Origin: Utricularia gibba
Taxonomy: Eukaryota; Streptophyta; Magnoliopsida; Lamiales; Lentibulariaceae
Length of the DNA: 64,000 nucleotides
Direction of reading: 5' to 3'
Assembly: GCA_002189035.1 (NCBI GenBank)
Contig: CM007992.1
Location: 806,001 to 870,000, forward strand
The notes under the pieces were generated by a model, which was not told the origin of the DNA, searched no databases, and saw only the letters and a list, made by a program, of their open reading frames with translations. Made by a program: the position numbers and the translations under genes. Below, piece by piece: positions 1 through 64,000 of this stretch (positions are counted from its first letter, which is position 1; each line of letters opens with the position of its first letter).

Positions 1-1789
1 CTTGAACTCTCGTTGTGCCACCGATACATGATATCTCATCACTGCATCCATCATACTTTGTCTATCATTAAAATGCATACCCTCACGCAGATGCATCTCC
101 TCTGCCTGTTGTGTATCCATAGATGGGATTCGATCATAATAATCTGCAGAGGGACCTTCTTCCAAGTCATCAAGAGTTGCATCATTGTCATCTACCCCAA
201 TAGATGGTGTAGCACGTATGTTTCCGTCATCCAACGCGGCTACTGCCATAGCCACCTCCTCTGGGGTTGGGATAAATTCATCATCAGAGTCACTCTCGAC
301 AGTATCTGCAATGTAATCAGAATCATCATCACTGTTGTACTCTGGAAATTCCTCATGCTCCTCCATGGGGTCATTGTCAGAGGCAGCATTTTCATGATGA
401 GGCTCAGATGGTTGGGGATGTGGAAAATCGAACGGGTCGAAATCTTGTTCAATGTAGGACGACGGGAGTGAGTTGTACAAATTTTGATAGTATTCTGAAT
501 CGAAATATTGTTGATCTTGAATCGGTTGCGGAGCCATTGGCACTGTTATTCATGAAAATAATTAGTAAAATGTATAGTTATCAAAATTACTTCTCTTCCT
601 ATAATGAATTAATAATTTTTTTACTTTAACCTCAATTCTCTTTATTCAAATTAATTTTTACATTTATTTTCTTTTTATTACATATTGTTATTAAATTTCT
701 TTTTAATTATTTAAAATATTTATACTTTACATCAATATTTTATTATTGAAATTCTTAAATTATTTTGTAAATTTTATTTTAATAATAGTTATTTTTCATC
801 AAAATTATTATTTATTTACGAAAATTAATTTCATAAGTGATATTAATAATAAAAATGCTAAAAAATTACTTACGGTTCTATGCTGAATTAATATTTTTTT
901 TATTTTAATCTCAACTTTTTTTATTCAAATTAATTCTCCACTTATTCTTTTTTTATTATAAATAGTTCTTAACTTTTCTTTTTGATTATTTAAAATATTT
1001 TATGTTTTTATATCAATACCTATTACTAAAATTCTTAAATCATTTTTTTAAGTTTATTTTAAATAGTTCTCAGAATTCATCGGCCAATTAATATTGCCAC
1101 AACCAAAGATCTTTCTTTATGTGCAAATTAATTTTATAATTGATATTAATTATAAATTAGTTTTTAAACTTAATTACCTAAAAATTTAGTTTATTCATTA
1201 TTAAATAAAAATAAATACTATCATCAATATTAATATGATGTATGCTAATATAGTGATCACTTAATTATAAATCTGATGAATTGTGTATATTAATAAAATA
1301 TTATGTAATCACACTCATAATAAGTATCCAAACATTATGCATTACAAAATCAATATTTATATTTAGATTATGCAAAATTTATAGTTTTAATGCATGAAAA
1401 ATAAATATAAATTATATTCTGAAAATATTGTACTTACCGGAATAACTAGAAGAAGCACATTGACTCATGCTATCATCAATAATATATAAGTCCACATCAT
1501 ATTGTGAGTTGAATGGATTCAAGGCATACCGTAGACCGGATTCATCAGAAATTGGGAAGAAGTTGAAGTCGTGAGTGTTGACATCGTAAAATTTGACTTT
1601 GATACGAACAATACGAAAATCTACAACTATATTTACCTCACGTTGTAAAATCTCGATAAATCGTTCTAGTGAAATTGTAGGTTTCACTAGAATCACCTTT
1701 ACGGGGTCACGATCATATACAACAGAATTGGAGTATTGATCTCTTAAGATATTTCCACCGGAGAATATACGGATTGAAACCTTTGACAT
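1..1789 (-). CDS. MULE (Mutator-like) transposase, N-terminal part, cut by left edge
   Basis: Two exons on the minus strand read into each other in frame. Exon 1 is 1438-1789, starting at the ATG of MSKVSIRIF and ending at a GTAAGT donor. Exon 2 is 1-542, after an AACAG acceptor, and runs off the window. The intron (543-1437) is 895 bp and very AT-rich. Exon 1 encodes a compact, PB1-like N-terminal domain of the kind found in plant MULE proteins. Exon 2 begins with a low-complexity acidic region rich in D, E, Y and Q. It then enters the start of the Mutator N-terminal DNA-binding domain (GMHFNDRQSMMDAVMRYHV). The MULE transposase catalyses cut-and-paste transposition. Its DDE core, zinc finger and terminal repeats lie outside the window, so I cannot say whether the element is intact or domesticated. 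The in-frame splice argues against advanced decay. Confidence 0.75.
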
Positions 1790-2709
1790 GATGATTGTGA
1801 GCAGCAATTTTTTGCAGGAAACTAAACGTAGGATATAGATGGAAGATGAGAGGTGTGGAAATGAAAAAGAAGTCAATTTAAATAAGAAGGAATTGAGACA
1901 TTATTTAATATTCAACTAACTAAATGCTTTTGAATTAGTCATGGGCATGCTACGGCCATTCATTTTCAACAGTTTAATTAAATTAAAATGAAACAATAAT
2001 TTTATATTTAACCACCCATGTGATCTCTTCAAATAATTCATATGGTATAACATTTATAAAAAATAGTTTTGTATAATTGTTAATTACATTTATTAAATAA
2101 AAATAATATATTAAAGATGTATTTTGTAAACTAAATATACAAAAGTATGTATTTTGCAAACTAAAACCAAAAGGATGTATTTTGCAAACTAAAATACTGA
2201 AGTGATGTATTTTACCAATTTTTTCCCATGTTGGGGTCATTTTGGTAGGTGGCATCTCCTCTCCTACCCACCCTATGGTGGACTTGTCCTACACCTACAT
2301 CTCTTTCTTTCTTTCTCTTCATGAGCCATCTTTGTGTTTCCCCTTTTTCAAAGTTGTATAAATTATGAAAAACACATTTATAGAACAAACATGAAAAAGC
2401 AAATCAAACATGATCTTAAAATATTCTGCGTTTCATAGTAGGTCCAACAAATGGTTTTTAGAATATGCTCCTCACACCGCGCTAAACATTTACAAGTGAA
2501 GTGTCTCTTTGGCTGGGGTTACCATTGCAATCTTCTCTTCACTTTGTTTAGTGAATGCATATGCTAAGCAGTGTCACATGCTAATTACAGCAGTGTAAAG
2601 TTTTTGTCCGCATTTTCTGGTATGATACTCAGAGCAACCAATTTACTTCACGACCGAGCAATTCATTGGTACAAAATTTTAGTTTTATGGTGCCTCCACC
2701 GACAACCAA
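1790..2709. other. Spacer between MULE and G-patch genes
   Basis: AT-rich spacer. Apart from the short tandem repeat at 2116-2220 I see no gene. The part beyond about 2250 is less AT-rich and may include the 3' UTR of the G-patch gene. Confidence 0.5.
2116..2220. repeat. Four-copy tandem repeat, 28-30 bp unit
   Basis: The motif TGTATTTTGCAAACTAAAA recurs at about 2118, 2148, 2176 and 2206 with few changes (GTAAACT in copy 1, a truncated copy 4). It lies about 330 bp upstream of the MULE start codon and could be a subterminal repeat of that element. No clear terminal inverted repeat was found nearby. Confidence 0.75.
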
Positions 2710-5023
2710 TCAAGAATAATAGAGAGAGCGTATTCGTCTTACACTAGAGATGTGTACTGGATGGACTGGGCCATTCAGTTTCTTCTCAGCAGCTTGATTT
2801 TCTTCCCTTGACAGAAAACCTATCGCTCTTTTCAAGCTGCACAGAGTAGCAGCACAAGTATTAGGCCCAAGGAGTGGACAAAAACAAACAGTGACGCCAT
2901 TGGTAGATATAACCTTCTGCTTTAGAAATATGATGGCCTCAGCGGGGGGTATGTGGTCAGTGTCGAAGGGGAGTGTTCGTTGATTAGATCCTTGAGCTGC
3001 TCCAGCTTTAATGACTCACCAGGTACCTACACAGTGGAGAGCATGAGGCCGAAATGTGGGGAAAGAATAGCTAAGCTAGGGGTAATGAGGAGAAACAGAC
3101 CTGCTGAAGAAGCTGTCTGCATAGCTTCTTAAGACCAGGCTTCGCAGCAGCAACTTTTACCACATCCAAAGTGCCTTCACGTTTCCTCTTCACTGAGGAA
3201 CATGAATCTGATGAATCCGAGGTGCCATGATCAACAGCATCATCATCATCATCACTGAATGTGGTCTTTTTGCCTTGAAAGTAGCAGCCTGCAACTTTTT
3301 TTGTTCGATCTTTGATTCCAAGCCCCTGCTTTCCAGAAGTCGCCTTGTCCTGAAAAGAACAACAGTCCCTACAGCTCTCACTTGGGCACAAGATGGGAAG
3401 AGAGAATAGAATAATAGTGTACGCTTCTGATTCCTCTAAATTCATGCATGATAACTCTATTCCAAGGAAATACAAATACTAGCCGTACTTGCACGCTATT
3501 GTAAAGATTCTCCTGATCATCCTCATTGAACATGGTCCTTTCATTTGGCTTTGATGCAACCTCAGAAAGGTGAAGTTTCTTTCTTTTGGATTCAGCACCA
3601 AGCAAGCCACCGGTGACAAACCCAAACTTGTGACCCCACCAATCAGGTGGAACATCCTGCACCTTTTCGATGTCTACAACATATAGAGTAATCCAGTCAA
3701 AAATTTTACATACAATACAAGCAGTGTACTGAATAAACACTTATTTAAGCTCAAATATATCTAGCATCAACTAACATTTATTTTGACGATGCAACAACAT
3801 AACATTACCTATTCCAGGACGATTTTCAGTTTTTACACCTTCGACTTCAAGACCAATATGGACCCGATCGGGTTCATTTTCTTCCCTAATACAATTGGGA
3901 GGCTTAGTCCTGTTTACCTAAAATCATCGAATGAGGCTGTCATATAAACAGTATCAAAGGAAGGAGAATCAAGAAAGAGATAAATAAATCCATACAAGAA
4001 TTCCTTCAAGATCCTGTGAAGAGTACCCACGCACAAGCTTCCTTTCTCCCTCTTCTTATACCTATTTGTACACTATCAGCACTCATGCTAAAGTATTCGA
4101 TAAATAAGTTCATTGAAAAACATTCATATAGGGAAACAGCACACGTTCTAGACCACTAACCTTCCTTGAGGCCGAGTGACCTTTGGACCCGACTCTTCAC
4201 AATCCCCAGTTGACATCGGTTTAGTGAGTTCGATATTTTCATCTACAGTTTACACATGCAAAATTAAACCTAAAATCCTTAAAAAAAGTTTTTAAGAATA
4301 ATTCCCACCATGATGCTAATAAGGTTTACCTGAATCCACATTAGCAGCAACAGCATGCTGCTAAACAATCCCATTAAAATACCAATTAGAGGCAGAATAT
4401 ACAAAAGAAATGACCATAATGCAAATGAAGAATGAGATGAGACCGGTTTACCACTTGTAACTTCTTGAGAATGCTATCAAATTGGGACGTATCGAAAGCC
4501 CATTCATTAGGCTTTTCTGTTCCTACACCTGCATTCAAGATAAAAATGAATGGTAAAGCCATAAAATCCACTAAGAAAGTTAGGATCATAGAACGTAACC
4601 GCTAAAATGGAACAATGGGAAAGAGGGGAACGAAATAGCTGACCTAGCGTGTCCTGTTTGTTCTTCACCCTCACATACCCCTTAATTCCTTGCTTTTCTT
4701 TTCCAAGCCCTTCTCCTTCTTCCCACCCCTGATCACATTCGGAAGCTCTTATTATCAACAAATAAAAGGTCGTATATTTTGACACAAAGCACATACACCA
4801 CATCAGTTACACCGATCCACAAGCACAGCACTAAAGGCCTAAAATCACCTCACCCTCAACCTTCCATAGACTTCCTATATACAACACGCATGATTGCTCT
4901 AATTCACAAAAGAACCATATCGCGAGGCGTTTCATGCATGATTACCATTTGTTTCATGAGGCGGAAGGCGGCGGAATTCCTGTCAACTCCGACGTAGCGC
5001 ATCGGAGCTTCTGGCGCCGCCAT
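2710..5023 (-). CDS. G-patch (D111) domain protein, PINX1/GPATCH4-like, with frame breaks
   Basis: Ten exons: 4946-5023, 4644-4728, 4452-4528, 4330-4360, 4161-4242, 3996-4061, 3809-3917, 3489-3673, 3101-3349, then from 3026 down. The N-terminus ([15 protein letters not shown]) leads into a complete G-patch with [14 protein letters not shown] and the conserved [17 protein letters not shown] segment. Later parts include the [18 protein letters not shown] block and a charged nuclear C-terminus with an Asp run coded by GAT repeats. G-patch proteins bind RNA and activate DEAH helicases in ribosome biogenesis or splicing. Two frame problems are visible. In exon 6 (around 4037-4047) RYKKREKG and [15 protein letters not shown] lie in different frames and need one added base. 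In the last exon a C6 run (2944-2949 on the plus strand) separates TLTTYPP from [10 protein letters not shown]. As written, the last exon stops at 2932; with both bases added all phases fit and a 426-residue protein ends at 2710. The first break is convincing, the second less so. Confidence 0.8.
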
Positions 5024-5685
5024 AAGCTCAACTGGATCTCCACCTCCGGCAACACCTACTTTCCTCTAAAGCCGAAGGCACTGCCCTGGAAAAACAACAA
5101 CGAAATAAAACCTAGACCGCCAGCGACGTTCAAACCTAAGGCTAAGATTGTTCACACTGAATCCAACGGTGGATATGAAACGAAGAAATGTGACGGGCCG
5201 ACGCTTAAAGCCCATTCCTTAGTGGGCTTCATTAGCCTTTTAGGAGCCCACCAACGACGACTAGAAACAAAATGTCGCATAAAAAAATCTAAATTTCTTG
5301 AACTACCTTTAGTACATATTTCTATAATAAATTTCTCCAAAAAAATGAGAATTAGAATGAAAATGATAAATAAAATGAATTAATATAATGGGAGCATAAA
5401 ATAAATATTATATTCTATTTCAAAATAAAAATTTATTTATAATAATAATTTATACAATAGGTTTGATTCCCACTTCCTGCTAACCTAAAAATAAAAAATT
5501 GAAGAATGAATTTTAAAAAATGAAACTACTGAAAAAATGTTTTAATTGTATTATCATTCTAAAAAAATGAAAAATGGATATATTCTACAAAATTATTACA
5601 ATTTTTTAAAATTAAAAATAAAAATGTATACGAAATATAGCCTTAATCAAATATTTGACATGTAAAACGGCGTCGCATCACACAG
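5024..5685. other. Spacer: G-patch promoter and MutS2 3' side
   Basis: The first 200 bp are of mixed composition and probably hold the G-patch promoter and 5' UTR. From about 5280 the sequence is AT-rich. No gene or structured RNA is recognisable. Confidence 0.5.
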
Positions 5686-8600
5686 TCACTGGATGTAGGC
5701 AATGGTACAGCCGTAGTTGGTATCACTTTCAGGCTCAAACTTTGCTACGCGAGGATGCTTTCTAAGTAGCCCCAACACATGCTCTTTCAGAACTCCGGTT
5801 CCCGTCCCATGAATTATGAAGAGAACAGAGTTTGGCTGTGTGGCAGCAATCGCCATTTCTACCTGAAAACTGGCTTCTTGGACTCGCATCCCTCTTAAAT
5901 CCAAGCTGTTTTTTGATGTCTGCACCACAGGGCCATAGCCACTGGGGGAGGCCTCCTCCACCCTTTTGGTATCTGGAGTCCTTGTCCTCTTGGCAGATTG
6001 ATCCTGCAAATATACAAAATAACATATGCAGTAATACGCACAGATTCAAGAAACATATAGGAAGGGAGTTTGTGTGGGATGTACTTGATTGCTCTGGCGC
6101 AGGGCAGGGGCCTTGCTGTTCTGGTCATCTTGAAGGGGTTTTATGCTGTTTATATCGACCCGGAGTCTTATTTTTCCACATTGAATGAGGACTGTATTGT
6201 CATCTGCAGGTGGCTCAACCACAGTAGCCAATTTGTTGCGAAACCCCTTGGCAAGAACTTGGTCCCCTCTCTGTGGTACATAAGTGGAAGTGGGATCTGC
6301 TCCAATTCTTACATCCGTAGAAGGCTGATATTTTTCAACAATGAGAACTAATGCTGATTCTGCATCCTTCAGAACCTTATTGAAATGATCAGGGCTTGAA
6401 TTTTTTAGTTGCTTCTCGAATTCGTGTATCACGGAGTCGATCTCAGTCCTCACTAGCTTCAACTCCTGTTGGAGTTCTTTGGTTTCCCTTTCCTTGAAAG
6501 CTGCTTCAAGCTCACCAAGATGCTTAGCCTCATTTTGTGCCTTCATTGTCAAAGAACAGAAAATCAAGATCAGATCTTTGTTTCACCATGATATAAATAC
6601 CTCCAGAAAAAAGGCTGTCATTCTTGAAGTCATCTTGGAAAAAAAAAAAAAAACTAGCATGTCAAGAAACTGACCTCGTTATAGAGTTCTAATATATCAG
6701 AGCGAAGTGAGGCAGCTCGTTCAGCCTGTGCTTCAAGTGCACTCTTCTCCTGACTTAGTGACTGATAAAGCATTGTGTTGAGATTCTGCATATTTTCAGG
6801 TCTAAGCTTCTGCACCCAGGATTTTGCCTCCTCAATCACCTTTCGGTCAAATCCAATTGTTGTAGCAATGTTCAAAGCATTTGACTCCCCCATGCTTCCC
6901 CACAGAATCCTGTAGGTGGGCTCTAGACTTACCTTGCAGAACTCCATAGCTGCATTCTCAAACTTGGCACTTTTTTCTTTCAAACGTGTTAAATCTGCAT
7001 AATGAGTAGTCACAACAGCCAGACTCACTCTGTCTTTGAGATATTGCAAAATGCTGACTGATAAGGCGACACCCTCAGAAGAATCAGTTCCACTTCCAAT
7101 TTCATCAAGAAGTATGAGTGACTTTTCAGTAGCCACATCCAGGATACTGCATATTCGAGATATGTGTCCACTAAAGGTTGACAGGCTTTGTTCCAAAGAC
7201 TTCAATTCGGAAATACAAAACACAATATCAACTTGCACTCTTAATGAGAGAGTAAAACAATTATCGTGTATCGAAAAAACAAGGCTACCTGATTGTCACC
7301 AATATCAGCAAGAACAAGATCAAACCATGGTAGTCGTGGTTGGCTTGATGCGGGGAGGTACATTCCAGCCTTCAACATTATAGAAATCAACCCCAGAGTT
7401 TTCAGGGAAGCTGTTTTTCCTCCTGTATTCGGACCGGAGACAACAACTACCTTCACTCCACGATTAATTCTGAAGTCTACGGGAACAGGGAAGTCTGAGC
7501 TACAAGGCCCTTTTCCAGATTCTTCATTTTCAGTTTTCTTATCAAAAGAGCCATCATAAAGAGAAATGGAGTCGGTAGGAGGTTCCCCAATCCTTGATGC
7601 AAGCAATACAGGATGCCGAACGTCCTTTACATCTACAGCCAAGGAACTAAGCTCATTATCCTGATCATCTGCAAAATCCATATTTGGACAGACCCCTTGT
7701 ATCCATCGAGCATGCCCAGCTCTTGCAAGTGCAAGATCTACTTCAAGCACTCTATCTAACAAATCCTTGATTTGGTAGCTGCACGCAGCAACTTCTCTAC
7801 TAAGCAAGCTCAATACCACTTGCTCCTCAATCTTCTCAGATTCTGATAGCTTTACTTCCAGGTTATTCAGATCAACAGCCTCTCTTGGCTCCATGAAGTA
7901 CGTGGCTCCTGAGTTGCTCGAGTCTAACACAACTCCACCAGGCAATAAAGATTTGTGTGTTGTTCGTACTGCGACACACATCCTTGATCTGCGTTTTGTA
8001 ACGGTGGGTTTGTCGATACCATTGGCATTAAAAATTTGAGTAGACACATGCTTCAAAAGGGAGTCAAGATTTTCCAGGTTCGTTTTCCTTTCTAACCGTA
8101 CTAATTCCAGATCTTCACTTGCCCGGTCAAGGACCACAGCTAGATTACAGTCTAAACAAAATTCAATCTTTTGCTCCAATGTGATCGGGAAATCACACTT
8201 CTGAAGAATTCCAAGCAGCGTATGGCACCTGCCAGAGAATTTGTAGAATAATGCAAACAGCCAAACTAGCAAAGCAATCTCCTAAACGCCAGAAAGTCTG
8301 ATTTCTCAAGCTGAATTTGGAGATGCTGCATAAAAAGAACTAGCAAAAGAATCAAGTAGTACCTGGTCTGCAAATGATGTTCCAAAGCGATGCCCTCCAA
8401 CTGTTCGATCAATTTCCTCACGGACCTCAGCGTCCTAAGCACGGAACAAAGGTCCCCGATTGACAAAACTTCACCCGAGACAGCTGAGTCGACTACTGAA
8501 GAAACATCTTCAATACCCGAGAAATCCAAGGGCCGGGGGATGGCCACGGCAGCAGATGTCTGGTCTAGCAGACGCCGGCTCTCAGCAGGGGTTCGTCCCA

Positions 8601-8835
8601 GAGGAATACGTCCCAATTCAGCCGCAGTAAGGCCCATTGAGGTGGAAGTAAAGAGTGAAAGCTGGCCACAGACGGAAGGCCAATCGAGAACCTTAAGGGC
8701 CTCGACTTGAAGTGATTGGGAGGGCTGTATCGCATCCGGAAAATGAGCGCGTGACACGATAGCGGCAGCGGAGATGGGATCCCTGTACCGCGGTGGAGGA
8801 GCATTCCAGAGGAGTAGGCCATTGCCAAATTTCAT
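5686..8835 (-). CDS. MUTS2: Organellar MutS2-type ATPase with Smr nuclease domain
   Basis: Five exons (8363-8835, 7289-8228, 6675-7199, 6085-6540, 5686-6003) join in frame to 903 residues. The chosen start gives a basic, Ser/Arg-containing organelle-targeting N-terminus (MKFGNGLLLW); an upstream in-frame ATG at 8892 would add 19 residues. MutS core helices follow, then the ABC-type ATPase with Walker A (GPNTGGKT) and Walker B (LILLDEIGSGTD). A coiled-coil clamp insertion precedes a C-terminal Smr domain with LDLRGMRV and the HGTGTG loop. There is no mismatch-recognition domain I, as expected for MutS2. Family members suppress homologous recombination or rescue collided ribosomes in bacteria. 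In plants they are predicted chloroplast or mitochondrial proteins. All ATPase and nuclease motifs are present and no frame is broken. Confidence 0.95.
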
Positions 8836-9456
8836 GGAAGAAGAACGGGCTCGTCTTCTTATCTGAACCCTGTGAATTCTCCCTCTTCTCAATTCCCAAA
8901 TATGAAAATAATAAAAGAAAATTCATTTAAAAATCTCATTTGACTTTATATTAATATCAATTTTTTTTAAAAAAAACACCATTAAAATGCAGTTTAACCG
9001 TGATTTAATCGTTTTAAATCATAGTTAATTTTTTTTTAAAAAAAAGAATACAAGCACATTAGAACTTATAGTCAAGTTCTATTTGTGATCAATTCAGATC
9101 AAAGTTATTTTCACATTAATTTTACATTAATCATTTTTATTAAAAAAATAAACATAAAATTATAAAAATTAAATATTTAAAACGGAAAATTGATTAAATA
9201 TTTGTTATAATAATGTAACAAATAGATTTTATTTGAATTTTCTGAAAAATAAGTACATCTAGAATGAAATTATTCCATTTAAATTAATTGGAATCATATT
9301 TTCCGCGCACGTGTGAATGGGTATCCTTGTGGCTCTAATCGGGAATAAAGAATGTTTTTCGAGGGTATTTTCGTCATTCAGTAGGTCCACCTTGTCCATA
9401 ACTTCCGCGTCTTCTCCGCCTCCTCCGTTCTGTTGTGTAAAGCTATACGCAAAGAA
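8836..9456. other. Divergent intergenic region, MutS2 / RING-H2
   Basis: Shared upstream region of two divergent genes. The MutS2-proximal part holds its 5' UTR. The middle (8930-9290) is very AT-rich with long T and A tracts. The RING-proximal end carries a G-box. No coding sequence seen. Confidence 0.55.
9308..9313. promoter_or_regulatory. G-box CACGTG upstream of RING-H2 gene
   Basis: Palindromic CACGTG in the context GCACGTGT, 144 bp upstream of the RING-H2 start codon. This is the core of G-box/ABRE elements bound by bZIP, bHLH and BZR-type factors. Function is inferred from position and motif only. Confidence 0.4.
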
Positions 9457-9938
9457 ATGGGAATTCCGGTGACTTTCTTCGACTTCCTCCTCCCAAAATC
9501 GTTCCTCTTTGTCTTCACTCTTCTAGATTTCATCAGGAACTTAGTATCCGACGCGTTTCTTACTCGGGAGACGCCGCCGTCTGCTCCTCCAGAGCCGAAG
9601 TCAGCGACGGCATCGTTGATACGCGAACTGAATCTTTTCCCGGTGGTGAGGTTCTCAGAGGTGGAAGTGGAGGGAGACGAGAGATGCGCGGTGTGTCTTT
9701 CCGAGTTCGAAGTGGGGAGGAGATCCGACGGCTGAGGAACTGTCAGCACACCTTCCATCGGGGATGCGTTGACCGCTGGATGGACCAGGACAAGAAGACT
9801 TGCCCGCTTTGCCGGAAAAACGTCATCCCGGAGGACATGGCGGAGGCTTTCCACCACCGGCTGTGGGCCAAACTGAGCGCCATGGATGAGCCGGAATCCG
9901 ACTACTTGTCCGTGGCACAAAGCGGCGGCTTCTTCTAG
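9457..9938 (+). CDS. Membrane-anchored RING-H2 E3 ligase, BRH1-like, one frame break
   Basis: Intronless gene. The N-terminus (MGIPVTFFDFLLPKSFLFVFTL) has one hydrophobic anchor, then a Pro/Ser linker, then a RING-H2 finger. The finger starts with CAVCLSEFEVG in the first frame and continues with NCQHTFHRGC and TCPLC in a second frame. The change occurs at the GGGG run at 9714-9717, where one extra G restores GEEIRRLRNCQH and gives a 160-residue protein. That length and layout match the brassinosteroid-responsive RING protein (BRH1/XERICO-type) family. These are ER or plasma-membrane ubiquitin ligases that act with an E2 enzyme. All eight zinc ligands are present once the frame is restored. 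I infer an assembly indel; a true null allele is the alternative. Confidence 0.85.
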
Positions 9939-11577
9939 TTCCAAAAAAATAAAAAAAAATGCAACTTGCTACCTTAGCAACGCCTATATCTTTCTGATTG
10001 TTGGATCAAACGGAGCACAGTGGACGCCTAGTAATAATCATGACAAGACTTGTCCTTGGACTCAAAACGCTCATTCGCATCACCCACACAACACAAACAA
10101 ACAAACCCGAAAGCGATCCCGGGAGCTCTCCCTTCGCTTTCACCTCCTCAGAGGATGTTTCTCCGTAGCAGAAACAGGAGTTCAGATGTAAATTCCACAT
10201 CCTTTTACCCCATTTTTTAATCCCAGATGGGCTAAGAAGTATACTATTCTCCCTCTATGCACAGAATCACGGAGCACTGGATTCATTACAACTCCAACAA
10301 ATTTGCTGTATAATTTCTCAACACAGAATTGGTCCGATTTGGAGGACTATCACATCAGTCATGCATCACCCCCAAAACGAAGAACTTTGCGCCCAACACG
10401 CAATCTCACAAACAAGCGGTAGCGAGGTTTCAACAGATGAAGCTGCGGCAGAATCACGAAAACGGATGAAGCTGCAACCCCATCGCGGCGGCCGGAGCAA
10501 GGGCCAGGGCTTGGCCGGCGGAGGCGCTCCGTGGGCGCGGGGACAGTGATGAACGGCCACATTTTGGTCCGAAGAGGGGAGCATGGTCCCAGTTCCAGAT
10601 GCTGTCTTGCCCACACAGGCTGCGCCCCCCAACTGATTGATTGCTTCAGATCAATCCAGTCGCGTGATGACAAATAAAACAAACCTAAAAGTGAATTATT
10701 TTATAATAACTTTTGTTTGATACCTAAAAGTAGTAAAAGTATGAAATCTTGCTATTTAAATATGACTTCTTAAAAACTAAATAAAACAACTATTTGTTGT
10801 GTTTGAAAAAATCACGATAAAATTACAATTAAATCGTTTAGAAATACAAATAATTTCTAATAAGAATTAATTTAAATTCATCAAAAAATAATAATAAAAA
10901 ATTACAATTTCATCATAATTTAATCATGATTTAATATTTTATATAACCAAATCATCACAATTTTTTTAAAAAAACAATTCAATCACAATTGTTATAATTA
11001 TAAACGATACATGTAGACTTTTTACAATTTTTTTTTAAAAAAAATGAACAATTCAATCACAATTTTAATATCATACCATCATTCTAATTATAAACCACAC
11101 AATGCAGACTTTTTACAATTTTTTAATCATATAAAACATTGATTATATATCTCATTATCAAACAGGGTTGTTTAGAGAATAATCATTAATTCATTTTTTA
11201 ATAACCAGAAAATGACGTTATCGCAGTTGTTTCAAGCGTGTAGAATGCATGCATGCATTCTCATCTGAATAAACCACCTTACACGACGGAGAAGACGACT
11301 GTGAGATTCAGGTGAAGGATTAATGGTAATATGCAACGGGGTGAATGGGGAGGGGATTACATGCACGGTTAGAGTTTCCTCTGAGGCTCTACACTGACCT
11401 ACAAGCACACCAGCAGCAGCAGTTGCAGCTAGAGTTAAGCCCCCATCACCATCATCATCATCATCAGAGGAGGAGGAGGAGGAAGAAGAAGAAACCAGAG
11501 CACATTACCTACTAAGCTCTAGATACATACACAATGATTCATATATACTACAAATCTCTTGAACATGGATACCCATT
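9939..11577. other. Spacer between RING-H2 and AFR-like genes
   Basis: The first 250 bp are likely the RING-H2 3' UTR. A GC-rich stretch lies at about 10330-10680 and is open on the minus strand for about 100 codons, but resembles no family I know. From 10690 to 11250 the sequence is AT-rich, with an imperfect 91-bp-spaced duplication around GACTTTTTACAATTTTT (11016 and 11107). CAT and GAG trinucleotide runs at about 11447-11495 fall in the probable 3' UTR of the AFR-like gene. Confidence 0.45.
11447..11500. repeat. Compound trinucleotide microsatellite
   Basis: Adjacent runs of CAT, GAG and GAA units lie just downstream of the stop codon of the AFR-like gene, probably in its 3' UTR. Such a run is likely to vary in length between individuals. 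Confidence 0.7.
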
Positions 11578-12649
11578 TCAGATCTCCGCATTGCCAATTG
11601 GTCTCAGCTTCTTCGCTGCCCGGATGAACTCTGTGATCACTTGCACCTCGTCGACTTTCTGCAGAGGGGAAAGCAAGGTTAAAAAGGGTGCTTAAATTGA
11701 ATGGTCTTAAGGAGGAGTAGAAGGCGCGTTACCTGGGATAAGAAGTGCTGCTGCACAGCACTGATGAGTTGCTCCTTGGAGGGGCTCGGGTAAGCGCTTT
11801 CCTGGTAATTGAAGCCGGGAAGTAATGTTATCGCGTGGGAGAAAGAAAAGGAGTAGTCTAACAGATGAATGATGCGTACAAGATGGAAGGCTCGCCAGTA
11901 TCTCCACAGGGATCCGGGTCCAAGCTTTTCCAAATTGACTCTCTGTTTTCAAGGAATGCCGAGGTTAAATGTGTTACGATGAGGTCTTCCTAAGAGCACG
12001 ATCGGACTTACCGGCCGGGAAGCTTCACATTTGGACTCAACTTCTCTGCAGCTACGGTTCACTGACTTTGTTGTGGTTGAAGATGGGAACCATGGCCTGG
12101 AATACCTTACCCTTGGCTTGCTTATTTTGCCGGAGTGAAAGTTTGAAGCTGTTTTCAATCAGACTACTGGTTAGTTTGACCTGAAAATGGGGAAAAAAAG
12201 TCAATTTTCAGAAGAAACTCACGAATGGGACGACGATCCTTGGCACCGTTATCAGAACCACTAGTGGAATCATCAAGATCGTAGTCATCATCTTCCTCAT
12301 TCCCAGTAGGGGGCTCAAGTACACTCAAAGCATTTCTTTGTAGCTTCACTTCAACTCCATTCTTCAATACCTGTGATCACATTACAGAGCAGTTTCAGTT
12401 CCCCTGTTTCGCTTCCCGAGGTTAAGAAACAAGCAGCAAAGATAGAAGAACTGGTACCAGCCAGTGCCAGCCCCCGAGCCCAACAGCTTTCTTGACAACT
12501 CCCTGTAATCCTACCAGCACACTCTTGGTTCTGTTGTTTCCCTTTACAATAACCTTTGTATGCCTTGGAAGAACAGACAATTCCTCATCCCCACTTTCCT
12601 CTCGAAACGGAGACAAAATCCTTGAAGGGTATGTTTCAGTATCCAGCAT
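11578..12649 (-). CDS. SAP30/AFR-like subunit of Sin3 histone deacetylase complex
   Basis: Six exons (12458-12649, 12223-12370, 12012-12148, 11880-11942, 11733-11801, 11578-11658) join in frame to 229 residues, close to the size of Arabidopsis AFR1/AFR2 (SAP30 FUNCTION-RELATED). The start MLDTETYPSR is followed by the family's conserved VLPRHTKVIVKGNNRTKSV and GLGGWHWLVLKNGVEVKLQ blocks. The Sin3-binding C-terminus has LWRYWRAF, PSPSKEQLISAVQQHF and DEVQVITEFIRAAKKL. The family tethers histone deacetylases to chromatin; AFR1/AFR2 repress FT and delay flowering. That specific role is inferred here from homology. Exon 3 uses the acceptor inside GAAAACAG; an earlier AG would introduce a stop. 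A long GA-rich upstream region suggests a 5' UTR intron. Confidence 0.9.
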
Positions 12650-13934
12650 CTTTGCCAATAAGGGGGCCTTCAATTGTACTTCTCCTTGGCAAGTTGCATC
12701 AAACAACTCAATGGGAAATCATCCCCTGGTCTTGAACTCCACACTTAAAAACTCTTCTTTTTGTCTTGCTACCGTAGAGTGGACAGCCTCACAATCTTCA
12801 CAGAATATGCGACTCCAAGCTCAGAATCGGAATCCTGATACAAAGGCGCGAGCTTCAAGAGAATCCAAAGAAACAAGCTACAATATTATGATGCACAGAA
12901 CATAGCAGTCCGATATTGATAAGAAAATAGGTAACTGTTTATTGGCTTGACATGAATAATTTGTGGGAATTTGATTGCATTGCATTGAATTTCCTCCAAT
13001 TCACGGACAGTGTTTGATGACAATAAATGAAACAAAATAAAAATCGCACGGACCCCCCCTTCGCCCACTTCCCCCACCTTCTCTCTCAGTCCGCGCAGAA
13101 CAGAAACAGAGAGACTACATACATACATACGTGCGTACAAGAAACATCACTTTCTTCCACAAGGGTTTTTTTTCGATCCTCCAGGCAGAGAAATGCCCAA
13201 TCCAATTGCAAATCTTTGACAGGGGAAGCAGGAATAAAGCAATCAAGCAACTGGGTTTTCGGGGTTTCCCTGTTTCAGATTCTCTATGATGTCAATTTGG
13301 GGCCCAAATCAAGACATACCCAGTAAGAAAAACAAGTTGGAATCACGAAATAATGCTTGCTAAACTACAAAATCCAACTTCATCCCACAGCATCAACCGA
13401 TTCAAGGAAGTGTGAACAAGAAGAAGAAACGAATGCAGCAGGGCGGGGTGTACCTCGAAACTGGACAGAGGCGAAGAAACCAAACAGCGGTCACCCCAAT
13501 CACAAGAACCGAGAATGCAGCAGCAGCCAGGAACAACAAAAACAACACAAAACAGAAGAGAAATAAAAAGAAAAAGAAAATGGGGGTGGTTTCTTTTTCA
13601 AAATTTGAAGAGAGTGGGGGAAGTTACTGTAGATGCGTGGAAGAGAGAGAAAGCGGAAGCAGTAAATGCTGACCAACTGCCATGGAAATGGGGTGCTTGA
13701 GGCTCTGAGGGGACGAACCACCTGCCACAGCTAAATTAAAGTGATTTGTACGGCCGCTTTGTCCACTTCCTTCAAACCGGTTCAAAACAAAGCAGGAGTG
13801 GGCTTCACTTCGATCCCCGAGCCGGCGCGCCTCTCCTTTCACAATTTTGTCCTTATCCGTTTGGGGCAAACCAATAAAACAATAATATAATTAATTCCTT
13901 TAATCAAATTAACTTTATTTTGTATTCTCAAAAA
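12650..13934. other. Probable 5' UTR/promoter of AFR-like gene
   Basis: Moderate GC content, no conserved coding sequence. A purine-rich stretch at about 13400-13620 resembles a leader (CT/GA-rich on the transcribed strand) typical of plant 5' UTRs. Several short open frames here are not supported by homology. Confidence 0.45.
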
Positions 13935-14235
13935 ATATATATATCCAACATAATATTATTTTAAATACATATTTATAGGAATTATGTATCGAACATATCA
14001 TCACGTAATATCAATCTAAATATATATTAATAAGAATTATGTATCGAGTATATCATCACATACTATCATTTTAAAGACATATTTATAAGAATTATATATT
14101 AAATATATCATCATATAATATCATTTTAAAGATATATTTATAGAAATTATGTATTGAGCATATCATCACATAATATAATTTTAAATCTATATTTATATGA
14201 ATTGTATATCAAATATATCGTCACATTATAATAAG
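13935..14235. repeat. 55-bp AT-rich tandem repeat, about 5.5 copies
   Basis: A unit of exactly 55 bp repeats from about 13935. Matching ATTATGTATC-like positions fall at 13981, 14036, 14091, 14146 and 14201, each 55 bp apart, with a degenerate copy before the first. Each unit contains CATATCATCAC-like and TTTTAAA-like blocks. Copies differ at a few positions, so this is an aged minisatellite. It lies in a gene-free spacer. Confidence 0.9.
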
Positions 14236-16932
14236 ATGAAAATTGTCTTGATCCAGTACACAAAAAGTTTTAAAAAAACGAAATAAAATAAAATAAAATA
14301 AGATATTGTGGAATTCCGTAGACAGCGAGTGAAGGAATCCGTGTGCAGGACTGGTGCAAAGCAGTGTCCAACAGCACCATCTTTTATTATCATTTTTTAA
14401 TGCAATTTGCAAAATAAATGAAGGAATAAAAAAAAAACTCCTAACTGAAAATCTGTGTCCATAAAACCCCCAAAAATCAACTACCATGAGGTCGTTGATT
14501 TTCAATCATTAAAATCCGTTAAATTGATTTTTATATAATCTAATTTTGAATTTCATTTTAGCAAAATTATTTTTAATAATAATTATTCATTTATCTCATA
14601 TCAATATCCTATCTCCATTATGAAATGAGTAGAAATTATACTGAGTCATTTTATTTGAAAAAAAATGTAAAATTATAAAAATGTAATTTATATATTTCCA
14701 ATAAGTTGAAAAAAATGATTATTATTTGATTGGTAACTTTTTAACAAATGCTACATTAATTTCAATGAGTTTACGAATGTAATGGATATTTATAAGAACA
14801 TTTTTAGTGAAAATACTGATATGACTTTTCGAAAATCAATTTTATTTTTACAGAAATAATTTATTTGAGTAAATTTTATGCTGCGAAAATCACTTTTAGA
14901 AAATTACATTTTCTCATGAAAACTCAATAAAGTAAACCACGTCATCATTTCTGAAAATCATTAAAAATATTCTAATGAGGTTCGTAAAGAAATTGATCAA
15001 TATATCCATGCTCTTTCTAATTTTATAATATTGTCTATTTTAAATACTCAATCCTCATAATTTTATGTTTTTTTCTTTCAAAAAAAAGATGTTATTTAAA
15101 ATTATAAAAGTTTCTTTTATATAAATTATATCTATATTCCATCCGTCACCAATATGGAATTAGTCTAAAATATAATATATTTCATTGATCCTGACGAGAT
15201 GACATTTGTGAGTATGAGGTTGTTACTATTTGGTTACAATGTTTCAATATTAGATTAAGACATAAACCTTGATCGTCCTTTTTTCGGAAATTCCTTGATA
15301 ATGAATGAAGTTCAAAATTAATATCATGCTTGAAATGAAACACAATTTTGATCACGTAGAAAGTGGATGTAGTACATGAAGAATAAGAATGGGATTGAAT
15401 GCTTTTGGTGAGGTGAGGTCGTTATCATCCCTAACGGCCATAAGAACCCCCCCCCCCCCCCGTTGGGTAATGATGTCATTAATTTACCATTAATTAATCC
15501 GCATCAAATCCAAGCATTTATTATTAATTATTCGAGTTTTTAATATTAATATTTTTATATTTGAATGGATTGGACTGAACTGGACCGGGGGGATGAAGAT
15601 ACTTCATTCAGAACAGGGATGATGCGTAACAGTGGTAGGTGGGGAGCGGGGCCCACCGCCTCCTGTCTAATCCATCTCCGACACATCTCCAGATCGACGG
15701 CCCAAAATCCTCCTCCCCGGACGGACGGCTCGCGGCGAAAGCAGCCGGCTCGGCTTCGGCCATTCGGCGTCCTTATCCTTACAGGGATGAGTGGGCCCGG
15801 GGCCGAGATTCACGAATTCCAGGAGAGGGGGTAAGGCAGGCTTTCCGCTCGGGTTGGGGACGGGATCTCCTGCTTCGCGCCCTTACCCTGCACCCCCACT
15901 CATTCCTGCCCTGCCAAGTAACCATCCGCATGTCATGCATGTCCGAGTCCACGACCATAAGTCCATAAGTATTATATAACTCATAGATTATGTTTAGTAC
16001 ATGGATACTTTATAATTGAGATAAAATGGGATATATGAAGAGAAGTTATACGATAGTATAATCTTATCTCAATTCTTCAATTTTTATTATTTTATTTCAT
16101 ATTCATGATATAAATTATCTAAAATATAATTTATCTTATCTATCAAATATTATATTTTTTTATATTTAATTATCCACATTCATACTTTATATAAAACGCA
16201 CTCATAATAACAATTAGGGGTGAGGATTAGCTTTGGAATACCGAATTTTTAGTATTTTGGATTGGGATTGGAATTTATTTCTATGAATTTTTGATTTTCG
16301 ATTCGACATACCATAGAGATAATAAAATTTTGGTATATACCGAATAACGATATATTAAATTTGGACTAAGATTTCATTGTAGGTCCAGAGTTTAGATTTT
16401 AGGGTTTTGCTTTTGCACTACATTATATCGACTTGAAGAATCTAGTTGAAATAACTTTTATTTTTCAAAAAACTATTTTTAAAAATAATTTGATCATTAA
16501 ATACAAACGCTTTTATACTTTATAATAAGAATATAAATTTACATATAATTATTATTTTTAAAAGGTTGTAGAATTTCACCTTCTGTTTTATTAGAATCAA
16601 TTTTTTAAAATTTTTTATCAAACACAATCATTTAAAAAAAAGATGTAACCCCACGTTTTTTTTCCTTTTTCTATAAAATAAATTCCCTCCGTACGACGTG
16701 TAATTTGGCGGGGCCCAGAAATGTGCCATTTCAACGGTCTTCTTATTTAAAGGCTTCGTCCAAATTGCTGACGAAACCATTTTATTTTATTTTCCTTCCC
16801 CAAACCTCAATAATTCAAGCGCATATTCGTGCATATTTATGTATAATTGTTTACAATGATATAATCTCCATTTTCGAAAAGATTCTCGTAGTCCCAAATT
16901 CAATATGCCCTAAAAAAACTTGATGACACAAA
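14236..16932. other. Gene-poor AT-rich spacer with one GC-rich island
   Basis: Mostly AT-rich with no supported genes. A run of 15 C lies at 15447-15461. An isolated GC-rich patch spans about 15580-15960. It is open in several frames, but no frame resembles a known protein or shows splice structure. Around 16206-16370 there are recurring TACCGAA/TTTTGG motifs reminiscent of dispersed plant repeats. Confidence 0.5.
15447..15461. repeat. Homopolymer C15
   Basis: Fifteen consecutive C residues in the spacer. The length is likely unreliable in sequencing, and the opposite strand could form G-quadruplex-like structures. Confidence 0.9.
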
Positions 16933-17183
16933 GGGCTTGTTTGATATAAGGTTATAAGGTTGGTTTATGATACATTTAATAAAATTGTGTTGTTTGATAT
17001 GTGTATATAATTATACCTTATATATGGGTATAATAATCATTATATTCATATAATACCCTCATATATGGGTATATGTATACCCAATGAGGGATATGAGTAT
17101 TTTTATACTCACATATTTGGGTTTAACTAAACCCAAATAATCTAAATCCACCAACACTTAAAATACATCAACCAAACAAGGCC
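16933..17183. mobile_element. MITE-like element with short terminal inverted repeats
   Basis: The 251-bp stretch begins GGGCTTGTTTG and ends CAAACAAGGCC, whose reverse complement is GGCCTTGTTTG: an 11-bp terminal inverted repeat with one mismatch. AAA flanks both sides and may be a 3-bp target duplication. The interior is AT-rich, non-coding and palindromic, with repeated TATATGGGTATA and its complement. Size, ends and structure fit a non-autonomous DNA transposon (Harbinger or hAT type). The superfamily is uncertain. Confidence 0.6.
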
Positions 17184-17694
17184 AAAATGGTAGTGAGTCC
17201 CTTTGTATAATTGGGTTGGGCCAAGCTTCTATTGGGCAGGTTATTCACTCTTTCAACAGTTGTGTGTTGCTATATATAGTAATATAGCATAACCACTCTT
17301 TTATTTGTTTTAGTAAATGAAATAAATCAATAAAGTTTCAATGATCAATCAAGTTTTTTCAAATTCCATAAATATATATATATATAGTAGTATAGCTTGT
17401 TTTCTATGCTTGAATGAGTGTTGTATATATACATACCATATGTATTACATTTTAAATCTATTTAATTATGAATTTTTGAATTACGTTAAACAAAAACACT
17501 TGAATAAAACTTTATATATAATTTCATTATGTATTTACTTATTTTGATGTTAATGTATCAAGTTACGAAAGACATCCTTAGTTTTAAATTTTAGCTAAAA
17601 CTGGATGGTTAAGATTCATCTTTCACGAATGCTAAAAGTGGATATTGACCGGTTCAAGAAATAAAGATAAGAGGATCAATTACTCAGCAAATGC
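17184..17694. other. Spacer downstream of PPR gene
   Basis: AT-rich with a short TA microsatellite near 17373. No gene recognised; the right end is probably the 3' UTR of the PPR gene. Confidence 0.5.
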
Positions 17695-20610
17695 TCATGA
17701 GATTCGGCTGCTTCCAGGAGACTTTTCCACACCTTCTTCAGACATTTTTCTCCTCACAGAATCAACACCATCCCAGTTGCCTGAGGCTGCGTGCATGTGG
17801 GAGAGCAGGACATAGCTACAGGAGCTCTGTGGTTCCAGAGACCGGAGTTTCTCAGCGGCGGAGCACCCCCTGATGTCGTCTCCGTGCAGCCTGCACGCAT
17901 TCAGATATGCCGACCATATCTTGGCGTCTGGCTCAAGCTCCATGCTGTTGATGAAGCTCTCAGCTTCGCCCAGAAACCCCCACCTCCCATAGAGATCCAC
18001 CATGCAGGCGCAGTGGTCGGTCCGGGGTGGAATCCGGTAGCGGTGCGTCATTTTGTGATACAGCTCTTCACCTTGGGGAACCATTCCGGCGTGGCTGCAG
18101 GCACTCAGGACACCGAGAAAGGTGATTTCATCAGGCTGGATGTTTGCTTGCTGCATTTCATCGAACGTCTTCAGTGCATTTTCTGCAAAACCATTTTTCG
18201 CGTACCCGAGGATGATCGAGTTCCATGAAATGAGGTCTTTCTTGATCGGCATGTCCCTGAAGATCCTGGATGAACTTTCCATATCCCCACATTTGGAGTA
18301 CATGTCTACAAGCGCACTTGCAGTCAGCTCATCTTTGTCATACCCAATGTGAATGGCAAGACAGTGGATTCTTTGGCCACATACTAAAGAAGCAACAATG
18401 GAGCATGCCTTCAGGACACTTGCAAATGTAGCCTGATCCGGCAGGACGCCATTGCTGCGCATTTTATGGTACCATTGCAGTGCTTCCTTTCCATATCCAT
18501 TTTGGGCGTTTCCTGATACCATGACTGTCCATATGATTGTGCTGTTCTGAAGTGGAACCGGGAGCTCGGAGAAAAGCTGAGGAGCATCACAGCTGCTATG
18601 ATCACTGAGCCGCAGGTACATTCCCAGGAGAGAAAGACATAAAAATTCATCATCATGGGGAAACCCGAGCTTCGAAATAAAACCATGGAGTTGGCGCCCA
18701 AAGTACAACTCGGAATGGCAATGGCATCCCTCCAGCAAAGAAGCAAAAGTAACTTCAGAGGGTCGCAGTCCATCAGCTAGCATAAATTCAAAAATCTTTG
18801 CTGCTTTAGCCAGGCTGAATTGTGCAAGCCCAGAAATTAAGGTGTTTACACAAGCCACACTTGTTTCAGGCATGGATGAGAACACTACCTGTGCAGCTTC
18901 AATCATCCCTGACTTGGAGTACATGTCAACTAGGGAGCATCCAGCATAGAGGCTGTCCTCTACACCATACTTCACCAAAAAGCAATGAATTTGCATACCC
19001 TTACACAGATCTTGCAAGTTTGCAGCAGCACTGAGTATGCTAGCCAATGATACCTCATCAGGAGCTATACCTGCAGACATCATTCTTTGAAAGATGATGA
19101 AAGCTTGCTCCTCTTGTTCCTCCTGTACATGACCAACTATAATTGAATTCCAAGAAACATTGTCTTGTCTACTCATGCGGACGAAGACTTTCATAGCATC
19201 AGATAAGGAACCACATTTCGCATACATGTCCACCAATGAATTTTGAACATATAAGTTGTCCTTTAAGTCATTCTTCATAATAGTGGAATGAATCTGCAAT
19301 CCCATATCCATATCATGTAAAGATGCACAAGCACTGAGCACGCTAGTGATGGTGAAGTCATCAGGTTGATATTGGTGATTTCTCATATGCATAAATAACT
19401 CAAGAACCTGATCAGGGTGTCCATTCTGTGCATAGCCTCCAAGAAGGGCATTCCACAACACACTGTTTTTTTCTGGTAGTCCATCGAAAATGGTCCTTGC
19501 AGCCTCCATCCGCTGGCACTTGGCATACATGTTGAGCAAAGAGCTCCCTGCATATACATTAGAAACGAGTCCCCGTTTAACAGCCAATGAATGAACCTGC
19601 AAGCCATATTCATACTTGCCTAAGGTGGCAATTGCACTCAAGACGCTTCCGAGACTGCGCCGTGATGGTTCAACACCAGAATCTACCATATTCCTGAAAA
19701 TTCTGATCGCCTCTCCCTCGTTATTACTTTTCAGATTTCCTGAAATCATTATGTTCCATGCCACAAGATGCGGATTTGGAATTTTAGAAAATAGTCTACT
19801 TGCAAAATCAAGCCTCCCCTGTGACGCAAAAGCATTTAATATGGTCACTAGCGCAACATGGTCCAGCTCGTTACCTGCTTTCTGCATATCATCAAAAACA
19901 CTTATTGCCTCTGTTGTCATGCCAACACGAGCGAGTCCCAGAATCATGGAAGTCCAGGAAACTGTGTCTGGGTTCACTGAACTATCAAACATCCTCTTAG
20001 AATCCAAAAGTCCATCACATTTAGCATACATATCAATCAATGCACCCTCGCAATACGCATCACCTTCAAGCCCAATTTTCAGGATCGCACAATGCACTTG
20101 CTTCCCAAGTACCAAGTTCACTAGCTTCGCACAAGCTGAGAGTGCAATAGCAAAACTGTACTGATTCCCCCAAACCCCAGAATTCCACATTAAGCCAAAA
20201 TCCCTGACCACGTCTTTGTACAAGCTTTGCCGCGACTTCATCAACATAATCGAATTCCATGCAATCTCATCCGTCTTTGAAAGGTTAAGAAAAAACTTCC
20301 CAGCATAATCCGCGCGACCACATTTCGTATACAAGTCCAAAACATAATTACCCAGCCTCCCAAATGCCAAAAATCCAAGCTTCAGAGCCGGGCCATGAAT
20401 CGTCTTCGCCGTCCTGAATGAAGAATCGAGTCTTCCGGGCACCACAGCCTTGCATTCTTCGAAGCATATTTTCGATAACTGATTGTAGTAGTTGTTCGCA
20501 AACAGCGACCGAGGATCTTCCGCCAACAGGGCCGTTGAGAAACCTAGTCGACGATTCACCGAGGAATTCGACTTCAGGCGCTTCAGCTTCAACAACAACC
20601 CTGATTGCAT
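17695..20610 (-). CDS. PLS-class pentatricopeptide repeat protein (At3g09040-type), mitochondrial
   Basis: A single exon encodes 971 residues. A short basic N-terminus (MQSGLLLKLKRLKSNSSVNRRLGFSTALL) fits a mitochondrial presequence. It is followed by at least 20 PPR motifs of the P-L-S pattern, with repeated signatures such as LIDMYAKC, VSWNSII, GLQIHS and PDEVTFASLL. The C-terminus has E-type motifs (AKIWSAYLNACRLHGD, YVLLSHMHAASGNWDGV) and stops soon after PGSSRIS, so there is no DYW deaminase domain. Such proteins bind organelle transcripts and specify C-to-U editing sites, recruiting a DYW deaminase in trans. The order of repeats best resembles Arabidopsis At3g09040 as I remember it; the target site cannot be read from here without a code-based prediction. 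The frame is fully intact over 2.9 kb. Confidence 0.92.
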   Translation of the reverse strand: MQSGLLLKLKRLKSNSSVNRRLGFSTALLAEDPRSLFANNYYNQLSKICFEECKAVVPGRLDSSFRTAKTIHGPALKLGFLAFGRLGNYVLDLYTKCGRADYAGKFFLNLSKTDEIAWNSIMLMKSRQSLYKDVVRDFGLMWNSGVWGNQYSFAIALSACAKLVNLVLGKQVHCAILKIGLEGDAYCEGALIDMYAKCDGLLDSKRMFDSSVNPDTVSWTSMILGLARVGMTTEAISVFDDMQKAGNELDHVALVTILNAFASQGRLDFASRLFSKIPNPHLVAWNIMISGNLKSNNEGEAIRIFRNMVDSGVEPSRRSLGSVLSAIATLGKYEYGLQVHSLAVKRGLVSNVYAGSSLLNMYAKCQRMEAARTIFDGLPEKNSVLWNALLGGYAQNGHPDQVLELFMHMRNHQYQPDDFTITSVLSACASLHDMDMGLQIHSTIMKNDLKDNLYVQNSLVDMYAKCGSLSDAMKVFVRMSRQDNVSWNSIIVGHVQEEQEEQAFIIFQRMMSAGIAPDEVSLASILSAAANLQDLCKGMQIHCFLVKYGVEDSLYAGCSLVDMYSKSGMIEAAQVVFSSMPETSVACVNTLISGLAQFSLAKAAKIFEFMLADGLRPSEVTFASLLEGCHCHSELYFGRQLHGFISKLGFPHDDEFLCLSLLGMYLRLSDHSSCDAPQLFSELPVPLQNSTIIWTVMVSGNAQNGYGKEALQWYHKMRSNGVLPDQATFASVLKACSIVASLVCGQRIHCLAIHIGYDKDELTASALVDMYSKCGDMESSSRIFRDMPIKKDLISWNSIILGYAKNGFAENALKTFDEMQQANIQPDEITFLGVLSACSHAGMVPQGEELYHKMTHRYRIPPRTDHCACMVDLYGRWGFLGEAESFINSMELEPDAKIWSAYLNACRLHGDDIRGCSAAEKLRSLEPQSSCSYVLLSHMHAASGNWDGVDSVRRKMSEEGVEKSPGSSRIS

Positions 20611-21103
20611 CTGAATTCATAATCCTCTCGACTTCAACCATAGATCATCAGATGCTGCAAAACAAAACCCAGACTCAGAAGTCGCCGCCACGCACCTGCA
20701 TAAGCGAAAGCTAGATGGCGTCCTTACTTTGGGAAAAGGTCTGAGTTGTAGCCAATTTGACTCCGGCGATGCACGGATCAGGTAGCTACGTCATGTCGAA
20801 CTCTTCCCGGCGGCTTCCGCCGAAGTCAGATCTCGGGCAAGTGGGTTCTGAACGAAATGACTCGACTTGGAATCAAAGGAACGAATGGAATCGATCGACA
20901 CTTCATCCATGCTCGTTCCATCTACGTATCTCGGTCTTACATCGTTAATGAAAAATTCGAAAATGTTGAACCCTATCTGGTTTCAGTTTGAATACTTGAA
21001 GAGGCCAAGAACTCAAGAAAAAAAGCCTGAAAAGGTGACGGCTGGGTTGGGTCTCTCTTGAGCAGAAGCGAAACTTGGTTGAGATGAAGCCTCTGTTTCT
21101 CTC
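20611..21103. other. Spacer between PPR promoter and CCT3 3' end
   Basis: About 490 bp of mixed composition holding the PPR promoter/5' UTR and the CCT3 3' UTR. No further gene seen. Confidence 0.5.
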
Positions 21104-24100
21104 TCACTCTGGGATCAGTTGTTCGTTATCTGCATCTCCTTCCTCGGTGGTTTTCGACTTTGGAGCCTGAGCTCCAGGGGGCTGCTTCTTCTTGATCCCA
21201 CTAACGATATCATCGATTCTCAGAAGCATGCACGCAGCTTCGATGGCGGTCTTGAACGCCTGAGCCTTCACCGTGTAAGAATCCCAAATCTGAAAACATA
21301 ACAATATGGCACCGGGGAATGGATTAATCAGCAGGGTGCAGTGCAGGGAATGGAGGGAGGATTTGGGGTGGATTTTCATGTCTATACCTTGCGCTCTTTC
21401 ATGTCACTGATCTCTCCAGTGTTCCCATCTATGCCAATCCATGCATTCTCACCATTTGCATGCTAAGCAAACGAAAAAACGTGGCAAATCAGTAGATCAT
21501 CCATGGCCAAGCTTGCATTTATGTATGTATCTCTGAGAAATATTACCTTCCCCCGAAGAGCAGTCATGGTACGAATCACATTAACACCACAGTTCTGGGC
21601 TAATGTTCTCGGTATAGCTTCAAAGGCAATTGCAGCAGCTTCGTAAGGCCACTATACAGCAAATGGGGAAAAAAACAGACATGAGGCAACTGCCCACTAA
21701 ATTAGCAATACTGACTTTTTCTGAAACATAATTGATATTATGTTCGAGAAGTAGAGGAGCAGTAGCACGATGTGATGGGAAGTTTTCTTACCTTTTCTAT
21801 TCCTTCAATAGCGGAGCTCTTCTGCTTCAACACAGCAGAGACGGTAGATTCTGTGGCACCTCCACCAGGAACAAGTTTTGGGTTTTTTATTATATTCCTT
21901 GCTACAGACATAGCATCCTGTTTCCGAGAGACACATTAGTAAAGCAACTTGGGAAATTAAGATGGCACGAAAGCTATCTAGAGGATCAAAATTCATACGA
22001 ACCTGTAAGTTCCTTTCAACTTCATTCAACAAATCCTTGCTTGCACCTCGTAAGAGCACCGTGCAGGCTTTTGGATCCTTGCACTCAACAATGAAGGCAA
22101 AAAACTCATCACCAATCTTTCTGACCTCAAATAACCCAGCACCTGTCCCAACATCAGATTCCTGCAATTCCTCTGGCCTGTTAACAATTACCGCTCCACA
22201 TGCCTTAGCAATCCTATTATTATCTGTCTTCCTCAGCCTTCTGATGGCACTGACACCGGCCTTGCTAAGATAATGGCAGGCCAAGTCGCTGAGCCCCTTC
22301 TCAGTTATAACAAGGTCGGGTTTGAACTTCAGTATTTGTACGCACAAGTTCTCAATGTACTCCTCTTCCATTTTTAGTAAGACACTCCAATCCTCCTCCC
22401 TTAAAAGCTCAGCATTGGTTTGGTTCTCTCCCTTCTTGTACTCAAGAGGGCAGTCAAGAAGAATTATTCTTGGATTCAATATTTTTCTTCTCATTTTACC
22501 AGGAGCTACAATATCCTTGTTAAACATAACTCCTTTCAAAACATGTGAGTCCTCCAACTGACCTCCAGGGATCTTCTCTACCTTAATGTACTTCTTGATA
22601 TCTACTTCACGTAATCCTTGTCCAACTTCAACACCAACAGTGGATGTAGCATCGATTGCCAAGTCCTGATAAGCAACCAATAATACATGAGGGGCATATT
22701 GAAGTATAATCATAAGAATGAGGAAGAAATAAAAATAATTAACAAGCACTGACAACAGGTTGAGAGGAACAAGCACACAAAGATATGAGAAACAGAAAAA
22801 TTATAAACAGAAACAGATAACTGTGATCAAATAAATACTTACGGCAATAAGATCTCCAAACTGGCTAGTAAATTTAGTACCAATACAACTCTTAACAAGG
22901 CCTAGCATAGTTGCACCTTCCAACAGAGAAACACAGTAGAATGAGGGAGCTCGAACAGTGATTACAAAAGGATAAATTTTAATGATCAGTTGAAAATTAC
23001 AGGGAATTTTACTGCAAGCAAACTACACAAACAAGTAGAAAACTAAACCAAGTGAACATACGATCTTTAACATCTACAGTCATCGCAATCTTATCCAGTA
23101 CAGCAATGGCATCCTCCAGAGCGTTACTGTAAGCTGTAACAAAATCAGGAGAAACGTGTCATGCCCCAGTCCCAAGAAACATCTCGTGTCAAATACTGCA
23201 TAGGAATTATATAGTTGGTTACCTCGACAGATGACTGTGGGATGGTAGTTTTTGTCAATGAAAGCTTCTGCCACGTGGAGCATTTCACCAGCTTCAAAAG
23301 GTACGAAAACAAAAGGGCACGGCCTCTCAGATGATATATAATGAATACAATCATCATCCAAAATTTTTAAATCACTACAAGTATCCTAAGAACTACATGA
23401 AAATTTCAAAAGGAAATAATCACATACCAAGAACAATCACAGATGTTGTGCCATCCCCAACCTCCTCATCCTGAGTACGGCTCAGCTCAATCATGGACTG
23501 CCAGCATGAAACGGGACTTATAAGAAACGCAACGCAGTAACAGATAAAAAATTAGATGGACATAAATAATAGTCCTTGTATCATAATTCCATCAATAAAG
23601 CAGCCCAAGGTGTAGCACATAAATCAAAAATAAAAATGCCCACCTTTGCAGCAGGGTGTGCAACATCCAATTCACGAAGAATAGCATTTCCATCATTTGT
23701 AACCACAATCCCTACAGTTTTAAAGATTTACAGAGGACAGGGAATGAAAATTCTGCTTTTTCATTCCAAACAGCTTTTCAAAGTCACCTAGATTTATTAG
23801 CAAACATATGGGTTACCTCCTTGAGCATCAAGAAGCATCTTCAGCATTGACCTTGGCCCCAATGTAGTTCGAATAATATCAGCGACAGCCTGAGACAGTA
23901 ACATAAAGCCTGAATAAGCCATCACAATTAAATCGGAAGATTTAGCCCTAATGGCCCACGGGTGACAACAAAAGAAATCAAGCCTCACTCCAAGAGAATG
24001 AATAGCATTCAACAAATCGAAGCTAGTTATTCACAGATTCACGAGTTTAGTACCTTTGACGCTTGAATATTCCCATGGTGAACCTTGCTTCCAGACTCCC

Positions 24101-24428
24101 GCTGCAGTGAATCCTCTGGTCAAGGGAAAAACGAACATCAACCAAGAGCACTTGCGACATGAATGGAATATTTCACACAACATTTCCCGGAAATTATCCG
24201 CTTAAAATCAAGTTCTTTTCCGCAAAGTCGTCGGTACCACCCCCATCACACACACACTCACAAAGTACTTATCGCCATAAATTATCAAAATGACAGTATG
24301 GTGCAGTACATACTCCCCGCAACCTTTTCAATATGACACGAAATGCGAAGAAAATGAAAATGAAGAGAAAGAACCGAATCCGAATTCGAAAAGCAGAACT
24401 CACTCAGGACGAGTACGGGGGCATGCAT
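21104..24428 (-). CDS. CCT3: T-complex protein 1 subunit gamma (CCT3 chaperonin)
   Basis: Thirteen exons join in frame to 558 residues: 24404-24428, 24054-24115, 23817-23889, 23644-23711, 23428-23497, 23223-23291, 23062-23133, 22843-22916, 22003-22665, 21792-21917, 21547-21651, 21388-21462 and 21104-21298. The product is the gamma subunit of the cytosolic TRiC/CCT ring, which folds actin, tubulin and other proteins using ATP. Visible group II chaperonin motifs are TLGPRSMLKMLLD, TNDGNAILREL, the ATP-site GDGTTSV and VPGGGATE. The C-terminal tail IDDIVSGIKKKQ identifies the gamma subunit. The first coding exon is only 25 nt (MHAPVLVL plus one base), a small exon that gene finders could miss. 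No frame is broken. Length equals the usual plant CCT3. Confidence 0.97.
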
Positions 24429-25060
24429 CGTCGCCTCAGATCAAGAATTCCCTTTCAAACGGCAGGAATCTGATAAAACAAAAATGTGCCCGGCCGCTCG
24501 GAAAACCGCGAGCAACAAGGGTTTTAAGTTTATTTCAAAAAAAAAAAGTTATTTCTAATAACTCTCTCCTTACTGCTCGAAAGGCGAGAAGGGCTAAGTT
24601 GGAAAGTTTTACTCCTAATATGAATAAGACGAATTGCCCGCTTCTTGTACTTAGCGGTCGGTAGGAGCGGCGGACAGACGTCGGCCGGCGAGACACAGTG
24701 AGGCGTTTTCCGTTTCCAAGGCATTCCATAAGCCGGTGTTTGGTAGTTTTATTAGAATAAAAATTAAAAGTTTAATTTCAAATATTGAAATAAGATATAT
24801 ATATATATATAATTTCTATTATTTAATAATTTGGTAAAATTAATTCCCACTATTCTTAAATTGATTATTAGGAATCAATTTTATTATTCTTTTTAAAATT
24901 GTGATGATTAATCAACTGGATTTTTAAATAATATAAATAAATAAATAAATAAAAATAATGTTTAAAAATAATGAAATTTACGAGAAATAAATCAATTTAT
25001 TTTAAAAAAAACCTTTGTAAAGTGTAGACATGTACACCATACATGATACACATGCAGCAC
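24429..25060. other. CCT3 promoter / CAS-like 3' spacer
   Basis: The first 300 bp hold the CCT3 promoter and 5' UTR. The rest is AT-rich with TA and AAAT microsatellites (about 24795-24815 and 24930-24960). No gene seen. Confidence 0.5.
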
Positions 25061-28000
25061 TCAAGCCTCAGACACATTCACCTTCTCATTGCTAGGAGAT
25101 GCATCTTGTGATCCTTCTGGCTGAGACTCATGCTTCGCAGCAGCTTGCAGCACCCGGCTCTGGACATCCGACGACGACGGCGACGTCGGAAGTCCGTTAC
25201 CGCCATTCTCCACTCCTCCGGCAGCTCGAAACACCGCATCGACACCAAGTTTCACAGGGGTCAGCAGCAGACTACAAGGCCAATGCAAAAGCATCACGTT
25301 CATATCTTTGAGTGACAATTATCATCATATATCGCTATGGCACCTTAAATCCTGCTTAAGGTCTTCAGCATCCTCATAAGAAGCTATTCTCCTGTATATA
25401 CTCTGAGCAGAGGATGGAGAGAGTAAGAAGAAGGCAGGAGTTTCAAGTTTACATATGCAGCCATGTCTGGGGGGGGGGGGGGGGGGAATGAGCAGTTAGC
25501 TACCTGGCTAAGACCAATGATACCAACTAGCTGCAATGTCTTTTCCCACTCTACAAAAAAGCAGACTTTCAGACAAGCAGAATAGTACAACATGGGGTGT
25601 TTTGATGCCATAAATCTGTGCATAAATTGTCTGAATAGGTTCAGTTGTTACCTAGTAGCGAGTATGCAGCTGTGAGGGCAATCTGTTGGACAGAAAGGTG
25701 TCATGTTATAATGCAAATGACCAACAAAAGGAAAAGCATTCCAGGTACCATTTGTGAGCCACACCAGAGAGCCTTACCAGTCCATAGCCAACAAGCTTCA
25801 AGGGAGTTGGTTTAATTTCCTCTATGATGGCTTCAGTTTCCTGTAACATTTTAGGATTAGTTGCTAGATTCGTTTCAACCTCAGGAGCTGAGGAGATTCA
25901 CCTCATTGAGTACTGTAAGAAGGGTCTCCGGCTTTAGCATTTTGATTCGAAGTCCATCGTCTACCCACGACCGAAAACCGCCTACAACCAAATAAGTTTT
26001 CTGGCACAAGGGGGCACTGAAGTTATTCTCTGTGTCCAAATTTTAAGGGACAGAACTTGAAGTAAACTTTTGGAGAGATGGAAATCTGGTTTTAACTCTC
26101 ACCATCAGTTACCTTAGTTCCAAGCTTTCTCAGTGACCTTGCAACTCCCTTTGAGCGGCTTCCATCTGAGTCCAGAACCAATACTTTTGAATTGTCCTGA
26201 AGAGAAAAAAAAAATGGTATAGCAGTTTTTCCTGTTGCCCTTTATAGGCTTGAAAGTGGTATCAACAAAAGCATGTTCATACATCAGCAATTTTAAGATT
26301 GCGAATCACAGCAGCAAGTAGCATATCCTCAAGCTCTCTGCCACCCTTCAACAAGTTTCTAACAGAGTCATTGACCTGCAAAATAAAGGCAAAAATAAAC
26401 TACTTTTTCCATTGGTAAACTACTGAATCAAGGCAAAAATAAAGATGAAATGCTTGGATAAATGACCTCCGGTTGTGTAACACTGGAATATCGACCCCGA
26501 GCTTTTCTACGAAGATCTGGGATGCCATCTCTTTCCCTAAGTTCCTTCATGTGAAAAAAAGAACAATAAGTTCCTGCAAAAACAGCTAACTTGCAAAGTG
26601 CGAAGCATTTAGCATCACTAAACACTAGAAAAGTTCAGGGGCGACTCTAGCTTTTGAAAACAGGAATGATTGATAGTAGAATGAATGTCTTGCCTCAGAG
26701 CGAATGTCAATGAGCACAGCATTCTCATTTCCTTGCAAGAGCTCCAAAACTGATTCAGGCGACAAGTCTCCAGAGTATCCACCATATACTAACACTCTAT
26801 AAGCTCCCCTGCAAAAATCTGATGAGAAGTGTAACTTTTATCAAAGTAAAATGGGTGGGAAATATGCCCCAAACTCTATTTTCCTTGCATGATTCTGAAA
26901 GAAATCTATTAACAGAGGGGCACCCAGAAAATGAATTGGACAAGAAAATCCGTACCAGAAGGTCACTGACAGTCCGAAGAAAAGGAGGAGGTGAATTAAT
27001 GGATCATTAGGATCTAAACCAAAACTTTTCTCAACTCCTTCCAGAGCCGCATAAACCTTAGTGTAAGAGAAAAATGCTTCAGTCCATGCTTGGGAACAGT
27101 GCTCAATGGGATTTCATTTACAGTATATGAATTCTCACATAAAAGGAGCAAATATATTAAGAATTCCCTGTGAATCTCTGCAGCTTATCTCATGAAGTAA
27201 TGAACTTATCATGTTGTATCCCTGAGTTAACCGATCACATCTAACACATGCTATACTATCTAACATGTAGCATAGGATGCATAGAAAGTGTAAAAAGCAC
27301 CTGCTGCAGAGAAGTCCCGACAGGATGCAGCACCTTGTCAACATTTTCTTCAGATGATCTGATTACATCTTGGAACTCTTGAGGCAGAAGTTGTTTGGCA
27401 TAACTGTAAGAAGATATAGCAGCCTTTCCACCCTGTTCAAGAGAAGCCTCTACAAAAACAATCGCACCCCTTAACAAATCAACTGCAGCAGCCTTAGCTC
27501 CACCAGATGCTTCCTTGATTCCAGTAGTCAATCCTAGCAACTTATTTCCAGCAGATTCTCCAGACTTGTTAAAAAATAGAACAGTATCATGTATGACATT
27601 ATCCACCGCCTTGTTTGCATCTCCAAGAGTTGCTTTCACAGACAAGGAGATGGACTCAAGCTTTCCATTCAAATAATTTTGTGCCACTGAAAGGGAATCT
27701 GCCTTGATAGAATCAGAGAGCCGAGAAGGATCTACTGGCACTCCATCAAAAGATGCAGCAGATTCAGTGGCAGCAGAATTACCTATTACCATGCTTTTGC
27801 TTGTTTCCAAATACTGAGAATCATCAACCAAAGCAAGTGGGTATCTTATTGGAGTAGATTCACGCAGGTTATGTAACCCAGTTTCATACAGTGGCGTGCT
27901 TTTACCCACGCACATTGAGAGAAATCCCTTATTGCTCCCGTTATAGCCTGAGTAGAAACATGGAGTTCTTGAATTACGAGGCAAGGATCTCAATCCTCCA

Positions 28001-28134
28001 ACTCCGTGAATAGGGACCTGCACGAATGCTCTCAGTCTAAATTCTTCAACAATCACATCGACAAAATGGAATGTAAAAGATCCCACCTTTGTATCACAGC
28101 AGGAACAAATGGTTGCTGGGCTAACTAGCAGCAT
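25061..28134 (-). CDS. CAS-like rhodanese-domain thylakoid protein (At3g59780-type)
   Basis: A multi-exon gene of about 12 exons encoding roughly 580 residues. The first part is a plastid-type leader and a long Ala/Ser-rich amphipathic region (about residues 100-255), as in the calcium-sensing receptor CAS. A transmembrane helix (HLLLFFGLSVTFW) precedes a rhodanese-like domain that begins GGYSGDLSPESVLELLQ. The domain contains LIDIRSE, VLVLDSDGSRSKGVARSLRKLG and GGFRSWVDDGL. The C-terminus (EWEKTLQLVGIIGLSQ, LLLTPVKLGVDAVFRAAGG, LPTSPSSSDVQSRVLQAAAKHES) matches At3g59780 rather than CAS itself. The rhodanese active-site Cys is not evident, suggesting a non-catalytic domain. One intron after IRSE has a GC donor (GAG|GCAAGA) at about 26694. 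The intron near 28021-28087 is likely but in frame, so it is not proven. Confidence 0.85.
25469..25486. repeat. Homopolymer G18 in intron
   Basis: Eighteen consecutive G on the plus strand, inside an intron of the CAS-like gene (C-run in the transcript). The exact length is doubtful in any assembly. Confidence 0.9.
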
Positions 28135-28868
28135 TGTTGATCAGCAAAAGTATGAACGCAAACGAACTAATCCCTCATTTTGAATTCACAAAATACGAAA
28201 TTACAGAAGAATCGCTCCGGCCAACGCTGCCGGTTGGTTGCTGCAAATCAAAATTTCTGAAATGGGAGTTGGTAGATTTCAGCCAGCAGCAACAAAATCC
28301 AAAAGTGGAAGAAGGATGCTGAGTAAAGCAGTTTGAAGAATTATCCAAGAAATCCACGTGAAATCACATGAGTGGCTGGTTTCCTTCTCCGCATCATCTT
28401 GGGCAGATGACTGCCACTCGTTTGTTTCGTTTGAGACAACATCAGAATCCTTTTTCATAGTATTTTGAGTTTTTTTTTCATGGAAAATAAATTCATTTGT
28501 GGTGAATAGCATAATCACTTCCCGATGGGGCAACTGATGGTCAAGAATGTTTACCATTGCCATCCCTGACATGCACCTGGCCTCCTCAATAGTGTTTCTA
28601 CTGCTGATTGAACTTGCCATATAAGCAATGGGGTCTGCAGCTGAAAAAAAGGTGGAAGAACACAACCAATTGGGCTAAAGGAAAAACTCTTGTTATACAC
28701 GGTTTATAAGACTGAGAAACAGCCACAGACAAGCCAACTCTGCATGACTCAGATCTAGAATTGGTTAGTTGGTGAGAAGCTTGGTAACCTAAATGTCTAC
28801 CCTCATCTTCTACTAGCGAGCTTCTGGTAAAGCATCGTCTTTTGGGGTGGTGTACTGCCTCCATCTGA
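28135..28868. other. Spacer between CAS-like and MED6 genes, with an unassigned small ORF
   Basis: Holds the promoter of the CAS-like gene and the 3' UTR of MED6. A minus-strand frame from about 28617 to 28279 (MASSISSRNTI..., 112 codons) ends in a hydrophobic stretch (WIILQTALLSILLPLLDFV) that could be a tail anchor. I recognise no family, so I do not call it as a gene. Confidence 0.35.
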
Positions 28869-30451
28869 TCACAGTTTCATTCGTTTGGAAGGGCCTTGAT
28901 CAACAATGGGATCAATTGTTGGTTGATCTTCTGCTTGTGGGTTATCTGAACTCTTGTCCGTTTCTGCAGTCAGAGGGCTGTAGCCCTCGGGAAATGGAGG
29001 TGGAGGTGGTGCAGGCGGCAGCTGCGGTTATGCAACGTGTCTATTAGGAAACACAGCTTAAGCAGGCATAAGAAAAATTACCAATAAGGGTAAAGCAAGT
29101 GCATTTTTACAGACCACCATGCAATTTTCAAGAGAAAAATAAATGGTAGCACACCAGACTCAAGTTGAGACACAAGTCGATAAGGCAGAAAGAAAAAAAA
29201 GGCTACCTTCCGCTGTAATGAAGCAAGAATGTGGTCTAGACGCTTGAGCTCCTTTATGTCAATGGCCTCTTTGGTCGGCTTTGAATCCGAGACAACTTCA
29301 CTTTCAGAGTCAGCTACTGTCACAGGAAAAAAAAAGAGTGAGCATGAGGTTATCAAGCAGCATGACAGTAATTCTTTTCCTCTCCCAGATTCCTGATGAA
29401 TACCACCATAACACAAATCTCAGATGACGACTACTACCATAGCTATAAAAAGAGAACCAATCACTACCGTATCCAATTTTCTCCAGCTTGGAAGAGGCCG
29501 TGTAAAAAGCCTTTGATATATGGTACAATGCACGCCCCTGTCAGGAAGGATACGGTTAGTCATACTAAACCATCGGCACTGTCAGCCCCAAATCTTAGAT
29601 AGCAGCCTAAAGTGTGGGTGCTTACAACTCGAGATGCAAACACATTACAAAGCTGGGGTGCTTGATACACTGATCCGTCCAATACATAATACGTTTGCAT
29701 AGGAGTCACCTTCTCTGGGCCGTCCCTCTTTTGTTTTCTAAAGACGAACAAATGAGGCTCCAGGACATCACTCAATGCGTACTCGGTTCCAGTCATCTTC
29801 CTATGTGAATAAACAGGATCCAACAACAGATCATCAACAACAATGGACACAGAATTATACAGCAGATTTCAGAACAATGTACATACAAAAACATAATCAT
29901 GTTGACGCATCAAACTCACAAAACCCATTTCTCGGACTTTGAAACATGAGTTGCTTCCATAGATTAGTAAAATAGCATCTAGAAGGAACGCACTTCAACA
30001 CAGGAATTATGCCTCCAAATCATCCTAATGGGGCTGAAGTCAAGACAAAATTACAATTTTAAGAACAAGAAGGAACACAGAATAGCACCATATCTTAGGT
30101 AAAAATCCCACATTTAAAGCCGCAAAAAAAAAAAAAAAGGAATCGAAAAATGTGTACTAGGGCTAATTTATCCACTTACGATAGCTGAGAGACTTCGAGG
30201 GGATGAATTCCCCTGCCGCGAAGCTGCTCGTTATTGCAAGAATAGTCGTAAAATGGTGAGAGTGCGAAGTAATCAAAAACCAAGTTTCTGTCAAGAGGGT
30301 ATGTGTTGAGCCACAGCTGATCCCGAAAACAGATATCGGTCATATCTGTTCCAGGCTGCGGTGGCGCCGCCATATGTGGCGGAGGAGCCCCTCCATCCGG
30401 CGCGGTGTTCACACCGGCGGATGGTGGAGCAATCATCGGCGTCGACGCCAT
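28869..30451 (-). CDS. MED6: Mediator complex subunit 6
   Basis: Five exons (30180-30451, 29626-29800, 29468-29537, 29207-29316, 28869-29021) give 259 residues in frame. MED6 is a head-module subunit of Mediator, linking activators to RNA polymerase II. After a Pro/Ala-rich N-terminus come the conserved blocks [39 protein letters not shown] and [23 protein letters not shown] Pro-rich segment ([14 protein letters not shown]) and the C-terminus [10 protein letters not shown] follow. Length and motif order match plant MED6. Confidence 0.96.
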
Positions 30452-31299
30452 CCGCCTCTGAACTTTCGTACCAGAGAGGAAATTTTCGCGCTGCGGTTAC
30501 TGGGTTTACATTTACTTTTTTCAAAGCCACAAACTATTAAAAACAAAAAGCCACATGATGTCACCTACGCATGTTTCCCCTGCGGAGTATTTCGCCTGTG
30601 ATTCCCAGTAAATCACAAACAATACGCAAGTGCGCTACACACGCAGGCAAATCACACCTATCCCACATCGTGTGGCGAGAGAAAGCGGGACCTTTGGAGC
30701 TTGCCGTAAGCAAGAAACCCAAAAGGTAAGGAAAGTGAACCCCTTTTTCCACCGTAAGGTGCTAACAGAGAGAGTCAATTATCAAGCTTCAAGCTTGAGA
30801 GGCTGATTGCAGTGTGTCTGTTTGTTAATGAGATATATCAGGCATTTACTTCAATGGGTCTTTGTGATTGACAAGATTAGGCATCCCTGATGGAGATGAT
30901 GAAATGTTGGGATCATGGATAGGCTACTTTGGGTTAAGGGCTCTGCTGATAATGCTGTGTTGTAGATCTCTCATCTTCCATATTACCTTGTTGGATTGAT
31001 TGTAACTGCCATTAAAATTTACATCCCAGTACTTGTAATTCTGGTGTGATGGGGTGCTTGAATTTCTGTGAACTTTGCAATTCTTTGTCAAGTTGAATGT
31101 TACTAACAATGAGGGATCTCTCTCAATAGGTGGCGGTTCACTACATCTTGACTGTAACATGAGATGCAATATACGTTTGATTTGATTCTGTATTTGTTCA
31201 GTGGAACAAGTTTTGGGTATTGAATTGTATGACTAAATTACAGGGTTCAAAGTGTGAGAATAGAGGATTAACAAGTTGAGCCATTTCTGCTACCAAAAC
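30452..31299. other. Divergent intergenic region, MED6 / TauD-like gene
   Basis: Contains the MED6 promoter and the 5' region of the plus-strand oxygenase gene. No conserved coding sequence on either strand. Confidence 0.5.
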
Positions 31300-32430
31300 A
31301 TGCCTAATCCCAGCCTCTTGGCTGCAACAAGCATCCCACATCAGAAAACCTACGGGGAGTTGTTTTCCCTGCAGTCTTGTCGCCGGCTGCGGCGTGCTTG
31401 CAGAATTTGTCATGTTTGGTGGGAGACATCAAGGAGCGGAGGCCTTGGCTGGACTCCCTTCTGCATAAACATGGAGCTGTTTTGTTCCATGGGTTTGATT
31501 CTGTTGCCACTGCATCAGACTTCAACGATGTTGTTGAAGCTTTTGGATATGAGGAGTTGCCTTACGTTGGCGGGGCTGCTCCGAGGAGCAAAGTTGTAGG
31601 CAGGGTATTCACAGCTAATGAGTCCCCCCCTGATCAGAAAATCCCCTTTCACCATGAAATGGCGCAGGTTTGTTTTTTGTAGCCGTTTTGGATTGACTTG
31701 CTGCGGAAAATGGACTTCAGATCCTTTACTTTTACCAGGTTCCCAACTATCCCACCAAGTTGTTTTTCTACTGTGAGGTAGAACCTGCAGAAGGTGGGGA
31801 AACTCCTATAGTTCTCAGTCATATTGTATATGAGAGAATGAAGGAAAAGTACCCTGAATTTGTTGACAAGCTGGAGAATTGTGGACTTGTATATATCCGG
31901 ATCCTCGGCGAAGAAGATGATCCTTCGTCCCCAATCGGCCGTGGCTGGAAATCAACTTTCTTGACAGAAGATAAGAGTGTAGCTGAAGAGAGGTTTGCTT
32001 TGTAGCTTACCTTATGGTCCTTGCGTATTGGTGTTGCCATTATTTGTGACCTCTTTTGACGTTCAAACAGGGCAGCCAAGCTGAAAATGAAGCTGGAGTG
32101 GACAGATGATGGGGTTAAAACCATAATGGGCCAATCCCAGCTATCAAATTTGATGAAACAAGGCAGCGCAAGATCTGGTTCAATAGCATGGTGGCTGCAT
32201 ATACAGGCTGGCTGGATAAACGGAATGATCCCACAAAAGCCGTGACTTTTGGAGACGGAAGCCTCTTACCGGAGCACATAATGCATGACTGCTTGAGAAT
32301 CATGGAAGAGGAAAGCGTTGCAATCCCCTGGAAGAAGGGGGATGTTTTGTTGGTTGATAACCTGGCTGTTCTCCACTCCAGGAAGCCATTTGTTGCTCCT
32401 CGGCGGATTTTAGCTTCACTTTGCAAGTAA
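31300..32430 (+). CDS. TauD/clavaminate-synthase-like Fe(II)/2-oxoglutarate oxygenase, two frame breaks
   Basis: Three exons (31300-31667, 31739-31992, 32071-32430). The protein closely matches the plant clavaminate synthase-like protein At3g21360. Visible blocks are DSLLHKHGAVLFHGF, YVGGAAPRSKVVGRVFTANE, IPFHHEMAQ with the HxE-type iron ligands, GGETPIVLSH, SSPIGRGWKSTF, and a distal AVLHSRK that supplies the last His. The natural substrate of this family is not known to me. Two frame breaks are present. At the GGGG run 31354-31357 one extra base joins SIPHQKTYG to VVFPAVLSP. At GGGCC 32128-32132 one extra base joins KTIMG to PIPAIKFDE. With both, the phases of all exons fit and the protein is 327 residues, the normal length. 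As written the gene would be null. Confidence 0.88.
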
Positions 32431-32710
32431 GAATCCTGTGTTAGTTTATGTATATTTTTCACTTCGTGTGTGAGATGCCCTGCTCTGGATTTTATATAGT
32501 CTAATAAATGGAAGCTTCATTACCTACGGGAGAGCTGGTTCCTTAACACAATGTTCTCATAGTTCTAAGCGGCCACTGAACTGGGCACATATACACCAAG
32601 TGAATGTCTGCTTGTGTTGGTACATAAGTACACCACATCTGTTATCATGGCTTGTGGTGAGCTGTTGTAGCTGATGTGCGTACCGGAGTGTTGATCCATG
32701 AAACAGACAT

Positions 32711-34300
32711 TCAGCGTTTCCTCATTTTCGACCGGGCATACCTGAAGACGCCAATGTTCTTAGTACTTTATTCAGTTAAACTCAAAAACCTAGACAGTGT
32801 TGTGAATTACTCTATGTGCATGCCACCGCGGTCTGATGAGGCCAGTGAGATGCCTTGAAGGTTATTCATTGCCTCTGTAGCTTGTTCGACTCGCTACGGA
32901 AGAGTAGAATGAGTCTCTTCTAACGCAGAGAAAGCTATAGTTTTCACACTAATATTACCTCATAGTCAGCAAAACAAACTGGCATCCCACCACTGGCACG
33001 AAGCTTGAGGCTATTGAATCCTTGGTACCTGAATCAAAAGCAACAAACATCAGCTTTCCCGGGAGACTAAAGGTGTAACTGATGGTTATCATGTGACTGG
33101 ACTACTTACTGAGAAAGAACATGTGTTAGCTCTTCTTCTGTACAATTTGGACCTAAATTTGCAATGAACAAGGTAGAGCAAGCCCCATCTATGTATTTCT
33201 CAACCTGAACCAACTTTCAGGATGTTCGAAGTTTCAAGAATTGGAATATGAAGAAAAGACTAGTATGGATGCTTACTACTTACACTATCAGTGGCTGAAG
33301 CATCATTATCATTTCTTGGTTGTTCCCTGCAAGCAAAACAGAATACCTTATTGTATCATATTACTCGGGGAAAACGTTAGCCGCAAAGTTTTCCAAAATA
33401 AAGTTCATGTTCAAACCTCATAATGTTCGTAAATTCATCATGGTTCTCAATTCTGGTTTCATCAGAATCACTATCTCCTGAAATTTGGGCATCAATGTGG
33501 ACGCTTCTAGAAAGAACGGAAGCCGAATATTAATTAAAAATAACTATTACCATCATCACTTGATACTCCTCTAGCTGCAGCATCAGATTTCACTCTTTTA
33601 TCAATCACCACGTACGGCCCAGTACCTGCTGAAGAGATTGAAAACAACATGACTCAACTCCCTAGAACCTTTTATATACATTTGGACAAGATAAACACCT
33701 GGCTTGCGTTTTCTTCTCGAGTTTGACCTTGCTAGCTCTATGTGCAAAGTGGAACCAGTTTGAGGATCAAATTTTACACCCTGTAATGCTGAACATCATC
33801 AACTTGCCACAAAAGTAGAAACTGACTACAAAGGAAATTGGCATTTTGATGGCATTATCATCATTGAGTTCAACAATAGAGTTTTCCAAACGATTCAACT
33901 AGTGACAGAGAGACAAAGTTGTCTTTTTGGTTAAAAAGAAAAAGAATCTCACATTCAGCGAGTGCAGGGCCGCCATTGCCGAGTGATGATTCATGAAGGT
34001 CGCAAATGCCACAACCTACGAATTGAATAAACAGCGCGATGAGTAACGCAATTCAATCACCACTCGCGGGGAGAAAAACAACGAAACGAAAACCTGATTT
34101 CCTCGGCCAGTGTACTTGAGTTGGCAGGTCTCGAATCCCGGCTTTCTACGGAAGAGATTGTGGATCTCTCGAGGCTTCACATCATCCGGTAGACCAGAGA
34201 CAAAAAGCGTGTTGATTCCACCTCTATCGTGAGAAGGAAAGACGTATTCCACCGGCGTCCCCGCCATGTAGTACGCCTCGTAAGGCACCTCATGAGACAT
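32711..34300 (-). CDS. Two-RRM RNA-binding protein (At2g42240-like)
   Basis: Ten exons join in frame to 269 residues: 34094-34300, 33953-34015, 33699-33780, 33551-33625, 33417-33477, 33284-33326, 33110-33204, 32959-33028, 32811-32893 and 32711-32741. RRM1 (about residues 33-110) has NTLFVSGLPDDVKPREIHNLF and VVAFATFMNH. A charged linker follows with SDSDET. RRM2 has STLFIANLGPNCTEEEL and GMPVCFADYE. The last exon is tiny (31 nt) and supplies YARSKMRKR. It is reached by a donor in CATAGA|GTAATT; without splicing, translation stops at GAG TAA. The family resembles fungal Scw1/Whi3-type RNA regulators; the specific RNA targets are unknown. Confidence 0.92.
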
Positions 34301-34851
34301 CGAATTCGGCGATTCTTTCCCCGATCGTTGCTTCCGATTGTTCACTGCAGGACCCCCGCACTGTGTTTAATTTTAATTTATCAATTTTCTTGATCCATCT
34401 CATTAAACATTGAGCGAACGGTTCACAGGTACAAGCCCAGGAAGAACGATCCAAAAGGCCCACGAATAACTGTTACCCAACCCATTTACCCCTTCTAGAT
34501 GGTTCTGATGTGCAACGCACTTTCACTTGAACAATTGAACTGCATTGTAGAGTCCTCTTATTAGAGAACCCTCCAAAAATAGGAGTATGTCGCGTAGTGA
34601 GACAAGCACACGGTATTCTTTAGTAAAAGGCGAAAGAATAGTTCGCTCTGTGCTTATCTCGCGACTCCATGAGTTAACCGGTTGCACCGTTCCCTTTTTA
34701 TTGTTGCTAAAACCCCCTTGAGTCGTCCTTTTTCGATGTGGGATTTCTTTTCTTTTCATAGCAGCAGCTTCACCTTCACCTATTTGTCCTCTTGAACTGA
34801 ACTTCCACCATTCAAAAATGAAAAAAATAGTGTTGTTTCAACAGCGATGGA
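34301..34851. other. Spacer between RRM and PPR genes
   Basis: Mixed composition. The left part is the RRM gene promoter; the right part is the PPR 3' UTR. No further gene recognised. Confidence 0.5.
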
Positions 34852-37572
34852 TTAACTTGATAAAAAGAAACTGAATGCATGATTTTCTGCAACATCTCCT
34901 TCATCCTGGAGCTCCAAAAGAAGACAATGCAGTGCTTCATATATATCACAGCACAGTGGATGGCTTTTATCTGCAGCAGCAAACACATGTGCAGATGTAT
35001 TAACTTGAATCCAGCTTTCACCTCGTACCTTCTTGACGCCTCTCTGCTTCATCAGGTCACGAATTTCATCCACCCTCGTCCATGCGCCGGAATCGGCGTG
35101 CAGATTCGAAAGCAGAACGTAGTACCCTGAGTTTTGAGGGTCCAGCTCCACGAGATGCCCTGAGGCCACTTCTGCAAGCTCTGCATTTCCATGGATCCTG
35201 CAAGCACCCAAAATGGTACCCCAGATGCCAGCATCTGGGGGGAAAGGCATAGTCTTGGTTACTTGAAATGCTTCGTCCAAACGACCGGCTCGGCCGAGCA
35301 GATCGATCAAACAGGCGTAATGCTCCATTCTGGGATCGAGTCCATGGTCATGAACCATAGAATGGAAGTAGTTTCTCCCTTGTTCTACTTCACCAGCATG
35401 GCCACAAGCAGATATTGTAGTGAGAAAGGTGACATGGTCAGGATGGAATCCTTTGTTCTGCATCTTGTGAAACAAATTCAAGCTTTCATGTAGATAGCCA
35501 TGGTTCCCATAAGCAGCTATTATGCTGTTCCAAGAAACTTCATTTCTGTACGCCATCGTGTCGAAAATGCGCTGAGCTGAATCCAAGCTCCCACATTTTG
35601 CATACACATCGATGAGAGCACTGCTAGTGAAGATATCAAAGTGGTATCCACTTCTCAACATGAAACCATGTATCTCCCTCCCATGATGAAGAGTGCAGAG
35701 ACTCCCACAGGCTGAAAGCGCAGCTGATATGGTGACACAGTCGTATTTTGCCCTTTCGAAACCCATGCTGCGAAAGAGATGCATGGCTTCTTCAGGTTTG
35801 CCATTTTGGCTGAAGTTTGCTATAACAGAGTTCCAACATATGGAATCACGTTCAGGAATCTGTGAAAATACATGATAGCAAAGATCTAGCTTGCCACATT
35901 TCCCATACATGTCACTCACTGCACTTCCAACATAGCATCTTTTCTCATATCCTCTTCTAATTATGCTACCATGCAATTCCTTACCCAAGTTCAGGGTGAC
36001 CAAGCTAGCACAAGCTGGTAAAAGACTAGCTAATGTGACAGCATTGGGTCTCATTTTCATATCAAGCATCTGCCGGAATATTTTCAGCGCTTCGTCGTTC
36101 ATCCCATTGAGCACAAACCCTGAGATCATGGCAGTGAAAATGACAACATCCACAGAAGAGCTTTGGTTGAAGACTTTAAAAGCCATGTTGGGATCCATGA
36201 ATTTGAAGTACATGTCAATCAGCGCATTCTTTAAGTGTAGATCCAAAGCTACTCCATGTCGAATGATGAAAGCATGGATTTGCTTACCTTGATTCAGGCA
36301 TCCGGAGTCAATAACAGAAGGGAACAGACTGGAGAAAGTTGTCGAGTCTGGTTTCACATTTGAAGATATCATTTTCTGAAAAAAACACACAGCATCCTTC
36401 ATGAATCCATTCTGAACATACCCACCAACCATTGCATTCCAGGTGATGAGATCAGGTTGAGTAGTGAAGTCGAACATCCTTCGAGCTGAAAAAATGCAGT
36501 GGCATTTTGCATACATTGAAACTAATGTATTGGCCACAGAAGAAGCCATATCCAGGCCACATCTTAGGACTAAGCAATGAACCTGTGTTCCAAGGCATAA
36601 CATTGACTGCACACCACATAAGCAAATGACACAAGTGTATGCAACAGAATCAGGCTGGATCTCCCCTTCTCTCATTTCTTGGAACAGGGCAAGCACATGA
36701 TCAGCTAAATCTTCATATCTAGAGTAAGCATCAAGCATTACATTCCACAACACGACATCCCTTTGTGGCAATCTGTCGAACACATCCCTTGCATCACGCA
36801 AACACTCATTGTCAGAATAGAACTTGACCAGAGCACTGCCAACGTAAACATCAAGCTCAAAATTAAAAGATTTTATCATTGTGTGAATATATTTCAGCAA
36901 TCCAACATCTTGGAGAAAACCGCAAGCCTTGATAACGTAAGGAAAAGTGTACTTATCAGGATGCGTACCAAATACCAGCATTTTGAAGTAAAACAAAACA
37001 GCATTTTCACTATGACCCATCACGGTAAGCCCTCTGATCATCCAATTCCAAGGAGCAGCATAGCGCAACTGGAGACGACAGAACAGTTTCTGGGCATCAT
37101 CATAGTTGTTAGACATAAGGTACATACCCAGAACTCTTGTGGCCAAGATACCATCTTTAAGTCCACTGACAGTAAGCTGTGCGTGTATTTCCTTAGTTTT
37201 CTGTTTTGCAGAAGGGAACAAAAAAACACTCTTTTGCTGCAAAAGAAGGGCAAAGGAAGCTAGGACTTCCTCAGTTCTCTGAAGATTGTATGCTGATTTC
37301 GGAATGAAATCACTACTCGGAAGCAAAGATTCATGATTGGAAATCGCTGTTCTTGAAATCCTTCCAATCATTTTCATTCGAGTTGCTTCTCGTGGAAGCG
37401 CGTCCGCATCTTGGAGGTCCTCTTCGTTCTGCTTCGAGGTAGAAAACGCAGCATGAATATACGGTTCGAGCTCATCTAGGTACACAATGAACTCCGCATC
37501 AGATGCGCGACGGCCTCCCCGTGTCCGCCCCTCAATGTTCTGCGATTGTGCAGACGACCTCTCCACACCCAA
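34852..37572 (-). CDS. PLS-class pentatricopeptide repeat protein with E/E+ motifs (At4g21300-type)
   Basis: One exon, 906 residues from the first ATG. PPR motifs run from about residue 125 to 800 (LKYIHTMIKS, ALVKFYSDNE, TWNAMVGGYVQNG, LIDVYAKCGSLDSAQRIF, PDHVTFLTTISACGHAGEVEQG). E and E+ motifs follow (WGTILGACRIHGNAELAEV, YYVLLSNLHADSGAWTRVDEIR, SWIQVNTSAHVFAAADKSHP), with no DYW domain. It should bind organelle RNA for editing. Residues 1-66 are acidic and unlike a presequence. The next Met (ATG at 37377, MKMIGRISRTAIS) begins a basic, Ser/Thr-rich stretch typical of organelle targeting and gives 841 residues. I think this downstream start is the real one. The At4g21300 comparison is from memory and tentative. 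No frame break. Confidence 0.92.
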   Translation of the reverse strand: MGVERSSAQSQNIEGRTRGGRRASDAEFIVYLDELEPYIHAAFSTSKQNEEDLQDADALPREATRMKMIGRISRTAISNHESLLPSSDFIPKSAYNLQRTEEVLASFALLLQQKSVFLFPSAKQKTKEIHAQLTVSGLKDGILATRVLGMYLMSNNYDDAQKLFCRLQLRYAAPWNWMIRGLTVMGHSENAVLFYFKMLVFGTHPDKYTFPYVIKACGFLQDVGLLKYIHTMIKSFNFELDVYVGSALVKFYSDNECLRDARDVFDRLPQRDVVLWNVMLDAYSRYEDLADHVLALFQEMREGEIQPDSVAYTCVICLCGVQSMLCLGTQVHCLVLRCGLDMASSVANTLVSMYAKCHCIFSARRMFDFTTQPDLITWNAMVGGYVQNGFMKDAVCFFQKMISSNVKPDSTTFSSLFPSVIDSGCLNQGKQIHAFIIRHGVALDLHLKNALIDMYFKFMDPNMAFKVFNQSSSVDVVIFTAMISGFVLNGMNDEALKIFRQMLDMKMRPNAVTLASLLPACASLVTLNLGKELHGSIIRRGYEKRCYVGSAVSDMYGKCGKLDLCYHVFSQIPERDSICWNSVIANFSQNGKPEEAMHLFRSMGFERAKYDCVTISAALSACGSLCTLHHGREIHGFMLRSGYHFDIFTSSALIDVYAKCGSLDSAQRIFDTMAYRNEVSWNSIIAAYGNHGYLHESLNLFHKMQNKGFHPDHVTFLTTISACGHAGEVEQGRNYFHSMVHDHGLDPRMEHYACLIDLLGRAGRLDEAFQVTKTMPFPPDAGIWGTILGACRIHGNAELAEVASGHLVELDPQNSGYYVLLSNLHADSGAWTRVDEIRDLMKQRGVKKVRGESWIQVNTSAHVFAAADKSHPLCCDIYEALHCLLLELQDEGDVAENHAFSFFLSS

Positions 37573-37994
37573 GCCGAGTCAAGAAATGGGTCGTGAAGCA
37601 CATGAGCCGATCTTCTCTAAATTCGGCTCTTTCAGCGTCCCGATAGCACCCCAAAACGAAGAGACAGAAAAAAACACATAATCAGAAGGCTCTCTCACAC
37701 GAACGACATGGGAAAGGAGCAAATGGAACCCAATTTCAATACTCATTCAGTAAAATACTTCAGGTTAACGAACCCAAAGTTGCTCGCGTGCGGCTCCCTT
37801 CAAGCCTGAAGCAACCCTCATGCTTCGACCGACCCATTCTAGCTAGCCTTGAACTACCCATGATTTGATTTTTCACAACCGTGCTAATCCTTCCTTTAAG
37901 CTTTATTGATGATCGTTTAGCTTGATACACTGCATAAATTCTAACCTTTTTTCACAAGTGGTGACCATGGAAGGCATACTGCACATACATAATC
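37573..37994. other. PPR promoter / GHR 3' spacer
   Basis: About 420 bp with no gene. It holds the PPR promoter and the 3' UTR of the hydroquinone reductase gene. Confidence 0.5.
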
Positions 37995-39238
37995 CTACTT
38001 GCTGAACCTGTCCCTGTCATGCGGCGCAGAGTAATCGATGTTTGGCCCATGGGGAACGATCCCGAAGGGGTTGATCGTAGGATGGCTCCCATAGTAATGC
38101 TTCTTGATGTGCTCCATGTTCACAGTGCTCTCCACTCCATTCAACTGAAAAATCTCTTTTGTATAGTTGAAGATGTTGGGATACTCCCTGATCAGCTTCT
38201 TGTTGCATTTGAAGTGAACTGCATACACCTGTTGAATCAAGAGTCTCAGATCTCCATCGGTTTAAGCATACCAGAACTCGTGATTACCTCATCGAATCTG
38301 ATCAAGGTGACGAATAGGCGAATGTCTGCTTCAGTAAGAGTGTCTCCACACAAGTACCTCTGTCTGCTGAGTATCTCCTCGCACTTGTCTAAAGCTTCAT
38401 ACAGCTTCTTAGCAGCCTGTGGAAGGGATGGTGAGTTCCCATTCCGATTCAGATTGAAATTCGGGTTCGAGTTGCTCACCTCATCGTAGGGCTCCTGTTT
38501 TCTGGCAAACCCACATTTGTAAACACCATTGTTGATACCATCGTAGATCCAGTCGTTCGTTTCATCGATTTGGGTTCGCAGGTGAAGGGGATAAAGATCA
38601 AGGGAAGCATTTTCAGCAATGCCATCAAACTCGGAGTTCAACATTCGGATTATCTCTGCGCTCTCGTTGCTGACGATTGTCTTGAGCTTCTTGTCCCACA
38701 AAACCTAAAAGTTGGGAATCAATCAACCAATCGATGATCTTCCCACATAGCTCAAGCTTCACTTACAGGAACGGTGTATTTCCCAGCGTAATTTGAACTT
38801 GCAAGCTCGTACAACGCTCTTATACTTTTCGCCCCATTAACTGGGTCCGGATCAGCGCCGGGTACCTCCGTCGCCGTCGCCGGGAAAACCCATCCCATGT
38901 GATCGTCGTCGATTTTGGTCCTTCCCCAGACAGGATTGACAGACTAAACAGACAGGCATCACGAAAAGTGAGTTCAAAAGTTGAAATTTTTGAGCTTTTG
39001 TCAAGCGATCTGGACTCACGGTGAAGGAGATGGCTTTATCGAGGCCCTTGATCTTGAGGTACGCAAGGCATCTGGAAGCCCAGGGGCAAGCGTAAGAGAT
39101 GTATAAATGGTACCTTCCAGCCTGAGCAGGGAAACGAGAATTGGGATCCCTTGAGATGAAGTTGCGGAACGTTGAAGCTGTTCTTTCGAAAGCTCCGGTC
39201 TTTGACATCTCATCCAGAGCTGATCGCGCTATCTGCAT
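37995..39238 (-). CDS. Glutathionyl-hydroquinone reductase (Xi-class GST)
   Basis: Four exons (39020-39238, 38767-38943, 38288-38704, 37995-38228) give 348 residues in frame. The enzyme reduces glutathionyl-hydroquinones (YqjG/ECM4 family). The thioredoxin-fold N-domain has the catalytic Cys51 in YACPWASR, with [12 protein letters not shown] and the GWVFP block after it. The helical C-domain has [34 protein letters not shown] and the [20 protein letters not shown] signature. The last exon carries [12 protein letters not shown] and [21 protein letters not shown] chose [13 protein letters not shown] as start because homologues begin there. Upstream in-frame ATGs up to 39337 would add 33 residues, a possible targeting extension. 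Confidence 0.95.
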
Positions 39239-40101
39239 CTTATTCCGAAAAGCTTGGGAGTTGAAGGATTGCAGGAGCATGAATTTATGGATGAGATGAA
39301 AGATGCAGGGGAGTGAAATCATGAAGTGAAAAGTCATTGAAGGCAGCTGACAGAGACATGTACTACTTCTTACCTAGCAGCACAGTTGACCTTCATGTTT
39401 ACAGAAGCATTTTGGAAAGCTCGCTTCTTCCCAGACCCCCAAGGTTTCTTTATGTATTTCTGTTGCCGGAGCACCATTGCAACTTGCATCTTGAAAGGTT
39501 GGAACTTCTCTATCTATAAGTTCCAAGTTCTGCTTATCTTCACTGCCACTTTTCACCAAGATTGATCTTCTCTCTGTGCCATTAAAATTATGCCCATTTT
39601 TACAGGTGAAATCTATCTGCAGCCTGTGCTACTCAGATTATTCAGCATCCCATGGAATGTTGAATATAAGTGGCATGCAGATGATTCAGAGCGCTTGGAG
39701 GCTCCAAATAAGAGACACGATCAGTATAAGTCTACTATCAGAATTGGCATGAGAAGCAATGAAAATAGATTTGGAAACTTGAGGCGCTTGGGTCTACATC
39801 GTCTGAGAGCGGAGCTAGCCGCCTGCCCAGATTTGCAGTTCCAAGATCTGCCCCTCTATTTTACAAATGGTACAAAAACAAGCGGAATTCAGGATCATTT
39901 TACAGTAGTTGAAACTGAAGTCTATATAAAGGCAGCTCAGAGAAGCACACACACACAAACATACACAAAAGTTACAAGAACAGTAGACTCGGCTTCCCTT
40001 TAGAGCAGAAGCGGGGTATCATCGAAGGTGATGCCTGCATTAACATTGCGGAAATCAGGGAGGAGTCAACTGTGATTGTCAAAAGTAGCAGTGATTTTAG
40101 T
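39239..40101. other. Spacer between GHR and sulfiredoxin genes
   Basis: About 860 bp. A plus-strand frame of 137 codons at 39590-40003 has no recognisable domain or splice context and I do not call it. Part of the stretch will be the GHR promoter and the sulfiredoxin 3' UTR. Confidence 0.45.
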
Positions 40102-40715
40102 TCACCTCAAGGTTTCCTTCGTCCCACGGCGAACTTTGCAGCGGATCGTGGGAAGCCCCAGCCGCTCGTGAGCTTCATAACGATGGCAGCCAGAGAAGCC
40201 TGGTTGCAGGACACCGGAGTTCGTTAGCTCTGATGTAGTTAGCAGTGACTACAAGAAATGAGCTTGGGTGCATTTATCGATTTTTACCGTAGTAAACTCC
40301 CTCCACCTCCAACACATCGATCTGGAAAGATACAAAAAAGTTTCTTTTTTTGTCTAAGAGTGAAGGACGACAGAGGCGCAGCACAGCTTCCACTTACCGG
40401 TACTTGAAGCCCAATCTCGGAGATACTTTCCATGAGATCCTTCACTTTCTGTGGGTCATTCGATCTGGTGCGCAGTAGGGGCCTCTTTATCTTGTCAAGC
40501 GGTATCTCAACGATGACGGGTCCCCCTGCTCCTGATTCAGTTGATGGGTACCCTAGAAAACCAGAGATCACACATTATTTCGTACTGATTTTGAAGGCAA
40601 ACAGGGTGGAAAAAGAAGAAGGTGAGTAGACGGATTAGGTGCCATCTGAGGAAGCTGAAGTTCGCAAGGACGACGCCTTGAAATTGTTCGGCAACGAGAG
40701 CACGAAACTCGCCAT
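40102..40715 (-). CDS. SRX: Sulfiredoxin, plastid/mitochondrial
   Basis: Four exons (40643-40715, 40398-40552, 40288-40321, 40102-40199) give 119 residues. The enzyme reduces the sulfinic acid form of 2-Cys peroxiredoxins with ATP, restoring peroxidase activity in chloroplasts and mitochondria. Exon 1 encodes a Ser-rich transit peptide (MASFVLSLPNNFKASSLRTS). The body has GPVIVEIPLDKIKRPLLRTR, DLMESISEIGLQVPIDVLEVEG and the catalytic GFSGCHR motif with Cys92, then LGLPTIRCKVRRGTKETLR at the end. The first intron appears to use a GC donor (GATG|GCACCT), because no GT in reach keeps the frame. This exon 1 junction is the least certain part. Confidence 0.92.
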
Positions 40716-41187
40716 TCTCCAGGTCGCTTGCTGTCACTGCAAAGCCTATCCACAACTCATCAAGATAATATCTTTGATTTAAATGCTAAGTCTTCCAAAC
40801 TACTTGGCTTTGGGCTAATCAATGCACGCCACGTGTCCTCCAAATGTGAACACTCATCCCTACAAAGGGGTTGATTGTGGGAGTTCTGCTGTGCAAATGC
40901 CCTCCCAACATGGCAGCTGCTTTCTCTGAAGTAGTTAGAGAGCAGAGGGATTGGCAGGTCTGTACAGGGGATGGGGAGCCTGGAAAGATTTGCTGCCAGT
41001 GAAAGAAAACAAGTTGTGTCCCTTGAGACAGCAAATTGGATCTCCAAATTGTGGTGTCTTGTCTCCTAGGAAGTGATAACACAATTTTGATGGAGTTTAG
41101 ATTGAGTTTCACCAACCTGTAGATGAAGGCAGTAAATGCAACCATCCACAGTTATTTGAACACCATAAGCAGAGAGTCATTTTTGCA
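40716..41187. other. Sulfiredoxin promoter / DUF1666 3' spacer
   Basis: About 470 bp with a G-box near the sulfiredoxin gene; otherwise no recognisable features. Confidence 0.5.
40830..40835. promoter_or_regulatory. G-box/ABRE upstream of sulfiredoxin
   Basis: CACGTG within GCCACGTGTC, a typical ABRE/G-box, 115 bp upstream of the sulfiredoxin ATG. Sulfiredoxin is stress-responsive in plants, so bZIP control is plausible. It is inferred, not shown. Confidence 0.45.
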
Positions 41188-43279
41188 TCAACAAGGGAAA
41201 AGGATGGGACATGGATCTCTGAGAAAATTCCCATCAGGGAAATCCAGTTTCTTCATCTTCTCTTGACACCATTGCAGCTGTTCCTTGCTGACTGTCGTGG
41301 ATCGGATGACTCTCGAGACAACCTTCATATCCACAAGTCCAAGAAGTACCTCCACATCCTTGGGTGTTGTTGGCCAGCTTTTCTTTCTATAGCTCTGGCT
41401 CTTCTTCCAGATCATCTTCAGTTTCGTTGCTTTCTGCATTTAAAACCAAGTGCCATACTTAAAGAACGATCTCCATATGCTAAAAATAAGGTACGTTGCT
41501 GAGGTTAACCTTATCAAGCAAAGACTGCGAGTGTTCAAGTGAGGAAATATGGTCCGGGCTTCCCAGTCTACTGCGTGTACCAACTGCTTTTGTCTTCTCC
41601 TTCTTCATGAACTCGAGGAAACTCAAGATTGACCCCTCAATTAGTTTGAGCAAATCATGGGCAGCAACTGTAAGATCTGAGTCCTCTGTTTCATTGCTAC
41701 CTGTCAGCGACGGCACGAATCCATGAAGGTAGCTGAAGCCAAGCACGACTTCAGGTTCTTTCAGCAGAAGATAAGCAAAGATACATATGGAGACCTTTCT
41801 AGCAGTTGGCATCTCCGGGTCTATATTCATGGGTATTTTCTTAAACAGGAAGCAAAAATGAAAAGAAAAAGCAATATGAAAGAAGAAAAAAGTGTGACAT
41901 ACACAATGAAGAAAATGGTTCATAAAACGCAGAAATTATTGCTGAGGTACTTGCTTCCTGTAAAAAATGATGAGGTTGCTACTATTTTCATCCGTACCTT
42001 GGATTTTTGGAACCTGGAGCAGCTTGGGTAATGATATTCGAGTTCGCGCGTAAATTTCTGGCCTTGATCCAACTCCAAATGGTTCATTTTCAACGAATCT
42101 TTGCAAAAGGACCTGAAACTGCTGGAACAGCTGAGCACTATGGTTGTAAGAAGCGAGACTTTCAGGCTGCTGGGATATTTTCTGGCTAAATTGGGTATAT
42201 TGACAGTGAAGGACCTCCCATGTCAAGCACAGTTGTGCAACATAAGCAGCTTCAAGATCATGACAAGGATCAGTAACAGGATTCTGTAAACATTCCTTTT
42301 CCAGCGCATCAAAATTTCTTAAGGAAAGACATCCGAAAGGTGAAGAGAGCTTTTTAGATGCAAATCGAGGTGATGGTGTTGAAGGAACATGAGAACCTGC
42401 AGATGGAATACTTGTGGTCAGAGTCTCTCTCAGAAGCATATAGCAGGGCTATCCCCTGGTTCATCCTTAGGTGCAGAAACAAATAATGAAAAACATTTAC
42501 ACGATGAGCAGCAGTTGCAAAATTCATGCAGCAAAATATAACATGTTTCATTCATCGCTTCAAGATCAGTTCGTGGACGTGGTATGAATATCAGACAGCA
42601 GTATCACTTCTGCATCCTTCCAAAGTGGGAAACATCTAATGGATGGTGCTTAGATAAGTTGAGGGTTTAGTGACCAAACCAGGCATATTGTTTCACTATG
42701 GGAACCTTGTTAACATAGGCCTAACAATAAATGCAACCATCCATGGCTTTTACCGTACAATGTTCTAACAGTAGAAGATAGAGATGATCCAAGCATAAAG
42801 CACAGCATAGAATTAAGGGAACTGTTTCATATTTAACAATGGTAACAATTACCAACTTCCTGTAGATGCTGCACACATGAATGATCAAAAAACAGCATGC
42901 GCTCGCAATAGATGTCATATACAGCATCAAATCCAGACCAGAACTGCTTCCCCTCCAATTCCACATCCCTCCACTCACTAGAGCTGGACTCCCCCCCCTC
43001 TTCATCCTCTTCTTCCTCATCAGCAAGAGCTGTTTCCTCTGGTATCAAAACCATAAAGCTGTTTCTCCTAAGTTCTTTCAGCCTCCTCTTTACCTCATTT
43101 GTAAAGAAATCATCATCATCTTCTTCATCTTTCGCCTCAGTAATATTTTCAGGATGAGAATTATTAAGAAAATTAGAAATTCCTCTTCCAGTATCTTCAT
43201 CAGGCTGATGATTCTGGGTCACATTCCCAGGAACCGGAATGTGGGCATTCCTGAACTTCCTCAGCTTGAAGAATTCCAT
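41188..43279 (-). CDS. DUF1666 family protein (At3g20260-like)
   Basis: Four exons (42853-43279, 41998-42396, 41510-41820, 41188-41433) give 460 residues in frame. The start MEFFKLRKFRNAHIP is followed by an acidic region with runs of D and E (about residues 50-105). The DUF1666 core comes next: WSGFDAVYDIYCERMLFFD, CLTWEVLHCQYTQF, ARTRISLPKLLQVPKIQ. The C-terminus has KKSWPTTPKDVEVLLGLVDMKVVSRVIR, SKEQLQWCQEKMKKLDF and ends PCPILFPC, as family members do. Biochemical function is unknown. The predicted protein has no membrane segment or obvious targeting signal. Confidence 0.88.
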
Positions 43280-44541
43280 CAGGAGCTAATTTTTGCAACA
43301 ACCAACACTAACACCTCCCTTTTCTCACAACCACTACTTCAACTTGATCTGCAGCATCAAAGTAAATCATCACGAGTTAAGTTCACTCCAAAAAGTAAAC
43401 TATGACAAGGACGCAAAACAGTCACCCAACTAAGCTTTGTTTCTTTTTCTTCCTGGGTGGGGAAGGTCCAGTTACAGGCTGTAACTTTTCTTTCCATTTG
43501 GGCCATAAGCACACTCAGCAAAAGAAACAGAGAGCAAAGAATGGAAAATGCAGAGCAGAAAAAGAGCTGGCAACCTGGAATCTCCAACCGGTAAAGAAAG
43601 AGCGAGCAGAACATGACAAAAGAAACCCTAAGCGCGAAAAACGGAAAAACAAGGAGGAGGAGGATGTAGCAAATGAAGGAGAGAAGTGTGAGTGACAGAA
43701 GAAACACATTCCCCTACCAACATTTGATTGATAACGGCATGGCGTGAACTCCATTTGAGTAGATCTACAGCAGCATTGATAACTGGCGGATTGCCAAACC
43801 CAAAAACCTTTGTACATTGAATGCGCTATGACCTCTCTTACTCCTCTTCCCTACGCCACTCAACCCCCACATCGCCTGCATGTAACTTTACCAACTAGAC
43901 ACTAATGAACCAAGTTACTTGGGAAATCTCCGTCAACTAATCCCATAATTCCCGACGCGACGCCGGAGGCGTTTTTGAATTTGTACTGCAACCACCAATT
44001 TTCAAGAGAAGTAAAAAGAAATAATATAAAAGAATAATTTAATCGATAATATATTTGAATATATATATGACGTAAAAAATCTTTTATCGATTATTAAAAT
44101 AATATATTTAATATCCAATCATATAATTAATTTTTAATTTTTAATTATTTTATAATTTAAAAAATGATAATATTTATTATGATAATCGGTCGCCGCCTGA
44201 CATTGACCGCCGACCACCTGATAACGCCGACATCCCGCTGTCGATTGACGCCAGATGTCCGACAACACCAACGTCACCCGCCGCCCACTCCGTTCGCCGC
44301 CCTGTTGTCCTTCTGCCCGACGACCAAGATAGAATCACAAAGCCGATTCAACGAACTTCTTCCCAAAGCATTTTCTTCAGAACAGATGATGGATACAGAG
44401 GAAACAAAATTAAGGGGTAAGGCCAAGGTTAAGCACACAACTCAGATAGCAGCATCCAAGCAATCTCTTTTGCAAAGGTAATATCTTTATTATACAATCA
44501 GACCCACTGATTGCCTACCATCCATGTAGATTCTAAGCTGC
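43280..44541. other. Spacer between DUF1666 and CIA30 genes
   Basis: The left part (to about 43930) is purine-rich and may be the DUF1666 5' UTR with an intron. A short AT-rich stretch (about 44000-44165) is followed by a GC-richer stretch open on the plus strand (44164-44481) with no known homology. No gene called. Confidence 0.45.
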
Positions 44542-46749
44542 TTATGATCTCAAAGCTTTTATCCAGTCAATTTCAAGGCAGAAGTCACCTGGACCAAACT
44601 TGGAACCAGGAACTGCAGCCTCCGCATTGACGGACACGGACATGCCAACGATTCGGGATGGGTTCATCTCGAGCTCTGAGTCGATGACATTGCCTCTCCA
44701 TGTAGGAAGATATCTGGCCAGTGGGATCTGCAGAGGAATGTATGATGAGAGGAGGTAAATCTTGTGGGAAACAGTGTAGGGAGAAGGAAGGTACTTGCCT
44801 TGGCAACATACCAGTTCCCCTGAGGTACAAATATGAACGCCTGCCATGAGTTATCTTCCTGTTGGCCAGGAGAGTTCACCCAGTTCTCCGTGTAAATCTG
44901 CAACGAAATCTTGTCAGCAAGCTCCCATGCTCGCACATGAATTTAACAGTTGAGCCTTGGAAAATGAAAACCCAACATAATCAGCAGCATAAATCTTCCT
45001 GCCACATCTCACCGCAGACTATAAGGAGCAGCTACTCACTGTAGATATGTAGCATCTTCCGTCTCCTTTCATCCGGAGTGCTATTGTATCATATGAATCC
45101 AGATCAATGAATCCATCAAACTGAAAAGGACATATATATGAGAAAGGCAACGCTGAAATGAAATAGGAAGTACGAAGCAGGAAAACTTGGGAAAATACAC
45201 ATAAGACTTACTACTTTTATATTAGATAGACTATTGCTTACCTTTTTGGATCTCATTCCGCAGAACCCACTTCTCTGTATGTTCCATTTTGCACTTTTAT
45301 CAACATCCAAAGAAAGGCTACCAGAGAATACACCTAGGCAGAAGATTTGCAAACACACAGAACCATTTCAATGATCACCATCAACTTTCAGTCCAACAAT
45401 AAAACTAAGAAAGCATGAGCTTCAGGGATTTGGAAGTCCAACTGGATGAATATGAGCGCTTTGTACTACATGAATAAACAGAATATGGCATGACTTTGGA
45501 AGGGACTGAAGAATTAAATCAGTTTTCAAATCAGCATTCATCCTGAAATCAAGATTCTTTAATCCTTCAATGAACATAATCATTGAATTCACATGGACAC
45601 TGATTTGAAAACTGATCTGATTCTTCAGTCCCTTCCAAAGCCATTTGGAACTTTCATCACGAATTTTTATATGAATCAGATCAATTGCTCATTGGCAGAA
45701 TTGAAAGTTAAGAAAAATCTCATGAAAAGAAAGAGACCATCCTTGAAAAAGACAAGTCCAGTAGCAAAGAAAAGTGTTTTATTGCAACAAAAAAGGATAT
45801 TGGAAGAGAAATTGTCCGGTTAATCTTGTTGTTATATGATCAAGATAATAAAGACCATCCTATGCCACACCCCCAACGAATTTTTTTGCAAAATATATCA
45901 TACATACTTTTATAAAAATGAAACTCATATCTACTATATATCAGCTCCAGAATATCCGTAGCTCTTTCAAATGCCCCGTAAAAAGCCTTTTTGTCATTTT
46001 CCCTTTAAGACAAAAGGCATAAGTTGGATAGGAAAACGTCAACGCCTTGGATTATGAACTTAATCCATAGCAGGGAGCTATAAATCAACATCCACCGAGG
46101 ACTTCCAAAAAGAAATGCAATAATGAGCGGAAGTTCAAACTAGACATAACCAACCAACCAGAAGGCCGGGGCTCATTCTCCTTTATCTCCAGAGATGCTG
46201 ATGAGAAACCTGAACAGCCATTTTATAATGATTAGAAGAAATGCAACTTCCACATCCTATACACACAAGTGGGGAAATTGCATGCCGCTCAAATTGCTCA
46301 ACAAGAACAGTCAATCATGGAACATGATTGTTTACGAACAAGTGTGCCTACATGAATATCTCGTCTAAAAACTACTTAAATGATCGCAAATGCGTATGCA
46401 TAAGAGGTAAAACATCAATATTAAAGAAAAGGAAAACAAGGTGTTGTGATCTGGCACCTCCGTATTCAGAATCCGAATACAAGTGCCACTTTTTGAGCTC
46501 CTGCTTTGAGCCAAAGCTGAAGATATATCTTTCAGCTGGAGGCACCAAGTCTTCCAGATTCCACGTAAGAGCTGGAAAAAAGAATTCAAATCGAACATAT
46601 ATAAAACATTGAAGATCAAACTTCAAAATTTAACAATTTATCTAAACAACTCAGCATTATTCAAAAAATCAATGGATAATGAGCAGAGAAGGAGTGCCTT
46701 TTTTAGCTGCATCTACAGAGGACTTCCACAATGCACGAAATCTCGACAT
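44542..46749 (-). CDS. CIA30: Complex I intermediate-associated protein 30 (CIA30/NDUFAF1-like)
   Basis: Seven exons (46698-46749, 46458-46571, 46159-46209, 45242-45333, 45040-45120, 44799-44897, 44542-44727) give 224 residues in frame, the usual plant length. CIA30 helps assemble mitochondrial NADH dehydrogenase. Family blocks seen are [88 protein letters not shown] and [13 protein letters not shown]. Introns 1 and 6 have GC donors (AAAAAAG|GCACTC and CCAAG|GCAAGTACC). The second is a textbook GC-AG donor, and no GT alternative keeps the frame for either. The 825-bp third intron contains a Ty1-copia gag fragment and a fold-back. Confidence 0.93.
45492..45830 (+). mobile_element. Ty1-copia gag fragment with fold-back, inside CIA30 intron
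   Basis: From about 45596 to 45823 the plus strand encodes a piece of retrotransposon gag ([22 protein letters not shown], then INCSLAEL). This is the conserved segment of the UBN2-type gag family. It is antisense to the CIA30 gene and lies wholly within its third intron. The start of the fragment (45600-45642) is the reverse complement of 45492-45534, with about 40 of 43 bases matching across a 65-bp loop, so part of the gag piece has been duplicated in inverted orientation. No LTR, protease or polymerase is present, so it is a dead remnant. Confidence 0.75.
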
Positions 46750-47654
46750 TTTCCTTGCTGCAAGAAACATTCGAATTGAGAAAAAAAAAAAACAGAACAA
46801 AAATAATAATAAAACAATCATCTCTAACGTCATAGTAACATGAAAATAGAGGAAGAGGACGGCCGTGTTGTATAATGTGCTCCAGTGGACCCGTTGTACT
46901 GAATGTACAAAAAAGTAGACTTAACTCTATCGCTGAAATTAGGCAAAACAGCAGTAAAACGCACACTTCACGTGTAAAGCCTCTGAATAGAGACAAGCTC
47001 AGGCCAGAAATCAAAACCAGGAACACCCTCCAGTGACGCAATTGTTCATTCAAATCCTAATATCAAGCTATTTCATGCAGAAAGTTGAATGAGACCCAGG
47101 AATGATATCCTTGCAATGCATATTCCACGAAATCGCGTTCCTTATGTCATTTATCTACATCGAAGTCAGTATTTTCAAGAAAACAAGAAAATCTCAACAG
47201 ATCAATCAGTATTGCTTCCACGGGTTGAGGAAACATTACATTACACTTTCGTCCGGCTTCTCGAAGGTCTTCAGCAAAACGCAGAACACAGCATCTGCCT
47301 CAATAACGGAATTCAAATCCGATCGATGGAGTTGAGGTTCAGGGTTACTGTCCTCTCCGCCGATAAATTCCTCCGCCCCCAACCGGCCCCAAAAACTTGA
47401 AGTTTGTGTTTTTTTTTTTTAATGTTTTTATCGTTTTTTTTAAAAAAAGGATTATCTTTCCAGAAAAAAAAAAAAAAAAACTTCCGAAGTATTCTTGAAC
47501 CGCAGCGCCAACATTCACTTACGTGTGTGGCTCTGGCTGGAGCTGAAGCTGCCCTCCAGTTCTTCCCATTATTTCAGTTGGTTGCTCCGATTCCAAGTTC
47601 CCACCGAGTTCGGCAAGCTTCCTGCTTGGGTGACGGTTTAACAACCGCCTCCTG
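46750..47654. other. Divergent intergenic region, CIA30 / NUMOD3 gene
   Basis: Shared upstream region of two divergent genes. It contains several A/T homopolymers (for example A17 near 47464 and T tracts near 47410 and 47434). No conserved coding sequence seen. Confidence 0.5.
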
Positions 47655-49883
47655 ATGCCGTTATTAGGTATTTTCGACTAAAAAATTGGATCTTCGCTGT
47701 TCGGATTAATCAGTGAGTTGGGTGTTCGTTTTCTTGCAGATATTTCAAACCCATGTTCTTGTTTCAGTCGCAGCGTATTCGGATACCGGTGGACCAGAGT
47801 CAGGTTTTCTATTCGTTATGATAATAGACTGGGTTTTTCATCTAGCGACTGTCTCGGGGTTTATTGTATGGTTAAAACTTTTACATTGGGAGGCCTGAAA
47901 GATGTCGGGGTCGGTTGATGATAAACGCCATTGGCACATATGAAAGGATGGGTGTAGCCGCAGGTGAAACTCAAATGATAAATGGGCATGAGAATCTGAT
48001 GAGAATAGGGAATGATTCAGGGAGCACAAGCACCATTGGTTCTGAGTCACCATCTTCTTGTGGAGAATCGGAAGAAATGGATGATAGGGAGAAATTGAGA
48101 CGACTGAGGATTTCAAAAGCAAATAAAGGGAATACGCCTTGGAACAAAGGCAGGAAGCATACTCCAGGTAATGTCATGCCTTGGCTTTTGGAGATTTTTC
48201 TTCCTTTGATGTTGAATGTGTTTCATTTAGCTGAATAGAAACTGAGTAGATTAATCATGTGCAGAAACTATTCAGAGGATTAAGGAGAAAACGAGACTGG
48301 CAATGCGAGATCCTAAGGTGAAGTCATGTAAGAGGCTTGGAAAGTTTTGTTATGATCTCTAAAAGAGTCTTCCTGTTTTTAATTCTTGTATGGTAGAAGT
48401 GTATGTTGTTGACGTTTTGGAGGAGAGTTGATTGTTGTTTCTGGAGCAGGTTAAGATGAAACTGGTTACTTTGGGACATGCTCAAAGGTGATCATCTATT
48501 CTTTTTCCTGGCTTTTCATATGTTCTAGCCACTCTCATGTTGATCATAAGCTCTTATTCTTCCTGGTTGTGCAGTGAAGAGACGAAGGCGAAAATTGGAG
48601 TCGGAGTTCGACTGGGGTGGGAAAGACGCAGGGAGAAATTGTTGTTGCAGGAGACTTGCCTCTATGAGTGGCAGAATCTTATTGCAGGGGCTGCACGAAA
48701 GGGTCTCCTTGGTGAGGAAGAGCTGCAATGGAATTCATTTGAGATTCAAAGTAAGCAGCTGCAGCTGGAATGGGTTGAGAGTGTTGAAAAAAGGAAAGCT
48801 ACTCCACGGCCAAAGGGCAACAAGAGAGCACCCAAATCTGCTGAGCAGAAACGCAGGATTTCAGAGGCAATAGCTGCCAAATGGGCTGATCCGGTCAGTT
48901 ATTGCTTTGTGGGAGCATCTAAGCCTCTTTTATGTGCCTTCTCCTGATACCAGTCTTTGCCTCTTGTCTCAATCAGGAATACCGTTCACGCGTCTGCTCC
49001 GGCCTCGCCAAATATCATGGGATACCTGAAGAAGCTGAAAGAAGGCCGAGGAGAAGGCCAAGTGCTGGCATCCAGGATTCTAGCAAAACTCGTACGAAGA
49101 AGGATGTGGCTGTTGTTCAGAAGAAGGAGATGCCAAGCACGGCTGTAAATATTGCTCCCAAGAGAAGAAAAGCGCCTTCTTACAGTGATCCACAAGCAAA
49201 TGACAAACTTGAGATGCTGAAAAGCATCAAAGCACAGAGAGCGGCTGCCATGAATAAAGGAAATGAAGCTGTTTCACGGGCAAGGTAAGTAAACTTCCTG
49301 CTGAAGTTGAACTGCTCACCTCCTCTGCTTGTGGGTAATAAAATTTTACTGCAGGCTACTGATAGCTGAAGCTGAGAAAGCCGCAAAGGCCCTAGAGATA
49401 GCTGCCATGAAAAGCCCTGTTGCATATTCTTCTCTGATGGAAAGCAGGAAGCTGATAGCAGAAGCGATTGAGGTCATTGAAGCATTAGAAAACGCAGAAA
49501 CGACGATATCAAATAAAGATCTTCCTCAGCCATCATACCATTCAGATGAAGGCACACCAGAATTGGAGCCCATTAAGAATGAAAAAGTGAATGGGGTAGA
49601 GAGCAAACCTTCACTCGGAAACAAGACAGAGGCGAATGATCTCAGATTAAAGAACCCCAAAGTCGACCTGGTGAATGGTAAAGCTTCAAGCTTGTGGGCG
49701 CCTGGTGAGGATCAACACCTTGGGAAGCATTGCAATGGTTTTCACAATTACTCCGTGGCGTCGGAGAGCATGAACCTATCAGTAAACGGGGTCGAAGCTC
49801 AATCAGCGTCTACGGAATCGTCGAAGAAGCTTGTCAAGAAATGGGTTCGTGGGAGGCTGGTGGAGGTTGAAGAAGAACCGTAG
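47655..49883 (+). CDS. NUMOD3-domain protein (At1g53800-like), one frame break
   Basis: Seven exons: 47655-47667, 47740-48167, 48265-48317, 48450-48487, 48575-48893, 48977-49284, 49355-49883. Exon 1 is 13 nt (MPLL plus one base). The N-terminus (MPLLDISNPCSCF) fits an organelle leader. Then comes a Ser/Thr-rich acidic linker and NUMOD3-type repeats (KANKGNTPWNKGRKH, ETIQRIKEKTRLAM, SEETKAKIGVGVRLGWERRR). A second motif (KSAEQKRRISEAIAAKWADPEYRSRV), coiled coils and an acidic tail ending VKKWVRGRLVEVEEEP follow. NUMOD3 is a DNA-binding module found in homing nucleases; no nuclease domain is visible here and the role is unknown. At GGGG 47907-47910 one extra G is needed to join LKDVG to MINAIGTYER. 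All other phases fit, giving 562 residues. Confidence 0.82.
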
Positions 49884-50475
49884 GTCATCATCGGTCCTGC
49901 CTGCATCCCTCCAGACGGCGTACTGTGTTTTGAACTTGTGCTATGAAAATTCTATCCCATATTTTAAAATCATTAGTTTGAATAAATGATTCGATTTAAT
50001 TCAAATCAAATAAAAAAATAGGTTTAATTTGTTTAAATAATCATTTAAACAAAAGTGGAATAAACTCTGGAATTAGATAAATCGAATGATATAACTATTA
50101 GAATTATATTTATAATGTTGTATCGTTATAATGATATTAGAATCAAAATCAATTAGTTTTGATAACATAAAGTATTAAATATATAAGTTCATAAATTTAA
50201 AAATAAAATGTTTTAAAAAATATAAATCAATAGATATATGACATAATTTTAAAACTTAAAAATAAAATTTTTATAATTTATATAATTTGGAGTTGTATTG
50301 AACAAACTCCACCCATTTAAAAATATCATTAATAATAGTATTTTGATATACAATGTGAAAAATTATTGTATCTAAACAGGAAGCGTATTGTTATTTTTCT
50401 TTTTCACGGTTGATCGTTTTTAACCTATTTTTAAAACCCTAAACCCCAATCAAATTTCAGTTCTGGTTGGGTAGA
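49884..50475. other. Spacer upstream of mitochondrial L7/L12 gene
   Basis: Very AT-rich from about 49960 to 50440; the right end holds the L7/L12 promoter and short 5' UTR. No gene seen. Confidence 0.5.
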
Positions 50476-50955
50476 ATGCTGTCGAGAATTCCTAAGAATG
50501 CCATCTTCTCCGGCATCCTCAGCCGGCGGCTGTTGTGCGCGGCCGTGGAAACTCGAACTCAGAAGCTGGAACGGATCGCCGATGAGCTTCTGGACCTCAA
50601 CAAGATCGAGCGCCATGATTACGTCATTCTGTTACGATACAAGATGGGGGTCAACCGCTATGGCCCCGCCGTGTCCAGTGTTCAGTCGTCGTCATCCGCG
50701 GCGAGCGGTGCGGCGTCTTCCCCTGCAGAAGTGAAGGAGAAGACGGCGTTCGATGTGAAGTTGGAGAAATTTGATGCGGCGGCGAAGCTTAAGGTGATTA
50801 AGGAGATCAGGGCTTTCACAGATTTGGGCTTGAAGGAAGCTAAGGATTTGGTGGAGAAAGCGCCTGCTGTGGTGAAGAAAGGGGTGACGAAGGAAGAGGC
50901 CGAGAAGATCTTGGAAAAGCTTAAGGAAGCTGGGGCTACTGCTGTGTTGGAATAA
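50476..50955 (+). CDS. Mitochondrial ribosomal protein L7/L12
   Basis: Single-exon gene encoding 159 residues. A basic presequence ([20 protein letters not shown]) leads into the N-terminal dimerisation segment ([20 protein letters not shown]). A Ser/Ala-rich hinge (about residues 70-90) follows, then the C-terminal L7/L12 domain ([49 protein letters not shown]). L7/L12 forms the ribosomal stalk that recruits translation GTPases; the presequence and plant homologues place it in mitochondria. The ORF could be extended upstream by three codons only, without an ATG. Confidence 0.93.
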
Positions 50956-51958
50956 TTCACCTTTCCATTTGGTAATTCTTCAATTCCTTGTAGTTGTATG
51001 AATATGAATCGAGTTGGATTGCTAATTGGTGTGGACTCCACATCGCAAATGATTTTTTTTCCTTCGGAGATGAAGATAAGTCTTCTCCTGTATTAAGGCC
51101 TCGTTTTGTTGGTTTTAAGCTTGAGTCCATTTCTGTTTGTGTATTGAAGGACGTTCATCAAAGGAATATGAGATGTGATTCAAAAGAGCAAGTTCACTGC
51201 TATCACGTTTGCAAGATTGTTTACTACTACTTACAGTCTCAGAACAGCAGTGCCATCATATCTTTCGTGATTTTGACATGTCTTGTCTGCTGCAAGACCA
51301 TGTTGCCAATTTAGGGATACTGGTAGCTGGTATTTATCAATTGTTTTCTTCTATTTTTTTAGGATGACATTTGATCATTCAAGGAAGCCAAGGAGGTTTG
51401 GCGTGGGTAGATTTAGCTCTAAATTGTTCATCTTATCATTGATTTCCTTCCGACTCTTACTTGAAATGATGGAATCTATAACACTCGAGCCAGGGCCACA
51501 ACTTGGTTGAATAATTCTAGTTGGCTTGCTGAATTTAAGTTCACATTTCCCACGTATCTCTTGTTTCTTGGTACCTTGAAAGTTGTGGACATAGTATTAC
51601 TCCAGAAAGAATTCATGCTATTCATTGTCTTATTCTAAATCATCTACGAAGTTCTTCAATCATTTTCTGCTCATGGCATCAGAGGATGAGATTAGGATAT
51701 GGAAAAGGAGTACAATACGGCTCTGAGAATGCATCTGCGTTGATGCTGGATGTTATACTTCTTTCATCTTTTTCATACTGTACATCATATACTTGAAGTT
51801 TCTTCTGAGGAGCTTTCAGCCGTCCTTTGTTCATTTGGAATGACTTGCTTACGTATTTCATATGGATTAGGTAACTGAGGAGGCACTACTACTCTTTACA
51901 AGCTTGAGAAAATCTACAGGATCATCAGCACCATCTCAAACAATATGAATTAGCCTTC
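50956..51958. other. Spacer between L7/L12 and PEPR-like kinase (tail to tail)
   Basis: About 1 kb separating two convergent genes. The first part is the L7/L12 3' UTR. No conserved protein or structured RNA is visible. Confidence 0.5.
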
Positions 51959-54900
51959 CTAGATCATGTTTGTTGTTTCGTTCGAATCCAGCAGGAGATG
52001 TTTCCTTCGACTTGTTGAGTCGATCCGCAGGAGTTTGTTGGTGACTTCTCTCATGTTTGGTCTTACATTGGGGTCAGCCGCTGTGCAGCTCAAAGCTATA
52101 GAGAGCACACCTTGTATTTCATCTATGATGTTGGAATCAATACATTCATCCCCTATTTCGGGATCCACCACCACCTCAGAGCCTGAAGACAGAGAGGTGT
52201 TTACCCACTGCACAATGCCCATTTCTTCACCAAAGGATGAATCCAGTGCTCTCCTTCCAGTAACAAGTTCCAGCAACACAACTCCATAAGCATACACATC
52301 AGACTCCTTGCTGCTTCTGGCGCAGAAGGCATTTTCTGTTGATTCACAGTCAGGATCAGAAGACAAAAGGCTGAAAATGGAACAAAACAGATCATGAAAC
52401 CATACCTGGAGCTATGTAACCTAAAGTGCCTTGAACCACAGAAGATGCACCCCTGTCATCCAGCATCTTGGCAATGCCAAAATCTGTGATATGCGGCTCG
52501 AATTCAGAATCCAGTAGAATGTTCATTGGCTTGATATCTTTGTGGATGATTGGAGGATTACAGTCAAAATGCAGATAGGATAAGCCCTGTGATGTCCCCA
52601 GTGCTATCTTGAAACGGATCCTCCAACCAATACCTGTTGGATGTTTCTCATGCAGAGCCTTGTCAAGGCTCCCATTTGCCATGTAACTGTACAGAAGTAA
52701 ACCATATTCCTTCCTCAGCCAAAAGGCCTCTAATCTAACCAGATTACGGTGCCTCACATTCCCAATTGTTTGTACTTCTGTACAGAAACTATTGTGTCCC
52801 CCTTTGCATCCACCAAAACTAACCTTTTTCAAGGCATAAACTTGGCCTTGATCCATTGACACCTTATAGACAACCCCATGTGCTCCTCTCCCGATTATGT
52901 GACCATCACTTAAGTATTCAGTAGCTTCCATAACTTGGTTCAGCAGGGAAGAATCACCTTCCTCGACTGCGGCGAGATGCAACTCCTTATCCATATTTTT
53001 CCGCAGAGCTACAAATGAGAATCCAAGGATCAAAACTGCAGCAAACACGAAAGACCCAGAAACTATCATTGCAATATCAGCCTGCCTGAGGCCTCCTCCA
53101 GTTGGAGAATCACAGTGCTTGAATGCCTTGTAGCCATTACAGTTCATGCTACCTACAGGATGGCATTGGACACACAGACCTGGATTGCCAATGAATGATA
53201 ATGGAGAGAAGGCCTTCATTAGTGAAGATGGAACAGGGCCGACAAAACTATTGCTTGAAAGGTTAACCTGAACCAAGGAATGGAGTTCACTGAGCACTTC
53301 GATACTGCCTGACAGGTTGTTGCAGGATAAGCCTAACTGCTCAAGCATTCTCAAATTCCCTATTTCATTGGGAAGCTTACCTGTAAATCTGTTTGCATCA
53401 AGCTGGATAGATACAAGCTTTTCGAATTGAAACAGAAATCTGGGAATGTCACCAAGCAGGGAATTTTCACTGATATCTAAACTAGATAATTCCTTCAAGC
53501 TTCCCCAGCTGGATGGAATTGTACCATTCAAGAGATTGCGACTCAAATCGAGTTTTGACAACTTGTAACAGTTTGATAAATTTGAAGGTAACACACCCTC
53601 CAGCTTATTATTAGACAGGTTCAGGCTCTCAAGGTTCACCAGGTTTCCAATCTCATGAGTTATATCACCAGTAAACATGTTCATTGATAAGTCTACAGAG
53701 GAAATGTATTTGAGATTACCTAAGCTGGCGGGAATGGACCCTGTCAAGCTGTTGTTGCTGAGGTCCATGTACAGAAGTTTCGAGTTCCTTACAAACTCCG
53801 GAAGCATACCTATGTGGTTATTCCCTTTAAGTATTAGCCTCGTCAAAGTGGAGCAACTGCCAATGTCAGGAGGTATGCTTCCTTCAAACTCATTTTGAGC
53901 CAATAAAAGCTTCCTCAACTGCTTCTGAAAGCAAAGATTTGGAGGTATAGGGCCTCTGAAACTGTTTCTTGTGAGATCAATTTGGGTTAGGCTGGTGTTT
54001 ATACCCAAGCCTTGAGGTATGACTCCAGTGAAATGATTGTCGAATAGCGAAATGTTTCGTAGCTGCGTCAACTGTATGATCTCCTCTGGTATCTCACCAA
54101 CCAGATTATTCTGATAAACTAGAAGATGCTGCAGGCTTTGAATCTTCCATATGCCAATTGGGATTTCTCCACTCAAATTGTTTTTAAACAGCATGAGTAT
54201 TTGCAGTTGAGAAAGCATACCAAGTTCACTTGGGATCACACCTCCAACTGGTTATCATACATCTGCAAATCTGTCATTGCCTTGCAATTTCCCAGTTCAG
54301 GAGGAATCGAACCAGAAAATTGATTCTCAGGAAGATACAAGAGTTTTAGCTGAGTTAGTTGCCCCAGAGAAGAGGGTAAGTGTCCATTTAAGCAGCAATT
54401 GACTGCCGCAAGGGTGTTTAAGCTACTGCAGTTGCCCAATCCAGGAGGTAATCCTCCATTAAAATGATTATTGGATAAAACTAGAATCTGCAGTTGCTTG
54501 CAGCTTCCAGCACCGAATTGAATCCTTCCCTCGAGATTGTTATCATTCACGTAAAGGACAGCAAGCTCCTCAAGATTGTTCAAACTGTCAGGCAAGGTTC
54601 CATCCAACAAGTTATTATTCAGATAAAGTTCTTGCAATGCAGTGCAGTTTCCAAAGGTTGCAGGGATCCATCCAGATAACATGTTGCTGTCCAAATGGAG
54701 CACCTCCAGCGCTGTCAAGTTTCCAATTTCTGCAGGGATTGAGCCACTGAGGCTGTTGCTACTCAGGTGAAGTTCCTTCAAAGATTGAATGTTGAACAAG
54801 GAGATAGGGATCTTCCCAGTTAGAGAATTATCCCACAAGCTCAAAAACTCCAATCTTTGCAAATTCCCAAGACTTGGAGGGATTGCCCCAGAAAAGCTGT

Positions 54901-55267
54901 TCTTTGAAAGATCCAGTTCCAGAAGATGACCGCAATGCCCCAACTCAGAAGGAATGGGACCCGAGAACCTATTGAAACTGATGTCGATTGTTCGCAAGTG
55001 CCTGAGATTAGCGATTTGTGGACCAAGTTGTCCAGAGATTCCAAGGCCCGACAAGTTCAAATGAAAAACAAAGTTAAGTCTTCGACAGTGCACTCCCACC
55101 CAAGAACAGTGAGACGAAAAGGAGGCATTCCAGGTGGATCTGATGGATGGGGGGATCACATTCCAGTGGGTAAGAAGTGACATGAGAACTGTACCATCGG
55201 AGGACAAGGCAGAGGCCGTAGGAAGCAAGAAAACGGTGAAAAAGCAGACGAAACCAGCAGTTTGCAT
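51959..55267 (-). CDS. LRR receptor-like kinase, PEPR1/PEPR2-like (LRR XI), one frame break
   Basis: Signal peptide (MQTAGFVCFFTVFLLPTASA), an N-cap with CSWVGVHC, about 26 LRRs, a transmembrane helix (IAMIVSGSFVFAAVLILGFSF) and a Ser/Thr kinase. A 70-bp intron (52336-52405) sits in the kinase just after GYIAP. The kinase has IGRGAHGVVYK, the Lys of YALKK, HKDIKPMNILL and DFGIAKML. The arrangement matches Arabidopsis receptors for Pep danger peptides, but the ligand here is not proven. In the catalytic loop HRD is replaced by HKD, which still keeps the catalytic Asp. Between QMYDNQLE and VIPSELGMLSQ the frame breaks at 54239-54246; one added G gives NQLEGVIPSEL and a 1079-residue protein of normal length. 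Confidence 0.88.
52336..52405 (-). other. Short intron in PEPR-like kinase
   Basis: Donor CCAG|GTATGG and acceptor CAACAG|AAAATGCC are joined in frame to make IAPENAFCARSSKESDVYAYG. Listed because it splits the APE motif of the kinase and a single-exon model would truncate the protein. Confidence 0.85.
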
Positions 55268-57416
55268 CTCGGCTAGTTCCTTGGTAGACGAAACAGAAGC
55301 AGCAGAAGAGACCCGTGGACTAAATGAAAGAGAAGAAGAAGAGATACCCGCGGAATCAGCAGGGTGGCGAAAGCTTCTTCGAGTGTGAACGAGGTTACAC
55401 CGCCCTTCAGCCTGCGCTGGTCTTTCCGCATTGAATAGTGGTTTCTGGGAGTCAAAAGTGGTCAGCTAGTGCAGCACCCCTTTACTGCTCCATGACATCA
55501 AACTCCCCCATTTTTCCAGTGGGTTCCTTCCATACGGCTGCCGGAACAAGGTGCCCGCCCCGTTTTGGAAAAAGAACAAAACTTCAACACTCCACAATTC
55601 ACTCATCCCGAACAGTTCCATGAATCCTGCACAGCTTCGCATTTGTTCCCAAGAAACACCCCAGCCGAGGGTTTGTTGGTCTTCACTAGCGAGAGGATCG
55701 ATTTTAACACCGCCAACGTATATCTAGTTTAAAGATATACTTTACATTTTGTAGAATATATATTATAAAATTTAATATAGTAAATTATTATATAATTTAA
55801 TGTTATGATATAAATGTATTTTTACTATAGATAAAAAATAAATGGTATAATTTTTTAAATAATTTCTTATTTAATCTTTAAAATACTGATTTAATAAATT
55901 CAATAATTTCTGAAGTTAGTTACATATTCTAAATTTCCGATTTTAATTCGAAATAAATAAATATTATAATTTTTAAAAATTAAACATAATCAATTTAATA
56001 AATTATGAGAACCGTAATTAGATATTTAATTCTTATGATTTTATATTTTAAAATATCATAATAATTTAAATATATTTTAAAAGACCTCGTACAAGATTCG
56101 TTTAATTTTTTTTAGATGATTTCCTATATAAGTATCTTTTTGAATAATTTTGATTTTTCATGAGATGAGTGTGACATCTATTTTAAAAAAGGAATATAAA
56201 TTTAGGAGCGTTTATTATTAATATATCAATAAAGTACATATATTTTATTTTTATTTTATTGTAAATAATTCTCTAATAAAAAAGATAATCAAGCAATGTT
56301 GGAGAGTAGATATGAATATAGAGGAGGTGTGATGTGGATCATCATTCAGGCCGTGTTACATTAACTATTTGTGTGTTGCCACGTGTCCGTCTCCCACTTG
56401 CTTGGCCAGAAAATTTCGGACACCTATTAATTAATTAGTTAATTGCGTTTTTAGTGGAGTTTATTATAAAAGCAGAAACCATCGCCCAAATTGGATTTTT
56501 CTTTTTAAAGTAAATATTTTGATAATGTTCAGTAGATGATTATCTTATACAAATGTATAAAGTATTAAATATATTAGTTATAAGTAGTGTTTTGAAAATT
56601 TTTTGAAATTTATTTTTATTTTTTAAAATTATTTTTTTAAAAAAAGAAATAAAAAATAAAAGTAACCAACCTCTTATTTTTTCAAAAATAATTTTTATAA
56701 TTATAATTTTAAAAATATTTTTGATAGAATTACTTTTACAATTAAAAGTGTTTTAGAACAAAATTATTTTTACTTTTAAAAAATAGAAATTGGTTTTAAA
56801 AATTTTCCAGAATACTGCTATAGGTTCATGCTAATTTATCATATCAGCTTAAATATTGCATTTTTTCTAGTAGTTCTAAGCATTCAGTTGGTTTGAAGCG
56901 TTTTTTTATTTATTTGATTCAAAATAGTGAAGAATGCAACATACAATATGAAATTTATAACTCTTTTATCTTTTACTAACATTCTTTGTATAATAGGCTT
57001 TTGCCACACTCAATTTTACATGAAAATTTGAGAATATGATTAAAAGAATTATTCGAATGTTATATAAATCACGTATATATTAAAAAAAACGAATCTACCA
57101 ACTAAAGATAGTTATCAACATATACATGTTTCAAGTATATAAAAAATACTATCAAATACCATTGAAAATTAATTCTTTAAAATGTCAACACGTAGGCGTG
57201 TACCCAGAAAAGGTACCCTGTACAGTAAGTCAACGCCAGCGGTTGTAGACATCCCTGGTTCATGCCATCATTATTCATCTGCGTTCCCCTGTTCACTGGA
57301 AACAGATAGCAATCGTAGCCACTTGATAGCTGATGATCGATTTGGGTTCTTTATACCCATCTTTCGACATGTTTCTTCTTCATGATTTGTGCTGAGGAGG
57401 TTGAGGCGGAGCAGAC
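55268..57416. other. Divergent intergenic region between two receptor kinases
   Basis: About 2.1 kb, AT-rich from 55700 to 57180. It includes the promoters of both kinase genes and a G-box (CACGTG at 56380-56385). No coding sequence supported. Confidence 0.5.
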
Positions 57417-60400
57417 ATGCGCTACTCTTGTTGCTCCGGCAATAGAATCGTTTACACTCTTCAGTTCTTGCAACTGCTGCTGCTGCTGCTGCTGCTGCTC
57501 ATCTGTTCCTTCGCTGATTGCTGCAGTGAAATTGATCGGGAGTCACTTTCGCTGTTCCAGAAAGAATTCTCTGCTTCCCCAGGTTGAATTGGTCGCTTTC
57601 GCGGGATTGCTGCGGGTGGGAAGGTGTGGATTGTGATCTCTCTGGGAGAGTCATCGCTCTGCAACTCCCGAATAGAAATCTTGCTGGACCCTTTCCCCCT
57701 TCCATCACAAATATCACGACTCTGTCTCATATCAATCTTTCTGGTAATGGGCTCTCTGGGAATCTCCCAAGTCGGTTCTTTTCCTCTTTTTACAGTCTTG
57801 AAGTTCTTGATCTGAGCTCCAATAGATTGAGTGGTGAGTTGGATTCAAATGATCATCTTCCACGGAGTATTCACTTTCTTAACTTGTCCAGCAACTTCTT
57901 ATCAGGAAAAATCCCCTCCTCCTTTTTCCAAAATGCTACGAATTTGCAGGTCTTTGATGTGGATGGTAACAGGTTCTCTGGTTCTATTCCATCAGATATC
58001 TGCAGTTTTTCACCATCACTGCAGGTTCTTGATTTCTCAGACAATTATTTCTCAGGCCCAATTCCTCAGTCCCTAGGTGGGTGCACGAAGTTGCAAACTC
58101 TAAGAGCAGGATTCTGCAGTCTATCAGGAGTGATTCCATCAAGTATTTACAATCTATCGTCCCTGCAAGAACTAAACTTGGCAGGAAATAATCTCTCTGG
58201 ATCAGTTGATCCCACAGTCGTTAACTGCACAAACTTGAGAATCTTAGCTCTTCATGGTAACCATCTTACCGGCATGATTCCTCAAGATATAGGGAAGCTG
58301 CTATTGTTGGAACAACTGCTCCTCCATGTCAATCGGATCGAAGGAACTATTCCAGTGTCCCTTACCAACTGTACCAAGCTAAGCACCCTGATTCTGAGAG
58401 TCAACTTACTCAGAGGTGAGCTTGCAGCTTTGGATTTCTCCAAGTTTGTCCACCTACAAGTAATTGATCTTGGGGACAATTATTTCAGTGGTGGCTTGCC
58501 CACAAGTCTGTTCTCTTGCCAGACACTTACTGCTATTCGGCTAGCCACCAACAAATTTACCGGAGAAGTTCCCCGGAAGTTGGATCACTGCAATCTCTAT
58601 CGTTCATCTCCCTCTCCAACAACAGTCTGAGTAACATTAGGAGTGCACTGAGCATCCTCAGGGAGTGTAAAAATCTCAGTACACTCATTCTATCTAAGAA
58701 CTTCTTTGGAGAAGAGCTTCCTGGAGATGAGAATCTCATTAACCACGGGATGTTTCAAAGAATTCAAATACTCGCATTGGGAGGAAGCAGACTTACTGGT
58801 CAGATACCAAACTGGATATCTGGGCTCATCAACTTGGAGGTTGTGGACGTATCTTTCAATAACTTGACAGGGACGATACCCAGTTGGTTTGGGAATTTTG
58901 CTGACCTTTTCTACTTGGATTTTTCCCACAACCATTTCACTGGAGGTTTCCCAGTGCAACTTCTTGGCCTGAGAAGACTTGCTTACTTTCGAAGTGCGTT
59001 AGATGGCAACAGTCTGCAGTTGCCTGTGTTTATTAAGCCTAACAATGTTACCAAACTGCAATACAATCAGCTATCAAGCTTACCCTCATCGATATATATC
59101 AACTTCAACCACATCAATGGCAGCATCCCTTGGGAGATTGGATTGCTCAAGTTCATAATGGTATTGGATCTCAGTAACAACAACCTCACAGGCACCATTC
59201 CTGATTCAATATCTAATCTCACTAACCTGGAGAACCTGGACCTTTCTGTAAATGATCTGACTGGTGAGATTCCGGCATCCATAAGCGGTCTCCATTTCTT
59301 GTCTTCCTTCAATGTGGCCAGTAACCATCTCCAAGGGCCAATTCCAACAGGGGGTCAATTTGAGACATTTCCAGTCTCAAGCTTCCAAGGTAATCCACTT
59401 CTGTGTGGTTCAGTTTTGCAGAACCCTTGTGGTGGACAGGGTGTTTCTCCACCGGGCTCATCAGCACCAGATGATGCGAACAACAGAAAGAAGATCATTG
59501 CAATAACGCTAGGGGTGTGCTCGACTGTTTTCTTCCTGGCTCTTCTTCTATATTCCATCGTCTACAGGAGGAGACTCTTCCCAACAGCACATGTTGCAGA
59601 AGAGGAAATGGATGTGTCTCCAGAGTTGGCAAAAGACATGAGTCTAGTCATGGTGTTCCCGAACAATGAGAACAAAGTAGAGCCTCTCACTATAGCCGAT
59701 ATATTGAAAGCCACTGATAATTTCAACCAATCCCACATAGTAGGCTGTGGAGGCTATGGTTTGGTATACAGAGCCACTCTGGAAGATGGTACTGACCTTG
59801 CCATCAAGAAGCTGTCTGGAGAGATAGGGCTGATGGAGAGGGAATTCAGAGCAGAGGTGGAAGCTCTGTCCACAGCACAGCACAAGAACCTGGTCACATT
59901 GCGAGGCTACTGTGTGCATAATGGCTCAAGGCTGCTGATCTACTCTTACATGGAAAAAGGAAGCCTGGATTACTGGCTTCACGAGAAGCCAGATGGCGCA
60001 GCACAACTCACTTGGCCGATTCGGCTCAAGATCGCTTTAGGAGCAAGCCGTGGAATAGCTTATATCCACAACGAATGCAAACCACAGATAGTGCATCGTG
60101 ATATCAAGTCTAGCAACATTCTTCTCAACCATGACTTCGAACCACAAGTGGCTGATTTCGGGTTGGCCCGACTAATCCTCCCTTGCAAGACTCATGTGAC
60201 AACAGAGTTGGTGGGTACTCCCGGTTACATTCCACCAGAGTACAATCAATCCTTGATGTCCACTTTCAGGGGAGATGTATACAGTTTTGGAGTGGTGTTG
60301 TTAGAGCTCCTGAGTGGCAGAAGACCTATGTCAACTTTCGGACCAAAGATGCCAGGAGGACTGGTGGCAATGGTGCAGCAACTCAGAAGCGAACGAAAGG

Positions 60401-60612
60401 TAGAGGATATTTTTGATACCTTCCTCAGAGGAAAAGGTTACAGAGAAGAGATGCTTAAAGTAGCGCACATGGCAACAATGTGCGTTGAAGCGGATCCATT
60501 GAAGAGGCCAACAATCAATGCAGTAGTAGAATGGCTCGAGGATGTGGAAAGGAATCAACATAAATTACAGTACTTGGTTGGCGGGCAAAATTTGAGTCAG
60601 TCAAGTCAGTAA
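57417..60612 (+). CDS. LRR receptor-like kinase, PSY1R/PSKR-like (LRR X), two frame breaks
   Basis: Intronless. The signal peptide contains nine Leu in a row, eight of them CTG (57474-57497). After [16 protein letters not shown] the frame changes at 57582-57585 (one base missing) to continue [18 protein letters not shown]. LRRs follow, with an island domain around [19 protein letters not shown], as in tyrosine-sulfated-peptide receptors. At CCCC 58571-58574 a second missing base separates FTGEVP from [11 protein letters not shown]. The kinase is complete: [46 protein letters not shown]. With both bases added the protein is 1065 residues, normal for PSY1R or PSKR1. The sequence from [20 protein letters not shown] to the kinase resembles PSY1R most. 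These receptors promote cell expansion in response to PSY or PSK peptides; ligand identity is inferred. Confidence 0.88.
57474..57500 (+). repeat. (CTG)8 microsatellite encoding poly-Leu in signal peptide
   Basis: Eight CTG codons followed by CTC form the hydrophobic core of the signal peptide. Slippage here would change its length in steps of one Leu without breaking the frame. Confidence 0.85.
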
Positions 60613-60674
60613 AGAATAGTTGAACTCTTATTGAACGTATGAAAATAGTACCTACTCAACTCTCTCCAATCCAA

Positions 60675-62304
60675 CTAAAAAACAGACTGTCCATACTTGA
60701 AAACATGGCCAGGGTCAAGATGGAACACCTTGCAAATCTTGGCAAGAGAGCATTCGCTCACACCATCATTCGCACTTGTTGATTGTATGAGCCTTTGGAG
60801 TTCTTCTGAGTGTCGAAGAACCTTCATTGGCAAGTTTGCAGTCAGTTTTAGGCAATTCAAACTGGAATCCAGCTAATTGTAAAACTGAAGTTGTATAACC
60901 ATCCTTACGTATGGTGCCATAAATGTATTTGCGAGGTGCGGATCAGGATCATTAACTGGAGGCTCTTGCCTCTTGGACAACTCTTGTGCAACATTGGGGG
61001 GCTCACTCAATAAATAAAGAAGCTTTTCACTTCCCTGAAAAATCTCAAGTTGACACCCAAAAAAGGGAAAATTGAGGCCATAATGATTCAGGAATACAGG
61101 TTGCAGAGGTATTTTCACCTGTGAGGCTCGCCAGTGACAGTAAGTGCGAAATAATATCCAAAAGAATGGAATGTTGGGTAAAGGCAGAATCTACAAAAAT
61201 AGTCAAGTATAATTTTTCAGCATGTGTATGCTAAGGAATGAACTTCAAATTCCAACGGATACCATGAAAATGGATGTGAAAGGCAGCAAGATAGCAGAGC
61301 CATAGAAGTAATTCTTATGCACTACAGATCCCCTGTCAATATTCATTCAAGGAGCAGCATATTCAATGTCAAGCAAAGTACAAAATCATATTCCCCCCTA
61401 CATTAGTACACCCATGATCAAATAAATAGGCAAGTATCTGAAAACATCAGCATGGAAATAGGAAAAACTAACTTTGATGCCAAATGACGCAGTCTCCGGT
61501 GGACAAGTCGCTGATTCAAACTGTAAAATATCAACGAGAGCTTTTTTGAACTACGTTCCTTTTCTATTACATTTTTTTTGGAATAGGAAAGGTGCTGAAG
61601 AAGACCACCTTCTTGGATACACAACATCCAATCCAGATATCTCCTTTCCAATGGATCTAAAGAAAATTTCTGAAGGCTTAACTCTTGACAGTAACTTCAA
61701 TCCTAACCTACACGCAAGGACAATGACTCAGAATTCTTTCACAGGAAAAAAGATGCATGTTGCGAGAATATGACCCGACACCTAACTCAATAATTAATAG
61801 CAAATTTAGCGAACAAGATGGAAAAAATAATTATTATAATAAATAAATACCCATGAATCTTATTCTTGAATGTCCCCCTAGGCGCCTTCTCCAAATTAGT
61901 CCAGGATTGATTCATCTGTAAATGCCCAATGCAAAAGAAACAGAAACCCAGTTTGAGGAAGCAAAATTAGAAACATCCGGAGCACAAGCTGTAGTGCATA
62001 CGAAACCCAATTCCGCACAAGCGAAACTTGAATCATTATCTAGAAACATTAAGACAACAAATGTTGGTGCACTTTTGACCTTGTTCGCAACGAAATCAAC
62101 CGCAATTTCGAGTCTGGATACATCTTTCAGTCCACCGCTACCACGAGACGACGACGAAGTGAAGAGTTTGTGGTAAAGCTCCTTCAAAGTGGATGGAGCG
62201 TTGGAGGATTGACCCGCGGCGGCACTCAGCACCGATGGATCGATCGACCGGCTGAAACACCAATTTCTCCCCCTTATCGGAAAAACCACCACTTTAGCTC
62301 TCAT
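60675..62304 (-). CDS. Mitochondrial K+/H+ exchange-related protein (Mit_KHE1 family)
   Basis: Eight exons (62080-62304, 61851-61915, 61609-61707, 61473-61520, 61263-61332, 61119-61190, 60909-61034, 60675-60872) give 300 residues in frame. The start MRAKVVVFPIRGRNWCFSRS is strongly conserved in plant members. Further blocks are QSWTNLEKAP, FKNKIHGLGLKLLSRVKPSEIF, RRLRHLASKG, FYGSAILLPFTSIFM, ILPLPNIPFFWILFRTY and HWRASQGSEKLL, then a C-terminal helical region (EELQRLI...ECSLAKICKVF). Two hydrophobic segments (exons 5 and 6) may be membrane helices. Yeast relatives are needed for mitochondrial K+/H+ exchange; the plant role is inferred. The last exon uses the acceptor in CAATTAG|CTGG; the nearer CCAG would break the frame. 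Confidence 0.9.
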
Positions 62305-62852
62305 CGGAGCAACACAAAATCAACGACGGAAATTTCCAGAAACCGCCCCAAAGGGTTTTTGGTGCCACAAGTGTCAAGCACCGACTGAGACCAAAGCCCA
62401 GGGTTTAGTCGAAGCTAAAGTAATTTTATTATTTTTATCTGTAAAATAACTAAAAATAGCAGTAACAGCTACCAAATATCCTTTTTAAGGCTCGACGACA
62501 AAAACGGAAAGGGAGCGATGCGATGACGACGGACGGCAATTTCAACTTGCCGATCAAGAAAAAGGTAATTCCGGCGCCGCCGTGTTTGAGCGGCATTCTG
62601 ATTGCCCTAATTTCGCGGAGGTGGGGACGCGTGAGATTGCTGCTGTAAAATCTTCCCTTTCGGGTAGATTCTGCTGTAAATGGTAAACACGTAGCTACCG
62701 GCATTAAGGACAAAAAGTGGCTCTTGTATTCACTGATCTGCGGTCGGAGATCTCTTTTAAAGTAGCCGAAGCGTAATTGTCGGCAGGATGGTGAAAGAGG
62801 CATCTTATCAAGAGACACTGGCCACTTCTCCTTTCCCTCCTCTGAGGCAACA
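62305..62852. other. Divergent intergenic region, K+/H+ protein / MSR
   Basis: 548 bp between two divergent start codons, probably a shared promoter region. No further features identified. Confidence 0.5.
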
Positions 62853-64000
62853 ATGGCTGCGGATCCGAGGCACTTCGTCGCCGGTGTACTCACCCTCACA
62901 ATGTTCGTCATGCTCGGCGATATGGTCAAGCGCGACTACTACGATTCCGTCCATGTACGCATTTTCCTTCTTTTGTCAATCCTTCTTCAGGAAACCTTTT
63001 TCTGGATCTTGAGATTTAGATTTCTGCCGCGTATCGAGATTTCTGGTTGAAGTTTTCCTGTTTCCTTCGGAAGCCACATGTCAATAACTCGAATAAGGCT
63101 TCAGAGCGGGGTATTGAGAGAGTTACCGACGGGGCTGATCGGCTTTGGAAGGAGGATGGGCTGAGTTTGAAGCCCTGTTGGGAGAAGCCACTTGTCGGTG
63201 AGTAGCTCCTCCGCTTTAAGTTTTCATTTTCTCTCCTGCTGATCAGTTAAGTGGTGAATACTCTTTCAGGGGCTGAGGAATCCAAAGGATATGTTACCTT
63301 CTCTTTAACCAATGGCCCAGAATACCATGTTTCTCAGGTGTAGATCCGTGCCATTTTGGGATGTGTTGTGGCTTTTTCTGGGTTCCATAGCTCATCTGCT
63401 CTTGCTGCAGATTGCTGATGCAGTGGTGGTTGCACGATATCTACGAGCAAAACTCGTTATCCCTGATATTCGAGGGAGCAAACCTGGAGACAAGAGGTGA
63501 GCAAAGGATGAATATTGTTAGTTACTTTCAGGGCATGAGCTGATCAGACAAACTGGTGATGACTTTCAGGAATTTTGAAGAGGTCTATGACACTGAGTAC
63601 CTCATTGGAAGCTTGGGAGGGGTGGTTGAGGTGGTGAAGTCTCTTCCAGTTGAGGTATCCGCTCGTAATCTTGCAGTCTTGAAGGTCCCAAATCGGATCT
63701 CCGAGGATTACATAGCAGAAAACATTGAAACTTCCTTCAGATCAAAGGGAAACATAAGGCTGGTCACATATTTCCCATCTGTGAACATGAAAAGGAATGA
63801 AGGAACGAGCAATGCGGACTCCATTGCATGTTTAGGCATGTTTGGCACATTGGTTCTTCAACCACAAGTGCAACAAGTAGTTGACTCCATAATCGATCGC
63901 TTGAGATCCCTGAGCCAAAAGTCAGATGGGCGCTTTGTGGCTATTGATCTCAGGATCCACATGTTGGAGAAAAAGGGATGCCGCAGGGACGAATCTGGCT
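62853..64000 (+). CDS. MSR: MANNAN SYNTHESIS-RELATED-type O-fucosyltransferase, cut by right edge
   Basis: Five exons are visible: 62853-62954, 63075-63200, 63271-63339, 63411-63497 and 63570 to the end. The N-terminus (MAADPRHFVAGVLTLTMFVMLGDMVKRDYYDS) is a type II membrane anchor for the Golgi. The catalytic region of the plant GT65-like O-fucosyltransferase family follows: YVTFSLTNGPEYHVSQIADAV, YLRAKLVIPDIRGSKPGDKR, NFEEVYDTEYLIGSL, VKVPNRISEDYIAENIE, GNIRLVTYFPSVNMKR and DGRFVAIDLRIHMLEKKGC. The strongest resemblance is to MSR1/MSR2, which support glucomannan synthesis, perhaps as glycosyltransferases acting on mannan or primers. The C-terminal half lies beyond the window. No frame break in the visible part. 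Confidence 0.92.

Follow-up and report, generated by a model that had tools for sequence, protein, structure and literature searches.

The window analysed here is a 64,000-nucleotide stretch of the Utricularia gibba genome (G000:C4:806001-870000), in which several genes are printed with a reading frame that is broken by the absence of one base. The question is whether these genes are dead in the plant or whether the bases went missing when the genome was assembled. Very probably, a long-read-only assembly lost these bases at the consensus step, and that assembly is most likely the PacBio one of U. gibba; we therefore advise against treating the genes as dead.

The parent assembly comprises 100.09 Mb in 516 contigs. 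This size agrees with two papers in which the species is described as having a genome of roughly 100 Mb and a PacBio assembly (PMC8333044, PMC10663240), and a PacBio long-read-only assembly is the most likely source of the window. Four contigs of the parent assembly have lengths that are exact multiples of 500 (C1, 8,500,000; C2, 6,192,500; C505, 3,452,500; C507, 642,500), which would fit cutting at consensus-window boundaries.

Frame breaks in the window

Nine one-base breaks had been reported in the original prediction. The printed bases agree with that description at all nine places, and the frame switches are visible in a three-frame translation. Eight are real breaks in the printed sequence, each with a net loss of one base, whereas the ninth, in a NUMOD3 gene, lacks homology support (Table 1). 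Computed comparison demonstrated five of the eight (RING, TauD-like a and b, PEPR and PSY1R b). The other three (both G-patch sites and PSY1R a) come solely from frame reading and are likewise one-base losses; here plant homologues helped the reading, as a lead and not as a test.

Table 1. Frame breaks and the genes that contain them. Positions are those of the window; −1 denotes one base missing.
Feature	Position	Strand	Observation
G-patch break, near the 3′ end of the gene	2944..2949	−	−1 base; printed C6 on the coding strand; frame reading, no solved homologue compared
G-patch break, upstream exon	4037..4047	−	−1 base; mixed sequence, no long run; frame reading
RING-H2 break, within the domain; single-exon gene otherwise intact	9714..9717	+	−1 base; homeolog on C413; RING Pfam match in the 3′ frame
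TauD/TfdA-like break a, exon 1	31354..31357	+	−1 base; 3′ frame compared with At3g21360 (1y0z)
TauD/TfdA-like break b, last exon	32128..32132	+	−1 base; frames abut on 1y0z
NUMOD3 break, as claimed	47907..47910	+	Unsupported
PEPR-like receptor kinase gene	51959..55465	−	One break in about 3.2 kb of coding sequence
PEPR-like break, LRR region	54239..54246	−	−1 base; both pieces match PEPR1 (PDB 5gr8)
PSY1R-like receptor kinase gene	57480..60612	+	Two breaks
PSY1R-like break a, between signal peptide and first LRR	57582..57585	+	−1 base; printed CCCC just upstream; frame reading
PSY1R-like break b, LRR region	58571..58574	+	−1 base; printed CCCC

At TauD-like site b nothing is lost: on At3g21360 (1y0z) the 5′ frame runs up to residue 231, and residue 232 is the first of the 3′ frame. 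At site a the 3′ frame aligns to 1y0z from residue 22, and the short 5′ frame was assessed by eye. The two pieces of the PEPR-like gene correspond to residues 1-323 (positions 55465-54239) and to residue 325 onward (from position 54251) of PEPR1 (5gr8); their starts lie 1214 bases apart, which is 2 modulo 3, so that one base is missing. LRRs are present on either side of PSY1R site b and the kinase belongs to the 3′ piece; the two pieces start 932 bases apart, again 2 modulo 3. The RING gene has a homeolog on contig C413 (83% identity) with an open frame and one extra base at the site. None of the nine sites turned up a second time when the genome was searched for further assembled copies, and close relatives were recovered for the RING gene only.

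The genes said to be intact were also inspected. Both PPR frames are open, in agreement with the original prediction, and each exon of MutS2 and CCT3 looked intact, although these two genes were checked less rigorously than the PPR frames.

The NUMOD3 site stands apart. The frame 5′ of the proposed break (MVKTFTLGGLKDV) has no recognised homology, the downstream frame has an ATG of its own, and a search for a NUMOD3 paralogue across the genome found none. We put at about even the chance that there is no break at this site and that the gene model was misread, either because translation begins in the later frame or because there is an intron at the switch. The unsupported upstream frame and the ATG of the later one favour a misread model; against it, the sequence printed at the switch is GGGG, resembling other sites in the assembly. 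Misreading cannot be extended to the TauD-like, PEPR, RING and PSY1R b sites, where the frames abut within a domain and leave no room for an intron.

Two further features of the window were recorded. Between the PEPR-like and PSY1R-like genes lies a repeat of ~240 bp (positions 56582-56819) that matches itself in opposite orientation and has at least 36 copies in the genome, mostly at 83-90% identity; it looks like a MITE-type element. A DNA search using positions 45500-64000 of the window was dominated by a repeat. Relatives of both the RING and the CCT3-type genes (window 9400-22800) are found close together at C413:3826910-3829753, which suggests a syntenic block from whole-genome duplication.

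One-base losses across the genome

A frameshift-aware alignment of DNA to protein was written for this study and applied to loci of three families in this genome (GRAS, UGT and HSP70). The GRAS set contains nearly all matches found and the UGT set the 30 best-scoring matches, picked on score only. The three HSP70 loci entered the sample on account of being split; the sampling is thus not wholly even. Two loci, one on a duplicate small contig and one at a contig end (L013 and L068), were excluded from the rate, as were searches with TCP1, subtilase, GTP_EFTU and tubulin, which returned mostly short exons or coordinates only. Raw frameshift calls at L008/L009, L018/L019 and L014 were dropped as reference artefacts. 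Four first exons of the EF-Tu family, probably EF1A, were seen with equal scores and in mixed orientation in an 11-kb cluster (C1:2666923-2677598).

In 100.4 kb of GRAS, UGT and HSP70 coding sequence there were 37 one-base losses and 3 gains (sign test, p = 2e-8), the deletion bias looked for as a mark of indel error in long-read consensus. This amounts to one loss per 2.71 kb, with breaks in 27 of the 74 sampled loci. The UGT set alone had 13 losses in 37.3 kb and the HSP70 set 3 in 5 kb. For the window, 9 breaks were reported against 8.8 expected, given a coding length of ~24 kb that was estimated by hand. The window is not special: such losses are equally frequent across the genome.

The same numbers bear on the possibility that the breaks are real frameshifts, in recent pseudogenes that would fit a duplicated genome which is shrinking and losing genes. 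We regard this as very unlikely: about a third of the sampled genes would have to be freshly dead, nearly all through one-base losses. Less likely still is that the plant itself has a strong bias towards one-base deletions in coding runs, with many genes carrying fresh frameshift alleles as the genome shrinks.

Dependence on run length

Losses rise steeply with run length. A run of at least 5 was found near 11 of the 37 losses, compared with 136 of 3040 coding positions drawn at random (p = 6e-7). In the GRAS genes, one G/C-rich motif is printed with C5, C6 and C6 in three paralogues, all of them broken there; the unbroken paralogues have C runs of at most 4, and the broken ones also include two whose runs are of four. 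The breaks at this shared motif are independent.

The original prediction had placed most of the window breaks in G or C runs, which is fair but loose: five sites are in runs of at least 4 (G6, G4, G4, G4 and C4), whereas the rest are in short runs or mixed sequence. That several window sites are outside runs of at least 4 counts against an assembly error. The small contig and the contig end also show losses of 2-7 bases outside runs. Homopolymer under-calling, the cause originally proposed, is thus mostly right, with the addition that bases are also lost outside runs.

Programmed frameshifting, transcript slippage or RNA editing might be imagined to mend the frame in vivo and, like slippage sites, some of the sites are in runs. 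Nevertheless, the sites share no common motif, many of the runs are only 2-4 long, the affected families are unrelated and spread genome-wide, and the intact RING homeolog has its frame in the DNA. We therefore give this explanation practically no weight.

Loci assembled twice

Three loci are present in the assembly as duplicate pairs, totalling 11.5 kb. Together they differ by 1 substitution and 20 indels and, within each pair, the losses are all on one side. Over 4.1 kb shared by C316, a small contig of 38 kb, and C412 there is 1 substitution and 10 indels, every one of them a loss from C316; one falls inside a GRAS frame and leaves 412 aa open in C316 compared with 615 aa in C412. The end of C414 and C422 share 1.4 kb without a substitution; they differ by 7 gaps, amounting to 11 bases, and in every case the bases are absent from C414. 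C241 and C304 share 6.0 kb with no substitutions and 3 one-base differences, in runs of G4, G5 and T8. All 3 bases were lost from the interior of C304, a contig of 3.5 Mb. At the G5 difference (GGGGG printed as GGGG in C304) a gene is interrupted that is open for 286 aa in C241; we named it by eye as an AP2/ERF-like sequence.

Real alleles or duplicates are expected to diverge by substitutions first. When two copies of a single locus differ in dropped bases and nothing else, the artefact is seen directly, and this too is evidence against pseudogenes. In the 4.1-kb pair, the main contig is without losses, which counts against the assembly-error reading.

The duplicate small contigs that sit alongside main contigs could also be taken as a sign of heterozygous or clonal-variant alleles, the assembler having chosen a real haplotype with the shorter run. 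However, substitutions normally outnumber indels between haplotypes, and both the ratio of 1 substitution to 20 indels and the one-sided losses in each pair make this explanation highly improbable.

C241 and C304 also carry HSP70 loci (L062 and L063). The two sequences are identical for 2.5 kb and then part, with 16 substitutions over roughly 1 kb; recombination between tandem HSP70 copies, or a misjoin of them, would give such a picture.

Selection and disablements

Relaxed selection, sought as a sign of pseudogenes, was not seen in the sampled broken genes. Measured against the closest paralogue that is intact, dN/dS had a median of 0.209 in 18 broken genes and of 0.200 in 25 intact ones, with a p-value (p = 0.8) that is only a guide because some intact pairs were counted in both directions and some pairs dropped out, namely near-identical duplicate pairs and saturated pairs. 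The comparison describes the sampled broken genes, not those of the window, and very recent loss is invisible to it. A mixture of disablements (stops, larger indels and gains), likewise looked for as a sign of pseudogenes, was not the pattern of the sampled sets: gains were few beside losses (3 versus 37), there were no in-frame stops in the UGT set, and stops in the GRAS set were confined to two loci. The near absence of stops and the unrelaxed constraint both argue against pseudogenes.

A few sampled loci do look decayed, as recent pseudogenes would. One GRAS locus (L074) has mixed indels and a stop and looks truly decayed. The HSP70 copy on C304 (L063:1276) has a break that is common to C241, and its dN/dS is 0.55; it may be a real pseudogene or mutation. 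Therefore, not every break in the assembly is an error.

Origin of the breaks and comparison with known systems

Taken as a class, the eight supported sites are best explained by assembly error on the strength of the genome-wide rate, the loci assembled twice, the run-length effect, the unrelaxed selection and the intact RING homeolog, and on this point the original prediction holds. We infer that the supported window sites belong to the genome-wide class of losses. The consensus step would drop single bases, chiefly in G and C runs; each drop would put the printed frame out by one base, and the living plant would carry an intact gene. The finding is an ordinary one.

With about a third of the sampled loci broken, this assembly is not a safe basis for counting pseudogenes, gene losses or truncated proteins unless reads or transcripts are used as well. 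In the case of the truncated DCL3 of U. gibba, RNA-seq and 5′ RACE were used to exclude a mistake of assembly or annotation (PMC8333044).

Two known systems invite comparison. The plant pseudogenes of fractionation after whole-genome duplication are similar in that one of two RING homeologs is broken. However, the present breaks are unlike them in having almost no stops and a normal dN/dS, and in being nearly all one-base losses. The closer likeness is to the residual indel errors of long-read-only assemblies, among which errors in homopolymer length are the most common in bacterial assemblies (PMC8812927). Here too the losses are of single bases, depend on run length, come with few substitutions, split genes of conserved families, and are denser on a small contig and at a contig end. 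Some losses of 2-7 bases outside runs, on the small contig and the contig end, are the departure from this pattern, and we see no difference in kind.
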